From the NCBI GenBank assembly GCA_959347315.1, contig OY365807.1, forward strand, positions 59,883,442 through 59,947,441: a stretch of 64,000 nucleotides of DNA. Reading direction: 5' to 3'. The position numbers and the translations under genes were made by a program. Position 1 is the first letter of the stretch. Each line of letters begins with the position of its first letter. The stretch comes from Bimastos eiseni (lineage: Eukaryota; Annelida; Clitellata; Crassiclitellata; Lumbricidae). Below, piece by piece: positions 1-64,000 of the stretch. The notes under the pieces are model-generated. The model did not search any database. It saw only the letters and a program-made list of their open reading frames with translations, and was not told the DNA's origin.

Positions 1-182
1 ATGACCTTTTGCCCAAGCTATAGTAGTGGTCGTACTAATCGTTCCGGTTCCAACTTGACATGAGTATGACACATGTATTATTTTTACCCATAACTGCACG
101 TGATCTAACCCTAGACTGGCGGCGGCGACCATACCATTAGGCAAGGGGTCTGCGGTAACCACAAATTTTCAGTCTTTTGATC
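1..182. other. Intergenic DNA, nothing recognised
   Basis: Mixed-composition sequence with no convincing reading frame, repeat or RNA gene. It ends where the TAATAATAA-type repeat begins. Confidence 0.5.
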
Positions 183-800
183 TTAATAATAATAATGATA
201 ATGATAATTAATGATAATTTTTGAGAATTAATAATGAGAATTAATAATGATAATTAATAATGATAATTAATAATGATAATAAATAATAATAATAAATAAT
301 AATAATAAATAATTAATAATAAATAATTAATAATAAATAATTAATAATAAATGATAAGTAATTAATAGTGATGATTATATTATATTATAATAATAATGAT
401 AATGATAATTAATGATAATTTTTGAGAATTAATAATGATAATTAATAATGATAATTAATAATGATAATTAATAATAATAATAAATAATAATAATAAATAA
501 TAATAATAAATAATTAATAATAAATAATTAATAATAAATGATAAGTAATTAATAGTAAATAATTAATAATTAATAGTTAATAATTAGTAACTGTTAATAA
601 TTAGTAATTAATAACTAGTAATTAATAATTTGTAATTAATAATTTGTAATTAATAATTTGTAATTAATAATTTGTAATTAATAATTTGTAATTAGTAATA
701 ATAATTTGTAATGATAACTAGTAATAATAAATAGTAATAATAACTAATAATAATAACTAGTAATAATAACTAATAATAATAATTATAATCAATAATAATA
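183..800. repeat. AT-rich tandem repeat (TAA/TAAT/GATAAT family)
   Basis: Almost pure A/T sequence made of TAAT, AATAAT and GATAAT words. A block beginning near 184 recurs near 388, including the same internal TTTTTGAGAATTAATAATGA words, so it is a tandem duplication with a period of about 204 bp. The distal part (about 560-790) drifts into TAATTTGTAAT and TAGTAATAA units. It has no coding potential. Low-complexity DNA of this kind is common in invertebrate subtelomeric and intergenic regions. Confidence 0.85.
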
Positions 801-819
801 GCAAGATGCGGAGGAAAAT

Positions 820-990
820 GAGTAAGATGAATAAGATGAGAAATAGAAAGGAGGAGGAGGAGGAATAGGAGGAGGAGGAGAAAGAAGAAGATAATGAGAA
901 AGAAGAGGAGGAGAATGAATAGGAGGAATAAGGGGAGGAGGGGATGAGATGGATGAGGATGAGAAAGAGGATGACAAGAAGGAGGATGAT
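820..990. repeat. GA-rich (GGA/GAA/GATGA) low-complexity tract
   Basis: The plus strand is nearly all purine, with GAGGAGGAGG and GATGAGGATGAG words. It abuts the AT repeat on its left. The open frames through it (Ser/Pro- or Leu-rich on the minus strand) are by-products of the skewed composition. Confidence 0.8.
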
Positions 991-2340
991 GAGCAGTTTT
1001 TGTAGTTAATGTATGTGAGTGGTGCTGTTTAATTTCATAGTTGGCGATGTGTGTGACGGCGACGATGCAAAGGACGACGTGATATCTGCCGTCTGAGAAG
1101 AGATGACTACAACGTTTTCCGATGACACACACTCACACACGCACACACATACATACACACGACTGGCAACTAGTGCAGCGAGCAATTATGTTGTCACTGT
1201 GGGATCTATTGTCAATTAAGAGCCGAGTGTTTTAGATGAAGTTGAAGCAGAGGATTGGATTTGCAGAGAACTAGTGGATTGCCGCTACTCTATTGTTTCC
1301 CCATCGTGTATAATGTTTGATGATGTGCAATCCTGCAAGAAACATTGTTTTGAAGAATCAAGTCAACGAAATCTCTGTTGATGATTTAGGTTTTAGTGTG
1401 ATTGACAACGGACTTGTTATGTTGGATATTTGTACAAAGTATTATGTAACAGAAGGCTTACAATTGCTTTGCTACAAGTGTTTGCATATTAGAATCATGC
1501 GACACTTCAGGAGCAAAGGTTGGCTTTCTATGGGATTTCTTTTAAATCAACGCTCTTTGTTCCACTTATTTTTTTATCTGATTCTGTCTGTGCACTTTCT
1601 GTCAAGCTGTGTTGGGTCATTCAGTGCTGTTTCAAAGAATGCTATTGTTATTTTTGGTCATCCCCTCTATACCTCTGACATTAGGAAAATGGTTGAATTT
1701 GAGTAGCTGTTGGCTGAATTTCGTACAGATAAAGTGGTGTAGATTTTTTAATTCCAGACGTTTTGTTAGTTTTATAGGCAACAGAGATTTAGGTTAAGGG
1801 ATCTTGTGACTGGGTGTAATGATTTCAGTTGTTTTTCAACACCAAGGTTTTTGCCAGCGTAGATATGAAGTTGCATGGAATGGAAAGAGAACTCGTGAAC
1901 TGCTCTGTGATTGAGTCTTGAAGAAAGTCCCCACTTATTAGAGCACTGCTGATTAGAGCGGCGCTATATAGATGCTTGATTACGTTACATTTGATAATTG
2001 GATAAATAGCATTTTGGTGCCTGCAGAGTAAGAACTTCTTTCAGCTGAGTAACAGGTTTCTTCTAATCAGCTGAAAGTAGCACTGTCATGTTCAACCTTG
2101 TTGACCATTTTGGTGTTTTTGTGTAGTTTTGGTGCCTTCGCTAGAAAGCAAATCGTAATCTCCAAATTGCTAAAGGGCCACTTGAAAGCTAAGCACAGGG
2201 CACCAGCTTATTCATGAGTTCTGAATGCCAAAAGTTCTGTAATTTGATGTTGACATTTTTGTGACAGGGCTACAGAAGAAGTCATGCGATGATCTGTTGT
2301 GTGTTCATCAGTTGTTACTGTCAGAGAATTCTGTTTATAT
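991..2340. other. Intergenic DNA without recognisable gene
   Basis: It contains a short CA/TACA microsatellite near 1122-1160. The longest plus-strand open frame (about 1317-1706) begins at a TTG, has no recognised domain and looks like chance. No RNA gene or transposon end was recognised. Confidence 0.5.
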
Positions 2341-2380
2341 CATGTGTACTTTCATAACGCATATTATGAAAGTACACATG
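2341..2380. repeat. Perfect 17-bp inverted repeat (hairpin)
   Basis: CATGTGTACTTTCATAA (2341-2357) is followed by a 6-nt loop and its exact reverse complement (2364-2380). The right arm is also the left terminal repeat of the MITE-like element that follows. Two elements joined end to end, or a duplicated terminal repeat, could produce this. Confidence 0.85.
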
Positions 2381-2973
2381 GAAATTTATTAAAAGGACAC
2401 TTGCAACCAATCAGAAGTCTCCAATTCAGTAATGCTATTCGTGTTGAATATTCATGATGGCTACATGTGCCGATTAAGTTTGCAAACAACAATCTAGTTC
2501 ACAATATTTTGAACTTAAATTTTCCGAAATGGCAGATTACATAAAAACATTGTAAACCTGCAGATTACACTAAATTTATAAGCCATCTGAGTTTACTGGC
2601 GACTACGCTGACGCTGAAAGTAATTATAAAGTGATCTTTCATTCAAGTCTTCGTACCATTGATTGTAAGTAATCCGTGAAATACAAATTATATCACATCA
2701 AACTGTGTAAGCAAACCTCCTATAATCACTTTTGGGTCATATACATTTTTCATTAGACCACTTGTTGATTTGATTGCAAATCGTATTTTAAATAATTATT
2801 GAGCTCCACTCGTAAATAAAATATTTTTTGACAATCGTTCGACAACCGGCAAACTCATCACACCTGGCCAGAGGATAAAGAAAACACAAATATTCATTAG
2901 CTTAAATTCAAGCTCATCATCTGATTGGTTGCGAGATACTCTTGCATCAATTTGTCTGTGTACTTTCATTATG
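2364..2973. mobile_element. MITE / fold-back-like non-autonomous element (candidate)
   Basis: The left end (TTATGAAAGTACACATGG... followed by CTTGCAACCAATCAGA) and the reverse complement of the right end (CATAATGAAAGTACACAGAC... CTCGCAACCAATCAGA) match imperfectly over about 55 bp, giving terminal inverted repeats around roughly 600 bp of non-coding DNA. No transposase frame is present. The exact ends and the target-site duplication are unclear, so I do not assign a superfamily. Confidence 0.5.
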
Positions 2974-2980
2974 CCCCCGA

Positions 2981-3730
2981 GACAGCAGATGGCGGTCGTG
3001 CATTTATCTATTGCTGCTTGACCAGACTGCTCCTGACCAGCCATTTATCCAACCCTGACTGGGATTATCCCATCACTTCCACATGAGTAGTTCACTCTTC
3101 TGTTGAATGATTTCATTTTCATCTTTTAAAATCTGTTCAGCAGACGAACCCTTCTTTGCTTCCACTTCCTCGTTTGTCGTTCATGAGTTATTTTTCTGAT
3201 ATCAGAAGATTTGTGTGGATCAGGAGAAGGGAAGGATTCATCCTCGTGCCTCGGGTGTGCCATGGGAAGATGTAGCCAACCTACGCCTAATGAATTCATA
3301 TACATGTATTATTCAGATGTAAATTGTATTTATTATATTTCGTTCAATGTATTTTACACTGAGTTATTGAATTTTCTAGCAATGCATCGTTGTGTACATG
3401 AGGTGTGTAGGCAGAGCAGGTTTCCAAGTTCTAGCCAAGACTGACTGAAGCGATTTCAACATGCCTTTTTACACAGCGATGATCATATTATATTGTTGTT
3501 AGATTAGAGATGATAGAAGATTTCAGCATGAAGGAGGTGGTGTGGTGCTGCTGTCGTTCCTTGGCTCGTTGTACAATTGGTCGGTGGGGCGAAGGAAAAT
3601 TAGACAAAAACAGGAGAACAGATCTAGTTTAGTATTTGTACTACCAATTAGCCCAAAACTTGGCTTTCGATACATACTGTAGTTACTTCCACTTTATTAT
3701 ACTATGCTCGTACACATAGGCTATAGGCTA
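2981..3730. other. Intergenic DNA without recognisable gene
   Basis: Mixed AT-rich sequence. Short open frames (for example 3211-3444) have no recognisable domain. No RNA gene, transposon end or tandem repeat was seen. Confidence 0.45.
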
Positions 3731-3990
3731 TGCAGGGGTGTAACAAGCGGGGGGCACCGGCACTGGAAGGGCAAAGCTCCCCCCCCAGTTTTAGTGATCA
3801 GTGCCCCCCATGTGCCCCCAAATCGGTTCTTTTTTTATGTTTATGCAATGGCTTTTTAAGAGTACCTTTGTTAAAATAATTTGTGCCCCATTTTTAAATT
3901 TCGGGGAGGGGCAAAATTCAAGAAATGGAGGGCCAAAAAAATTTCCGTTTTGCGCAACATTTGTTAAATTATGCCCCCCCTTTTCGATAC
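3731..3990. repeat. Poly-G/poly-C-rich interspersed segment
   Basis: This segment carries GGGGGGCACCGG and TGCCCCCC runs in both orientations (GCGGGGGGCACC at about 3748, CAGTGCCCCCCATGTGCCCCC at about 3800, GGGGAGGGGC at about 3903, ATGCCCCCCC at about 3970) in otherwise AT-rich DNA. It could be a diverged dispersed repeat. The open frames through it are probably not genes. Confidence 0.35.
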
Positions 3991-4559
3991 CTTTTTATAC
4001 CTCTTGGCTATGCATATCCATATACACGGACGAACATACTGCAAATGATTACGAAGGCAAACCGATGCTGGCAGTGCATGGGACTGCCAATATTGTTTAT
4101 TTCATTACATTTCTACACGATAATAATTATTATGTTCTAACAACTTATTATCAATCTCAAAAGACGACGTGAATAGTGACGTACGGCTTGAGTGCAGAGT
4201 ATAATATATTATATCATGATGTCAGATGATTACTCATCCAGAATTCGTCAGATTTTGACGAACGGTAGGCATACTCGTGTTAAAGTTCTGACAAACTGTT
4301 AATGAAGATCACGATATTATTAACAATCGTCCAATTTTATTCACAGTCTTGTGTCTTTTGTTTTCTATTTGTGTGGCTGTTTCGAGGGCGGGCTTCCGTA
4401 ATTAGTTTAATATACCATATTTTATGTATCATATTCAATGCTCGTAATTCCTTCCCAGTCCATCCATCCGCCGTAGAATGGCGAGTGAGGCAAGGGAAGA
4501 GGAGGAATATCGGTATAGTATTTGTTCAAGATTTAATTGACTAGACTTTTCGGTTCTAG
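3991..4559. other. Intergenic DNA without recognisable gene
   Basis: AT-rich, with short stop-limited frames only. Nothing was recognised before the minisatellite that begins at about 4560. Confidence 0.45.
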
Positions 4560-5128
4560 GACGTTTCATCCACGGACGATTCATCCCGGACGATTCATCC
4601 ACGGACCGCTGCTGAGTTTACTCACTTATCAAGTGCAAGTTGATAGTTCTAATTAAACTAAAGTTGCAAAATAAGTGGGTAGTACCCATGAACCGATTCT
4701 AAGTCGGCGGCACTATTCTGCCAACTTATTAACATAGTTTATGTATTTATCTATTAAATTTAATATTATATTAATTCTTATAACTGTTATTTATATCTAG
4801 GTCCTTTCGTTTTATAAATAGATTATTTTGTCTGGGATAGAAACTGGCTTACGCCGGTCTGAACTCAGTGGAATGTTCATATAGCGGACTGTTCATCTAC
4901 GGACGGTTCATCCAGGGACGGTTCATCCAAATCCCAAACAATATCATTAATGTAATAGAAAATATTGGATACAAATAAAACCTTTTAAACATTTAGTGTT
5001 AAATTTTATTCGTCACGATCTTAACATAATATATCAGTAATTACGTAGACCACTATTCTAATGTTTGTTAATTATAGTAATAATTAGTGCTAAGTGTGTG
5101 ACAAATTCACAATTTGCGCAAAGATTAT

Positions 5129-8100
5129 CAGAGTTGTATGGTCTCGAGACAGTGTCTCGGTCTCGAGACATTTTTTTAGTGTCTCGGTCTCGGAAGCCTG
5201 CGGTCTCGGTCTCGAAGTAGTGTCTCGAATTTTTTGAAACTGTCTTGAAATGAATGTCTTATTATGTCTCTAGCAAGCGGTCTCGATAAGGTTCGCGTGA
5301 ACTGTCTTAAAATCTTGCGCGGCAATATTAAAACTGTTCTAAGAAATTTGTACCATATACATTATAAGTTTCAAATGTAAATTACGAATAAACAGTATTC
5401 CCGAAAACTGATACGTTAGATATTTACAGCATTTTATATAGGATCACTTGTCTTTTTGTGGCGTTCTGCCGCCCGAGCGCCTGCCTAACGCTAACGGACG
5501 GTGTCGACTCCAGCTTGCGAACACGTCTGGAGTCGCCCGAGTCACTTCTTTATCAAATCTCAATGCCAAATGGTTGCTCTCTATATTTACCAGGATGTTC
5601 GCTCTCACCAGTGAAGATTAAGGATGGGCCTCTTCCCAAAGAAAGGTAATCCGTTCGAATTAGTCACGAGGCCTGGCTCTGCCTATTCCGCGGTCGCTGG
5701 ATGGGCAACGTTCTGAGGATGACCGTACTGAAAACAGGGTTCATAATCATACCGGCAGGAGTCTTTCTTTCCTTGTCAACCTTCCAAGCTATTAGCCTCT
5801 TCTTCCTCTCTACCTGATGTCGTACCATTCAAACATCTTGTGACTCTGAAACTATCGCCAACAGGGGACCCCAAACGTTCTCTTAAGTTACGAGGTTCAG
5901 ATATACTTGAAACAAGTCCCTAAGTCACGTCTGCCTAGACAAATATCGGTAGTAATTCAACGTCTTGTACTCCTAGACATTACTGTTCTCAACTCTCTAA
6001 ACTCTGTCATCCTAGACACTACCAGTCTCACAGCTCTTCGTCATATCATGCTAGACACAGCCATCACGCCTTCTACTCAACACGTATCTCTCGATCTATT
6101 TCCGTGTATGGCATAACGGCCAAACACGTATATTTTGTCATGCACCACAATTGACGGAGTAAGTTCCCGTCCTCTGTGTTAGCAGTTACCCACCAACACT
6201 GATATATTCTGCTTCGATAAAAATGACACTGACATGGTATTCACGAACTCTAATAGTGAAGGTCTTCTATCTATAACCTTCGCTATCTGCACACAGATCT
6301 TCGATCCGACCTACGCACGAGGGGGCCCAACCTCGCACTTCAGTCAGTTATCGGAACTGTGTGTGACGACAAGCAACCATGTATTCACCTGGGTACCCGA
6401 TTACCCAAACGTACTCGTATCGATCACTTCGATCAGACACGCAAGTAGATACACTTCGGGAAAACGGGAGGAGTATCTATGACCAACGTGGGTAGCCAAC
6501 AGTAATATTTACGCATCGATCAATTCTTCGTCTACTGGTCTACTTGTTATCTTTAACCTGGGTTTCCTACTACCCAGACTTTCACGTGCCTCTTGGTACA
6601 TTTCCGACTGCCCAAACTTTCACGTCTGCGTTCATCTATTTCATACTTGGGTATCGGACGACAAGGGACAATCCGGACTTTCACGTGCCTCTTGGTTCAT
6701 TTCCGTGTGTGGCATACCGGCCTCACACGCATAAGTTATCATGTACACGATTGACCGTCCTCTGCGTTGGCAATTGTCTGCCAACACCTTAATATATTCT
6801 GAGACTTCGGGAAAACGGGAGGAGTATCTATGACCAACGTAGGTAACAAACAAGAGTATTTATCGAAAGACCATAAAACCCTCAAGAAGAGTTATTTGAG
6901 TTGTAACCTGAAGATATCAATCGGCCCCAGTGTTTTCTCCTGTTTGTACGTGCTCTTCTAACGTGGTCACCCTCCACGTGTATTTCCAGCGGGTCCTTCG
7001 GGAATTTCCCGATATTTCTATCGAACGGCCACCCGAACTCATTCACGGTCTGTACCACTCTCGGCCACCGGACCTCTCTGACTATATGCGATCGCTAATT
7101 CTGGGACTCGCCCAGTCTGTATCTATCACGGCCACCCAAATGTTAACGATTTCGGCTACCCGAATTTCCACGGTCTACGACAACCCAAGTGTTGCTGGAA
7201 ACCCTCGAGAGTAACTATGACCACGTTGCGTAGAAATGTATACATATTAACGAAACTATACAGAGAAAAGAATATGCGGAAACACCCACAATTATTAAGG
7301 TCTTCGGCACCAGTCACGACCGTTTCTTGTAATCGTCGAACGCACCAATGGGGTCACCTTCTCCGTATTTTATCGAACGTATCCACTGGGGAACTTTCCC
7401 CGTATGTGCCAACGCTCCACCGGCAGCTCTCTCTGTCTGTACGGTTGCTACTCCGGGAATCTACCGGGCTTGTATCTCTTGCGGCCATCAGAACTTCTAC
7501 CCGAATTTTCTCGATCTCGGTCACCCGAATTTTCACGTCTCCGACAACCTGCTGGAAACCGGCAGGAGTAGCTATGACCAGACTAGGTAGCCAACAAGTA
7601 TATTTCTCGGCCTGCTTTCATCTGTTATATACTTTTGTGTCCGATCACCCAGACTCTCGCATGTCAGTAACTTTCTTGTTCTGCGCTTATTCCTCTCATC
7701 GTAGGATCATCTAGGTACTCGTCACCTAGAGCTCTGACCAACGGTAATGCACCAACTCTCGTAAACTTCGTTTCTCTCACAGGCACCTGTATCGAACGCA
7801 CCAATGGAGTCACCCTCCCCGTATTTATTGAACGTATTTATGTTTTCCAGTAAGTGTCAACGGCTTCACCCGTAGCTCTCTCGGTCTGTTTCCAACGGCT
7901 TCACGGGGCCGCCCTCCCCGTATTTTAACCAACGTGTCTCAACGGCCGCCGTGATCTGTATTGCTACTTTCGATCGACTCCGCTTGGGATTTTCCCGACA
8001 TATTTTCTCAACGGCCAACGAAGCCTCTCTCGATATAAACGTTCGGTTCCTCGGGGCTTTACCCATCTCTATTCCTCACGGCCGTCGACGGAGTCATCAT

Positions 8101-8766
8101 CTTCCCCGTTTTCCCGTACAGAACTGTCATTCATTTATTTGCAACGATCGGACTTTACCGCACTCTCGAACGGCACCCAGACCTGTGAGCATCTCTCACG
8201 ATCGGTCTTTCTCTGTCAGTCAGCCTGTTGACTCCTACGTTCAGGGCACGGTCCGTCTTGCGATCGACGGCAGAGGGGCCCACCCCGCCAGATCAGCGAA
8301 AAGCAGCACCGGCCTGACAGCGAGAGCGGCTGTCACTAGAGGTCGTATATATATATATGGCAACACGATCTCTGGAGCGGTACGAGAACCACTCTACGTA
8401 TGAAACTGTACGAACCACTGCTCCACATATATAACAATGCAACGTGTGTCAGGCTATAATCAAGCCAATTCATGCGTCTGCAAGCTATGCACTCAATTAC
8501 AAACCGCCGATCGGTCTTCCTTCCTATACGCAACACTGTAAAACAATACACGTTAAATTAAGCGTTATGGCGAGCCGATTATTAAAATAGATCATTCGTT
8601 CAAGCCTGGTGGCCTGTCCGCCACACTTTACTGTCTCGTACTGTCTCTTACTGTCTTGAACCTAGGGTTTCAGTCTCGGTCTTGGTACCTCACTGTCTCG
8701 GTCTCGGCACCTCACTGTCTCGGTCTCGTCTTGGTCTTGAAGTTTCAAGTCTCGCATACAACACTG
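5129..8766. mobile_element. hAT-like non-autonomous transposon with perfect 8-bp TSD
   Basis: The ends are CAGAGTTGTATG (5129-5140) and CATACAACACTG (8755-8766), which are inverted repeats matching at 11 of 12 positions. AAGATTAT lies immediately outside on both sides (5121-5128 and 8767-8774), a perfect 8-bp target-site duplication. An 8-bp TSD with CA-G termini is the signature of the hAT superfamily. GTCTCGG/CTCGAGAC words cluster just inside both ends (5140-5300 and 8625-8760). The interior is degenerate tandem repeat without a recognisable transposase, so it is probably a mobilised non-autonomous copy of about 3.6 kb. Confidence 0.8.
5880..8200. repeat. Degenerate tandem-repeat interior of the hAT-like element
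   Basis: A short motif CTAGACA recurs at about 40-bp intervals at 5930-6055. A longer module, approximately CTTCGGGAAAACGGGAGGAG then TATCTATGACCAACGT, occurs near 6456 and 6804 with weaker versions near 7198 and 7555. Between them are repeated phrases such as TACCCGAATTT and GGTCACCC. The short open frames here follow the repeat and are not convincing genes. Confidence 0.55.
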
Positions 8767-8981
8767 AAGATTATATAGGAATTGTTATCCACGGCCTATG
8801 TCTGTCTGTTGTTACTTTCGACTGTAATTAATAATTATTAAACAAAGGCCCAATTTTAATTGATGGGCCTACAGGAATAGGGGCCTTGCTACTAATTGTT
8901 CTTGCCGGCCTTAAATGAAAATTTTATTTTTGGACGAATCGTCCGGTGGATGAACCGCCCGTGGATGAACAGTCGTTAGAT

Positions 8982-10433
8982 CAGTAGTTCCCAACCTTTT
9001 CCGAGTCGCGACCCCTGTTTATAATCGTCGAGTTACTCGCGACCCCCGCCAAGTTTGCATATGCCATAGGACCTAGGTCAAAGAATACCTCAATTATAGA
9101 TACAGAAAATTCATTGGAAACTAATTTATCGGAATTTAAGTGCAACTGTAATGCAACCAAATATTTTAATAATTCCTTTCAATATAATTATTGCGATGGT
9201 TGTACTTTCAAAATTCGTGGCTGAGTTTTTGTTAAAGAAGACCTCACATACCATTTTCAACATTCAGTCTGTTTCTTGCCTTCGATTTGATTTGAAGAAG
9301 GGTTAGGGTTAGGGAAAATCCACTTTCGCAGAGGTAGGTTATGTGGAGGCAAAAGGGAAAAAAGTCGAAAGACAAGCCTTAGCATGGTGATATTTCGACG
9401 TATGCCCGCAAATTTCAGGATGGAATAGCTTACTAATAAATCAAATGCGGTATTATAAAAATGTGGGGCCCCAAATTGATGCTACGCACAGGGCGCAATA
9501 ATATTATTAGCTAGGCACAGGGCGCAATTATAGCTCGGTACGGCCGTCTGCTAAGTAAGGCTGTCAAAAGTGTTGAAATGACGACCCGGGTACTCGTCGA
9601 CCCGCGCAGTCGGGTTCTCGGGTACCCGACCCGACCGCGCGGATACTTCGTTAGGAAATGTAGAAAGTTGCGCGGAATGTCGGGCACCAGAGAATCGATT
9701 TTATTGCTCGGGCAATCGGCCAATATCACCGACAGAATATTTCTGGCATATGTTCGAGTAACATCGCGCATTTTTACGGAATGTCGTTTCCCGAGAACCC
9801 ATTTACATTGCCCGGGCACTCAGCCAATATGACCAAGGGAGGATTTCTGGCATATCTTCAGATAAAATCTCGCATTTTAATCAATTTCGGGTACCCGAAA
9901 CCCGATTTCATTGCCCGGGTAGCCAGCGCTGGGTATCCAAGTACCCAGCTGACAGCCGTACGGCCAAGTAAGCAATTCTTGTCTTCCAAACTATATAGTT
10001 CAAGTAGGTCACTTTTTTGCACATCCAGGAATAACTTTATTTCATCTCTCAACTCAAGAACACGATTGACAACATTTCCTTTCGACAATCAGCGAACAGC
10101 AGTATAGAAAACGAATGGCTGTTTTTTAAATATTATAACAGCAGTGTTCTGTACAGGTGCCAGTTCCAACAGAATCGGATAACATAGACTAGACGTTACT
10201 CGCAGTCACCGTAAGTAAGTTAGCTGTAATGGACAAAGATCATTAAGCTTCATAAAAGATAGTAAAGTTAATGTTGTATATTCTGGAAAAAAGGGTTGAA
10301 AACGAAAACATTAAAAAACCTTCAAGCTTACATTTCTCAATTTATTTTGGCTAATTCCAAGAAACCGCAGCGACCCCTGAAAATGCCACAGCGACCCCCT
10401 TAGGGGTCGCGACCCTCAGGTTGGGAATCACTG
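8982..10433. mobile_element. hAT-like non-autonomous transposon (CAGTAGTTCCCAACC ends)
   Basis: The ends are CAGTAGTTCCCAACC (8982-8996) and GGTTGGGAATCACTG (10419-10433), inverted repeats with two mismatches, followed inwards by GTCGCGACCCC-type sequence on both sides. The flanking 8-mers are CGTTAGAT (8974-8981) and CGCTAGAT (10434-10441), a 7/8 target-site duplication. CAGNGGTTCCCAACC ends with an 8-bp TSD are characteristic of hAT elements. It sits inside the inverted minisatellite of the composite element, so it inserted later. No transposase frame is recognised. An interstitial GGGTTAGGGTTAGGGA lies at about 9299. Confidence 0.75.
9538..9965. mobile_element. Small nested insertion with GTACGGCC direct repeats (candidate)
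   Basis: GTACGGCC occurs at 9538-9545 and 9958-9965. Just inside lie GGCTGTCA (9559-9566) and its reverse complement TGACAGCC (9950-9957). The interior is rich in CGGGTACCCGA words. This looks like a small inverted-repeat element nested in the hAT-like copy, but the left direct repeat is separated from the inverted repeat by 13 bp, so the exact boundaries are uncertain. Confidence 0.35.
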
Positions 10434-10492
10434 CGCTAGATGAACAGTCCACTGGATGAATCGTCCGTGGATGAATCGTCCGTGGATGAAAT

Positions 10493-11289
10493 GTCAGCAT
10501 ACCAGAATTTTCTGTTACGCGCAAGATTAATTTAGTTTGAACGCTTTATAACTGACAGTTTGTTAATAATAATAATTCTTATAAACGGGTATTTTTACCA
10601 ACAGAGCTCAAATTTGAAAAATTTCTGTCTTGCCTTGGCTGGCTACACAAAAGGTAAAATTCTATTTTTCTTATATTCTTGTATGGTTTACATGACTTTA
10701 AAGAGACAAATTTTTATTATATTATTTATTTTATTATTATGGGGAAAATATAAAAGTCCTAATGATATAACAAATTTCGTAGTCGTTTCCCTTTCTGAGT
10801 TGATATTTATAACGTCACGTTATATTAGTAGTTGAGATGGGTCTTTACAGATGGGAATGATTTTGTATATTTAACCTATATTTGACCGTTGTTCTATACG
10901 GTTTTCATTAATTTGTTAACTTAACAAGTTTTAAACAAACAAATTTAACGTCAGTCCTAAAATTTCTTTACAAGACGGTTACTGACAGTATTTGGCCATC
11001 TGTGGAATAAATTGAGAACTCACGATTTTGAATTGGCGTCTTCGAAACCAGAGAACCAGCCTACATCAATTTACCAGCAAGAGACCAATTTAAATGTTTG
11101 TTTATGGGTTAGGGTTAGGGTTAGTTAGTGTCAATGTCGCTTGTGCATGTGAAGCACGGGCACAATCCTCCCCACCCACTTCTCCGATAGGTTGTGTGTC
11201 TTCCGTCGTTTCCATGTGTTCCATTTCCTACCAGAAAAACTCAAACACACATTCACGCGCAGTTAGTTCTTATGGCATAACAAAAGTGT
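10493..11289. other. AT-rich DNA up to the gap, with a short interstitial telomeric motif
   Basis: No gene was recognised. At about 11106-11124 there is GGGTTAGGGTTAGGGTTAG followed by TTAGTGTC, a short interstitial telomeric stretch ending in the same TTAGTTAG phrase found at each retroelement 3' junction to the right. Confidence 0.5.
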
Positions 11290-11489
11290 NNNNNNNNNNN
11301 NNNNNNNNNNNNNNNNNNNNNNNNNNNNNNNNNNNNNNNNNNNNNNNNNNNNNNNNNNNNNNNNNNNNNNNNNNNNNNNNNNNNNNNNNNNNNNNNNNNN
11401 NNNNNNNNNNNNNNNNNNNNNNNNNNNNNNNNNNNNNNNNNNNNNNNNNNNNNNNNNNNNNNNNNNNNNNNNNNNNNNNNNNNNNNNNN
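11290..11489. other. Assembly gap (200 N)
   Basis: Exactly 200 unknown bases, the fixed size commonly used for a scaffold join of unknown length. Open frames spanning the gap are artefacts. The telomeric array to the right is therefore on a different contig from the sequence to the left. Confidence 0.98.
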
Positions 11490-11509
11490 TTTTTTTGGAG
11501 AGGATACAT

Positions 11510-11930
11510 GTGTATATCTACACACATACAGACCCATACATATAGGCACACCTGCACACATACACATACTTATCCATGTAAATACATGCATACATACACA
11601 CATACATATATATATACATATATACACATACATATATATATACACATATACATACATACATACACACACATGCATACATAAACACACACATACACACACA
11701 TATATATATATACATATATATACATACATACATATACATACACATATACACATACATACACACATGCACATACACATACATACATACATATACATACATA
11801 TACATACCCACATATATACCCCATACATGCATATATGTCTATACACCCTCATATGCAACTATACATATATCCATACACATACATACATATATAGATACAT
11901 CCATGCACCCACATGTATAGGGCAGTATTA
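11510..11930. repeat. TACA/CATA/TATA microsatellite
   Basis: Imperfect (CATA)n/(CACA)n/(TATA)n over about 400 bp immediately right of the gap. Open frames rich in Tyr/Val/Cys/Met or His/Thr through it are low-complexity artefacts. Such a tract may explain why assembly broke here. Confidence 0.9.
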
Positions 11931-11982
11931 GAGTTTTTTAGAGTATGTCGTGTTAGTTAGTGTTTTTGGATTAGATAGTGTT

Positions 11983-12326
11983 TTAGGGTTAGGGTTAGGG
12001 TTAGGGTTAGGGTTGGGGTTGGGGTTGGGGTTGGGGTTGGGGTTGGGGTTGGGGTTGGGGTTGGGGTTGGGGTTGGGGTTGGGGTTGGGGTTGGGGTTGG
12101 GGTTGGGGTTGGGGTTGGGGTTGGGGTTGGGGTTGGGGTTGGGGTTGGGGTTGGGGTTGGGGTTGGGGTTGGGGTTGGGGTTAGGGTTAGGGTTAGGGTT
12201 AGGGTTAGGGTTAGGGTTAGGGTTAGTAGGGTTAGGGTTAGTAGGGTTAGGGTTAGGGTTAGGGTTAGGGTTAGGGTTAGGGTTAGGGTTAGGGTTAGGG
12301 TTAGTGTTAGGGTTAGGGTTAGTTAG
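11983..12326 (+). repeat. Proximal telomeric tract with a (TTGGGG)28 block
   Basis: Five TTAGGG (11983-12012) are followed by 28 uninterrupted TTGGGG variant hexamers (12013-12180), then TTAGGG runs with two TTAGTAGGG interruptions (about 12223-12250). The tract ends TTAGTG-TTAGGG-TTAGGG-TTAG-TTAG next to the 3' end of retroelement unit 1. The G-rich strand is plus, pointing to the right end of the window. It lacks the TATAGGGG interruptions seen in the spacers between units, which sets this junction apart as the founding junction. Confidence 0.95.
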
Positions 12327-12335
12327 ATTGAAAAA

Positions 12336-12360
12336 AAATAATAACGATACGATATTATTT
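12336..12360 (-). promoter_or_regulatory. 3'UTR hairpin, candidate reverse-transcriptase recognition element
   Basis: In the element RNA, AAATAATA and TATTATTT form a perfect 8-bp stem around a 9-nt loop (UCGUAUCGU), 26-50 nt after the ORF2 stop. It is followed by a U-rich tract and then CAAUCUAACUAACCC, which leads into the C-strand telomeric repeats. The 3'UTR is only 59 nt, so this is its only visible structure. The same sequence lies at the equivalent place in all units. A role in positioning the RNA 3' end on the telomere is inference. Confidence 0.6.
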
Positions 12361-12385
12361 GTTGAGCACTGGCACAATTTGTTCT

Positions 12386-14551
12386 TCATATCATCTGGCG
12401 CAGGTTGATTCCGTTGGGCTGGCAGGTCATCAGGATTCGACGCCAGCAGGATGCCATGAGTCTCAGTTTGTCGTCGATTCTGGTGGGATGGTTCCTGAAA
12501 GTAGAAAGCTCACCGGCAGTAACTTCTTCTATTGGCGTTATTGACAGATTATTTATTGAGTGATCGGGTAGGTTGAAATGGTTACCTATAGGTGTGTTTG
12601 TGTGATTTAGAATTTCAGATGTGTAATCAATAAGTGTTTCTGATATTTTTATGCGGGTGCTATTGACATATTGTTTGTTACACAGGTTGCATGTAATGAC
12701 AAAAACTACATTTTTGCTATTACAATCCAGTGTTTTAGTTATTTTGTGTTGTCTGCGTGTATATGTGCTTGTGAATTCTTTGGTGACGTTTATGTGTTTG
12801 CAGGCGTTGCACGAGTTTGAGTTGCATTTTTTAGACCCCCCCTGTTTGTTAATATTATTGGTAGTGTTTTTAGTTTTCGGAGGTGCCAAGAGTTCGCCTA
12901 AATTCCTATTCCTCGAAAATGCTGCTATGACCCGATGGTTGTTAGAGTTTTGTTGCTGTTGTAATAGTTTTTTCCATTCGTATACTAGTCTTATTGAGAG
13001 CGGATTGTAAGGTATTATGATTGGTAGTATTTGTTTGTTAGTAGGTGCGTTTCTTAGTTCATATTCAGCCCATATGTTTCGTTTACTTTGTCTAAGTAGT
13101 CTGTGATTATATCCTCGTTGTTTGAGACTGTGAAAGAGTATGTGGCAGGAGTTGTCGTAGTCGATTTTAAATGAAGATAACCTTTTAAACCTTAGTAGTT
13201 GTGATTTAAGAATGCCCGTAAATGTGTGTTTTGGGTGAAATGATGAATGGTGCAGCAGCTGGTGTGTGTCTGTTTCCTTAAAGTATACCTTAGTTTGTAA
13301 TGTTGTCATGCCGTTTTCTGTATGTTTGAATATTGTCGTATCTAAGAAGTTGATTTCCGTGTTGTGGTGTGTAAGAGTGATTGTAATGTCTGGTATTATT
13401 GAGTTAAGGAAGTTTTCATATTGTTTTAGTTCTTCTATTGTACCGGGCCATATGAAAAAAATGTCATCGAGAAATCTAAAGAAGTCAATGGGTTTTATGT
13501 GAAAATCGGTGCAGGCTTGTCTGTCAAATTCTATTAAGTAAATGTTGGCCAGATTAGGAGCGAATGATTTACCCATAGCTGTCCCGAATATCTGTAAGAA
13601 GAAGTTGTGGCAGAAAGAGAAGTCATTGTTTTTCATTGCAATTTCAAGTAGTTCCAATAGCTCTTCGTCAGGTCGTTTATGATCAGGATACTTGGAGAAG
13701 AAGTCCTTGACATTATTGAGGGTGCGGTCAATATTCATGTTTGTGTACAGAGAAGTTATGTCACCTGTTACTAGTATGTGTTGGGCGTTAATTTTGCGGT
13801 TTCTAATTTTTCTAACGAAGTCATATGTATCTTTAATGTATGATGGGTGTTTGTTTGCAAGAGGTTTTAAGAATGAGTCTATGTAATCGCTAATCCTACG
13901 TGATTCGGTGCCACAATCACCTACTATGGGGCGTCCTTCTGGCATGTCTGGGAGTGTCCATTTGTTTATGGGTTTATGTATTTTTGGAAGAAGGTAGAAT
14001 TTTCTGTCGTTATCTGTACTTTTAGCGCTAAGATAGTCATATTGCCTAGTGTTAATGTAGTTTTTTTCAAGGAGGTTGTCTAGAATGTCATTAATTTTCT
14101 GTATGGTTTGCTCTTTAAGAGGCACTTTTATCGGATTATAATACTTGGTATTTTTTAGTTGTCTATCTACTTCTGTAATGTAAGAGGTTTTGTTTATTAC
14201 ACAAACCATGCCGCCCTTATCTGCAGGTTTTATCAGTATGTTTTCATTGTTACGTAGCTTAGTTATGCATTGTTTTTGTGTGTGAGTTATGTTTTCATGT
14301 TTATTTTTAAAATAATATGAATTATTCCTTATTGGGTATTCGTGCAAAATAATTTCTGTAGTTTCCTGTATCTGGGTGATTAGTTGTTCAGCTGCTAATG
14401 ATAAATCTTCGTCTTCAGGTGCCCAGGTGCTCGGGTCCATAAATTGCTTGTCAATTTTATTATGTGTCTGGTTGTCATCGCCAAAGTAATCTCTTAGTTT
14501 AATAAGTCTAATTAACCTGTGTTGTGCTTTTTCTACCTGTGTGATATGCAT
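12386..14551 (-). CDS. ORF2: Penelope-like reverse transcriptase with degenerate GIY-YIG domain (unit 1)
   Basis: 721 codons from the first in-frame ATG. PLE reverse transcriptase landmarks, in order: IKPADKGG (107-114), LPKIHKP (188-194), GRPIVG (206-211), motif A DITSLYTN (264-271), motif B GTAMGKSFAPNLANIYL (323-339), motif C FRFLDDIFF (358-366, catalytic D362 and D363), motif D INFLDTTI (400-407), and the thumb-like block YFKETDTHQLLHHSSFHPKH (423-442). A Cys/His cluster (C576, C581, C584, H586, C610, C621, C624) leads into a GIY-YIG-type domain at about 614-677. HFNLPDHS and IEE are retained there, but the YIG glycine is Asn630, the catalytic Arg position is Thr639 and the following His is Tyr643. 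All catalytic RT residues are present. The frame is open upstream to 14845 with no ATG, and conserved N-terminal PLE sequence lies there, so the ATG start probably does not give the complete protein (see the extension). Confidence 0.95.
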   Translation of the reverse strand: MHITQVEKAQHRLIRLIKLRDYFGDDNQTHNKIDKQFMDPSTWAPEDEDLSLAAEQLITQIQETTEIILHEYPIRNNSYYFKNKHENITHTQKQCITKLRNNENILIKPADKGGMVCVINKTSYITEVDRQLKNTKYYNPIKVPLKEQTIQKINDILDNLLEKNYINTRQYDYLSAKSTDNDRKFYLLPKIHKPINKWTLPDMPEGRPIVGDCGTESRRISDYIDSFLKPLANKHPSYIKDTYDFVRKIRNRKINAQHILVTGDITSLYTNMNIDRTLNNVKDFFSKYPDHKRPDEELLELLEIAMKNNDFSFCHNFFLQIFGTAMGKSFAPNLANIYLIEFDRQACTDFHIKPIDFFRFLDDIFFIWPGTIEELKQYENFLNSIIPDITITLTHHNTEINFLDTTIFKHTENGMTTLQTKVYFKETDTHQLLHHSSFHPKHTFTGILKSQLLRFKRLSSFKIDYDNSCHILFHSLKQRGYNHRLLRQSKRNIWAEYELRNAPTNKQILPIIIPYNPLSIRLVYEWKKLLQQQQNSNNHRVIAAFSRNRNLGELLAPPKTKNTTNNINKQGGSKKCNSNSCNACKHINVTKEFTSTYTRRQHKITKTLDCNSKNVVFVITCNLCNKQYVNSTRIKISETLIDYTSEILNHTNTPIGNHFNLPDHSINNLSITPIEEVTAGELSTFRNHPTRIDDKLRLMASCWRRILMTCQPNGINLRQMI

Positions 14552-14797
14552 TTTGTTGACTGTGGGTATGAATGAGAGTCCCAGGTCCAGTAAGTTAGTT
14601 TCAACTGTATTAAGTGTATATTTGGATAGGTTAAGTGTGTAGTTTGTACGTGCAAATGTTGGGTTAGGGTTAGGGTTAGGGTTAGTATTAGGGTTAGGGT
14701 TAGTATTAGGGTTAGTATAGTCAATAGGGTTTTGTTCTAGTGCCCTAGATTTTGGTGTATTCTTGAATGCGTCTTTGTGTTGAGTTGAGTGTATTAG
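14552..14797 (-). other. N-terminal extension of ORF2, reached by -1 frameshift from ORF1 (unit 1)
   Basis: The ORF2 frame is open upstream of its ATG for 82 codons back to the frameshift site (the stop is at 14846-14848). From N- to C-terminus it encodes a basic linker; about 20 residues of Asn-Pro and Asn-Thr dipeptides translated from C-strand telomeric repeats (plus-strand 14661-14719); and then NLSKYTLN (14632-14609) and LLDLGLSFIPT (14593-14561). The last two resemble the block that begins PLE reverse transcriptases (NLS..TLT...LL.KGL.F.PT), from my knowledge of the family. No in-frame ATG exists, so translation needs frameshifting, splicing or non-AUG initiation. The same arrangement is present in all units. 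Confidence 0.8.
14661..14719 (+). repeat. Internal telomeric repeats between ORF1 and RT (unit 1)
   Basis: Plus strand TTAGGG-type hexamers with TTAGTA variants lie inside the element core, between the ORF1 stop and the RT domain. On the coding strand they read AAC CCT in the ORF2 frame, so they stay open as Asn-Pro; the CCC TAA phase would contain stops. They recur at the same offset in every unit. Confidence 0.95.
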
Positions 14798-15738
14798 TTT
14801 TTTGTGTGTTGTGTTATGTTTTGTAGAATGCGGAGTTGTGTATCCCTAGTGTAGTGTACCTGATCAGGATGTGTGAAGATGTCATGACTAGCCAAAGGTT
14901 TAACGAAGCTAAGAGGGTAAGACTTACGTAACTTAGTGTTAATGCGTGTAAGATTATCGGTCCAAGGCTGTGAGAAGGTTGGATTGATGGATACACCCAC
15001 CACGGTAAGAGGTTCCACAGACTTAGTAGAGCAGGCCTCCAAGAGTAAGTTCATTGCAGGAAGTGTACGAGTAGAAAAGTCGTCGCTCTTGTGGTTGATG
15101 CCCATGGCTACGACTAGTCGTTGGATTTGGCCCATAGGCAGTCCCTTAGCAAGATCAAGAGTATTATGAAAGTTAGCCCCAGAGAAAGATTCTACCTGAA
15201 AGCCAGAGGGGATATCAGTACTGACCAAGTGCTTGAAGTTAGAGTCAGCAATGATAAGGCATTGAGTGTTTGGTTTTATTTGAATCGACCAAGAAGATTT
15301 GTCATGCGGACTGTGTTTATGAATGTATCCAGTGGTTGTGTTGGTGGTGTTAGTTTCGGAGGTTAAGGCGGGAGGAGGAGGAGGAAGCGGAGGAGAAGAA
15401 GAGGTAGGAGAGGTAAGTGAGACAACAGATGTAGAAGGTGCAAAGGATACCCGGGTTTTGGGTGATATGGTTTGTTTCTTGTGTATTGCAGTGTCAGACA
15501 GGCGGAGACGGGTTTTCCTAACAGGAGAGGGCGAGTCTGGAAGGGCGTCCTCATCATCTTCTTCTTCTTCTTCCTGCCCTTCCATCTCAAGGACCGAGAA
15601 GGGGTTGTGTGTATGTGTGTGTGTGGGTGGTGTCCGCTTAAGGCATGGCTTTTTGGCTGGGTTAGGTGGCAAACTGAAACCCTCATGCTCAGGATCGGTA
15701 GGATCAATGGGTATGATCCTACCATGCGTGGTCCCCAC
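14794..15738 (-). CDS. ORF1: acidic/proline-rich N-terminus plus SGNH (GDSL) esterase-like domain (unit 1)
   Basis: Up to 314 codons. An N-terminal region has a Thr-His repeat (about 38-44), an acidic run (E56-D64) and a Pro stretch (P116-P123), probably disordered. From about residue 157 an SGNH-hydrolase pattern follows: block I IIADSN with S166, block II SGAN with G187, block III GINH with N215, block V DQVH with D292 and H295. SGNH/esterase domains occur in ORF1 of some CR1/L2-type LINEs and accompany telomeric Athena PLEs in rotifers; their role in retrotransposition is unclear. The frame is open to 15810. The codon at 15738 is GTG and the first in-frame ATG is codon 52 (15585), so AUG initiation would give 263 residues, still with the whole SGNH domain. 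The stop is directly preceded by a slippery heptamer. Confidence 0.85.
   Translation of the reverse strand: MGTTHGRIIPIDPTDPEHEGFSLPPNPAKKPCLKRTPPTHTHTHNPFSVLEMEGQEEEEEDDEDALPDSPSPVRKTRLRLSDTAIHKKQTISPKTRVSFAPSTSVVSLTSPTSSSPPLPPPPPALTSETNTTNTTTGYIHKHSPHDKSSWSIQIKPNTQCLIIADSNFKHLVSTDIPSGFQVESFSGANFHNTLDLAKGLPMGQIQRLVVAMGINHKSDDFSTRTLPAMNLLLEACSTKSVEPLTVVGVSINPTFSQPWTDNLTRINTKLRKSYPLSFVKPLASHDIFTHPDQVHYTRDTQLRILQNITQHTKN
14797..14803 (-). promoter_or_regulatory. -1 ribosomal frameshift heptamer A AAA AAC before the ORF1 stop (unit 1)
   Basis: In ORF1 phase the coding strand reads ACA AAA AAC TAA, giving X XXY YYZ as A AAA AAC, one of the canonical eukaryotic -1 slip sites (used by MMTV and HTLV-1 gag-pro). 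Slippage enters exactly the frame of ORF2 (CTA ATA CAC ...), which has no stop until the end of the RT. The ORF1 and ORF2 frames overlap between 14845 and 14797. I see no strong hairpin 5-9 nt downstream; a UAGGG/CCCUA pairing (14747-14743 with 14729-14725) starts about 50 nt away, so the stimulator, if any, is unknown. The equivalent site is present in all 13 units. Confidence 0.8.
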
Positions 15739-15812
15739 TACCTTAGCCTCACTTACGACCAGTCGTTTTAGATCTGGTTCAGTAACCTTACTACCTAGCC
15801 TATTCTTGAGCT
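15739..15812 (-). promoter_or_regulatory. 5' leader of the element (unit 1)
   Basis: 74 nt between the distal telomeric repeats and ORF1, without an ATG on the coding strand. It contains GTAAGTGAG (GT at 15756), a good match to a splice-donor consensus. No TATA box was recognised. The telomeric repeats and the 17-18 nt islet further upstream are shared by all units and may be part of the transcript or promoter. Confidence 0.45.
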
Positions 15813-16224
15813 AGGGTTAGGGTTAGGGTTAGGGTTAGGGTTAGGGTTCAAGGTCCAATCTGGTCAGGGTTAGGGTTAGGGTTAGGGTTAGGGTTAGGGT
15901 TAGGGTTAGGGTTAGGGTTAGGGTTAGGGTATAGGGGTTAGGGTTAGGGTTAGGGTTAGGGTTAGGGTTAGGGTTAGGGTTAGGGTTAGGGTTAGGGTAT
16001 AGGGGTTGGGGTTAGGGTTAGGGTTAGGGTTAGGGTTAGGGTTAGGGTTAGGGTTAGGGTTAGGGTTAGGGTTAGGGTATAGGGGTTGGGGTTAGGGTTA
16101 GGGTTAGGGTTAGGGTTAGGGTTAGGGTTAGGGTTAGGGTAGGGTTAGGGTTAGGGTTAGGGTTAGGGTTAGGGTTAGGGTTAGGGTTAGGGTTAGTGTT
16201 AGGGTTAGGGTTAGGGTTAGTTAG
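15813..16224 (+). repeat. Telomeric spacer 1 (412 bp, three TATAGGGG interruptions)
   Basis: TTAGGG repeats with a fixed series of interruptions: an 18-nt islet CAAGGTCCAATCTGGTCA (15849-15866); TATAGGGG at 15930; TATAGGGGTTGGGG at 15998 and 16078; a GGGTAGGG near 16137; TTAGTG near 16195; and TTAGTTAG at the next core. This order is the reference pattern for the later spacers. Number of hexamers between interruptions varies from spacer to spacer. Confidence 0.95.
15849..15866. other. Conserved 17-18 nt non-telomeric islet upstream of each element
   Basis: CAAGGTCCAATCTGGTCA interrupts the telomeric repeats about 37 bp beyond the 5' end of core 1. The same islet is seen beyond every core, five to seven hexamers out. 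It contains a direct GGTC repeat. It may mark the true 5' boundary of the transcript, be a remnant of an older insertion, or bind a factor; nothing in it identifies a known motif. Confidence 0.7.
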
Positions 16225-16283
16225 ATTGAAAAAAAATAATAACGATACGATATTATTTGTTGAGCACTGGCACAATTTGTTCT

Positions 16284-18449
16284 TCATATCATCTGGCGCA
16301 GGTTGATTCCGTTGGGCTGGCAGGTCATCAGGATTCGACGCCAGCAGGATGCCATGAGTCTCAGTTTGTCGTCGATTCTGGTGGGATGGTTCCTGAAAGT
16401 AGAAAGCTCACCGGCAGTAACTTCTTCTATTGGCGTTATTGACAGATTATTTATTGAGTGATCGGGTAGGTTGAAATGGTTACCTATAGGTGTGTTTGTG
16501 TGATTTAGAATTTCAGATGTGTAATCAATAAGTGTTTCTGATATTTTTATGCGGGTGCTATTGACATATTGTTTGTTACACAGGTTGCATGTAATGACAA
16601 AAACTACATTTTTGCTATTACAATCCAGTGTTTTAGTTATTTTGTGTTGTCTGCGTGTATATGTGCTTGTGAATTCTTTGGTGACGTTTATGTGTTTGCA
16701 GGCGTTGCACGAGTTTGAGTTGCATTTTTTAGACCCCCCCTGTTTGTTAATATTATTGGTAGTGTTTTTAGTTTTCGGAGGTGCCAAGAGTTCGCCTAAA
16801 TTCCTATTCCTCGAAAATGCTGCTATGACCCGATGGTTGTTAGAGTTTTGTTGCTGTTGTAATAGTTTTTTCCATTCGTATACTAGTCTTATTGAGAGCG
16901 GATTGTAAGGTATTATGATTGGTAGTATTTGTTTGTTAGTAGGTGCGTTTCTTAGTTCATATTCAGCCCATATGTTTCGTTTACTTTGTCTAAGTAGTCT
17001 GTGATTATATCCTCGTTGTTTGAGACTGTGAAAGAGTATGTGGCAGGAGTTGTCGTAGTCGATTTTAAATGAAGATAACCTTTTAAACCTTAGTAGTTGT
17101 GATTTAAGAATGCCCGTAAATGTGTGTTTTGGGTGAAATGATGAATGGTGCAGCAGCTGGTGTGTGTCTGTTTCCTTAAAGTATACCTTAGTTTGTAATG
17201 TTGTCATGCCGTTTTCTGTATGTTTGAATATTGTCGTATCTAAGAAGTTGATTTCCGTGTTGTGGTGTGTAAGAGTGATTGTAATGTCTGGTATTATTGA
17301 GTTAAGGAAGTTTTCATATTGTTTTAGTTCTTCTATTGTACCGGGCCATATGAAAAAAATGTCATCGAGAAATCTAAAGAAGTCAATGGGTTTTATGTGA
17401 AAATCGGTGCAGGCTTGTCTGTCAAATTCTATTAAGTAAATGTTGGCCAGATTAGGAGCGAATGATTTACCCATAGCTGTCCCGAATATCTGTAAGAAGA
17501 AGTTGTGGCAGAAAGAGAAGTCATTGTTTTTCATTGCAATTTCAAGTAGTTCCAATAGCTCTTCGTCAGGTCGTTTATGATCAGGATACTTGGAGAAGAA
17601 GTCCTTGACATTATTGAGGGTGCGGTCAATATTCATGTTTGTGTACAGAGAAGTTATGTCACCTGTTACTAGTATGTGTTGGGCGTTAATTTTGCGGTTT
17701 CTAATTTTTCTAACGAAGTCATATGTATCTTTAATGTATGATGGGTGTTTGTTTGCAAGAGGTTTTAAGAATGAGTCTATGTAATCGCTAATCCTACGTG
17801 ATTCGGTGCCACAATCACCTACTATGGGGCGTCCTTCTGGCATGTCTGGGAGTGTCCATTTGTTTATGGGTTTATGTATTTTTGGAAGAAGGTAGAATTT
17901 TCTGTCGTTATCTGTACTTTTAGCGCTAAGATAGTCATATTGCCTAGTGTTAATGTAGTTTTTTTCAAGGAGGTTGTCTAGAATGTCATTAATTTTCTGT
18001 ATGGTTTGCTCTTTAAGAGGCACTTTTATCGGATTATAATACTTGGTATTTTTTAGTTGTCTATCTACTTCTGTAATGTAAGAGGTTTTGTTTATTACAC
18101 AAACCATGCCGCCCTTATCTGCAGGTTTTATCAGTATGTTTTCATTGTTACGTAGCTTAGTTATGCATTGTTTTTGTGTGTGAGTTATGTTTTCATGTTT
18201 ATTTTTAAAATAATATGAATTATTCCTTATTGGGTATTCGTGCAAAATAATTTCTGTAGTTTCCTGTATCTGGGTGATTAGTTGTTCAGCTGCTAATGAT
18301 AAATCTTCGTCTTCAGGTGCCCAGGTGCTCGGGTCCATAAATTGCTTGTCAATTTTATTATGTGTCTGGTTGTCATCGCCAAAGTAATCTCTTAGTTTAA
18401 TAAGTCTAATTAACCTGTGTTGTGCTTTTTCTACCTGTGTGATATGCAT
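16284..18449 (-). CDS. ORF2: PLE reverse transcriptase, degenerate GIY-YIG (unit 2)
   Basis: 721 codons, protein apparently identical to unit 1, with the RT catalytic aspartates and the same Asn630/Thr639/Tyr643 substitutions in the endonuclease domain. The -1-frame extension runs from 18695 down to 18450. Confidence 0.95.
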   Translation of the reverse strand: MHITQVEKAQHRLIRLIKLRDYFGDDNQTHNKIDKQFMDPSTWAPEDEDLSLAAEQLITQIQETTEIILHEYPIRNNSYYFKNKHENITHTQKQCITKLRNNENILIKPADKGGMVCVINKTSYITEVDRQLKNTKYYNPIKVPLKEQTIQKINDILDNLLEKNYINTRQYDYLSAKSTDNDRKFYLLPKIHKPINKWTLPDMPEGRPIVGDCGTESRRISDYIDSFLKPLANKHPSYIKDTYDFVRKIRNRKINAQHILVTGDITSLYTNMNIDRTLNNVKDFFSKYPDHKRPDEELLELLEIAMKNNDFSFCHNFFLQIFGTAMGKSFAPNLANIYLIEFDRQACTDFHIKPIDFFRFLDDIFFIWPGTIEELKQYENFLNSIIPDITITLTHHNTEINFLDTTIFKHTENGMTTLQTKVYFKETDTHQLLHHSSFHPKHTFTGILKSQLLRFKRLSSFKIDYDNSCHILFHSLKQRGYNHRLLRQSKRNIWAEYELRNAPTNKQILPIIIPYNPLSIRLVYEWKKLLQQQQNSNNHRVIAAFSRNRNLGELLAPPKTKNTTNNINKQGGSKKCNSNSCNACKHINVTKEFTSTYTRRQHKITKTLDCNSKNVVFVITCNLCNKQYVNSTRIKISETLIDYTSEILNHTNTPIGNHFNLPDHSINNLSITPIEEVTAGELSTFRNHPTRIDDKLRLMASCWRRILMTCQPNGINLRQMI

Positions 18450-18691
18450 TTTGTTGACTGTGGGTATGAATGAGAGTCCCAGGTCCAGTAAGTTAGTTTC
18501 AACTGTATTAAGTGTATATTTGGATAGGTTAAGTGTGTAGTTTGTACGTGCAAATGTTGGGTTAGGGTTAGGGTTAGGGTTAGTATTAGGGTTAGGGTTA
18601 GTATTAGGGTTAGTATAGTCAATAGGGTTTTGTTCTAGTGCCCTAGATTTTGGTGTATTCTTGAATGCGTCTTTGTGTTGAGTTGAGTGTA

Positions 18692-19636
18692 TTAGTTTTT
18701 TGTGTGTTGTGTTATGTTTTGTAGAATGCGGAGTTGTGTATCCCTAGTGTAGTGTACCTGATCAGGATGTGTGAAGATGTCATGACTAGCCAAAGGTTTA
18801 ACGAAGCTAAGAGGGTAAGACTTACGTAACTTAGTGTTAATGCGTGTAAGATTATCGGTCCAAGGCTGTGAGAAGGTTGGATTGATGGATACACCCACCA
18901 CGGTAAGAGGTTCCACAGACTTAGTAGAGCAGGCCTCCAAGAGTAAGTTCATTGCAGGAAGTGTACGAGTAGAAAAGTCGTCGCTCTTGTGGTTGATGCC
19001 CATGGCTACGACTAGTCGTTGGATTTGGCCCATAGGCAGTCCCTTAGCAAGATCAAGAGTATTATGAAAGTTAGCCCCAGAGAAAGATTCTACCTGAAAG
19101 CCAGAGGGGATATCAGTACTGACCAAGTGCTTGAAGTTAGAGTCAGCAATGATAAGGCATTGAGTGTTTGGTTTTATTTGAATCGACCAAGAAGATTTGT
19201 CATGCGGACTGTGTTTATGAATGTATCCAGTGGTTGTGTTGGTGGTGTTAGTTTCGGAGGTTAAGGCGGGAGGAGGAGGAGGAAGCGGAGGAGAAGAAGA
19301 GGTAGGAGAGGTAAGTGAGACAACAGATGTAGAAGGTGCAAAGGATACCCGGGTTTTGGGTGATATGGTTTGTTTCTTGTGTATTGCAGTGTCAGACAGG
19401 CGGAGACGGGTTTTCCTAACAGGAGAGGGCGAGTCTGGAAGGGCGTCCTCATCATCTTCTTCTTCTTCTTCCTGCCCTTCCATCTCAAGGACCGAGAAGG
19501 GGTTGTGTGTATGTGTGTGTGTGGGTGGTGTCCGCTTAAGGCATGGCTTTTTGGCTGGGTTAGGTGGCAAACTGAAACCCTCATGCTCAGGATCGGTAGG
19601 ATCAATGGGTATGATCCTACCATGCGTGGTCCCCAC
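18692..19636 (-). CDS. ORF1: SGNH-esterase-like (unit 2)
   Basis: Protein apparently identical to unit 1 ORF1. First in-frame ATG at 19483; slip heptamer A AAA AAC at 18695-18701, directly before the stop. Confidence 0.85.
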   Translation of the reverse strand: MGTTHGRIIPIDPTDPEHEGFSLPPNPAKKPCLKRTPPTHTHTHNPFSVLEMEGQEEEEEDDEDALPDSPSPVRKTRLRLSDTAIHKKQTISPKTRVSFAPSTSVVSLTSPTSSSPPLPPPPPALTSETNTTNTTTGYIHKHSPHDKSSWSIQIKPNTQCLIIADSNFKHLVSTDIPSGFQVESFSGANFHNTLDLAKGLPMGQIQRLVVAMGINHKSDDFSTRTLPAMNLLLEACSTKSVEPLTVVGVSINPTFSQPWTDNLTRINTKLRKSYPLSFVKPLASHDIFTHPDQVHYTRDTQLRILQNITQHTKN

Positions 19637-19710
19637 TACCTTAGCCTCACTTACGACCAGTCGTTTTAGATCTGGTTCAGTAACCTTACTACCTAGCCTA
19701 TTCTTGAGCT

Positions 19711-20110
19711 AGGGTTAGGGTTAGGGTTAGGGTTAGGGTTAGGGTTAGGGTTCAAGGTCCAATCTGGTCAGGGTTAGGGTTAGGGTTAGGGTTAGGGTTA
19801 GGGTTAGGGTTAGGGTTAGGGTATAGGGGTTAGGGTTAGGGTTAGGGTTAGGGTTAGGGTTAGGGTTAGGGTTAGGGTTAGGGTTAGGGTTAGGGTATAG
19901 GGGTTGGGGTTAGGGTTAGGGTTAGGGTTAGGGTTAGGGTTAGGGTTAGGGTTAGGGTTAGGGTATAGGGGTTGGGGTTAGGGTTAGGGTTAGGGTTAGG
20001 GTTAGGGTTAGGGTTAGGGTTAGGGTAGGGTTAGGGTTAGGGTTAGGGTTAGGGTTAGGGTTAGGGTTAGGGTTAGGGTTAGTGTTAGGGTTAGGGTTAG
20101 GGTTAGTTAG
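19711..20110 (+). repeat. Telomeric spacer 2 (400 bp, three TATAGGGG)
   Basis: The shortest spacer. It has the islet and all interruptions of spacer 1 in the same order (TATAGGGG near 19821, 19896 and 19963), differing by whole hexamers. Confidence 0.95.
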
Positions 20111-20169
20111 ATTGAAAAAAAATAATAACGATACGATATTATTTGTTGAGCACTGGCACAATTTGTTCT

Positions 20170-22335
20170 TCATATCATCTGGCGCAGGTTGATTCCGTTG
20201 GGCTGGCAGGTCATCAGGATTCGACGCCAGCAGGATGCCATGAGTCTCAGTTTGTCGTCGATTCTGGTGGGATGGTTCCTGAAAGTAGAAAGCTCACCGG
20301 CAGTAACTTCTTCTATTGGCGTTATTGACAGATTATTTATTGAGTGATCGGGTAGGTTGAAATGGTTACCTATAGGTGTGTTTGTGTGATTTAGAATTTC
20401 AGATGTGTAATCAATAAGTGTTTCTGATATTTTTATGCGGGTGCTATTGACATATTGTTTGTTACACAGGTTGCATGTAATGACAAAAACTACATTTTTG
20501 CTATTACAATCCAGTGTTTTAGTTATTTTGTGTTGTCTGCGTGTATATGTGCTTGTGAATTCTTTGGTGACGTTTATGTGTTTGCAGGCGTTGCACGAGT
20601 TTGAGTTGCATTTTTTAGACCCCCCCTGTTTGTTAATATTATTGGTAGTGTTTTTAGTTTTCGGAGGTGCCAAGAGTTCGCCTAAATTCCTATTCCTCGA
20701 AAATGCTGCTATGACCCGATGGTTGTTAGAGTTTTGTTGCTGTTGTAATAGTTTTTTCCATTCGTATACTAGTCTTATTGAGAGCGGATTGTAAGGTATT
20801 ATGATTGGTAGTATTTGTTTGTTAGTAGGTGCGTTTCTTAGTTCATATTCAGCCCATATGTTTCGTTTACTTTGTCTAAGTAGTCTGTGATTATATCCTC
20901 GTTGTTTGAGACTGTGAAAGAGTATGTGGCAGGAGTTGTCGTAGTCGATTTTAAATGAAGATAACCTTTTAAACCTTAGTAGTTGTGATTTAAGAATGCC
21001 CGTAAATGTGTGTTTTGGGTGAAATGATGAATGGTGCAGCAGCTGGTGTGTGTCTGTTTCCTTAAAGTATACCTTAGTTTGTAATGTTGTCATGCCGTTT
21101 TCTGTATGTTTGAATATTGTCGTATCTAAGAAGTTGATTTCCGTGTTGTGGTGTGTAAGAGTGATTGTAATGTCTGGTATTATTGAGTTAAGGAAGTTTT
21201 CATATTGTTTTAGTTCTTCTATTGTACCGGGCCATATGAAAAAAATGTCATCGAGAAATCTAAAGAAGTCAATGGGTTTTATGTGAAAATCGGTGCAGGC
21301 TTGTCTGTCAAATTCTATTAAGTAAATGTTGGCCAGATTAGGAGCGAATGATTTACCCATAGCTGTCCCGAATATCTGTAAGAAGAAGTTGTGGCAGAAA
21401 GAGAAGTCATTGTTTTTCATTGCAATTTCAAGTAGTTCCAATAGCTCTTCGTCAGGTCGTTTATGATCAGGATACTTGGAGAAGAAGTCCTTGACATTAT
21501 TGAGGGTGCGGTCAATATTCATGTTTGTGTACAGAGAAGTTATGTCACCTGTTACTAGTATGTGTTGGGCGTTAATTTTGCGGTTTCTAATTTTTCTAAC
21601 GAAGTCATATGTATCTTTAATGTATGATGGGTGTTTGTTTGCAAGAGGTTTTAAGAATGAGTCTATGTAATCGCTAATCCTACGTGATTCGGTGCCACAA
21701 TCACCTACTATGGGGCGTCCTTCTGGCATGTCTGGGAGTGTCCATTTGTTTATGGGTTTATGTATTTTTGGAAGAAGGTAGAATTTTCTGTCGTTATCTG
21801 TACTTTTAGCGCTAAGATAGTCATATTGCCTAGTGTTAATGTAGTTTTTTTCAAGGAGGTTGTCTAGAATGTCATTAATTTTCTGTATGGTTTGCTCTTT
21901 AAGAGGCACTTTTATCGGATTATAATACTTGGTATTTTTTAGTTGTCTATCTACTTCTGTAATGTAAGAGGTTTTGTTTATTACACAAACCATGCCGCCC
22001 TTATCTGCAGGTTTTATCAGTATGTTTTCATTGTTACGTAGCTTAGTTATGCATTGTTTTTGTGTGTGAGTTATGTTTTCATGTTTATTTTTAAAATAAT
22101 ATGAATTATTCCTTATTGGGTATTCGTGCAAAATAATTTCTGTAGTTTCCTGTATCTGGGTGATTAGTTGTTCAGCTGCTAATGATAAATCTTCGTCTTC
22201 AGGTGCCCAGGTGCTCGGGTCCATAAATTGCTTGTCAATTTTATTATGTGTCTGGTTGTCATCGCCAAAGTAATCTCTTAGTTTAATAAGTCTAATTAAC
22301 CTGTGTTGTGCTTTTTCTACCTGTGTGATATGCAT
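20170..22335 (-). CDS. ORF2: PLE reverse transcriptase, degenerate GIY-YIG (unit 3)
   Basis: Intact 721-codon copy with no stop or frameshift relative to unit 1. Extension in the -1 frame from 22581 to 22336. Confidence 0.95.
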   Translation of the reverse strand: MHITQVEKAQHRLIRLIKLRDYFGDDNQTHNKIDKQFMDPSTWAPEDEDLSLAAEQLITQIQETTEIILHEYPIRNNSYYFKNKHENITHTQKQCITKLRNNENILIKPADKGGMVCVINKTSYITEVDRQLKNTKYYNPIKVPLKEQTIQKINDILDNLLEKNYINTRQYDYLSAKSTDNDRKFYLLPKIHKPINKWTLPDMPEGRPIVGDCGTESRRISDYIDSFLKPLANKHPSYIKDTYDFVRKIRNRKINAQHILVTGDITSLYTNMNIDRTLNNVKDFFSKYPDHKRPDEELLELLEIAMKNNDFSFCHNFFLQIFGTAMGKSFAPNLANIYLIEFDRQACTDFHIKPIDFFRFLDDIFFIWPGTIEELKQYENFLNSIIPDITITLTHHNTEINFLDTTIFKHTENGMTTLQTKVYFKETDTHQLLHHSSFHPKHTFTGILKSQLLRFKRLSSFKIDYDNSCHILFHSLKQRGYNHRLLRQSKRNIWAEYELRNAPTNKQILPIIIPYNPLSIRLVYEWKKLLQQQQNSNNHRVIAAFSRNRNLGELLAPPKTKNTTNNINKQGGSKKCNSNSCNACKHINVTKEFTSTYTRRQHKITKTLDCNSKNVVFVITCNLCNKQYVNSTRIKISETLIDYTSEILNHTNTPIGNHFNLPDHSINNLSITPIEEVTAGELSTFRNHPTRIDDKLRLMASCWRRILMTCQPNGINLRQMI

Positions 22336-22577
22336 TTTGTTGACTGTGGGTATGAATGAGAGTCCCAGGTCCAGTAAGTTAGTTTCAACTGTATTAAGTG
22401 TATATTTGGATAGGTTAAGTGTGTAGTTTGTACGTGCAAATGTTGGGTTAGGGTTAGGGTTAGGGTTAGTATTAGGGTTAGGGTTAGTATTAGGGTTAGT
22501 ATAGTCAATAGGGTTTTGTTCTAGTGCCCTAGATTTTGGTGTATTCTTGAATGCGTCTTTGTGTTGAGTTGAGTGTA

Positions 22578-23522
22578 TTAGTTTTTTGTGTGTTGTGTTA
22601 TGTTTTGTAGAATGCGGAGTTGTGTATCCCTAGTGTAGTGTACCTGATCAGGATGTGTGAAGATGTCATGACTAGCCAAAGGTTTAACGAAGCTAAGAGG
22701 GTAAGACTTACGTAACTTAGTGTTAATGCGTGTAAGATTATCGGTCCAAGGCTGTGAGAAGGTTGGATTGATGGATACACCCACCACGGTAAGAGGTTCC
22801 ACAGACTTAGTAGAGCAGGCCTCCAAGAGTAAGTTCATTGCAGGAAGTGTACGAGTAGAAAAGTCGTCGCTCTTGTGGTTGATGCCCATGGCTACGACTA
22901 GTCGTTGGATTTGGCCCATAGGCAGTCCCTTAGCAAGATCAAGAGTATTATGAAAGTTAGCCCCAGAGAAAGATTCTACCTGAAAGCCAGAGGGGATATC
23001 AGTACTGACCAAGTGCTTGAAGTTAGAGTCAGCAATGATAAGGCATTGAGTGTTTGGTTTTATTTGAATCGACCAAGAAGATTTGTCATGCGGACTGTGT
23101 TTATGAATGTATCCAGTGGTTGTGTTGGTGGTGTTAGTTTCGGAGGTTAAGGCGGGAGGAGGAGGAGGAAGCGGAGGAGAAGAAGAGGTAGGAGAGGTAA
23201 GTGAGACAACAGATGTAGAAGGTGCAAAGGATACCCGGGTTTTGGGTGATATGGTTTGTTTCTTGTGTATTGCAGTGTCAGACAGGCGGAGACGGGTTTT
23301 CCTAACAGGAGAGGGCGAGTCTGGAAGGGCGTCCTCATCATCTTCTTCTTCTTCTTCCTGCCCTTCCATCTCAAGGACCGAGAAGGGGTTGTGTGTATGT
23401 GTGTGTGTGGGTGGTGTCCGCTTAAGGCATGGCTTTTTGGCTGGGTTAGGTGGCAAACTGAAACCCTCATGCTCAGGATCGGTAGGATCAATGGGTATGA
23501 TCCTACCATGCGTGGTCCCCAC
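22578..23522 (-). CDS. ORF1: SGNH-esterase-like (unit 3)
   Basis: Intact copy of ORF1. Slip heptamer at 22581-22587; first in-frame ATG at 23369. Confidence 0.85.
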   Translation of the reverse strand: MGTTHGRIIPIDPTDPEHEGFSLPPNPAKKPCLKRTPPTHTHTHNPFSVLEMEGQEEEEEDDEDALPDSPSPVRKTRLRLSDTAIHKKQTISPKTRVSFAPSTSVVSLTSPTSSSPPLPPPPPALTSETNTTNTTTGYIHKHSPHDKSSWSIQIKPNTQCLIIADSNFKHLVSTDIPSGFQVESFSGANFHNTLDLAKGLPMGQIQRLVVAMGINHKSDDFSTRTLPAMNLLLEACSTKSVEPLTVVGVSINPTFSQPWTDNLTRINTKLRKSYPLSFVKPLASHDIFTHPDQVHYTRDTQLRILQNITQHTKN

Positions 23523-23596
23523 TACCTTAGCCTCACTTACGACCAGTCGTTTTAGATCTGGTTCAGTAACCTTACTACCTAGCCTATTCTTGAGCT

Positions 23597-24020
23597 AGGG
23601 TTAGGGTTAGGGTTAGGGTTAGGGTTAGGGTTAGGGTTCAAGGTCCAATCTGGTCAGGGTTAGGGTTAGGGTTAGGGTTAGGGTTAGGGTTAGGGTTAGG
23701 GTTAGGGTATAGGGGTTAGGGTTAGGGTTAGGGTTAGGGTTAGGGTTAGGGTTAGGGTTAGGGTTAGGGTTAGGGTTAGGGTTAGGGTTAGGGTTAGGGT
23801 TAGGGTATAGGGGTTGGGGTTAGGGTTAGGGTTAGGGTTAGGGTTAGGGTTAGGGTTAGGGTTAGGGTTAGGGTTAGGGTATAGGGGTTGGGGTTAGGGT
23901 TAGGGTTAGGGTTAGGGTTAGGGTTAGGGTTAGGGTTAGGGTAGGGTTAGGGTTAGGGTTAGGGTTAGGGTTAGGGTTAGGGTTAGGGTTAGTGTTAGGG
24001 TTAGGGTTAGGGTTAGTTAG
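23597..24020 (+). repeat. Telomeric spacer 3 (424 bp, three TATAGGGG)
   Basis: TATAGGGG near 23707, 23805 and 23879. It has the same length and interruption layout as spacer 4, suggesting these two units are the most recent duplicates of each other. Confidence 0.95.
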
Positions 24021-24079
24021 ATTGAAAAAAAATAATAACGATACGATATTATTTGTTGAGCACTGGCACAATTTGTTCT

Positions 24080-26245
24080 TCATATCATCTGGCGCAGGTT
24101 GATTCCGTTGGGCTGGCAGGTCATCAGGATTCGACGCCAGCAGGATGCCATGAGTCTCAGTTTGTCGTCGATTCTGGTGGGATGGTTCCTGAAAGTAGAA
24201 AGCTCACCGGCAGTAACTTCTTCTATTGGCGTTATTGACAGATTATTTATTGAGTGATCGGGTAGGTTGAAATGGTTACCTATAGGTGTGTTTGTGTGAT
24301 TTAGAATTTCAGATGTGTAATCAATAAGTGTTTCTGATATTTTTATGCGGGTGCTATTGACATATTGTTTGTTACACAGGTTGCATGTAATGACAAAAAC
24401 TACATTTTTGCTATTACAATCCAGTGTTTTAGTTATTTTGTGTTGTCTGCGTGTATATGTGCTTGTGAATTCTTTGGTGACGTTTATGTGTTTGCAGGCG
24501 TTGCACGAGTTTGAGTTGCATTTTTTAGACCCCCCCTGTTTGTTAATATTATTGGTAGTGTTTTTAGTTTTCGGAGGTGCCAAGAGTTCGCCTAAATTCC
24601 TATTCCTCGAAAATGCTGCTATGACCCGATGGTTGTTAGAGTTTTGTTGCTGTTGTAATAGTTTTTTCCATTCGTATACTAGTCTTATTGAGAGCGGATT
24701 GTAAGGTATTATGATTGGTAGTATTTGTTTGTTAGTAGGTGCGTTTCTTAGTTCATATTCAGCCCATATGTTTCGTTTACTTTGTCTAAGTAGTCTGTGA
24801 TTATATCCTCGTTGTTTGAGACTGTGAAAGAGTATGTGGCAGGAGTTGTCGTAGTCGATTTTAAATGAAGATAACCTTTTAAACCTTAGTAGTTGTGATT
24901 TAAGAATGCCCGTAAATGTGTGTTTTGGGTGAAATGATGAATGGTGCAGCAGCTGGTGTGTGTCTGTTTCCTTAAAGTATACCTTAGTTTGTAATGTTGT
25001 CATGCCGTTTTCTGTATGTTTGAATATTGTCGTATCTAAGAAGTTGATTTCCGTGTTGTGGTGTGTAAGAGTGATTGTAATGTCTGGTATTATTGAGTTA
25101 AGGAAGTTTTCATATTGTTTTAGTTCTTCTATTGTACCGGGCCATATGAAAAAAATGTCATCGAGAAATCTAAAGAAGTCAATGGGTTTTATGTGAAAAT
25201 CGGTGCAGGCTTGTCTGTCAAATTCTATTAAGTAAATGTTGGCCAGATTAGGAGCGAATGATTTACCCATAGCTGTCCCGAATATCTGTAAGAAGAAGTT
25301 GTGGCAGAAAGAGAAGTCATTGTTTTTCATTGCAATTTCAAGTAGTTCCAATAGCTCTTCGTCAGGTCGTTTATGATCAGGATACTTGGAGAAGAAGTCC
25401 TTGACATTATTGAGGGTGCGGTCAATATTCATGTTTGTGTACAGAGAAGTTATGTCACCTGTTACTAGTATGTGTTGGGCGTTAATTTTGCGGTTTCTAA
25501 TTTTTCTAACGAAGTCATATGTATCTTTAATGTATGATGGGTGTTTGTTTGCAAGAGGTTTTAAGAATGAGTCTATGTAATCGCTAATCCTACGTGATTC
25601 GGTGCCACAATCACCTACTATGGGGCGTCCTTCTGGCATGTCTGGGAGTGTCCATTTGTTTATGGGTTTATGTATTTTTGGAAGAAGGTAGAATTTTCTG
25701 TCGTTATCTGTACTTTTAGCGCTAAGATAGTCATATTGCCTAGTGTTAATGTAGTTTTTTTCAAGGAGGTTGTCTAGAATGTCATTAATTTTCTGTATGG
25801 TTTGCTCTTTAAGAGGCACTTTTATCGGATTATAATACTTGGTATTTTTTAGTTGTCTATCTACTTCTGTAATGTAAGAGGTTTTGTTTATTACACAAAC
25901 CATGCCGCCCTTATCTGCAGGTTTTATCAGTATGTTTTCATTGTTACGTAGCTTAGTTATGCATTGTTTTTGTGTGTGAGTTATGTTTTCATGTTTATTT
26001 TTAAAATAATATGAATTATTCCTTATTGGGTATTCGTGCAAAATAATTTCTGTAGTTTCCTGTATCTGGGTGATTAGTTGTTCAGCTGCTAATGATAAAT
26101 CTTCGTCTTCAGGTGCCCAGGTGCTCGGGTCCATAAATTGCTTGTCAATTTTATTATGTGTCTGGTTGTCATCGCCAAAGTAATCTCTTAGTTTAATAAG
26201 TCTAATTAACCTGTGTTGTGCTTTTTCTACCTGTGTGATATGCAT
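24080..26245 (-). CDS. ORF2: PLE reverse transcriptase, degenerate GIY-YIG (unit 4)
   Basis: Intact 721-codon copy. Extension in the -1 frame from 26491 to 26246. Confidence 0.95.
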   Translation of the reverse strand: MHITQVEKAQHRLIRLIKLRDYFGDDNQTHNKIDKQFMDPSTWAPEDEDLSLAAEQLITQIQETTEIILHEYPIRNNSYYFKNKHENITHTQKQCITKLRNNENILIKPADKGGMVCVINKTSYITEVDRQLKNTKYYNPIKVPLKEQTIQKINDILDNLLEKNYINTRQYDYLSAKSTDNDRKFYLLPKIHKPINKWTLPDMPEGRPIVGDCGTESRRISDYIDSFLKPLANKHPSYIKDTYDFVRKIRNRKINAQHILVTGDITSLYTNMNIDRTLNNVKDFFSKYPDHKRPDEELLELLEIAMKNNDFSFCHNFFLQIFGTAMGKSFAPNLANIYLIEFDRQACTDFHIKPIDFFRFLDDIFFIWPGTIEELKQYENFLNSIIPDITITLTHHNTEINFLDTTIFKHTENGMTTLQTKVYFKETDTHQLLHHSSFHPKHTFTGILKSQLLRFKRLSSFKIDYDNSCHILFHSLKQRGYNHRLLRQSKRNIWAEYELRNAPTNKQILPIIIPYNPLSIRLVYEWKKLLQQQQNSNNHRVIAAFSRNRNLGELLAPPKTKNTTNNINKQGGSKKCNSNSCNACKHINVTKEFTSTYTRRQHKITKTLDCNSKNVVFVITCNLCNKQYVNSTRIKISETLIDYTSEILNHTNTPIGNHFNLPDHSINNLSITPIEEVTAGELSTFRNHPTRIDDKLRLMASCWRRILMTCQPNGINLRQMI

Positions 26246-26487
26246 TTTGTTGACTGTGGGTATGAATGAGAGTCCCAGGTCCAGTAAGTTAGTTTCAACT
26301 GTATTAAGTGTATATTTGGATAGGTTAAGTGTGTAGTTTGTACGTGCAAATGTTGGGTTAGGGTTAGGGTTAGGGTTAGTATTAGGGTTAGGGTTAGTAT
26401 TAGGGTTAGTATAGTCAATAGGGTTTTGTTCTAGTGCCCTAGATTTTGGTGTATTCTTGAATGCGTCTTTGTGTTGAGTTGAGTGTA

Positions 26488-27432
26488 TTAGTTTTTTGTG
26501 TGTTGTGTTATGTTTTGTAGAATGCGGAGTTGTGTATCCCTAGTGTAGTGTACCTGATCAGGATGTGTGAAGATGTCATGACTAGCCAAAGGTTTAACGA
26601 AGCTAAGAGGGTAAGACTTACGTAACTTAGTGTTAATGCGTGTAAGATTATCGGTCCAAGGCTGTGAGAAGGTTGGATTGATGGATACACCCACCACGGT
26701 AAGAGGTTCCACAGACTTAGTAGAGCAGGCCTCCAAGAGTAAGTTCATTGCAGGAAGTGTACGAGTAGAAAAGTCGTCGCTCTTGTGGTTGATGCCCATG
26801 GCTACGACTAGTCGTTGGATTTGGCCCATAGGCAGTCCCTTAGCAAGATCAAGAGTATTATGAAAGTTAGCCCCAGAGAAAGATTCTACCTGAAAGCCAG
26901 AGGGGATATCAGTACTGACCAAGTGCTTGAAGTTAGAGTCAGCAATGATAAGGCATTGAGTGTTTGGTTTTATTTGAATCGACCAAGAAGATTTGTCATG
27001 CGGACTGTGTTTATGAATGTATCCAGTGGTTGTGTTGGTGGTGTTAGTTTCGGAGGTTAAGGCGGGAGGAGGAGGAGGAAGCGGAGGAGAAGAAGAGGTA
27101 GGAGAGGTAAGTGAGACAACAGATGTAGAAGGTGCAAAGGATACCCGGGTTTTGGGTGATATGGTTTGTTTCTTGTGTATTGCAGTGTCAGACAGGCGGA
27201 GACGGGTTTTCCTAACAGGAGAGGGCGAGTCTGGAAGGGCGTCCTCATCATCTTCTTCTTCTTCTTCCTGCCCTTCCATCTCAAGGACCGAGAAGGGGTT
27301 GTGTGTATGTGTGTGTGTGGGTGGTGTCCGCTTAAGGCATGGCTTTTTGGCTGGGTTAGGTGGCAAACTGAAACCCTCATGCTCAGGATCGGTAGGATCA
27401 ATGGGTATGATCCTACCATGCGTGGTCCCCAC
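26488..27432 (-). CDS. ORF1: SGNH-esterase-like (unit 4)
   Basis: Intact copy. Slip heptamer at 26491-26497; first in-frame ATG at 27279. Confidence 0.85.
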   Translation of the reverse strand: MGTTHGRIIPIDPTDPEHEGFSLPPNPAKKPCLKRTPPTHTHTHNPFSVLEMEGQEEEEEDDEDALPDSPSPVRKTRLRLSDTAIHKKQTISPKTRVSFAPSTSVVSLTSPTSSSPPLPPPPPALTSETNTTNTTTGYIHKHSPHDKSSWSIQIKPNTQCLIIADSNFKHLVSTDIPSGFQVESFSGANFHNTLDLAKGLPMGQIQRLVVAMGINHKSDDFSTRTLPAMNLLLEACSTKSVEPLTVVGVSINPTFSQPWTDNLTRINTKLRKSYPLSFVKPLASHDIFTHPDQVHYTRDTQLRILQNITQHTKN

Positions 27433-27506
27433 TACCTTAGCCTCACTTACGACCAGTCGTTTTAGATCTGGTTCAGTAACCTTACTACCTAGCCTATTCT
27501 TGAGCT

Positions 27507-27930
27507 AGGGTTAGGGTTAGGGTTAGGGTTAGGGTTAGGGTTAGGGTTCAAGGTCCAATCTGGTCAGGGTTAGGGTTAGGGTTAGGGTTAGGGTTAGGGT
27601 TAGGGTTAGGGTTAGGGTATAGGGGTTAGGGTTAGGGTTAGGGTTAGGGTTAGGGTTAGGGTTAGGGTTAGGGTTAGGGTTAGGGTTAGGGTTAGGGTTA
27701 GGGTTAGGGTTAGGGTATAGGGGTTGGGGTTAGGGTTAGGGTTAGGGTTAGGGTTAGGGTTAGGGTTAGGGTTAGGGTTAGGGTTAGGGTATAGGGGTTG
27801 GGGTTAGGGTTAGGGTTAGGGTTAGGGTTAGGGTTAGGGTTAGGGTTAGGGTAGGGTTAGGGTTAGGGTTAGGGTTAGGGTTAGGGTTAGGGTTAGGGTT
27901 AGTGTTAGGGTTAGGGTTAGGGTTAGTTAG
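27507..27930 (+). repeat. Telomeric spacer 4 (424 bp, three TATAGGGG)
   Basis: Looks base-for-base like spacer 3, with interruptions near 27617, 27715 and 27789. Confidence 0.95.
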
Positions 27931-27989
27931 ATTGAAAAAAAATAATAACGATACGATATTATTTGTTGAGCACTGGCACAATTTGTTCT

Positions 27990-30155
27990 TCATATCATCT
28001 GGCGCAGGTTGATTCCGTTGGGCTGGCAGGTCATCAGGATTCGACGCCAGCAGGATGCCATGAGTCTCAGTTTGTCGTCGATTCTGGTGGGATGGTTCCT
28101 GAAAGTAGAAAGCTCACCGGCAGTAACTTCTTCTATTGGCGTTATTGACAGATTATTTATTGAGTGATCGGGTAGGTTGAAATGGTTACCTATAGGTGTG
28201 TTTGTGTGATTTAGAATTTCAGATGTGTAATCAATAAGTGTTTCTGATATTTTTATGCGGGTGCTATTGACATATTGTTTGTTACACAGGTTGCATGTAA
28301 TGACAAAAACTACATTTTTGCTATTACAATCCAGTGTTTTAGTTATTTTGTGTTGTCTGCGTGTATATGTGCTTGTGAATTCTTTGGTGACGTTTATGTG
28401 TTTGCAGGCGTTGCACGAGTTTGAGTTGCATTTTTTAGACCCCCCCTGTTTGTTAATATTATTGGTAGTGTTTTTAGTTTTCGGAGGTGCCAAGAGTTCG
28501 CCTAAATTCCTATTCCTCGAAAATGCTGCTATGACCCGATGGTTGTTAGAGTTTTGTTGCTGTTGTAATAGTTTTTTCCATTCGTATACTAGTCTTATTG
28601 AGAGCGGATTGTAAGGTATTATGATTGGTAGTATTTGTTTGTTAGTAGGTGCGTTTCTTAGTTCATATTCAGCCCATATGTTTCGTTTACTTTGTCTAAG
28701 TAGTCTGTGATTATATCCTCGTTGTTTGAGACTGTGAAAGAGTATGTGGCAGGAGTTGTCGTAGTCGATTTTAAATGAAGATAACCTTTTAAACCTTAGT
28801 AGTTGTGATTTAAGAATGCCCGTAAATGTGTGTTTTGGGTGAAATGATGAATGGTGCAGCAGCTGGTGTGTGTCTGTTTCCTTAAAGTATACCTTAGTTT
28901 GTAATGTTGTCATGCCGTTTTCTGTATGTTTGAATATTGTCGTATCTAAGAAGTTGATTTCCGTGTTGTGGTGTGTAAGAGTGATTGTAATGTCTGGTAT
29001 TATTGAGTTAAGGAAGTTTTCATATTGTTTTAGTTCTTCTATTGTACCGGGCCATATGAAAAAAATGTCATCGAGAAATCTAAAGAAGTCAATGGGTTTT
29101 ATGTGAAAATCGGTGCAGGCTTGTCTGTCAAATTCTATTAAGTAAATGTTGGCCAGATTAGGAGCGAATGATTTACCCATAGCTGTCCCGAATATCTGTA
29201 AGAAGAAGTTGTGGCAGAAAGAGAAGTCATTGTTTTTCATTGCAATTTCAAGTAGTTCCAATAGCTCTTCGTCAGGTCGTTTATGATCAGGATACTTGGA
29301 GAAGAAGTCCTTGACATTATTGAGGGTGCGGTCAATATTCATGTTTGTGTACAGAGAAGTTATGTCACCTGTTACTAGTATGTGTTGGGCGTTAATTTTG
29401 CGGTTTCTAATTTTTCTAACGAAGTCATATGTATCTTTAATGTATGATGGGTGTTTGTTTGCAAGAGGTTTTAAGAATGAGTCTATGTAATCGCTAATCC
29501 TACGTGATTCGGTGCCACAATCACCTACTATGGGGCGTCCTTCTGGCATGTCTGGGAGTGTCCATTTGTTTATGGGTTTATGTATTTTTGGAAGAAGGTA
29601 GAATTTTCTGTCGTTATCTGTACTTTTAGCGCTAAGATAGTCATATTGCCTAGTGTTAATGTAGTTTTTTTCAAGGAGGTTGTCTAGAATGTCATTAATT
29701 TTCTGTATGGTTTGCTCTTTAAGAGGCACTTTTATCGGATTATAATACTTGGTATTTTTTAGTTGTCTATCTACTTCTGTAATGTAAGAGGTTTTGTTTA
29801 TTACACAAACCATGCCGCCCTTATCTGCAGGTTTTATCAGTATGTTTTCATTGTTACGTAGCTTAGTTATGCATTGTTTTTGTGTGTGAGTTATGTTTTC
29901 ATGTTTATTTTTAAAATAATATGAATTATTCCTTATTGGGTATTCGTGCAAAATAATTTCTGTAGTTTCCTGTATCTGGGTGATTAGTTGTTCAGCTGCT
30001 AATGATAAATCTTCGTCTTCAGGTGCCCAGGTGCTCGGGTCCATAAATTGCTTGTCAATTTTATTATGTGTCTGGTTGTCATCGCCAAAGTAATCTCTTA
30101 GTTTAATAAGTCTAATTAACCTGTGTTGTGCTTTTTCTACCTGTGTGATATGCAT
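27990..30155 (-). CDS. ORF2: PLE reverse transcriptase, degenerate GIY-YIG (unit 5)
   Basis: Intact 721-codon copy. Extension in the -1 frame from 30401 to 30156. Confidence 0.95.
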   Translation of the reverse strand: MHITQVEKAQHRLIRLIKLRDYFGDDNQTHNKIDKQFMDPSTWAPEDEDLSLAAEQLITQIQETTEIILHEYPIRNNSYYFKNKHENITHTQKQCITKLRNNENILIKPADKGGMVCVINKTSYITEVDRQLKNTKYYNPIKVPLKEQTIQKINDILDNLLEKNYINTRQYDYLSAKSTDNDRKFYLLPKIHKPINKWTLPDMPEGRPIVGDCGTESRRISDYIDSFLKPLANKHPSYIKDTYDFVRKIRNRKINAQHILVTGDITSLYTNMNIDRTLNNVKDFFSKYPDHKRPDEELLELLEIAMKNNDFSFCHNFFLQIFGTAMGKSFAPNLANIYLIEFDRQACTDFHIKPIDFFRFLDDIFFIWPGTIEELKQYENFLNSIIPDITITLTHHNTEINFLDTTIFKHTENGMTTLQTKVYFKETDTHQLLHHSSFHPKHTFTGILKSQLLRFKRLSSFKIDYDNSCHILFHSLKQRGYNHRLLRQSKRNIWAEYELRNAPTNKQILPIIIPYNPLSIRLVYEWKKLLQQQQNSNNHRVIAAFSRNRNLGELLAPPKTKNTTNNINKQGGSKKCNSNSCNACKHINVTKEFTSTYTRRQHKITKTLDCNSKNVVFVITCNLCNKQYVNSTRIKISETLIDYTSEILNHTNTPIGNHFNLPDHSINNLSITPIEEVTAGELSTFRNHPTRIDDKLRLMASCWRRILMTCQPNGINLRQMI

Positions 30156-30397
30156 TTTGTTGACTGTGGGTATGAATGAGAGTCCCAGGTCCAGTAAGTT
30201 AGTTTCAACTGTATTAAGTGTATATTTGGATAGGTTAAGTGTGTAGTTTGTACGTGCAAATGTTGGGTTAGGGTTAGGGTTAGGGTTAGTATTAGGGTTA
30301 GGGTTAGTATTAGGGTTAGTATAGTCAATAGGGTTTTGTTCTAGTGCCCTAGATTTTGGTGTATTCTTGAATGCGTCTTTGTGTTGAGTTGAGTGTA

Positions 30398-31342
30398 TTA
30401 GTTTTTTGTGTGTTGTGTTATGTTTTGTAGAATGCGGAGTTGTGTATCCCTAGTGTAGTGTACCTGATCAGGATGTGTGAAGATGTCATGACTAGCCAAA
30501 GGTTTAACGAAGCTAAGAGGGTAAGACTTACGTAACTTAGTGTTAATGCGTGTAAGATTATCGGTCCAAGGCTGTGAGAAGGTTGGATTGATGGATACAC
30601 CCACCACGGTAAGAGGTTCCACAGACTTAGTAGAGCAGGCCTCCAAGAGTAAGTTCATTGCAGGAAGTGTACGAGTAGAAAAGTCGTCGCTCTTGTGGTT
30701 GATGCCCATGGCTACGACTAGTCGTTGGATTTGGCCCATAGGCAGTCCCTTAGCAAGATCAAGAGTATTATGAAAGTTAGCCCCAGAGAAAGATTCTACC
30801 TGAAAGCCAGAGGGGATATCAGTACTGACCAAGTGCTTGAAGTTAGAGTCAGCAATGATAAGGCATTGAGTGTTTGGTTTTATTTGAATCGACCAAGAAG
30901 ATTTGTCATGCGGACTGTGTTTATGAATGTATCCAGTGGTTGTGTTGGTGGTGTTAGTTTCGGAGGTTAAGGCGGGAGGAGGAGGAGGAAGCGGAGGAGA
31001 AGAAGAGGTAGGAGAGGTAAGTGAGACAACAGATGTAGAAGGTGCAAAGGATACCCGGGTTTTGGGTGATATGGTTTGTTTCTTGTGTATTGCAGTGTCA
31101 GACAGGCGGAGACGGGTTTTCCTAACAGGAGAGGGCGAGTCTGGAAGGGCGTCCTCATCATCTTCTTCTTCTTCTTCCTGCCCTTCCATCTCAAGGACCG
31201 AGAAGGGGTTGTGTGTATGTGTGTGTGTGGGTGGTGTCCGCTTAAGGCATGGCTTTTTGGCTGGGTTAGGTGGCAAACTGAAACCCTCATGCTCAGGATC
31301 GGTAGGATCAATGGGTATGATCCTACCATGCGTGGTCCCCAC
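30398..31342 (-). CDS. ORF1: SGNH-esterase-like (unit 5)
   Basis: Intact copy. Slip heptamer at 30401-30407; first in-frame ATG at 31189. Confidence 0.85.
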   Translation of the reverse strand: MGTTHGRIIPIDPTDPEHEGFSLPPNPAKKPCLKRTPPTHTHTHNPFSVLEMEGQEEEEEDDEDALPDSPSPVRKTRLRLSDTAIHKKQTISPKTRVSFAPSTSVVSLTSPTSSSPPLPPPPPALTSETNTTNTTTGYIHKHSPHDKSSWSIQIKPNTQCLIIADSNFKHLVSTDIPSGFQVESFSGANFHNTLDLAKGLPMGQIQRLVVAMGINHKSDDFSTRTLPAMNLLLEACSTKSVEPLTVVGVSINPTFSQPWTDNLTRINTKLRKSYPLSFVKPLASHDIFTHPDQVHYTRDTQLRILQNITQHTKN

Positions 31343-31416
31343 TACCTTAGCCTCACTTACGACCAGTCGTTTTAGATCTGGTTCAGTAACCTTACTACCT
31401 AGCCTATTCTTGAGCT

Positions 31417-31977
31417 AGGGTTAGGGTTAGGGTTAGGGTTAGGGTTAGGGTTCAAGGTCCAATCTGGTCAGGGTTAGGGTTAGGGTTAGGGTTAGGGTTA
31501 GGGTTAGGGTTAGGGTATAGGGGTTAGGGTTAGGGTTAGGGTTAGGGTTAGGGTTAGGGTTAGGGTTAGGGTTAGGGTTAGGGTTAGGGTATAGGGGTTG
31601 GGGTTAGGGTTAGGGTTAGGGTTAGGGTTAGGGTTAGGGTTAGGGTAGGGTTAGGGTTAGGGTTAGGGTTAGGGTTAGGGTTAGGGTTAGGGTTAGGGTT
31701 AGGGTTAGGGTTAGGGTTAGGGTTAGTTAGGGTTAGGGTTAGGGTTAGGGTTAGGGTTAGGGTTAGGGTTAGGGTTAGGGTTAGGGTAGGGTTAGGGTTA
31801 GGGTTAGGGTTAGGGTTAGGGTTAGGGTTAGGGTTAGGGTTAGGGTTAGGGTTAGGGTTAGGGTTAGGGTTAGGGTTAGGGTTAGTTAGGGTTAGGGTTA
31901 GGGTTAGGGTTAGGGTTAGGGTTAGGGTTAGGGTTAGGGTTAGTGTTAGGGTTAGGGTTAGGGTTAGGGTTAGTTAG
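31417..31977 (+). repeat. Telomeric spacer 5 (561 bp, internally duplicated)
   Basis: Two TATAGGGG (near 31515 and 31589), then GGGTAGGG (near 31647), TTAGTTAGGG (near 31722), a second GGGTAGGG (near 31786) and a second TTAGTTAGGG (near 31884). The repeated pair shows an internal duplication of about 135-160 bp relative to spacer 6. Confidence 0.93.
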
Positions 31978-32036
31978 ATTGAAAAAAAATAATAACGATA
32001 CGATATTATTTGTTGAGCACTGGCACAATTTGTTCT

Positions 32037-34202
32037 TCATATCATCTGGCGCAGGTTGATTCCGTTGGGCTGGCAGGTCATCAGGATTCGACGCCAGCAG
32101 GATGCCATGAGTCTCAGTTTGTCGTCGATTCTGGTGGGATGGTTCCTGAAAGTAGAAAGCTCACCGGCAGTAACTTCTTCTATTGGCGTTATTGACAGAT
32201 TATTTATTGAGTGATCGGGTAGGTTGAAATGGTTACCTATAGGTGTGTTTGTGTGATTTAGAATTTCAGATGTGTAATCAATAAGTGTTTCTGATATTTT
32301 TATGCGGGTGCTATTGACATATTGTTTGTTACACAGGTTGCATGTAATGACAAAAACTACATTTTTGCTATTACAATCCAGTGTTTTAGTTATTTTGTGT
32401 TGTCTGCGTGTATATGTGCTTGTGAATTCTTTGGTGACGTTTATGTGTTTGCAGGCGTTGCACGAGTTTGAGTTGCATTTTTTAGACCCCCCCTGTTTGT
32501 TAATATTATTGGTAGTGTTTTTAGTTTTCGGAGGTGCCAAGAGTTCGCCTAAATTCCTATTCCTCGAAAATGCTGCTATGACCCGATGGTTGTTAGAGTT
32601 TTGTTGCTGTTGTAATAGTTTTTTCCATTCGTATACTAGTCTTATTGAGAGCGGATTGTAAGGTATTATGATTGGTAGTATTTGTTTGTTAGTAGGTGCG
32701 TTTCTTAGTTCATATTCAGCCCATATGTTTCGTTTACTTTGTCTAAGTAGTCTGTGATTATATCCTCGTTGTTTGAGACTGTGAAAGAGTATGTGGCAGG
32801 AGTTGTCGTAGTCGATTTTAAATGAAGATAACCTTTTAAACCTTAGTAGTTGTGATTTAAGAATGCCCGTAAATGTGTGTTTTGGGTGAAATGATGAATG
32901 GTGCAGCAGCTGGTGTGTGTCTGTTTCCTTAAAGTATACCTTAGTTTGTAATGTTGTCATGCCGTTTTCTGTATGTTTGAATATTGTCGTATCTAAGAAG
33001 TTGATTTCCGTGTTGTGGTGTGTAAGAGTGATTGTAATGTCTGGTATTATTGAGTTAAGGAAGTTTTCATATTGTTTTAGTTCTTCTATTGTACCGGGCC
33101 ATATGAAAAAAATGTCATCGAGAAATCTAAAGAAGTCAATGGGTTTTATGTGAAAATCGGTGCAGGCTTGTCTGTCAAATTCTATTAAGTAAATGTTGGC
33201 CAGATTAGGAGCGAATGATTTACCCATAGCTGTCCCGAATATCTGTAAGAAGAAGTTGTGGCAGAAAGAGAAGTCATTGTTTTTCATTGCAATTTCAAGT
33301 AGTTCCAATAGCTCTTCGTCAGGTCGTTTATGATCAGGATACTTGGAGAAGAAGTCCTTGACATTATTGAGGGTGCGGTCAATATTCATGTTTGTGTACA
33401 GAGAAGTTATGTCACCTGTTACTAGTATGTGTTGGGCGTTAATTTTGCGGTTTCTAATTTTTCTAACGAAGTCATATGTATCTTTAATGTATGATGGGTG
33501 TTTGTTTGCAAGAGGTTTTAAGAATGAGTCTATGTAATCGCTAATCCTACGTGATTCGGTGCCACAATCACCTACTATGGGGCGTCCTTCTGGCATGTCT
33601 GGGAGTGTCCATTTGTTTATGGGTTTATGTATTTTTGGAAGAAGGTAGAATTTTCTGTCGTTATCTGTACTTTTAGCGCTAAGATAGTCATATTGCCTAG
33701 TGTTAATGTAGTTTTTTTCAAGGAGGTTGTCTAGAATGTCATTAATTTTCTGTATGGTTTGCTCTTTAAGAGGCACTTTTATCGGATTATAATACTTGGT
33801 ATTTTTTAGTTGTCTATCTACTTCTGTAATGTAAGAGGTTTTGTTTATTACACAAACCATGCCGCCCTTATCTGCAGGTTTTATCAGTATGTTTTCATTG
33901 TTACGTAGCTTAGTTATGCATTGTTTTTGTGTGTGAGTTATGTTTTCATGTTTATTTTTAAAATAATATGAATTATTCCTTATTGGGTATTCGTGCAAAA
34001 TAATTTCTGTAGTTTCCTGTATCTGGGTGATTAGTTGTTCAGCTGCTAATGATAAATCTTCGTCTTCAGGTGCCCAGGTGCTCGGGTCCATAAATTGCTT
34101 GTCAATTTTATTATGTGTCTGGTTGTCATCGCCAAAGTAATCTCTTAGTTTAATAAGTCTAATTAACCTGTGTTGTGCTTTTTCTACCTGTGTGATATGC
34201 AT
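32037..34202 (-). CDS. ORF2: PLE reverse transcriptase, degenerate GIY-YIG (unit 6)
   Basis: Intact 721-codon copy. Extension in the -1 frame from 34448 to 34203. Confidence 0.95.
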   Translation of the reverse strand: MHITQVEKAQHRLIRLIKLRDYFGDDNQTHNKIDKQFMDPSTWAPEDEDLSLAAEQLITQIQETTEIILHEYPIRNNSYYFKNKHENITHTQKQCITKLRNNENILIKPADKGGMVCVINKTSYITEVDRQLKNTKYYNPIKVPLKEQTIQKINDILDNLLEKNYINTRQYDYLSAKSTDNDRKFYLLPKIHKPINKWTLPDMPEGRPIVGDCGTESRRISDYIDSFLKPLANKHPSYIKDTYDFVRKIRNRKINAQHILVTGDITSLYTNMNIDRTLNNVKDFFSKYPDHKRPDEELLELLEIAMKNNDFSFCHNFFLQIFGTAMGKSFAPNLANIYLIEFDRQACTDFHIKPIDFFRFLDDIFFIWPGTIEELKQYENFLNSIIPDITITLTHHNTEINFLDTTIFKHTENGMTTLQTKVYFKETDTHQLLHHSSFHPKHTFTGILKSQLLRFKRLSSFKIDYDNSCHILFHSLKQRGYNHRLLRQSKRNIWAEYELRNAPTNKQILPIIIPYNPLSIRLVYEWKKLLQQQQNSNNHRVIAAFSRNRNLGELLAPPKTKNTTNNINKQGGSKKCNSNSCNACKHINVTKEFTSTYTRRQHKITKTLDCNSKNVVFVITCNLCNKQYVNSTRIKISETLIDYTSEILNHTNTPIGNHFNLPDHSINNLSITPIEEVTAGELSTFRNHPTRIDDKLRLMASCWRRILMTCQPNGINLRQMI

Positions 34203-34444
34203 TTTGTTGACTGTGGGTATGAATGAGAGTCCCAGGTCCAGTAAGTTAGTTTCAACTGTATTAAGTGTATATTTGGATAGGTTAAGTGTGTAGTTTGTAC
34301 GTGCAAATGTTGGGTTAGGGTTAGGGTTAGGGTTAGTATTAGGGTTAGGGTTAGTATTAGGGTTAGTATAGTCAATAGGGTTTTGTTCTAGTGCCCTAGA
34401 TTTTGGTGTATTCTTGAATGCGTCTTTGTGTTGAGTTGAGTGTA

Positions 34445-35389
34445 TTAGTTTTTTGTGTGTTGTGTTATGTTTTGTAGAATGCGGAGTTGTGTATCCCTAG
34501 TGTAGTGTACCTGATCAGGATGTGTGAAGATGTCATGACTAGCCAAAGGTTTAACGAAGCTAAGAGGGTAAGACTTACGTAACTTAGTGTTAATGCGTGT
34601 AAGATTATCGGTCCAAGGCTGTGAGAAGGTTGGATTGATGGATACACCCACCACGGTAAGAGGTTCCACAGACTTAGTAGAGCAGGCCTCCAAGAGTAAG
34701 TTCATTGCAGGAAGTGTACGAGTAGAAAAGTCGTCGCTCTTGTGGTTGATGCCCATGGCTACGACTAGTCGTTGGATTTGGCCCATAGGCAGTCCCTTAG
34801 CAAGATCAAGAGTATTATGAAAGTTAGCCCCAGAGAAAGATTCTACCTGAAAGCCAGAGGGGATATCAGTACTGACCAAGTGCTTGAAGTTAGAGTCAGC
34901 AATGATAAGGCATTGAGTGTTTGGTTTTATTTGAATCGACCAAGAAGATTTGTCATGCGGACTGTGTTTATGAATGTATCCAGTGGTTGTGTTGGTGGTG
35001 TTAGTTTCGGAGGTTAAGGCGGGAGGAGGAGGAGGAAGCGGAGGAGAAGAAGAGGTAGGAGAGGTAAGTGAGACAACAGATGTAGAAGGTGCAAAGGATA
35101 CCCGGGTTTTGGGTGATATGGTTTGTTTCTTGTGTATTGCAGTGTCAGACAGGCGGAGACGGGTTTTCCTAACAGGAGAGGGCGAGTCTGGAAGGGCGTC
35201 CTCATCATCTTCTTCTTCTTCTTCCTGCCCTTCCATCTCAAGGACCGAGAAGGGGTTGTGTGTATGTGTGTGTGTGGGTGGTGTCCGCTTAAGGCATGGC
35301 TTTTTGGCTGGGTTAGGTGGCAAACTGAAACCCTCATGCTCAGGATCGGTAGGATCAATGGGTATGATCCTACCATGCGTGGTCCCCAC
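34445..35389 (-). CDS. ORF1: SGNH-esterase-like (unit 6)
   Basis: Intact copy. Slip heptamer checked by eye at 34448-34454; first in-frame ATG at 35236. Confidence 0.85.
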   Translation of the reverse strand: MGTTHGRIIPIDPTDPEHEGFSLPPNPAKKPCLKRTPPTHTHTHNPFSVLEMEGQEEEEEDDEDALPDSPSPVRKTRLRLSDTAIHKKQTISPKTRVSFAPSTSVVSLTSPTSSSPPLPPPPPALTSETNTTNTTTGYIHKHSPHDKSSWSIQIKPNTQCLIIADSNFKHLVSTDIPSGFQVESFSGANFHNTLDLAKGLPMGQIQRLVVAMGINHKSDDFSTRTLPAMNLLLEACSTKSVEPLTVVGVSINPTFSQPWTDNLTRINTKLRKSYPLSFVKPLASHDIFTHPDQVHYTRDTQLRILQNITQHTKN

Positions 35390-35463
35390 TACCTTAGCCT
35401 CACTTACGACCAGTCGTTTTAGATCTGGTTCAGTAACCTTACTACCTAGCCTATTCTTGAGCT

Positions 35464-35889
35464 AGGGTTAGGGTTAGGGTTAGGGTTAGGGTTAGGGTTC
35501 AAGGTCCAATCTGGTCAGGGTTAGGGTTAGGGTTAGGGTTAGGGTTAGGGTTAGGGTTAGGGTATAGGGGTTAGGGTTAGGGTTAGGGTTAGGGTTAGGG
35601 TTAGGGTTAGGGTTAGGGTTAGGGTTAGGGTTAGGGTATAGGGGTTGGGGTTAGGGTTAGGGTTAGGGTTAGGGTTAGGGTTAGGGTTAGGGTTAGGGTA
35701 GGGTTAGGGTTAGGGTTAGGGTTAGGGTTAGGGTTAGGGTTAGGGTTAGGGTTAGGGTTAGGGTTAGGGTTAGGGTTAGGGTTAGGGTTAGGGTTAGTTA
35801 GGGTTAGGGTTAGGGTTAGGGTTAGGGTTAGGGTTAGGGTTAGGGTTAGGGTTAGTGTTAGGGTTAGGGTTAGGGTTAGGGTTAGTTAG
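35464..35889 (+). repeat. Telomeric spacer 6 (426 bp, two TATAGGGG plus TTAGTTAGGG)
   Basis: Two TATAGGGG (near 35562 and 35636), GGGTAGGG near 35698, and an internal TTAGTTAGGG near 35797 that spacers 1-4 lack. Confidence 0.95.
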
Positions 35890-35948
35890 ATTGAAAAAAA
35901 ATAATAACGATACGATATTATTTGTTGAGCACTGGCACAATTTGTTCT

Positions 35949-38114
35949 TCATATCATCTGGCGCAGGTTGATTCCGTTGGGCTGGCAGGTCATCAGGATT
36001 CGACGCCAGCAGGATGCCATGAGTCTCAGTTTGTCGTCGATTCTGGTGGGATGGTTCCTGAAAGTAGAAAGCTCACCGGCAGTAACTTCTTCTATTGGCG
36101 TTATTGACAGATTATTTATTGAGTGATCGGGTAGGTTGAAATGGTTACCTATAGGTGTGTTTGTGTGATTTAGAATTTCAGATGTGTAATCAATAAGTGT
36201 TTCTGATATTTTTATGCGGGTGCTATTGACATATTGTTTGTTACACAGGTTGCATGTAATGACAAAAACTACATTTTTGCTATTACAATCCAGTGTTTTA
36301 GTTATTTTGTGTTGTCTGCGTGTATATGTGCTTGTGAATTCTTTGGTGACGTTTATGTGTTTGCAGGCGTTGCACGAGTTTGAGTTGCATTTTTTAGACC
36401 CCCCCTGTTTGTTAATATTATTGGTAGTGTTTTTAGTTTTCGGAGGTGCCAAGAGTTCGCCTAAATTCCTATTCCTCGAAAATGCTGCTATGACCCGATG
36501 GTTGTTAGAGTTTTGTTGCTGTTGTAATAGTTTTTTCCATTCGTATACTAGTCTTATTGAGAGCGGATTGTAAGGTATTATGATTGGTAGTATTTGTTTG
36601 TTAGTAGGTGCGTTTCTTAGTTCATATTCAGCCCATATGTTTCGTTTACTTTGTCTAAGTAGTCTGTGATTATATCCTCGTTGTTTGAGACTGTGAAAGA
36701 GTATGTGGCAGGAGTTGTCGTAGTCGATTTTAAATGAAGATAACCTTTTAAACCTTAGTAGTTGTGATTTAAGAATGCCCGTAAATGTGTGTTTTGGGTG
36801 AAATGATGAATGGTGCAGCAGCTGGTGTGTGTCTGTTTCCTTAAAGTATACCTTAGTTTGTAATGTTGTCATGCCGTTTTCTGTATGTTTGAATATTGTC
36901 GTATCTAAGAAGTTGATTTCCGTGTTGTGGTGTGTAAGAGTGATTGTAATGTCTGGTATTATTGAGTTAAGGAAGTTTTCATATTGTTTTAGTTCTTCTA
37001 TTGTACCGGGCCATATGAAAAAAATGTCATCGAGAAATCTAAAGAAGTCAATGGGTTTTATGTGAAAATCGGTGCAGGCTTGTCTGTCAAATTCTATTAA
37101 GTAAATGTTGGCCAGATTAGGAGCGAATGATTTACCCATAGCTGTCCCGAATATCTGTAAGAAGAAGTTGTGGCAGAAAGAGAAGTCATTGTTTTTCATT
37201 GCAATTTCAAGTAGTTCCAATAGCTCTTCGTCAGGTCGTTTATGATCAGGATACTTGGAGAAGAAGTCCTTGACATTATTGAGGGTGCGGTCAATATTCA
37301 TGTTTGTGTACAGAGAAGTTATGTCACCTGTTACTAGTATGTGTTGGGCGTTAATTTTGCGGTTTCTAATTTTTCTAACGAAGTCATATGTATCTTTAAT
37401 GTATGATGGGTGTTTGTTTGCAAGAGGTTTTAAGAATGAGTCTATGTAATCGCTAATCCTACGTGATTCGGTGCCACAATCACCTACTATGGGGCGTCCT
37501 TCTGGCATGTCTGGGAGTGTCCATTTGTTTATGGGTTTATGTATTTTTGGAAGAAGGTAGAATTTTCTGTCGTTATCTGTACTTTTAGCGCTAAGATAGT
37601 CATATTGCCTAGTGTTAATGTAGTTTTTTTCAAGGAGGTTGTCTAGAATGTCATTAATTTTCTGTATGGTTTGCTCTTTAAGAGGCACTTTTATCGGATT
37701 ATAATACTTGGTATTTTTTAGTTGTCTATCTACTTCTGTAATGTAAGAGGTTTTGTTTATTACACAAACCATGCCGCCCTTATCTGCAGGTTTTATCAGT
37801 ATGTTTTCATTGTTACGTAGCTTAGTTATGCATTGTTTTTGTGTGTGAGTTATGTTTTCATGTTTATTTTTAAAATAATATGAATTATTCCTTATTGGGT
37901 ATTCGTGCAAAATAATTTCTGTAGTTTCCTGTATCTGGGTGATTAGTTGTTCAGCTGCTAATGATAAATCTTCGTCTTCAGGTGCCCAGGTGCTCGGGTC
38001 CATAAATTGCTTGTCAATTTTATTATGTGTCTGGTTGTCATCGCCAAAGTAATCTCTTAGTTTAATAAGTCTAATTAACCTGTGTTGTGCTTTTTCTACC
38101 TGTGTGATATGCAT
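35949..38114 (-). CDS. ORF2: PLE reverse transcriptase, degenerate GIY-YIG (unit 7)
   Basis: Intact 721-codon copy. Extension in the -1 frame from 38360 to 38115. Confidence 0.95.
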   Translation of the reverse strand: MHITQVEKAQHRLIRLIKLRDYFGDDNQTHNKIDKQFMDPSTWAPEDEDLSLAAEQLITQIQETTEIILHEYPIRNNSYYFKNKHENITHTQKQCITKLRNNENILIKPADKGGMVCVINKTSYITEVDRQLKNTKYYNPIKVPLKEQTIQKINDILDNLLEKNYINTRQYDYLSAKSTDNDRKFYLLPKIHKPINKWTLPDMPEGRPIVGDCGTESRRISDYIDSFLKPLANKHPSYIKDTYDFVRKIRNRKINAQHILVTGDITSLYTNMNIDRTLNNVKDFFSKYPDHKRPDEELLELLEIAMKNNDFSFCHNFFLQIFGTAMGKSFAPNLANIYLIEFDRQACTDFHIKPIDFFRFLDDIFFIWPGTIEELKQYENFLNSIIPDITITLTHHNTEINFLDTTIFKHTENGMTTLQTKVYFKETDTHQLLHHSSFHPKHTFTGILKSQLLRFKRLSSFKIDYDNSCHILFHSLKQRGYNHRLLRQSKRNIWAEYELRNAPTNKQILPIIIPYNPLSIRLVYEWKKLLQQQQNSNNHRVIAAFSRNRNLGELLAPPKTKNTTNNINKQGGSKKCNSNSCNACKHINVTKEFTSTYTRRQHKITKTLDCNSKNVVFVITCNLCNKQYVNSTRIKISETLIDYTSEILNHTNTPIGNHFNLPDHSINNLSITPIEEVTAGELSTFRNHPTRIDDKLRLMASCWRRILMTCQPNGINLRQMI

Positions 38115-38356
38115 TTTGTTGACTGTGGGTATGAATGAGAGTCCCAGGTCCAGTAAGTTAGTTTCAACTGTATTAAGTGTATATTTGGATAGGTTAAGTG
38201 TGTAGTTTGTACGTGCAAATGTTGGGTTAGGGTTAGGGTTAGGGTTAGTATTAGGGTTAGGGTTAGTATTAGGGTTAGTATAGTCAATAGGGTTTTGTTC
38301 TAGTGCCCTAGATTTTGGTGTATTCTTGAATGCGTCTTTGTGTTGAGTTGAGTGTA

Positions 38357-39301
38357 TTAGTTTTTTGTGTGTTGTGTTATGTTTTGTAGAATGCGGAGTT
38401 GTGTATCCCTAGTGTAGTGTACCTGATCAGGATGTGTGAAGATGTCATGACTAGCCAAAGGTTTAACGAAGCTAAGAGGGTAAGACTTACGTAACTTAGT
38501 GTTAATGCGTGTAAGATTATCGGTCCAAGGCTGTGAGAAGGTTGGATTGATGGATACACCCACCACGGTAAGAGGTTCCACAGACTTAGTAGAGCAGGCC
38601 TCCAAGAGTAAGTTCATTGCAGGAAGTGTACGAGTAGAAAAGTCGTCGCTCTTGTGGTTGATGCCCATGGCTACGACTAGTCGTTGGATTTGGCCCATAG
38701 GCAGTCCCTTAGCAAGATCAAGAGTATTATGAAAGTTAGCCCCAGAGAAAGATTCTACCTGAAAGCCAGAGGGGATATCAGTACTGACCAAGTGCTTGAA
38801 GTTAGAGTCAGCAATGATAAGGCATTGAGTGTTTGGTTTTATTTGAATCGACCAAGAAGATTTGTCATGCGGACTGTGTTTATGAATGTATCCAGTGGTT
38901 GTGTTGGTGGTGTTAGTTTCGGAGGTTAAGGCGGGAGGAGGAGGAGGAAGCGGAGGAGAAGAAGAGGTAGGAGAGGTAAGTGAGACAACAGATGTAGAAG
39001 GTGCAAAGGATACCCGGGTTTTGGGTGATATGGTTTGTTTCTTGTGTATTGCAGTGTCAGACAGGCGGAGACGGGTTTTCCTAACAGGAGAGGGCGAGTC
39101 TGGAAGGGCGTCCTCATCATCTTCTTCTTCTTCTTCCTGCCCTTCCATCTCAAGGACCGAGAAGGGGTTGTGTGTATGTGTGTGTGTGGGTGGTGTCCGC
39201 TTAAGGCATGGCTTTTTGGCTGGGTTAGGTGGCAAACTGAAACCCTCATGCTCAGGATCGGTAGGATCAATGGGTATGATCCTACCATGCGTGGTCCCCA
39301 C
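38357..39301 (-). CDS. ORF1: SGNH-esterase-like (unit 7)
   Basis: Intact copy. Slip heptamer at 38360-38366; first in-frame ATG at 39148. Confidence 0.85.
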   Translation of the reverse strand: MGTTHGRIIPIDPTDPEHEGFSLPPNPAKKPCLKRTPPTHTHTHNPFSVLEMEGQEEEEEDDEDALPDSPSPVRKTRLRLSDTAIHKKQTISPKTRVSFAPSTSVVSLTSPTSSSPPLPPPPPALTSETNTTNTTTGYIHKHSPHDKSSWSIQIKPNTQCLIIADSNFKHLVSTDIPSGFQVESFSGANFHNTLDLAKGLPMGQIQRLVVAMGINHKSDDFSTRTLPAMNLLLEACSTKSVEPLTVVGVSINPTFSQPWTDNLTRINTKLRKSYPLSFVKPLASHDIFTHPDQVHYTRDTQLRILQNITQHTKN

Positions 39302-39375
39302 TACCTTAGCCTCACTTACGACCAGTCGTTTTAGATCTGGTTCAGTAACCTTACTACCTAGCCTATTCTTGAGCT

Positions 39376-39787
39376 AGGGTTAGGGTTAGGGTTAGGGTTA
39401 GGGTTAGGGTTAGGGTTCAAGGTCCAATCTGGTCAGGGTTAGGGTTAGGGTTAGGGTTAGGGTTAGGGTTAGGGTTAGGGTTAGGGTATAGGGGTTAGGG
39501 TTAGGGTTAGGGTTAGGGTTAGGGTTAGGGTTAGGGTTAGGGTTAGGGTTAGGGTTAGGGTTAGGGTTAGGGTATAGGGGTTGGGGTTAGGGTTAGGGTT
39601 AGGGTTAGGGTTAGGGTTAGGGTTAGGGTTAGGGTTAGGGTATAGGGGTTGGGGTTAGGGTTAGGGTTAGGGTTAGGGTTAGGGTTAGGGTTAGGGTTAG
39701 GGTAGGGTTAGGGTTAGGGTTAGGGTTAGGGTTAGGGTTAGGGTTAGGGTTAGGGTTAGTGTTAGGGTTAGGGTTAGGGTTAGTTAG
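39376..39787 (+). repeat. Telomeric spacer 7 (412 bp, three TATAGGGG)
   Basis: Returns to the three-TATAGGGG pattern (near 39486, 39572 and 39640), with the same total length as spacer 1, six units earlier. Confidence 0.95.
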
Positions 39788-39846
39788 ATTGAAAAAAAAT
39801 AATAACGATACGATATTATTTGTTGAGCACTGGCACAATTTGTTCT

Positions 39847-42012
39847 TCATATCATCTGGCGCAGGTTGATTCCGTTGGGCTGGCAGGTCATCAGGATTCG
39901 ACGCCAGCAGGATGCCATGAGTCTCAGTTTGTCGTCGATTCTGGTGGGATGGTTCCTGAAAGTAGAAAGCTCACCGGCAGTAACTTCTTCTATTGGCGTT
40001 ATTGACAGATTATTTATTGAGTGATCGGGTAGGTTGAAATGGTTACCTATAGGTGTGTTTGTGTGATTTAGAATTTCAGATGTGTAATCAATAAGTGTTT
40101 CTGATATTTTTATGCGGGTGCTATTGACATATTGTTTGTTACACAGGTTGCATGTAATGACAAAAACTACATTTTTGCTATTACAATCCAGTGTTTTAGT
40201 TATTTTGTGTTGTCTGCGTGTATATGTGCTTGTGAATTCTTTGGTGACGTTTATGTGTTTGCAGGCGTTGCACGAGTTTGAGTTGCATTTTTTAGACCCC
40301 CCCTGTTTGTTAATATTATTGGTAGTGTTTTTAGTTTTCGGAGGTGCCAAGAGTTCGCCTAAATTCCTATTCCTCGAAAATGCTGCTATGACCCGATGGT
40401 TGTTAGAGTTTTGTTGCTGTTGTAATAGTTTTTTCCATTCGTATACTAGTCTTATTGAGAGCGGATTGTAAGGTATTATGATTGGTAGTATTTGTTTGTT
40501 AGTAGGTGCGTTTCTTAGTTCATATTCAGCCCATATGTTTCGTTTACTTTGTCTAAGTAGTCTGTGATTATATCCTCGTTGTTTGAGACTGTGAAAGAGT
40601 ATGTGGCAGGAGTTGTCGTAGTCGATTTTAAATGAAGATAACCTTTTAAACCTTAGTAGTTGTGATTTAAGAATGCCCGTAAATGTGTGTTTTGGGTGAA
40701 ATGATGAATGGTGCAGCAGCTGGTGTGTGTCTGTTTCCTTAAAGTATACCTTAGTTTGTAATGTTGTCATGCCGTTTTCTGTATGTTTGAATATTGTCGT
40801 ATCTAAGAAGTTGATTTCCGTGTTGTGGTGTGTAAGAGTGATTGTAATGTCTGGTATTATTGAGTTAAGGAAGTTTTCATATTGTTTTAGTTCTTCTATT
40901 GTACCGGGCCATATGAAAAAAATGTCATCGAGAAATCTAAAGAAGTCAATGGGTTTTATGTGAAAATCGGTGCAGGCTTGTCTGTCAAATTCTATTAAGT
41001 AAATGTTGGCCAGATTAGGAGCGAATGATTTACCCATAGCTGTCCCGAATATCTGTAAGAAGAAGTTGTGGCAGAAAGAGAAGTCATTGTTTTTCATTGC
41101 AATTTCAAGTAGTTCCAATAGCTCTTCGTCAGGTCGTTTATGATCAGGATACTTGGAGAAGAAGTCCTTGACATTATTGAGGGTGCGGTCAATATTCATG
41201 TTTGTGTACAGAGAAGTTATGTCACCTGTTACTAGTATGTGTTGGGCGTTAATTTTGCGGTTTCTAATTTTTCTAACGAAGTCATATGTATCTTTAATGT
41301 ATGATGGGTGTTTGTTTGCAAGAGGTTTTAAGAATGAGTCTATGTAATCGCTAATCCTACGTGATTCGGTGCCACAATCACCTACTATGGGGCGTCCTTC
41401 TGGCATGTCTGGGAGTGTCCATTTGTTTATGGGTTTATGTATTTTTGGAAGAAGGTAGAATTTTCTGTCGTTATCTGTACTTTTAGCGCTAAGATAGTCA
41501 TATTGCCTAGTGTTAATGTAGTTTTTTTCAAGGAGGTTGTCTAGAATGTCATTAATTTTCTGTATGGTTTGCTCTTTAAGAGGCACTTTTATCGGATTAT
41601 AATACTTGGTATTTTTTAGTTGTCTATCTACTTCTGTAATGTAAGAGGTTTTGTTTATTACACAAACCATGCCGCCCTTATCTGCAGGTTTTATCAGTAT
41701 GTTTTCATTGTTACGTAGCTTAGTTATGCATTGTTTTTGTGTGTGAGTTATGTTTTCATGTTTATTTTTAAAATAATATGAATTATTCCTTATTGGGTAT
41801 TCGTGCAAAATAATTTCTGTAGTTTCCTGTATCTGGGTGATTAGTTGTTCAGCTGCTAATGATAAATCTTCGTCTTCAGGTGCCCAGGTGCTCGGGTCCA
41901 TAAATTGCTTGTCAATTTTATTATGTGTCTGGTTGTCATCGCCAAAGTAATCTCTTAGTTTAATAAGTCTAATTAACCTGTGTTGTGCTTTTTCTACCTG
42001 TGTGATATGCAT
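39847..42012 (-). CDS. ORF2: PLE reverse transcriptase, degenerate GIY-YIG (unit 8)
   Basis: Intact 721-codon copy. Extension in the -1 frame from 42258 to 42013. Confidence 0.95.
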   Translation of the reverse strand: MHITQVEKAQHRLIRLIKLRDYFGDDNQTHNKIDKQFMDPSTWAPEDEDLSLAAEQLITQIQETTEIILHEYPIRNNSYYFKNKHENITHTQKQCITKLRNNENILIKPADKGGMVCVINKTSYITEVDRQLKNTKYYNPIKVPLKEQTIQKINDILDNLLEKNYINTRQYDYLSAKSTDNDRKFYLLPKIHKPINKWTLPDMPEGRPIVGDCGTESRRISDYIDSFLKPLANKHPSYIKDTYDFVRKIRNRKINAQHILVTGDITSLYTNMNIDRTLNNVKDFFSKYPDHKRPDEELLELLEIAMKNNDFSFCHNFFLQIFGTAMGKSFAPNLANIYLIEFDRQACTDFHIKPIDFFRFLDDIFFIWPGTIEELKQYENFLNSIIPDITITLTHHNTEINFLDTTIFKHTENGMTTLQTKVYFKETDTHQLLHHSSFHPKHTFTGILKSQLLRFKRLSSFKIDYDNSCHILFHSLKQRGYNHRLLRQSKRNIWAEYELRNAPTNKQILPIIIPYNPLSIRLVYEWKKLLQQQQNSNNHRVIAAFSRNRNLGELLAPPKTKNTTNNINKQGGSKKCNSNSCNACKHINVTKEFTSTYTRRQHKITKTLDCNSKNVVFVITCNLCNKQYVNSTRIKISETLIDYTSEILNHTNTPIGNHFNLPDHSINNLSITPIEEVTAGELSTFRNHPTRIDDKLRLMASCWRRILMTCQPNGINLRQMI

Positions 42013-42254
42013 TTTGTTGACTGTGGGTATGAATGAGAGTCCCAGGTCCAGTAAGTTAGTTTCAACTGTATTAAGTGTATATTTGGATAGGTTAAGTGTG
42101 TAGTTTGTACGTGCAAATGTTGGGTTAGGGTTAGGGTTAGGGTTAGTATTAGGGTTAGGGTTAGTATTAGGGTTAGTATAGTCAATAGGGTTTTGTTCTA
42201 GTGCCCTAGATTTTGGTGTATTCTTGAATGCGTCTTTGTGTTGAGTTGAGTGTA

Positions 42255-43199
42255 TTAGTTTTTTGTGTGTTGTGTTATGTTTTGTAGAATGCGGAGTTGT
42301 GTATCCCTAGTGTAGTGTACCTGATCAGGATGTGTGAAGATGTCATGACTAGCCAAAGGTTTAACGAAGCTAAGAGGGTAAGACTTACGTAACTTAGTGT
42401 TAATGCGTGTAAGATTATCGGTCCAAGGCTGTGAGAAGGTTGGATTGATGGATACACCCACCACGGTAAGAGGTTCCACAGACTTAGTAGAGCAGGCCTC
42501 CAAGAGTAAGTTCATTGCAGGAAGTGTACGAGTAGAAAAGTCGTCGCTCTTGTGGTTGATGCCCATGGCTACGACTAGTCGTTGGATTTGGCCCATAGGC
42601 AGTCCCTTAGCAAGATCAAGAGTATTATGAAAGTTAGCCCCAGAGAAAGATTCTACCTGAAAGCCAGAGGGGATATCAGTACTGACCAAGTGCTTGAAGT
42701 TAGAGTCAGCAATGATAAGGCATTGAGTGTTTGGTTTTATTTGAATCGACCAAGAAGATTTGTCATGCGGACTGTGTTTATGAATGTATCCAGTGGTTGT
42801 GTTGGTGGTGTTAGTTTCGGAGGTTAAGGCGGGAGGAGGAGGAGGAAGCGGAGGAGAAGAAGAGGTAGGAGAGGTAAGTGAGACAACAGATGTAGAAGGT
42901 GCAAAGGATACCCGGGTTTTGGGTGATATGGTTTGTTTCTTGTGTATTGCAGTGTCAGACAGGCGGAGACGGGTTTTCCTAACAGGAGAGGGCGAGTCTG
43001 GAAGGGCGTCCTCATCATCTTCTTCTTCTTCTTCCTGCCCTTCCATCTCAAGGACCGAGAAGGGGTTGTGTGTATGTGTGTGTGTGGGTGGTGTCCGCTT
43101 AAGGCATGGCTTTTTGGCTGGGTTAGGTGGCAAACTGAAACCCTCATGCTCAGGATCGGTAGGATCAATGGGTATGATCCTACCATGCGTGGTCCCCAC
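42255..43199 (-). CDS. ORF1: SGNH-esterase-like (unit 8)
   Basis: Intact copy. Slip heptamer at 42258-42264; first in-frame ATG at 43046. Confidence 0.85.
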   Translation of the reverse strand: MGTTHGRIIPIDPTDPEHEGFSLPPNPAKKPCLKRTPPTHTHTHNPFSVLEMEGQEEEEEDDEDALPDSPSPVRKTRLRLSDTAIHKKQTISPKTRVSFAPSTSVVSLTSPTSSSPPLPPPPPALTSETNTTNTTTGYIHKHSPHDKSSWSIQIKPNTQCLIIADSNFKHLVSTDIPSGFQVESFSGANFHNTLDLAKGLPMGQIQRLVVAMGINHKSDDFSTRTLPAMNLLLEACSTKSVEPLTVVGVSINPTFSQPWTDNLTRINTKLRKSYPLSFVKPLASHDIFTHPDQVHYTRDTQLRILQNITQHTKN

Positions 43200-43273
43200 T
43201 ACCTTAGCCTCACTTACGACCAGTCGTTTTAGATCTGGTTCAGTAACCTTACTACCTAGCCTATTCTTGAGCT

Positions 43274-43691
43274 AGGGTTAGGGTTAGGGTTAGGGTTAGG
43301 GTTAGGGTTAGGGTTCAAGGTCCAATCTGGTCAGGGTTAGGGTTAGGGTTAGGGTTAGGGTTAGGGTTAGGGTTAGGGTTAGGGTATAGGGGTTAGGGTT
43401 AGGGTTAGGGTTAGGGTTAGGGTTAGGGTTAGGGTTAGGGTTAGGGTTAGGGTTAGGGTTAGGGTTAGGGTATAGGGGTTGGGGTTAGGGTTAGGGTTAG
43501 GGTTAGGGTTAGGGTTAGGGTTAGGGTTAGGGTTAGGGTTAGGGTATAGGGGTTGGGGTTAGGGTTAGGGTTAGGGTTAGGGTTAGGGTTAGGGTTAGGG
43601 TTAGGGTAGGGTTAGGGTTAGGGTTAGGGTTAGGGTTAGGGTTAGGGTTAGGGTTAGGGTTAGTGTTAGGGTTAGGGTTAGGGTTAGTTAG
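43274..43691 (+). repeat. Telomeric spacer 8 (418 bp, three TATAGGGG)
   Basis: TATAGGGG near 43384, 43470 and 43544. Differs from spacer 7 by one hexamer in total length. Confidence 0.95.
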
Positions 43692-43750
43692 ATTGAAAAA
43701 AAATAATAACGATACGATATTATTTGTTGAGCACTGGCACAATTTGTTCT

Positions 43751-45916
43751 TCATATCATCTGGCGCAGGTTGATTCCGTTGGGCTGGCAGGTCATCAGGA
43801 TTCGACGCCAGCAGGATGCCATGAGTCTCAGTTTGTCGTCGATTCTGGTGGGATGGTTCCTGAAAGTAGAAAGCTCACCGGCAGTAACTTCTTCTATTGG
43901 CGTTATTGACAGATTATTTATTGAGTGATCGGGTAGGTTGAAATGGTTACCTATAGGTGTGTTTGTGTGATTTAGAATTTCAGATGTGTAATCAATAAGT
44001 GTTTCTGATATTTTTATGCGGGTGCTATTGACATATTGTTTGTTACACAGGTTGCATGTAATGACAAAAACTACATTTTTGCTATTACAATCCAGTGTTT
44101 TAGTTATTTTGTGTTGTCTGCGTGTATATGTGCTTGTGAATTCTTTGGTGACGTTTATGTGTTTGCAGGCGTTGCACGAGTTTGAGTTGCATTTTTTAGA
44201 CCCCCCCTGTTTGTTAATATTATTGGTAGTGTTTTTAGTTTTCGGAGGTGCCAAGAGTTCGCCTAAATTCCTATTCCTCGAAAATGCTGCTATGACCCGA
44301 TGGTTGTTAGAGTTTTGTTGCTGTTGTAATAGTTTTTTCCATTCGTATACTAGTCTTATTGAGAGCGGATTGTAAGGTATTATGATTGGTAGTATTTGTT
44401 TGTTAGTAGGTGCGTTTCTTAGTTCATATTCAGCCCATATGTTTCGTTTACTTTGTCTAAGTAGTCTGTGATTATATCCTCGTTGTTTGAGACTGTGAAA
44501 GAGTATGTGGCAGGAGTTGTCGTAGTCGATTTTAAATGAAGATAACCTTTTAAACCTTAGTAGTTGTGATTTAAGAATGCCCGTAAATGTGTGTTTTGGG
44601 TGAAATGATGAATGGTGCAGCAGCTGGTGTGTGTCTGTTTCCTTAAAGTATACCTTAGTTTGTAATGTTGTCATGCCGTTTTCTGTATGTTTGAATATTG
44701 TCGTATCTAAGAAGTTGATTTCCGTGTTGTGGTGTGTAAGAGTGATTGTAATGTCTGGTATTATTGAGTTAAGGAAGTTTTCATATTGTTTTAGTTCTTC
44801 TATTGTACCGGGCCATATGAAAAAAATGTCATCGAGAAATCTAAAGAAGTCAATGGGTTTTATGTGAAAATCGGTGCAGGCTTGTCTGTCAAATTCTATT
44901 AAGTAAATGTTGGCCAGATTAGGAGCGAATGATTTACCCATAGCTGTCCCGAATATCTGTAAGAAGAAGTTGTGGCAGAAAGAGAAGTCATTGTTTTTCA
45001 TTGCAATTTCAAGTAGTTCCAATAGCTCTTCGTCAGGTCGTTTATGATCAGGATACTTGGAGAAGAAGTCCTTGACATTATTGAGGGTGCGGTCAATATT
45101 CATGTTTGTGTACAGAGAAGTTATGTCACCTGTTACTAGTATGTGTTGGGCGTTAATTTTGCGGTTTCTAATTTTTCTAACGAAGTCATATGTATCTTTA
45201 ATGTATGATGGGTGTTTGTTTGCAAGAGGTTTTAAGAATGAGTCTATGTAATCGCTAATCCTACGTGATTCGGTGCCACAATCACCTACTATGGGGCGTC
45301 CTTCTGGCATGTCTGGGAGTGTCCATTTGTTTATGGGTTTATGTATTTTTGGAAGAAGGTAGAATTTTCTGTCGTTATCTGTACTTTTAGCGCTAAGATA
45401 GTCATATTGCCTAGTGTTAATGTAGTTTTTTTCAAGGAGGTTGTCTAGAATGTCATTAATTTTCTGTATGGTTTGCTCTTTAAGAGGCACTTTTATCGGA
45501 TTATAATACTTGGTATTTTTTAGTTGTCTATCTACTTCTGTAATGTAAGAGGTTTTGTTTATTACACAAACCATGCCGCCCTTATCTGCAGGTTTTATCA
45601 GTATGTTTTCATTGTTACGTAGCTTAGTTATGCATTGTTTTTGTGTGTGAGTTATGTTTTCATGTTTATTTTTAAAATAATATGAATTATTCCTTATTGG
45701 GTATTCGTGCAAAATAATTTCTGTAGTTTCCTGTATCTGGGTGATTAGTTGTTCAGCTGCTAATGATAAATCTTCGTCTTCAGGTGCCCAGGTGCTCGGG
45801 TCCATAAATTGCTTGTCAATTTTATTATGTGTCTGGTTGTCATCGCCAAAGTAATCTCTTAGTTTAATAAGTCTAATTAACCTGTGTTGTGCTTTTTCTA
45901 CCTGTGTGATATGCAT
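43751..45916 (-). CDS. ORF2: PLE reverse transcriptase, degenerate GIY-YIG (unit 9)
   Basis: Intact 721-codon copy. Extension in the -1 frame from 46162 to 45917. Confidence 0.95.
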   Translation of the reverse strand: MHITQVEKAQHRLIRLIKLRDYFGDDNQTHNKIDKQFMDPSTWAPEDEDLSLAAEQLITQIQETTEIILHEYPIRNNSYYFKNKHENITHTQKQCITKLRNNENILIKPADKGGMVCVINKTSYITEVDRQLKNTKYYNPIKVPLKEQTIQKINDILDNLLEKNYINTRQYDYLSAKSTDNDRKFYLLPKIHKPINKWTLPDMPEGRPIVGDCGTESRRISDYIDSFLKPLANKHPSYIKDTYDFVRKIRNRKINAQHILVTGDITSLYTNMNIDRTLNNVKDFFSKYPDHKRPDEELLELLEIAMKNNDFSFCHNFFLQIFGTAMGKSFAPNLANIYLIEFDRQACTDFHIKPIDFFRFLDDIFFIWPGTIEELKQYENFLNSIIPDITITLTHHNTEINFLDTTIFKHTENGMTTLQTKVYFKETDTHQLLHHSSFHPKHTFTGILKSQLLRFKRLSSFKIDYDNSCHILFHSLKQRGYNHRLLRQSKRNIWAEYELRNAPTNKQILPIIIPYNPLSIRLVYEWKKLLQQQQNSNNHRVIAAFSRNRNLGELLAPPKTKNTTNNINKQGGSKKCNSNSCNACKHINVTKEFTSTYTRRQHKITKTLDCNSKNVVFVITCNLCNKQYVNSTRIKISETLIDYTSEILNHTNTPIGNHFNLPDHSINNLSITPIEEVTAGELSTFRNHPTRIDDKLRLMASCWRRILMTCQPNGINLRQMI

Positions 45917-46158
45917 TTTGTTGACTGTGGGTATGAATGAGAGTCCCAGGTCCAGTAAGTTAGTTTCAACTGTATTAAGTGTATATTTGGATAGGTTAAG
46001 TGTGTAGTTTGTACGTGCAAATGTTGGGTTAGGGTTAGGGTTAGGGTTAGTATTAGGGTTAGGGTTAGTATTAGGGTTAGTATAGTCAATAGGGTTTTGT
46101 TCTAGTGCCCTAGATTTTGGTGTATTCTTGAATGCGTCTTTGTGTTGAGTTGAGTGTA

Positions 46159-47103
46159 TTAGTTTTTTGTGTGTTGTGTTATGTTTTGTAGAATGCGGAG
46201 TTGTGTATCCCTAGTGTAGTGTACCTGATCAGGATGTGTGAAGATGTCATGACTAGCCAAAGGTTTAACGAAGCTAAGAGGGTAAGACTTACGTAACTTA
46301 GTGTTAATGCGTGTAAGATTATCGGTCCAAGGCTGTGAGAAGGTTGGATTGATGGATACACCCACCACGGTAAGAGGTTCCACAGACTTAGTAGAGCAGG
46401 CCTCCAAGAGTAAGTTCATTGCAGGAAGTGTACGAGTAGAAAAGTCGTCGCTCTTGTGGTTGATGCCCATGGCTACGACTAGTCGTTGGATTTGGCCCAT
46501 AGGCAGTCCCTTAGCAAGATCAAGAGTATTATGAAAGTTAGCCCCAGAGAAAGATTCTACCTGAAAGCCAGAGGGGATATCAGTACTGACCAAGTGCTTG
46601 AAGTTAGAGTCAGCAATGATAAGGCATTGAGTGTTTGGTTTTATTTGAATCGACCAAGAAGATTTGTCATGCGGACTGTGTTTATGAATGTATCCAGTGG
46701 TTGTGTTGGTGGTGTTAGTTTCGGAGGTTAAGGCGGGAGGAGGAGGAGGAAGCGGAGGAGAAGAAGAGGTAGGAGAGGTAAGTGAGACAACAGATGTAGA
46801 AGGTGCAAAGGATACCCGGGTTTTGGGTGATATGGTTTGTTTCTTGTGTATTGCAGTGTCAGACAGGCGGAGACGGGTTTTCCTAACAGGAGAGGGCGAG
46901 TCTGGAAGGGCGTCCTCATCATCTTCTTCTTCTTCTTCCTGCCCTTCCATCTCAAGGACCGAGAAGGGGTTGTGTGTATGTGTGTGTGTGGGTGGTGTCC
47001 GCTTAAGGCATGGCTTTTTGGCTGGGTTAGGTGGCAAACTGAAACCCTCATGCTCAGGATCGGTAGGATCAATGGGTATGATCCTACCATGCGTGGTCCC
47101 CAC
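46159..47103 (-). CDS. ORF1: SGNH-esterase-like (unit 9)
   Basis: Intact copy. Slip heptamer at 46162-46168; first in-frame ATG at 46950. Confidence 0.85.
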   Translation of the reverse strand: MGTTHGRIIPIDPTDPEHEGFSLPPNPAKKPCLKRTPPTHTHTHNPFSVLEMEGQEEEEEDDEDALPDSPSPVRKTRLRLSDTAIHKKQTISPKTRVSFAPSTSVVSLTSPTSSSPPLPPPPPALTSETNTTNTTTGYIHKHSPHDKSSWSIQIKPNTQCLIIADSNFKHLVSTDIPSGFQVESFSGANFHNTLDLAKGLPMGQIQRLVVAMGINHKSDDFSTRTLPAMNLLLEACSTKSVEPLTVVGVSINPTFSQPWTDNLTRINTKLRKSYPLSFVKPLASHDIFTHPDQVHYTRDTQLRILQNITQHTKN

Positions 47104-47177
47104 TACCTTAGCCTCACTTACGACCAGTCGTTTTAGATCTGGTTCAGTAACCTTACTACCTAGCCTATTCTTGAGCT

Positions 47178-47583
47178 AGGGTTAGGGTTAGGGTTAGGGT
47201 TAGGGTTAGGGTTCAAGGTCCAATCTGGTCAGGGTTAGGGTTAGGGTTAGGGTTAGGGTTAGGGTTAGGGTTAGGGTTAGGGTTAGGGTTAGGGTATAGG
47301 GGTTAGGGTTAGGGTTAGGGTTAGGGTTAGGGTTAGGGTTAGGGTTAGGGTTAGGGTTAGGGTATAGGGGTTGGGGTTAGGGTTAGGGTTAGGGTTAGGG
47401 TTAGGGTTAGGGTTAGGGTTAGGGTTAGGGTTAGGGTTAGGGTATAGGGGTTGGGGTTAGGGTTAGGGTTAGGGTTAGGGTTAGGGTTAGGGTTAGGGTT
47501 AGGGTAGGGTTAGGGTTAGGGTTAGGGTTAGGGTTAGGGTTAGGGTTAGGGTTAGTGTTAGGGTTAGGGTTAGGGTTAGTTAG
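47178..47583 (+). repeat. Telomeric spacer 9 (406 bp, three TATAGGGG)
   Basis: TATAGGGG near 47294, 47362 and 47442; hexamer counts between them differ from neighbouring spacers. Confidence 0.95.
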
Positions 47584-47642
47584 ATTGAAAAAAAATAATA
47601 ACGATACGATATTATTTGTTGAGCACTGGCACAATTTGTTCT

Positions 47643-49808
47643 TCATATCATCTGGCGCAGGTTGATTCCGTTGGGCTGGCAGGTCATCAGGATTCGACGC
47701 CAGCAGGATGCCATGAGTCTCAGTTTGTCGTCGATTCTGGTGGGATGGTTCCTGAAAGTAGAAAGCTCACCGGCAGTAACTTCTTCTATTGGCGTTATTG
47801 ACAGATTATTTATTGAGTGATCGGGTAGGTTGAAATGGTTACCTATAGGTGTGTTTGTGTGATTTAGAATTTCAGATGTGTAATCAATAAGTGTTTCTGA
47901 TATTTTTATGCGGGTGCTATTGACATATTGTTTGTTACACAGGTTGCATGTAATGACAAAAACTACATTTTTGCTATTACAATCCAGTGTTTTAGTTATT
48001 TTGTGTTGTCTGCGTGTATATGTGCTTGTGAATTCTTTGGTGACGTTTATGTGTTTGCAGGCGTTGCACGAGTTTGAGTTGCATTTTTTAGACCCCCCCT
48101 GTTTGTTAATATTATTGGTAGTGTTTTTAGTTTTCGGAGGTGCCAAGAGTTCGCCTAAATTCCTATTCCTCGAAAATGCTGCTATGACCCGATGGTTGTT
48201 AGAGTTTTGTTGCTGTTGTAATAGTTTTTTCCATTCGTATACTAGTCTTATTGAGAGCGGATTGTAAGGTATTATGATTGGTAGTATTTGTTTGTTAGTA
48301 GGTGCGTTTCTTAGTTCATATTCAGCCCATATGTTTCGTTTACTTTGTCTAAGTAGTCTGTGATTATATCCTCGTTGTTTGAGACTGTGAAAGAGTATGT
48401 GGCAGGAGTTGTCGTAGTCGATTTTAAATGAAGATAACCTTTTAAACCTTAGTAGTTGTGATTTAAGAATGCCCGTAAATGTGTGTTTTGGGTGAAATGA
48501 TGAATGGTGCAGCAGCTGGTGTGTGTCTGTTTCCTTAAAGTATACCTTAGTTTGTAATGTTGTCATGCCGTTTTCTGTATGTTTGAATATTGTCGTATCT
48601 AAGAAGTTGATTTCCGTGTTGTGGTGTGTAAGAGTGATTGTAATGTCTGGTATTATTGAGTTAAGGAAGTTTTCATATTGTTTTAGTTCTTCTATTGTAC
48701 CGGGCCATATGAAAAAAATGTCATCGAGAAATCTAAAGAAGTCAATGGGTTTTATGTGAAAATCGGTGCAGGCTTGTCTGTCAAATTCTATTAAGTAAAT
48801 GTTGGCCAGATTAGGAGCGAATGATTTACCCATAGCTGTCCCGAATATCTGTAAGAAGAAGTTGTGGCAGAAAGAGAAGTCATTGTTTTTCATTGCAATT
48901 TCAAGTAGTTCCAATAGCTCTTCGTCAGGTCGTTTATGATCAGGATACTTGGAGAAGAAGTCCTTGACATTATTGAGGGTGCGGTCAATATTCATGTTTG
49001 TGTACAGAGAAGTTATGTCACCTGTTACTAGTATGTGTTGGGCGTTAATTTTGCGGTTTCTAATTTTTCTAACGAAGTCATATGTATCTTTAATGTATGA
49101 TGGGTGTTTGTTTGCAAGAGGTTTTAAGAATGAGTCTATGTAATCGCTAATCCTACGTGATTCGGTGCCACAATCACCTACTATGGGGCGTCCTTCTGGC
49201 ATGTCTGGGAGTGTCCATTTGTTTATGGGTTTATGTATTTTTGGAAGAAGGTAGAATTTTCTGTCGTTATCTGTACTTTTAGCGCTAAGATAGTCATATT
49301 GCCTAGTGTTAATGTAGTTTTTTTCAAGGAGGTTGTCTAGAATGTCATTAATTTTCTGTATGGTTTGCTCTTTAAGAGGCACTTTTATCGGATTATAATA
49401 CTTGGTATTTTTTAGTTGTCTATCTACTTCTGTAATGTAAGAGGTTTTGTTTATTACACAAACCATGCCGCCCTTATCTGCAGGTTTTATCAGTATGTTT
49501 TCATTGTTACGTAGCTTAGTTATGCATTGTTTTTGTGTGTGAGTTATGTTTTCATGTTTATTTTTAAAATAATATGAATTATTCCTTATTGGGTATTCGT
49601 GCAAAATAATTTCTGTAGTTTCCTGTATCTGGGTGATTAGTTGTTCAGCTGCTAATGATAAATCTTCGTCTTCAGGTGCCCAGGTGCTCGGGTCCATAAA
49701 TTGCTTGTCAATTTTATTATGTGTCTGGTTGTCATCGCCAAAGTAATCTCTTAGTTTAATAAGTCTAATTAACCTGTGTTGTGCTTTTTCTACCTGTGTG
49801 ATATGCAT
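47643..49808 (-). CDS. ORF2: PLE reverse transcriptase, degenerate GIY-YIG (unit 10)
   Basis: Intact 721-codon copy. Extension in the -1 frame from 50054 to 49809. Confidence 0.95.
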   Translation of the reverse strand: MHITQVEKAQHRLIRLIKLRDYFGDDNQTHNKIDKQFMDPSTWAPEDEDLSLAAEQLITQIQETTEIILHEYPIRNNSYYFKNKHENITHTQKQCITKLRNNENILIKPADKGGMVCVINKTSYITEVDRQLKNTKYYNPIKVPLKEQTIQKINDILDNLLEKNYINTRQYDYLSAKSTDNDRKFYLLPKIHKPINKWTLPDMPEGRPIVGDCGTESRRISDYIDSFLKPLANKHPSYIKDTYDFVRKIRNRKINAQHILVTGDITSLYTNMNIDRTLNNVKDFFSKYPDHKRPDEELLELLEIAMKNNDFSFCHNFFLQIFGTAMGKSFAPNLANIYLIEFDRQACTDFHIKPIDFFRFLDDIFFIWPGTIEELKQYENFLNSIIPDITITLTHHNTEINFLDTTIFKHTENGMTTLQTKVYFKETDTHQLLHHSSFHPKHTFTGILKSQLLRFKRLSSFKIDYDNSCHILFHSLKQRGYNHRLLRQSKRNIWAEYELRNAPTNKQILPIIIPYNPLSIRLVYEWKKLLQQQQNSNNHRVIAAFSRNRNLGELLAPPKTKNTTNNINKQGGSKKCNSNSCNACKHINVTKEFTSTYTRRQHKITKTLDCNSKNVVFVITCNLCNKQYVNSTRIKISETLIDYTSEILNHTNTPIGNHFNLPDHSINNLSITPIEEVTAGELSTFRNHPTRIDDKLRLMASCWRRILMTCQPNGINLRQMI

Positions 49809-50050
49809 TTTGTTGACTGTGGGTATGAATGAGAGTCCCAGGTCCAGTAAGTTAGTTTCAACTGTATTAAGTGTATATTTGGATAGGTTAAGTGTGTAGT
49901 TTGTACGTGCAAATGTTGGGTTAGGGTTAGGGTTAGGGTTAGTATTAGGGTTAGGGTTAGTATTAGGGTTAGTATAGTCAATAGGGTTTTGTTCTAGTGC
50001 CCTAGATTTTGGTGTATTCTTGAATGCGTCTTTGTGTTGAGTTGAGTGTA

Positions 50051-50995
50051 TTAGTTTTTTGTGTGTTGTGTTATGTTTTGTAGAATGCGGAGTTGTGTAT
50101 CCCTAGTGTAGTGTACCTGATCAGGATGTGTGAAGATGTCATGACTAGCCAAAGGTTTAACGAAGCTAAGAGGGTAAGACTTACGTAACTTAGTGTTAAT
50201 GCGTGTAAGATTATCGGTCCAAGGCTGTGAGAAGGTTGGATTGATGGATACACCCACCACGGTAAGAGGTTCCACAGACTTAGTAGAGCAGGCCTCCAAG
50301 AGTAAGTTCATTGCAGGAAGTGTACGAGTAGAAAAGTCGTCGCTCTTGTGGTTGATGCCCATGGCTACGACTAGTCGTTGGATTTGGCCCATAGGCAGTC
50401 CCTTAGCAAGATCAAGAGTATTATGAAAGTTAGCCCCAGAGAAAGATTCTACCTGAAAGCCAGAGGGGATATCAGTACTGACCAAGTGCTTGAAGTTAGA
50501 GTCAGCAATGATAAGGCATTGAGTGTTTGGTTTTATTTGAATCGACCAAGAAGATTTGTCATGCGGACTGTGTTTATGAATGTATCCAGTGGTTGTGTTG
50601 GTGGTGTTAGTTTCGGAGGTTAAGGCGGGAGGAGGAGGAGGAAGCGGAGGAGAAGAAGAGGTAGGAGAGGTAAGTGAGACAACAGATGTAGAAGGTGCAA
50701 AGGATACCCGGGTTTTGGGTGATATGGTTTGTTTCTTGTGTATTGCAGTGTCAGACAGGCGGAGACGGGTTTTCCTAACAGGAGAGGGCGAGTCTGGAAG
50801 GGCGTCCTCATCATCTTCTTCTTCTTCTTCCTGCCCTTCCATCTCAAGGACCGAGAAGGGGTTGTGTGTATGTGTGTGTGTGGGTGGTGTCCGCTTAAGG
50901 CATGGCTTTTTGGCTGGGTTAGGTGGCAAACTGAAACCCTCATGCTCAGGATCGGTAGGATCAATGGGTATGATCCTACCATGCGTGGTCCCCAC
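50051..50995 (-). CDS. ORF1: SGNH-esterase-like (unit 10)
   Basis: Intact copy. Slip heptamer at 50054-50060; first in-frame ATG at 50842. Confidence 0.85.
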   Translation of the reverse strand: MGTTHGRIIPIDPTDPEHEGFSLPPNPAKKPCLKRTPPTHTHTHNPFSVLEMEGQEEEEEDDEDALPDSPSPVRKTRLRLSDTAIHKKQTISPKTRVSFAPSTSVVSLTSPTSSSPPLPPPPPALTSETNTTNTTTGYIHKHSPHDKSSWSIQIKPNTQCLIIADSNFKHLVSTDIPSGFQVESFSGANFHNTLDLAKGLPMGQIQRLVVAMGINHKSDDFSTRTLPAMNLLLEACSTKSVEPLTVVGVSINPTFSQPWTDNLTRINTKLRKSYPLSFVKPLASHDIFTHPDQVHYTRDTQLRILQNITQHTKN

Positions 50996-51069
50996 TACCT
51001 TAGCCTCACTTACGACCAGTCGTTTTAGATCTGGTTCAGTAACCTTACTACCTAGCCTATTCTTGAGCT

Positions 51070-51507
51070 AGGGTTAGGGTTAGGGTTAGGGTTAGGGTTA
51101 GGGTTCAAGGTCCAATCTGGTCAGGGTTAGGGTTAGGGTTAGGGTTAGGGTTAGGGTTAGGGTTAGGGTTAGGGTATAGGGGTTAGGGTTAGGGTTAGGG
51201 TTAGGGTTAGGGTTAGGGTTAGGGTTAGGGTTAGGGTTAGGGTTAGGGTATAGGGGTTGGGGTTAGGGTTAGGGTTAGGGTTAGGGTTAGGGTTAGGGTT
51301 AGGGTTAGGGTAGGGTTAGGGTTAGGGTTAGGGTTAGGGTTAGGGTTAGGGTTAGGGTTAGGGTTAGGGTTAGGGTTAGGGTTAGGGTTAGGGTTAGGGT
51401 TAGGGTTAGTTAGGGTTAGGGTTAGGGTTAGGGTTAGGGTTAGGGTTAGGGTTAGGGTTAGGGTTAGGGTTAGGGTTAGTGTTAGGGTTAGGGTTAGGGT
51501 TAGTTAG
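51070..51507 (+). repeat. Telomeric spacer 10 (438 bp, two TATAGGGG plus TTAGTTAGGG)
   Basis: TATAGGGG near 51174 and 51248, GGGTAGGG near 51309, internal TTAGTTAGGG near 51408. Same length and layout as spacer 12. Confidence 0.95.
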
Positions 51508-51566
51508 ATTGAAAAAAAATAATAACGATACGATATTATTTGTTGAGCACTGGCACAATTTGTTCT

Positions 51567-53732
51567 TCATATCATCTGGCGCAGGTTGATTCCGTTGGGC
51601 TGGCAGGTCATCAGGATTCGACGCCAGCAGGATGCCATGAGTCTCAGTTTGTCGTCGATTCTGGTGGGATGGTTCCTGAAAGTAGAAAGCTCACCGGCAG
51701 TAACTTCTTCTATTGGCGTTATTGACAGATTATTTATTGAGTGATCGGGTAGGTTGAAATGGTTACCTATAGGTGTGTTTGTGTGATTTAGAATTTCAGA
51801 TGTGTAATCAATAAGTGTTTCTGATATTTTTATGCGGGTGCTATTGACATATTGTTTGTTACACAGGTTGCATGTAATGACAAAAACTACATTTTTGCTA
51901 TTACAATCCAGTGTTTTAGTTATTTTGTGTTGTCTGCGTGTATATGTGCTTGTGAATTCTTTGGTGACGTTTATGTGTTTGCAGGCGTTGCACGAGTTTG
52001 AGTTGCATTTTTTAGACCCCCCCTGTTTGTTAATATTATTGGTAGTGTTTTTAGTTTTCGGAGGTGCCAAGAGTTCGCCTAAATTCCTATTCCTCGAAAA
52101 TGCTGCTATGACCCGATGGTTGTTAGAGTTTTGTTGCTGTTGTAATAGTTTTTTCCATTCGTATACTAGTCTTATTGAGAGCGGATTGTAAGGTATTATG
52201 ATTGGTAGTATTTGTTTGTTAGTAGGTGCGTTTCTTAGTTCATATTCAGCCCATATGTTTCGTTTACTTTGTCTAAGTAGTCTGTGATTATATCCTCGTT
52301 GTTTGAGACTGTGAAAGAGTATGTGGCAGGAGTTGTCGTAGTCGATTTTAAATGAAGATAACCTTTTAAACCTTAGTAGTTGTGATTTAAGAATGCCCGT
52401 AAATGTGTGTTTTGGGTGAAATGATGAATGGTGCAGCAGCTGGTGTGTGTCTGTTTCCTTAAAGTATACCTTAGTTTGTAATGTTGTCATGCCGTTTTCT
52501 GTATGTTTGAATATTGTCGTATCTAAGAAGTTGATTTCCGTGTTGTGGTGTGTAAGAGTGATTGTAATGTCTGGTATTATTGAGTTAAGGAAGTTTTCAT
52601 ATTGTTTTAGTTCTTCTATTGTACCGGGCCATATGAAAAAAATGTCATCGAGAAATCTAAAGAAGTCAATGGGTTTTATGTGAAAATCGGTGCAGGCTTG
52701 TCTGTCAAATTCTATTAAGTAAATGTTGGCCAGATTAGGAGCGAATGATTTACCCATAGCTGTCCCGAATATCTGTAAGAAGAAGTTGTGGCAGAAAGAG
52801 AAGTCATTGTTTTTCATTGCAATTTCAAGTAGTTCCAATAGCTCTTCGTCAGGTCGTTTATGATCAGGATACTTGGAGAAGAAGTCCTTGACATTATTGA
52901 GGGTGCGGTCAATATTCATGTTTGTGTACAGAGAAGTTATGTCACCTGTTACTAGTATGTGTTGGGCGTTAATTTTGCGGTTTCTAATTTTTCTAACGAA
53001 GTCATATGTATCTTTAATGTATGATGGGTGTTTGTTTGCAAGAGGTTTTAAGAATGAGTCTATGTAATCGCTAATCCTACGTGATTCGGTGCCACAATCA
53101 CCTACTATGGGGCGTCCTTCTGGCATGTCTGGGAGTGTCCATTTGTTTATGGGTTTATGTATTTTTGGAAGAAGGTAGAATTTTCTGTCGTTATCTGTAC
53201 TTTTAGCGCTAAGATAGTCATATTGCCTAGTGTTAATGTAGTTTTTTTCAAGGAGGTTGTCTAGAATGTCATTAATTTTCTGTATGGTTTGCTCTTTAAG
53301 AGGCACTTTTATCGGATTATAATACTTGGTATTTTTTAGTTGTCTATCTACTTCTGTAATGTAAGAGGTTTTGTTTATTACACAAACCATGCCGCCCTTA
53401 TCTGCAGGTTTTATCAGTATGTTTTCATTGTTACGTAGCTTAGTTATGCATTGTTTTTGTGTGTGAGTTATGTTTTCATGTTTATTTTTAAAATAATATG
53501 AATTATTCCTTATTGGGTATTCGTGCAAAATAATTTCTGTAGTTTCCTGTATCTGGGTGATTAGTTGTTCAGCTGCTAATGATAAATCTTCGTCTTCAGG
53601 TGCCCAGGTGCTCGGGTCCATAAATTGCTTGTCAATTTTATTATGTGTCTGGTTGTCATCGCCAAAGTAATCTCTTAGTTTAATAAGTCTAATTAACCTG
53701 TGTTGTGCTTTTTCTACCTGTGTGATATGCAT
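51567..53732 (-). CDS. ORF2: PLE reverse transcriptase, degenerate GIY-YIG (unit 11)
   Basis: Intact 721-codon copy. Extension in the -1 frame from 53978 to 53733. Confidence 0.95.
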   Translation of the reverse strand: MHITQVEKAQHRLIRLIKLRDYFGDDNQTHNKIDKQFMDPSTWAPEDEDLSLAAEQLITQIQETTEIILHEYPIRNNSYYFKNKHENITHTQKQCITKLRNNENILIKPADKGGMVCVINKTSYITEVDRQLKNTKYYNPIKVPLKEQTIQKINDILDNLLEKNYINTRQYDYLSAKSTDNDRKFYLLPKIHKPINKWTLPDMPEGRPIVGDCGTESRRISDYIDSFLKPLANKHPSYIKDTYDFVRKIRNRKINAQHILVTGDITSLYTNMNIDRTLNNVKDFFSKYPDHKRPDEELLELLEIAMKNNDFSFCHNFFLQIFGTAMGKSFAPNLANIYLIEFDRQACTDFHIKPIDFFRFLDDIFFIWPGTIEELKQYENFLNSIIPDITITLTHHNTEINFLDTTIFKHTENGMTTLQTKVYFKETDTHQLLHHSSFHPKHTFTGILKSQLLRFKRLSSFKIDYDNSCHILFHSLKQRGYNHRLLRQSKRNIWAEYELRNAPTNKQILPIIIPYNPLSIRLVYEWKKLLQQQQNSNNHRVIAAFSRNRNLGELLAPPKTKNTTNNINKQGGSKKCNSNSCNACKHINVTKEFTSTYTRRQHKITKTLDCNSKNVVFVITCNLCNKQYVNSTRIKISETLIDYTSEILNHTNTPIGNHFNLPDHSINNLSITPIEEVTAGELSTFRNHPTRIDDKLRLMASCWRRILMTCQPNGINLRQMI

Positions 53733-53974
53733 TTTGTTGACTGTGGGTATGAATGAGAGTCCCAGGTCCAGTAAGTTAGTTTCAACTGTATTAAGTGTAT
53801 ATTTGGATAGGTTAAGTGTGTAGTTTGTACGTGCAAATGTTGGGTTAGGGTTAGGGTTAGGGTTAGTATTAGGGTTAGGGTTAGTATTAGGGTTAGTATA
53901 GTCAATAGGGTTTTGTTCTAGTGCCCTAGATTTTGGTGTATTCTTGAATGCGTCTTTGTGTTGAGTTGAGTGTA

Positions 53975-54919
53975 TTAGTTTTTTGTGTGTTGTGTTATGT
54001 TTTGTAGAATGCGGAGTTGTGTATCCCTAGTGTAGTGTACCTGATCAGGATGTGTGAAGATGTCATGACTAGCCAAAGGTTTAACGAAGCTAAGAGGGTA
54101 AGACTTACGTAACTTAGTGTTAATGCGTGTAAGATTATCGGTCCAAGGCTGTGAGAAGGTTGGATTGATGGATACACCCACCACGGTAAGAGGTTCCACA
54201 GACTTAGTAGAGCAGGCCTCCAAGAGTAAGTTCATTGCAGGAAGTGTACGAGTAGAAAAGTCGTCGCTCTTGTGGTTGATGCCCATGGCTACGACTAGTC
54301 GTTGGATTTGGCCCATAGGCAGTCCCTTAGCAAGATCAAGAGTATTATGAAAGTTAGCCCCAGAGAAAGATTCTACCTGAAAGCCAGAGGGGATATCAGT
54401 ACTGACCAAGTGCTTGAAGTTAGAGTCAGCAATGATAAGGCATTGAGTGTTTGGTTTTATTTGAATCGACCAAGAAGATTTGTCATGCGGACTGTGTTTA
54501 TGAATGTATCCAGTGGTTGTGTTGGTGGTGTTAGTTTCGGAGGTTAAGGCGGGAGGAGGAGGAGGAAGCGGAGGAGAAGAAGAGGTAGGAGAGGTAAGTG
54601 AGACAACAGATGTAGAAGGTGCAAAGGATACCCGGGTTTTGGGTGATATGGTTTGTTTCTTGTGTATTGCAGTGTCAGACAGGCGGAGACGGGTTTTCCT
54701 AACAGGAGAGGGCGAGTCTGGAAGGGCGTCCTCATCATCTTCTTCTTCTTCTTCCTGCCCTTCCATCTCAAGGACCGAGAAGGGGTTGTGTGTATGTGTG
54801 TGTGTGGGTGGTGTCCGCTTAAGGCATGGCTTTTTGGCTGGGTTAGGTGGCAAACTGAAACCCTCATGCTCAGGATCGGTAGGATCAATGGGTATGATCC
54901 TACCATGCGTGGTCCCCAC
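53975..54919 (-). CDS. ORF1: SGNH-esterase-like (unit 11)
   Basis: Intact copy. Slip heptamer at 53978-53984; first in-frame ATG at 54766. Confidence 0.85.
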   Translation of the reverse strand: MGTTHGRIIPIDPTDPEHEGFSLPPNPAKKPCLKRTPPTHTHTHNPFSVLEMEGQEEEEEDDEDALPDSPSPVRKTRLRLSDTAIHKKQTISPKTRVSFAPSTSVVSLTSPTSSSPPLPPPPPALTSETNTTNTTTGYIHKHSPHDKSSWSIQIKPNTQCLIIADSNFKHLVSTDIPSGFQVESFSGANFHNTLDLAKGLPMGQIQRLVVAMGINHKSDDFSTRTLPAMNLLLEACSTKSVEPLTVVGVSINPTFSQPWTDNLTRINTKLRKSYPLSFVKPLASHDIFTHPDQVHYTRDTQLRILQNITQHTKN

Positions 54920-54993
54920 TACCTTAGCCTCACTTACGACCAGTCGTTTTAGATCTGGTTCAGTAACCTTACTACCTAGCCTATTCTTGAGCT

Positions 54994-55622
54994 AGGGTTA
55001 GGGTTAGGGTTAGGGTTAGGGTTAGGGTTCAAGGTCCAATCTGGTCAGGGTTAGGGTTAGGGTTAGGGTTAGGGTTAGGGTTAGGGTTAGGGTTAGGGTA
55101 TAGGGGTTAGGGTTAGGGTTAGGGTTAGGGTTAGGGTTAGGGTTAGGGTTAGGGTTAGGGTTAGGGTTAGGGTTAGGGTTAGGGTTAGGGTTAGGGTTAG
55201 GGTTAGGGTTAGGGTTAGGGTTAGGGTTAGGGTTAGGGTTAGGGTTAGGGTTAGGGTTAGGGTTAGGGTTAGGGTTAGGGTTAGGGTTAGGGTTAGGGTT
55301 AGGGTTAGGGTTAGGGTTAGGGTTAGGGTTAGGGTTAGGGTTAGGGTTAGGGTTAGGGTTAGGGTTAGGGTTAGGGTTAGGGTTAGGGTTAGGGTTAGGG
55401 TTAGGGTTAGGGTTAGGGTTAGGGTTAGGGTTAGGGTTAGGGTTAGGGTTAGGGTTAGGGTTAGGGTTAGGGTTAGGGTTAGGGTTAGGGTTAGGGTTAG
55501 GGTTAGGGTTAGGGTTAGTTAGGGTTAGGGTTAGGGTTAGGGTTAGGGTTAGGGTTAGGGTTAGGGTTAGGGTTAGGGTTAGGGTTAGTGTTAGGGTTAG
55601 GGTTAGGGTTAGGGTTAGTTAG
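54994..55622 (+). repeat. Telomeric spacer 11 (629 bp, long perfect TTAGGG run)
   Basis: The longest internal spacer. After the islet and a single TATAGGGG (near 55098) it holds about 410 bp of uninterrupted TTAGGG up to TTAGTTAGGG near 55517. The second TATAGGGG and the GGGTAGGG are missing. A perfect run this long looks freshly synthesised by telomerase or copied from a terminal tract. Confidence 0.95.
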
Positions 55623-55681
55623 ATTGAAAAAAAATAATAACGATACGATATTATTTGTTGAGCACTGGCACAATTTGTTCT

Positions 55682-57847
55682 TCATATCATCTGGCGCAGG
55701 TTGATTCCGTTGGGCTGGCAGGTCATCAGGATTCGACGCCAGCAGGATGCCATGAGTCTCAGTTTGTCGTCGATTCTGGTGGGATGGTTCCTGAAAGTAG
55801 AAAGCTCACCGGCAGTAACTTCTTCTATTGGCGTTATTGACAGATTATTTATTGAGTGATCGGGTAGGTTGAAATGGTTACCTATAGGTGTGTTTGTGTG
55901 ATTTAGAATTTCAGATGTGTAATCAATAAGTGTTTCTGATATTTTTATGCGGGTGCTATTGACATATTGTTTGTTACACAGGTTGCATGTAATGACAAAA
56001 ACTACATTTTTGCTATTACAATCCAGTGTTTTAGTTATTTTGTGTTGTCTGCGTGTATATGTGCTTGTGAATTCTTTGGTGACGTTTATGTGTTTGCAGG
56101 CGTTGCACGAGTTTGAGTTGCATTTTTTAGACCCCCCCTGTTTGTTAATATTATTGGTAGTGTTTTTAGTTTTCGGAGGTGCCAAGAGTTCGCCTAAATT
56201 CCTATTCCTCGAAAATGCTGCTATGACCCGATGGTTGTTAGAGTTTTGTTGCTGTTGTAATAGTTTTTTCCATTCGTATACTAGTCTTATTGAGAGCGGA
56301 TTGTAAGGTATTATGATTGGTAGTATTTGTTTGTTAGTAGGTGCGTTTCTTAGTTCATATTCAGCCCATATGTTTCGTTTACTTTGTCTAAGTAGTCTGT
56401 GATTATATCCTCGTTGTTTGAGACTGTGAAAGAGTATGTGGCAGGAGTTGTCGTAGTCGATTTTAAATGAAGATAACCTTTTAAACCTTAGTAGTTGTGA
56501 TTTAAGAATGCCCGTAAATGTGTGTTTTGGGTGAAATGATGAATGGTGCAGCAGCTGGTGTGTGTCTGTTTCCTTAAAGTATACCTTAGTTTGTAATGTT
56601 GTCATGCCGTTTTCTGTATGTTTGAATATTGTCGTATCTAAGAAGTTGATTTCCGTGTTGTGGTGTGTAAGAGTGATTGTAATGTCTGGTATTATTGAGT
56701 TAAGGAAGTTTTCATATTGTTTTAGTTCTTCTATTGTACCGGGCCATATGAAAAAAATGTCATCGAGAAATCTAAAGAAGTCAATGGGTTTTATGTGAAA
56801 ATCGGTGCAGGCTTGTCTGTCAAATTCTATTAAGTAAATGTTGGCCAGATTAGGAGCGAATGATTTACCCATAGCTGTCCCGAATATCTGTAAGAAGAAG
56901 TTGTGGCAGAAAGAGAAGTCATTGTTTTTCATTGCAATTTCAAGTAGTTCCAATAGCTCTTCGTCAGGTCGTTTATGATCAGGATACTTGGAGAAGAAGT
57001 CCTTGACATTATTGAGGGTGCGGTCAATATTCATGTTTGTGTACAGAGAAGTTATGTCACCTGTTACTAGTATGTGTTGGGCGTTAATTTTGCGGTTTCT
57101 AATTTTTCTAACGAAGTCATATGTATCTTTAATGTATGATGGGTGTTTGTTTGCAAGAGGTTTTAAGAATGAGTCTATGTAATCGCTAATCCTACGTGAT
57201 TCGGTGCCACAATCACCTACTATGGGGCGTCCTTCTGGCATGTCTGGGAGTGTCCATTTGTTTATGGGTTTATGTATTTTTGGAAGAAGGTAGAATTTTC
57301 TGTCGTTATCTGTACTTTTAGCGCTAAGATAGTCATATTGCCTAGTGTTAATGTAGTTTTTTTCAAGGAGGTTGTCTAGAATGTCATTAATTTTCTGTAT
57401 GGTTTGCTCTTTAAGAGGCACTTTTATCGGATTATAATACTTGGTATTTTTTAGTTGTCTATCTACTTCTGTAATGTAAGAGGTTTTGTTTATTACACAA
57501 ACCATGCCGCCCTTATCTGCAGGTTTTATCAGTATGTTTTCATTGTTACGTAGCTTAGTTATGCATTGTTTTTGTGTGTGAGTTATGTTTTCATGTTTAT
57601 TTTTAAAATAATATGAATTATTCCTTATTGGGTATTCGTGCAAAATAATTTCTGTAGTTTCCTGTATCTGGGTGATTAGTTGTTCAGCTGCTAATGATAA
57701 ATCTTCGTCTTCAGGTGCCCAGGTGCTCGGGTCCATAAATTGCTTGTCAATTTTATTATGTGTCTGGTTGTCATCGCCAAAGTAATCTCTTAGTTTAATA
57801 AGTCTAATTAACCTGTGTTGTGCTTTTTCTACCTGTGTGATATGCAT
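55682..57847 (-). CDS. ORF2: PLE reverse transcriptase, degenerate GIY-YIG (unit 12)
   Basis: Intact 721-codon copy. Extension in the -1 frame from 58093 to 57848. Confidence 0.95.
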   Translation of the reverse strand: MHITQVEKAQHRLIRLIKLRDYFGDDNQTHNKIDKQFMDPSTWAPEDEDLSLAAEQLITQIQETTEIILHEYPIRNNSYYFKNKHENITHTQKQCITKLRNNENILIKPADKGGMVCVINKTSYITEVDRQLKNTKYYNPIKVPLKEQTIQKINDILDNLLEKNYINTRQYDYLSAKSTDNDRKFYLLPKIHKPINKWTLPDMPEGRPIVGDCGTESRRISDYIDSFLKPLANKHPSYIKDTYDFVRKIRNRKINAQHILVTGDITSLYTNMNIDRTLNNVKDFFSKYPDHKRPDEELLELLEIAMKNNDFSFCHNFFLQIFGTAMGKSFAPNLANIYLIEFDRQACTDFHIKPIDFFRFLDDIFFIWPGTIEELKQYENFLNSIIPDITITLTHHNTEINFLDTTIFKHTENGMTTLQTKVYFKETDTHQLLHHSSFHPKHTFTGILKSQLLRFKRLSSFKIDYDNSCHILFHSLKQRGYNHRLLRQSKRNIWAEYELRNAPTNKQILPIIIPYNPLSIRLVYEWKKLLQQQQNSNNHRVIAAFSRNRNLGELLAPPKTKNTTNNINKQGGSKKCNSNSCNACKHINVTKEFTSTYTRRQHKITKTLDCNSKNVVFVITCNLCNKQYVNSTRIKISETLIDYTSEILNHTNTPIGNHFNLPDHSINNLSITPIEEVTAGELSTFRNHPTRIDDKLRLMASCWRRILMTCQPNGINLRQMI

Positions 57848-58089
57848 TTTGTTGACTGTGGGTATGAATGAGAGTCCCAGGTCCAGTAAGTTAGTTTCAA
57901 CTGTATTAAGTGTATATTTGGATAGGTTAAGTGTGTAGTTTGTACGTGCAAATGTTGGGTTAGGGTTAGGGTTAGGGTTAGTATTAGGGTTAGGGTTAGT
58001 ATTAGGGTTAGTATAGTCAATAGGGTTTTGTTCTAGTGCCCTAGATTTTGGTGTATTCTTGAATGCGTCTTTGTGTTGAGTTGAGTGTA

Positions 58090-59034
58090 TTAGTTTTTTG
58101 TGTGTTGTGTTATGTTTTGTAGAATGCGGAGTTGTGTATCCCTAGTGTAGTGTACCTGATCAGGATGTGTGAAGATGTCATGACTAGCCAAAGGTTTAAC
58201 GAAGCTAAGAGGGTAAGACTTACGTAACTTAGTGTTAATGCGTGTAAGATTATCGGTCCAAGGCTGTGAGAAGGTTGGATTGATGGATACACCCACCACG
58301 GTAAGAGGTTCCACAGACTTAGTAGAGCAGGCCTCCAAGAGTAAGTTCATTGCAGGAAGTGTACGAGTAGAAAAGTCGTCGCTCTTGTGGTTGATGCCCA
58401 TGGCTACGACTAGTCGTTGGATTTGGCCCATAGGCAGTCCCTTAGCAAGATCAAGAGTATTATGAAAGTTAGCCCCAGAGAAAGATTCTACCTGAAAGCC
58501 AGAGGGGATATCAGTACTGACCAAGTGCTTGAAGTTAGAGTCAGCAATGATAAGGCATTGAGTGTTTGGTTTTATTTGAATCGACCAAGAAGATTTGTCA
58601 TGCGGACTGTGTTTATGAATGTATCCAGTGGTTGTGTTGGTGGTGTTAGTTTCGGAGGTTAAGGCGGGAGGAGGAGGAGGAAGCGGAGGAGAAGAAGAGG
58701 TAGGAGAGGTAAGTGAGACAACAGATGTAGAAGGTGCAAAGGATACCCGGGTTTTGGGTGATATGGTTTGTTTCTTGTGTATTGCAGTGTCAGACAGGCG
58801 GAGACGGGTTTTCCTAACAGGAGAGGGCGAGTCTGGAAGGGCGTCCTCATCATCTTCTTCTTCTTCTTCCTGCCCTTCCATCTCAAGGACCGAGAAGGGG
58901 TTGTGTGTATGTGTGTGTGTGGGTGGTGTCCGCTTAAGGCATGGCTTTTTGGCTGGGTTAGGTGGCAAACTGAAACCCTCATGCTCAGGATCGGTAGGAT
59001 CAATGGGTATGATCCTACCATGCGTGGTCCCCAC
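58090..59034 (-). CDS. ORF1: SGNH-esterase-like (unit 12)
   Basis: Intact copy. Slip heptamer at 58093-58099; first in-frame ATG at 58881. Confidence 0.85.
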   Translation of the reverse strand: MGTTHGRIIPIDPTDPEHEGFSLPPNPAKKPCLKRTPPTHTHTHNPFSVLEMEGQEEEEEDDEDALPDSPSPVRKTRLRLSDTAIHKKQTISPKTRVSFAPSTSVVSLTSPTSSSPPLPPPPPALTSETNTTNTTTGYIHKHSPHDKSSWSIQIKPNTQCLIIADSNFKHLVSTDIPSGFQVESFSGANFHNTLDLAKGLPMGQIQRLVVAMGINHKSDDFSTRTLPAMNLLLEACSTKSVEPLTVVGVSINPTFSQPWTDNLTRINTKLRKSYPLSFVKPLASHDIFTHPDQVHYTRDTQLRILQNITQHTKN

Positions 59035-59108
59035 TACCTTAGCCTCACTTACGACCAGTCGTTTTAGATCTGGTTCAGTAACCTTACTACCTAGCCTATT
59101 CTTGAGCT

Positions 59109-59546
59109 AGGGTTAGGGTTAGGGTTAGGGTTAGGGTTAGGGTTCAAGGTCCAATCTGGTCAGGGTTAGGGTTAGGGTTAGGGTTAGGGTTAGGGTTAGG
59201 GTTAGGGTTAGGGTATAGGGGTTAGGGTTAGGGTTAGGGTTAGGGTTAGGGTTAGGGTTAGGGTTAGGGTTAGGGTTAGGGTTAGGGTATAGGGGTTGGG
59301 GTTAGGGTTAGGGTTAGGGTTAGGGTTAGGGTTAGGGTTAGGGTTAGGGTAGGGTTAGGGTTAGGGTTAGGGTTAGGGTTAGGGTTAGGGTTAGGGTTAG
59401 GGTTAGGGTTAGGGTTAGGGTTAGGGTTAGGGTTAGGGTTAGGGTTAGTTAGGGTTAGGGTTAGGGTTAGGGTTAGGGTTAGGGTTAGGGTTAGGGTTAG
59501 GGTTAGGGTTAGGGTTAGTGTTAGGGTTAGGGTTAGGGTTAGTTAG
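59109..59546 (+). repeat. Telomeric spacer 12 (438 bp, two TATAGGGG plus TTAGTTAGGG)
   Basis: TATAGGGG near 59214 and 59288, GGGTAGGG near 59349, TTAGTTAGGG near 59447, as in spacer 10. Confidence 0.95.
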
Positions 59547-59605
59547 ATTGAAAAAAAATAATAACGATACGATATTATTTGTTGAGCACTGGCACAATTT
59601 GTTCT

Positions 59606-61771
59606 TCATATCATCTGGCGCAGGTTGATTCCGTTGGGCTGGCAGGTCATCAGGATTCGACGCCAGCAGGATGCCATGAGTCTCAGTTTGTCGTCGATTC
59701 TGGTGGGATGGTTCCTGAAAGTAGAAAGCTCACCGGCAGTAACTTCTTCTATTGGCGTTATTGACAGATTATTTATTGAGTGATCGGGTAGGTTGAAATG
59801 GTTACCTATAGGTGTGTTTGTGTGATTTAGAATTTCAGATGTGTAATCAATAAGTGTTTCTGATATTTTTATGCGGGTGCTATTGACATATTGTTTGTTA
59901 CACAGGTTGCATGTAATGACAAAAACTACATTTTTGCTATTACAATCCAGTGTTTTAGTTATTTTGTGTTGTCTGCGTGTATATGTGCTTGTGAATTCTT
60001 TGGTGACGTTTATGTGTTTGCAGGCGTTGCACGAGTTTGAGTTGCATTTTTTAGACCCCCCCTGTTTGTTAATATTATTGGTAGTGTTTTTAGTTTTCGG
60101 AGGTGCCAAGAGTTCGCCTAAATTCCTATTCCTCGAAAATGCTGCTATGACCCGATGGTTGTTAGAGTTTTGTTGCTGTTGTAATAGTTTTTTCCATTCG
60201 TATACTAGTCTTATTGAGAGCGGATTGTAAGGTATTATGATTGGTAGTATTTGTTTGTTAGTAGGTGCGTTTCTTAGTTCATATTCAGCCCATATGTTTC
60301 GTTTACTTTGTCTAAGTAGTCTGTGATTATATCCTCGTTGTTTGAGACTGTGAAAGAGTATGTGGCAGGAGTTGTCGTAGTCGATTTTAAATGAAGATAA
60401 CCTTTTAAACCTTAGTAGTTGTGATTTAAGAATGCCCGTAAATGTGTGTTTTGGGTGAAATGATGAATGGTGCAGCAGCTGGTGTGTGTCTGTTTCCTTA
60501 AAGTATACCTTAGTTTGTAATGTTGTCATGCCGTTTTCTGTATGTTTGAATATTGTCGTATCTAAGAAGTTGATTTCCGTGTTGTGGTGTGTAAGAGTGA
60601 TTGTAATGTCTGGTATTATTGAGTTAAGGAAGTTTTCATATTGTTTTAGTTCTTCTATTGTACCGGGCCATATGAAAAAAATGTCATCGAGAAATCTAAA
60701 GAAGTCAATGGGTTTTATGTGAAAATCGGTGCAGGCTTGTCTGTCAAATTCTATTAAGTAAATGTTGGCCAGATTAGGAGCGAATGATTTACCCATAGCT
60801 GTCCCGAATATCTGTAAGAAGAAGTTGTGGCAGAAAGAGAAGTCATTGTTTTTCATTGCAATTTCAAGTAGTTCCAATAGCTCTTCGTCAGGTCGTTTAT
60901 GATCAGGATACTTGGAGAAGAAGTCCTTGACATTATTGAGGGTGCGGTCAATATTCATGTTTGTGTACAGAGAAGTTATGTCACCTGTTACTAGTATGTG
61001 TTGGGCGTTAATTTTGCGGTTTCTAATTTTTCTAACGAAGTCATATGTATCTTTAATGTATGATGGGTGTTTGTTTGCAAGAGGTTTTAAGAATGAGTCT
61101 ATGTAATCGCTAATCCTACGTGATTCGGTGCCACAATCACCTACTATGGGGCGTCCTTCTGGCATGTCTGGGAGTGTCCATTTGTTTATGGGTTTATGTA
61201 TTTTTGGAAGAAGGTAGAATTTTCTGTCGTTATCTGTACTTTTAGCGCTAAGATAGTCATATTGCCTAGTGTTAATGTAGTTTTTTTCAAGGAGGTTGTC
61301 TAGAATGTCATTAATTTTCTGTATGGTTTGCTCTTTAAGAGGCACTTTTATCGGATTATAATACTTGGTATTTTTTAGTTGTCTATCTACTTCTGTAATG
61401 TAAGAGGTTTTGTTTATTACACAAACCATGCCGCCCTTATCTGCAGGTTTTATCAGTATGTTTTCATTGTTACGTAGCTTAGTTATGCATTGTTTTTGTG
61501 TGTGAGTTATGTTTTCATGTTTATTTTTAAAATAATATGAATTATTCCTTATTGGGTATTCGTGCAAAATAATTTCTGTAGTTTCCTGTATCTGGGTGAT
61601 TAGTTGTTCAGCTGCTAATGATAAATCTTCGTCTTCAGGTGCCCAGGTGCTCGGGTCCATAAATTGCTTGTCAATTTTATTATGTGTCTGGTTGTCATCG
61701 CCAAAGTAATCTCTTAGTTTAATAAGTCTAATTAACCTGTGTTGTGCTTTTTCTACCTGTGTGATATGCAT
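59606..61771 (-). CDS. ORF2: PLE reverse transcriptase, degenerate GIY-YIG (unit 13)
   Basis: Intact 721-codon copy. Extension in the -1 frame from 62017 to 61772. Confidence 0.95.
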   Translation of the reverse strand: MHITQVEKAQHRLIRLIKLRDYFGDDNQTHNKIDKQFMDPSTWAPEDEDLSLAAEQLITQIQETTEIILHEYPIRNNSYYFKNKHENITHTQKQCITKLRNNENILIKPADKGGMVCVINKTSYITEVDRQLKNTKYYNPIKVPLKEQTIQKINDILDNLLEKNYINTRQYDYLSAKSTDNDRKFYLLPKIHKPINKWTLPDMPEGRPIVGDCGTESRRISDYIDSFLKPLANKHPSYIKDTYDFVRKIRNRKINAQHILVTGDITSLYTNMNIDRTLNNVKDFFSKYPDHKRPDEELLELLEIAMKNNDFSFCHNFFLQIFGTAMGKSFAPNLANIYLIEFDRQACTDFHIKPIDFFRFLDDIFFIWPGTIEELKQYENFLNSIIPDITITLTHHNTEINFLDTTIFKHTENGMTTLQTKVYFKETDTHQLLHHSSFHPKHTFTGILKSQLLRFKRLSSFKIDYDNSCHILFHSLKQRGYNHRLLRQSKRNIWAEYELRNAPTNKQILPIIIPYNPLSIRLVYEWKKLLQQQQNSNNHRVIAAFSRNRNLGELLAPPKTKNTTNNINKQGGSKKCNSNSCNACKHINVTKEFTSTYTRRQHKITKTLDCNSKNVVFVITCNLCNKQYVNSTRIKISETLIDYTSEILNHTNTPIGNHFNLPDHSINNLSITPIEEVTAGELSTFRNHPTRIDDKLRLMASCWRRILMTCQPNGINLRQMI

Positions 61772-62013
61772 TTTGTTGACTGTGGGTATGAATGAGAGTC
61801 CCAGGTCCAGTAAGTTAGTTTCAACTGTATTAAGTGTATATTTGGATAGGTTAAGTGTGTAGTTTGTACGTGCAAATGTTGGGTTAGGGTTAGGGTTAGG
61901 GTTAGTATTAGGGTTAGGGTTAGTATTAGGGTTAGTATAGTCAATAGGGTTTTGTTCTAGTGCCCTAGATTTTGGTGTATTCTTGAATGCGTCTTTGTGT
62001 TGAGTTGAGTGTA

Positions 62014-62958
62014 TTAGTTTTTTGTGTGTTGTGTTATGTTTTGTAGAATGCGGAGTTGTGTATCCCTAGTGTAGTGTACCTGATCAGGATGTGTGAAGAT
62101 GTCATGACTAGCCAAAGGTTTAACGAAGCTAAGAGGGTAAGACTTACGTAACTTAGTGTTAATGCGTGTAAGATTATCGGTCCAAGGCTGTGAGAAGGTT
62201 GGATTGATGGATACACCCACCACGGTAAGAGGTTCCACAGACTTAGTAGAGCAGGCCTCCAAGAGTAAGTTCATTGCAGGAAGTGTACGAGTAGAAAAGT
62301 CGTCGCTCTTGTGGTTGATGCCCATGGCTACGACTAGTCGTTGGATTTGGCCCATAGGCAGTCCCTTAGCAAGATCAAGAGTATTATGAAAGTTAGCCCC
62401 AGAGAAAGATTCTACCTGAAAGCCAGAGGGGATATCAGTACTGACCAAGTGCTTGAAGTTAGAGTCAGCAATGATAAGGCATTGAGTGTTTGGTTTTATT
62501 TGAATCGACCAAGAAGATTTGTCATGCGGACTGTGTTTATGAATGTATCCAGTGGTTGTGTTGGTGGTGTTAGTTTCGGAGGTTAAGGCGGGAGGAGGAG
62601 GAGGAAGCGGAGGAGAAGAAGAGGTAGGAGAGGTAAGTGAGACAACAGATGTAGAAGGTGCAAAGGATACCCGGGTTTTGGGTGATATGGTTTGTTTCTT
62701 GTGTATTGCAGTGTCAGACAGGCGGAGACGGGTTTTCCTAACAGGAGAGGGCGAGTCTGGAAGGGCGTCCTCATCATCTTCTTCTTCTTCTTCCTGCCCT
62801 TCCATCTCAAGGACCGAGAAGGGGTTGTGTGTATGTGTGTGTGTGGGTGGTGTCCGCTTAAGGCATGGCTTTTTGGCTGGGTTAGGTGGCAAACTGAAAC
62901 CCTCATGCTCAGGATCGGTAGGATCAATGGGTATGATCCTACCATGCGTGGTCCCCAC
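62014..62958 (-). CDS. ORF1: SGNH-esterase-like (unit 13)
   Basis: Intact copy. Slip heptamer checked by eye at 62017-62023; first in-frame ATG at 62805. Confidence 0.85.
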   Translation of the reverse strand: MGTTHGRIIPIDPTDPEHEGFSLPPNPAKKPCLKRTPPTHTHTHNPFSVLEMEGQEEEEEDDEDALPDSPSPVRKTRLRLSDTAIHKKQTISPKTRVSFAPSTSVVSLTSPTSSSPPLPPPPPALTSETNTTNTTTGYIHKHSPHDKSSWSIQIKPNTQCLIIADSNFKHLVSTDIPSGFQVESFSGANFHNTLDLAKGLPMGQIQRLVVAMGINHKSDDFSTRTLPAMNLLLEACSTKSVEPLTVVGVSINPTFSQPWTDNLTRINTKLRKSYPLSFVKPLASHDIFTHPDQVHYTRDTQLRILQNITQHTKN

Positions 62959-63032
62959 TACCTTAGCCTCACTTACGACCAGTCGTTTTAGATCTGGTTC
63001 AGTAACCTTACTACCTAGCCTATTCTTGAGCT

Positions 63033-64000
63033 AGGGTTAGGGTTAGGGTTAGGGTTAGGGTTAGGGTTCAAGGTCCAATCTGGTCAGGGTTAGGGTTAGG
63101 GTTAGGGTTAGGGTTAGGGTTAGGGTTAGGGTTAGGGTATAGGGGTTAGGGTTAGGGTTAGGGTTAGGGTTAGGGTTAGGGTTAGGGTTAGGGTTAGGGT
63201 TAGGGTTAGGGTTAGGGTTAGGGTATAGGGGTTGGGGTTAGGGTTAGGGTTAGGGTTAGGGTTAGGGTTAGGGTTAGGGTTAGGGTTAGGGTTAGGGTAT
63301 AGGGGTTGGGGTTAGGGTTAGGGTTAGGGTTAGGGTTAGGGTTAGGGTTAGGGTTAGGGTTAGGGTTAGTTAGGGTTAGGGTTAGGGTTAGGGTTAGGGT
63401 TAGGGTTAGGGTTAGGGTTAGGGTTAGGGTTAGGGTTAGGGTTAGGGTTAGGGTTAGGGTTAGGGTTAGGGTTAGGGTTAGGGTTAGGGTTAGGGTTAGG
63501 GTTAGGGTTAGGGTTAGGGTTAGGGTTAGGGTTAGGGTTAGGGTTAGGGTTAGGGTTAGGGTTAGGGTTAGGGTTAGGGTTAGGGTTAGGGTTAGGGTTA
63601 GGGTTAGGGTTAGGGTTAGGGTTAGGGTTAGGGTTAGGGTTAGGGTTAGGGTTAGGGTTAGGGTTAGGGTTAGGGTTAGGGTTAGGGTTAGGGTTAGGGT
63701 TAGGGTTAGGGTTAGGGTTAGGGTTAGGGTTAGGGTTAGGGTTAGGGTTAGGGTTAGGGTTAGGGTTAGGGTTAGGGTTAGGGTTAGGGTTAGGGTTAGG
63801 GTTAGGGTTAGGGTTAGGGTTAGGGTTAGGGTTAGGGTTAGGGTTAGGGTTAGGGTTAGGGTTAGGGTTAGGGTTAGGGTTAGGGTTAGGGTTAGGGTTA
63901 GGGTTAGGGTTAGGGTTAGGGTTAGGGTTAGGGTTAGGGTTAGGGTTAGGGTTAGGGTTAGGGTTAGGGTTAGGGTTAGGGTTAGGGTTAGGGTTAGGGT
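63033..64000 (+). repeat. Terminal telomeric tract, (TTAGGG)n to the window edge
   Basis: It has the islet near 63069, TATAGGGG near 63137, 63225 and 63299, and TTAGTTAGGG at 63366-63375. From 63370 to 64000 the hexamer is perfect, about 105 copies. The G-strand reads 5'->3' towards the edge, as at a right-hand chromosome end. Whether the contig ends here cannot be seen. Confidence 0.97.

Follow-up and report, generated by a model that had tools for sequence, protein, structure and literature searches.

How did thirteen identical copies of a Penelope-like element (PLE) come to stand head to tail between telomere repeats at a chromosome end of an animal that keeps TTAGGG? The question is raised by the right end of contig C2 of Bimastos eiseni, and we approached it from the last 64,000 nucleotides of this contig (hereafter the window, i.e., the whole stretch of DNA that was analysed), whose final base is the final base of C2 (59,947,441). 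Reading-frame and repeat comparison across the 64-kb window showed that thirteen minus-strand units in head-to-tail arrangement fill positions 12306-63068, each with two long frames of 819 codons (ORF2) and 338 codons (ORF1 remnant). The cores have 0 differences over 3,495 bp, the stretch identical in all 13 units amounts to 3,543 bp, and the interior of the array is free of assembly gaps; the thirteen head-to-tail copies put forward in the earlier note are therefore present in the assembly, as is the terminal TTAGGG tract, since the array ends in 105 perfect repeats running up to the end of the contig. A 22-base string taken from the tracts occurs 13 times in the window, whereas 100 shuffles gave it a mean count of 0.00. 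The position of the array on C2 rests on scaffolding, because a 200-N gap (11290-11489) separates the array contig from the remainder of C2 and because this contig has only about 0.5 kb, mostly of low complexity, ahead of its first TTAGGG tract. Short interstitial TTAGGG runs were also seen in the subtelomere at 9300-9316 and at 11105-11125, the latter adjoining a relic-like PLE 3′ end. The features of the window are as follows.

11105..11165, minus strand: relic-like PLE 3′ end adjoining TTAGGG on the proximal side of the gap, judged from its pattern alone
11290..11489, no strand: scaffold gap of 200 N, a run of N in the sequence
11983..12322, plus strand: tract ahead of unit 1, TTAGGG with a long TTGGGG run, unlike the other tracts; possible founder telomere
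12306..15848, minus strand: unit 1, identical stretch, a few flanking telomere repeats included
16204..19746, minus strand: unit 2, frames and identical stretch
20090..23632, minus strand: unit 3, frames and identical stretch
24000..27542, minus strand: unit 4, frames and identical stretch
27910..31452, minus strand: unit 5, frames and identical stretch
31957..35499, minus strand: unit 6, frames and identical stretch
35869..39411, minus strand: unit 7, frames and identical stretch
39767..43309, minus strand: unit 8, frames and identical stretch
43671..47213, minus strand: unit 9, frames and identical stretch
47563..51105, minus strand: unit 10, frames and identical stretch
51487..55029, minus strand: unit 11, frames and identical stretch
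55602..59144, minus strand: unit 12, frames and identical stretch
59526..63068, minus strand: unit 13, frames and identical stretch
59540..59599, minus strand: 3′ end of unit 13, AATTGTGCC block, stem-loop, T run and CTAA leading into telomere repeats
59606..62065, minus strand: ORF2 of unit 13, 819 codons from stop to stop, RT and decayed GIY-YIG domain
62014..63030, minus strand: ORF1 remnant of unit 13, 338 codons, 5′ side cut off
63032..64000, plus strand: terminal tract, the last part being 105 perfect TTAGGG repeats that reach the contig end

TTAGGG had been said to flank each unit; tracts do follow every unit, but they are not plain repeat. All thirteen carry an identical 23-base insert and a TATAGGGG string at matching places, and beyond these their interruptions sort into two classes while run lengths vary. 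Ten of the twelve internal tracts are distinct (tract 3 equals tract 4, and tract 10 equals tract 12); tracts 5 and 11 are longer than the others, tract 11 having lost part of its interruptions and carrying 68 perfect repeats instead. A TTAGTG string stands directly before each unit, unit 1 included, and the tract before unit 1, which differs from the rest, may be the founder telomere. Similarity between neighbours among the 12 internal tracts does not exceed chance (permutation order test, p = 0.27), so that block copying of neighbouring units was left unsupported by this test.

The element and its relatives at chromosome ends

Of 8,000 candidates scored against ORF2, at least 2,554 proteins match it at E ≤ 0.001. 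Identity is 75-60% for the ten best, over 91-94% of the length of ORF2, and Pfam calls GIY-YIG in 16 of 21 aligned members, the window's own ORF2 not being among them. These matches agree with the assignment to PLEs in the earlier note. In canonical PLEs the RT likewise precedes a GIY-YIG domain (PMC11167929). No relatives were confirmed in viral contigs. As for ORF1, neither Pfam nor PDB yielded a credible match; its conserved DSN, GIN, and DxVHYT blocks (residues 185-320 of P0002) are reminiscent of a fold of SGNH/GDSL type, which neither database supports.

The host assembly (660 Mb, 118 contigs of which 17 are chromosome-size) was searched with ORF2 and with an endonuclease-bearing relative, a pair of queries that may miss diverged dispersed copies. 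ORF2 gave 59 matches (the best 55 of 1,361 first-look candidates scored) and the relative 60 (the best 58 of 1,075), mostly the same end-located copies among the matches scored. Merging yields at least 61 copies, 44 of which are found no more than 100 kb from one of 14 chromosome ends, and among the matches listed all 44 have their 3′ end inwards; ten others form an array on C13, six are internal and one sits on a small contig. The core is hence telomere-adjacent rather than mainly internal among the matches scored, as had been expected. Two places count against the reading that we favour below: the ten-copy array at 137-182 kb of C13 faces opposite to the end-located copies, and C11 left (locus L020) holds PLE pieces in reversed orientation. 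No TTAGGG tract is found in the 10 kb read at the starts of contigs C13 and C11, and we suspect that both places are inverted scaffold pieces. By identity to ORF2, the copies fall into subfamilies A (mostly 89-100%), B (65%), C (61%), and D (54%). Other arrays each keep a constant spacing of their own: the copies at C2 left, which share a truncation, repeat every 2.86 kb, those at C9 right every 5.8 kb, and those on C13 about every 5.4 and 4.6 kb. With respect to the start of ORF2, its relatives begin with MNLS (e.g., P0003); in the window frame this M is replaced by L, and the first 98 residues contain no other M. The M is kept in subfamilies B and C and is I in D. Telomere-like repeats also occur inside the units near the ORF2 start (61881-61935, and at the same place in other units), where they read as an (NP)n stretch in the ORF2 frame.

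The earlier note had described the cores as full-length, a description that has to be abandoned. In all 13 units, one common 5′ truncation inside ORF1 is joined straight to telomere repeats, and at C6 left and C17 right ORF1 runs on past the point where the window units turn into repeats, the C17 right element extending 1,634 bp further, up to its own TTAGGG tract. Six ORF1 homologues of 552-658 aa likewise extend roughly 200-310 residues further N-terminally than the window remnant. We inspected in part the 34 ends of the 17 chromosome-size contigs (10 kb at left ends, 3 kb at right ends, 64 kb at C2 right); many have no terminal tract or N only. Where a tract border could be read, window included, eight of nine abut either a PLE or a 1.6-kb non-coding element: long terminal tracts meet truncated PLE coding sequence directly at C2, C5, C7, and C8 left and the non-coding element at C3 right, C10 left, and C12 left, the border at C16 left adjoining sequence of no recognised kind. 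This 1.6-kb element, a partner of the PLEs with the same 3′ end, is tandem at ends of C12, C9, C15, C10, and C3 and was also met at loci L021, L024, and L030. Its best copies are 98-100% identical across the C12, C9, and C15 ends, with 88-97% identity at C10 and 87-98% at C3, while interior pieces are mostly more diverged (69-94%).

Six distinct 3′ ends have in common the AATTGTGCC block, a stem-loop whose sequence differs among them, and a tail that resembles telomere repeats. All 32 matches to this 3′ motif in the window and fetched loci (13 of them window units, and many belonging to the same arrays) are accompanied by TTAGG no more than 90 bases away and show the polarity expected; three or more copies are present in 20 of the 32, and the other 12, with only two short TTTAGG-like repeats, count against our favoured reading. 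Rfam detected no hammerhead ribozyme in one unit (E ≤ 10) or in 17 loci (gathering score). By eye, a string near 8960-9000 of locus L018 recalls the hammerhead core, and Rfam gives none there at gathering score. The telomerase RNA-binding domain has a single above-cut-off match in the assembly, at C3:25308357-25308728 on the minus strand, within an uninterrupted frame of 1,301 codons; together with the TTAGGG tracts at contig ends, it upholds the view that the animal keeps TTAGGG. That the host is an animal is borne out by 96 matches to Wnt exons.

Decay and loss of the endonuclease

The GIY-YIG domain can be aligned over its full length, in the RT frame, in subfamilies A, B, and C, and is absent from D, whose frame ends in its own stop. 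In A, B, and C the catalytic R and E are replaced, residue labels that follow what we take to be the I-TevI numbering. The earlier note had likened the element to endonuclease-deficient PLEs; in the sense of the known clades that lack the endonuclease this is not supported, the domain being still there. Among 61 proteins (ORF2 and its 60 best matches), 42 keep both residues, three (ORF2, P0003, and P0013) lost both and 16 are without the domain, the natural ends of these 16 being deduced from similar C-termini, so that some may be fragments. The glycine changed in the published G19A mutant is also replaced in A, B, and C; in Poseidon, this mutant does not cleave DNA (PMC11167929).

A tree built on the RT only (70 rows: 43 intact, 22 lacking, 5 decayed; midpoint root, quick method) places the five decayed proteins in one group (SH-aLRT 90), and these five, all 22 lacking the domain, and 13 intact proteins in a 40-row set (SH-aLRT 99). 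Four state changes are required on this tree, and fewer are forced by the well-supported branches alone (intact 2, absent 1, decayed 1). Relatives outside the telomeric group keep the endonuclease, and the nearest listed kin of the group include endonuclease-bearing PLEs. The persistence of a GIY-YIG domain with altered catalytic residues, together with nearest kin that carry the endonuclease, makes the loss look secondary. The endonuclease/RT divergence ratio has a median of 2.03 in 10 decayed pairs and 1.42 in 36 intact pairs, pairs that are not independent of one another; it was used in place of dN/dS between subfamilies, which we discarded for saturation of RT synonymous sites. Among copies of subfamily A, RT dN/dS is 0.21 and 0.14, with few differences in the 0.21 pair. 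As judged from these sequence comparisons, the RT is conserved while the endonuclease decays or goes. The decayed domain may still bind nucleic acid, given that it retains its cysteines.

Origin of the array among known telomeric systems

With a probability of roughly 0.6, we favour a scenario of end-primed insertion by a telomere-specialised PLE lineage, healing by telomerase and, after that, multiplication of one healed unit chiefly by recombination. The lineage would derive from endonuclease-bearing PLEs, its endonuclease now being dead or missing, and would inhabit chromosome ends in a host that has retained both TTAGGG and a telomerase gene. The RNA of the lineage is predicted to end in the conserved block, the stem-loop, and telomere-complementary repeats, and could thus pair with the 3′ G-overhang, which, to judge from the anatomy of the copies, would prime reverse transcription and leave each copy with its 3′ end towards the centromere. 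Incomplete copying or erosion of the end would then truncate the 5′ side, and telomerase would cap it with TTAGGG; the junctions are seen, and the enzymology is what we suppose. One truncated, healed copy with its interrupted tract might have grown to thirteen through recombination between TTAGGG tracts, with break-induced replication, D-loop or circle copying as candidate routes, and the run lengths of the tracts could have been altered by the register of invasion or by slippage. Copying of one healed unit at the DNA level appears to be the best explanation because one truncation, one insert, and 0 core differences are shared by all 13 units. A tandem block with identical borders between telomere tracts, as expected of ALT-type amplification (TALT, Y′, MoTeR), is found both in the window array and in that of C2 left.

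An unlikely, though not negligible, alternative is that the units were added singly by retrotransposition of a read-through RNA spanning from the distal to the proximal tract, in the manner of HeT-A, so that each unit brought its own tract and telomerase added repeats in between. The orientation of the units fits such serial addition, the TTAGTG ahead of every unit, even the first, could be the tail of the RNA, and the extra length of tracts 5 and 11, the perfect run in tract 11, and the lack of any excess similarity between neighbouring tracts speak for it. It would nevertheless demand that reverse transcription copied 3.5 kb faultlessly 12 times over and, with the same truncation and insert each time, a constant RNA start within the repeats, all from units that miss the 5′ part of ORF1. 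Much less probable is that these are ordinary subtelomeric repeats, an old captured PLE having been spread among ends by recombination without any insertion preference. Exchange between ends is clear, as seen in the near-identity (~98-100%) of the 1.6-kb element at the C12, C9, and C15 ends, yet four subfamilies at 54-100% identity to ORF2 have location and polarity in common, the PLE 3′ ends themselves adjoin TTAGG repeats, the RT is conserved though the endonuclease is lost, and most of the copies scored with the endonuclease-bearing query were again the end-located ones. That the number thirteen is an assembly artefact, with too many or too few near-identical units, we consider the least probable of all: the cores are identical and the array contig is joined via a 200-N gap, yet ten distinct tracts out of twelve provide an assembler with differences to go by, the interior is gap-free, and arrays exist at other chromosome ends too.

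The favoured scenario of insertion, healing, and amplification can be set beside known systems. Bdelloid rotifers harbour end-attached PLEs lacking the endonuclease, which carry telomeric tails at the 3′ end, are truncated at the 5′ end, and form head-to-tail arrays (PMC6431247, PMC5537684). The present elements resemble these Athena and Terminon elements in their PLE RT, their link to ends, a 3′ end running into telomere-complementary repeats, 5′ truncation by telomeric repeats, and head-to-tail or interspersed arrays (PMC6431247, PMC5537684); the end-linked position with the 3′ end inwards, abutting telomere repeats, was found here with the exceptions of C13 and C11. They differ in that the Athena/Terminon RT ORF is reported without endonuclease, whereas here a decayed GIY-YIG persists in A-C and the nearest kin are intact, in that Terminons have a hammerhead ribozyme at their 3′ end (PMC6431247) and none was found here by Rfam, and in that the telomere repeats here are TTAGGG, unlike in the Athena/Terminon case. 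Poseidon of Anolis has the same order of RT and C-terminal GIY-YIG and tandem copies; canonical PLEs of its kind nick AT-rich DNA, and the G19A glycine is replaced in A, B, and C here (PMC11167929). In the blast fungus, truncation-specific telomeric elements are multiplied by break-induced replication, and identical tracts arise by D-loop or circle copying (PMC7367193). These MoTeR arrays likewise have TTAGGG-type tracts of varying length between units, but the elements are fungal and not PLEs, and recombination was watched there while here it is deduced (PMC7367193). When telomerase is deleted in C. elegans, TALT blocks bordered by telomeric sequence are amplified in tandem at chromosome ends, a similar multiplication of a telomere-flanked block (PMC4595603); the present animal, by contrast, has a telomerase gene, and what is multiplied in it is a retroelement. 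HeT-A, TART, and TAHRE of Drosophila are also polarised retroelements at chromosome ends, although of the non-LTR class and in a host without telomerase (PMC5537684). Among the open-licence papers surveyed, we met no telomeric PLE group with endonuclease-bearing nearest kin and a domain decaying in place.

Taken together, these findings suggest that telomerase, retroelements, and recombination jointly shape the ends of these chromosomes. It is tempting to go further, tentatively and at somewhat less than even odds, and to suppose that a PLE clade dispensed with its endonuclease more than once, a primer being available at chromosome ends, that truncated, healed copies serve as natural ALT templates in a telomerase-bearing animal, and that three systems, namely telomerase, the attachment of retroelements, and recombination, maintain the ends at the same time, while a non-coding partner makes use of the 3′ signal of the PLEs. 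A common ancestry has been proposed for telomerase and the RTs of PLEs (PMC3846280). Intact, decaying, and deleted endonucleases within one tree make the switch to end-primed insertion testable, including the order of events, i.e., whether the endonuclease was lost before or after the telomeric tail was acquired at the 3′ end, and a wild animal with a telomerase gene offers a setting for studying ALT-like amplification of retroelements.
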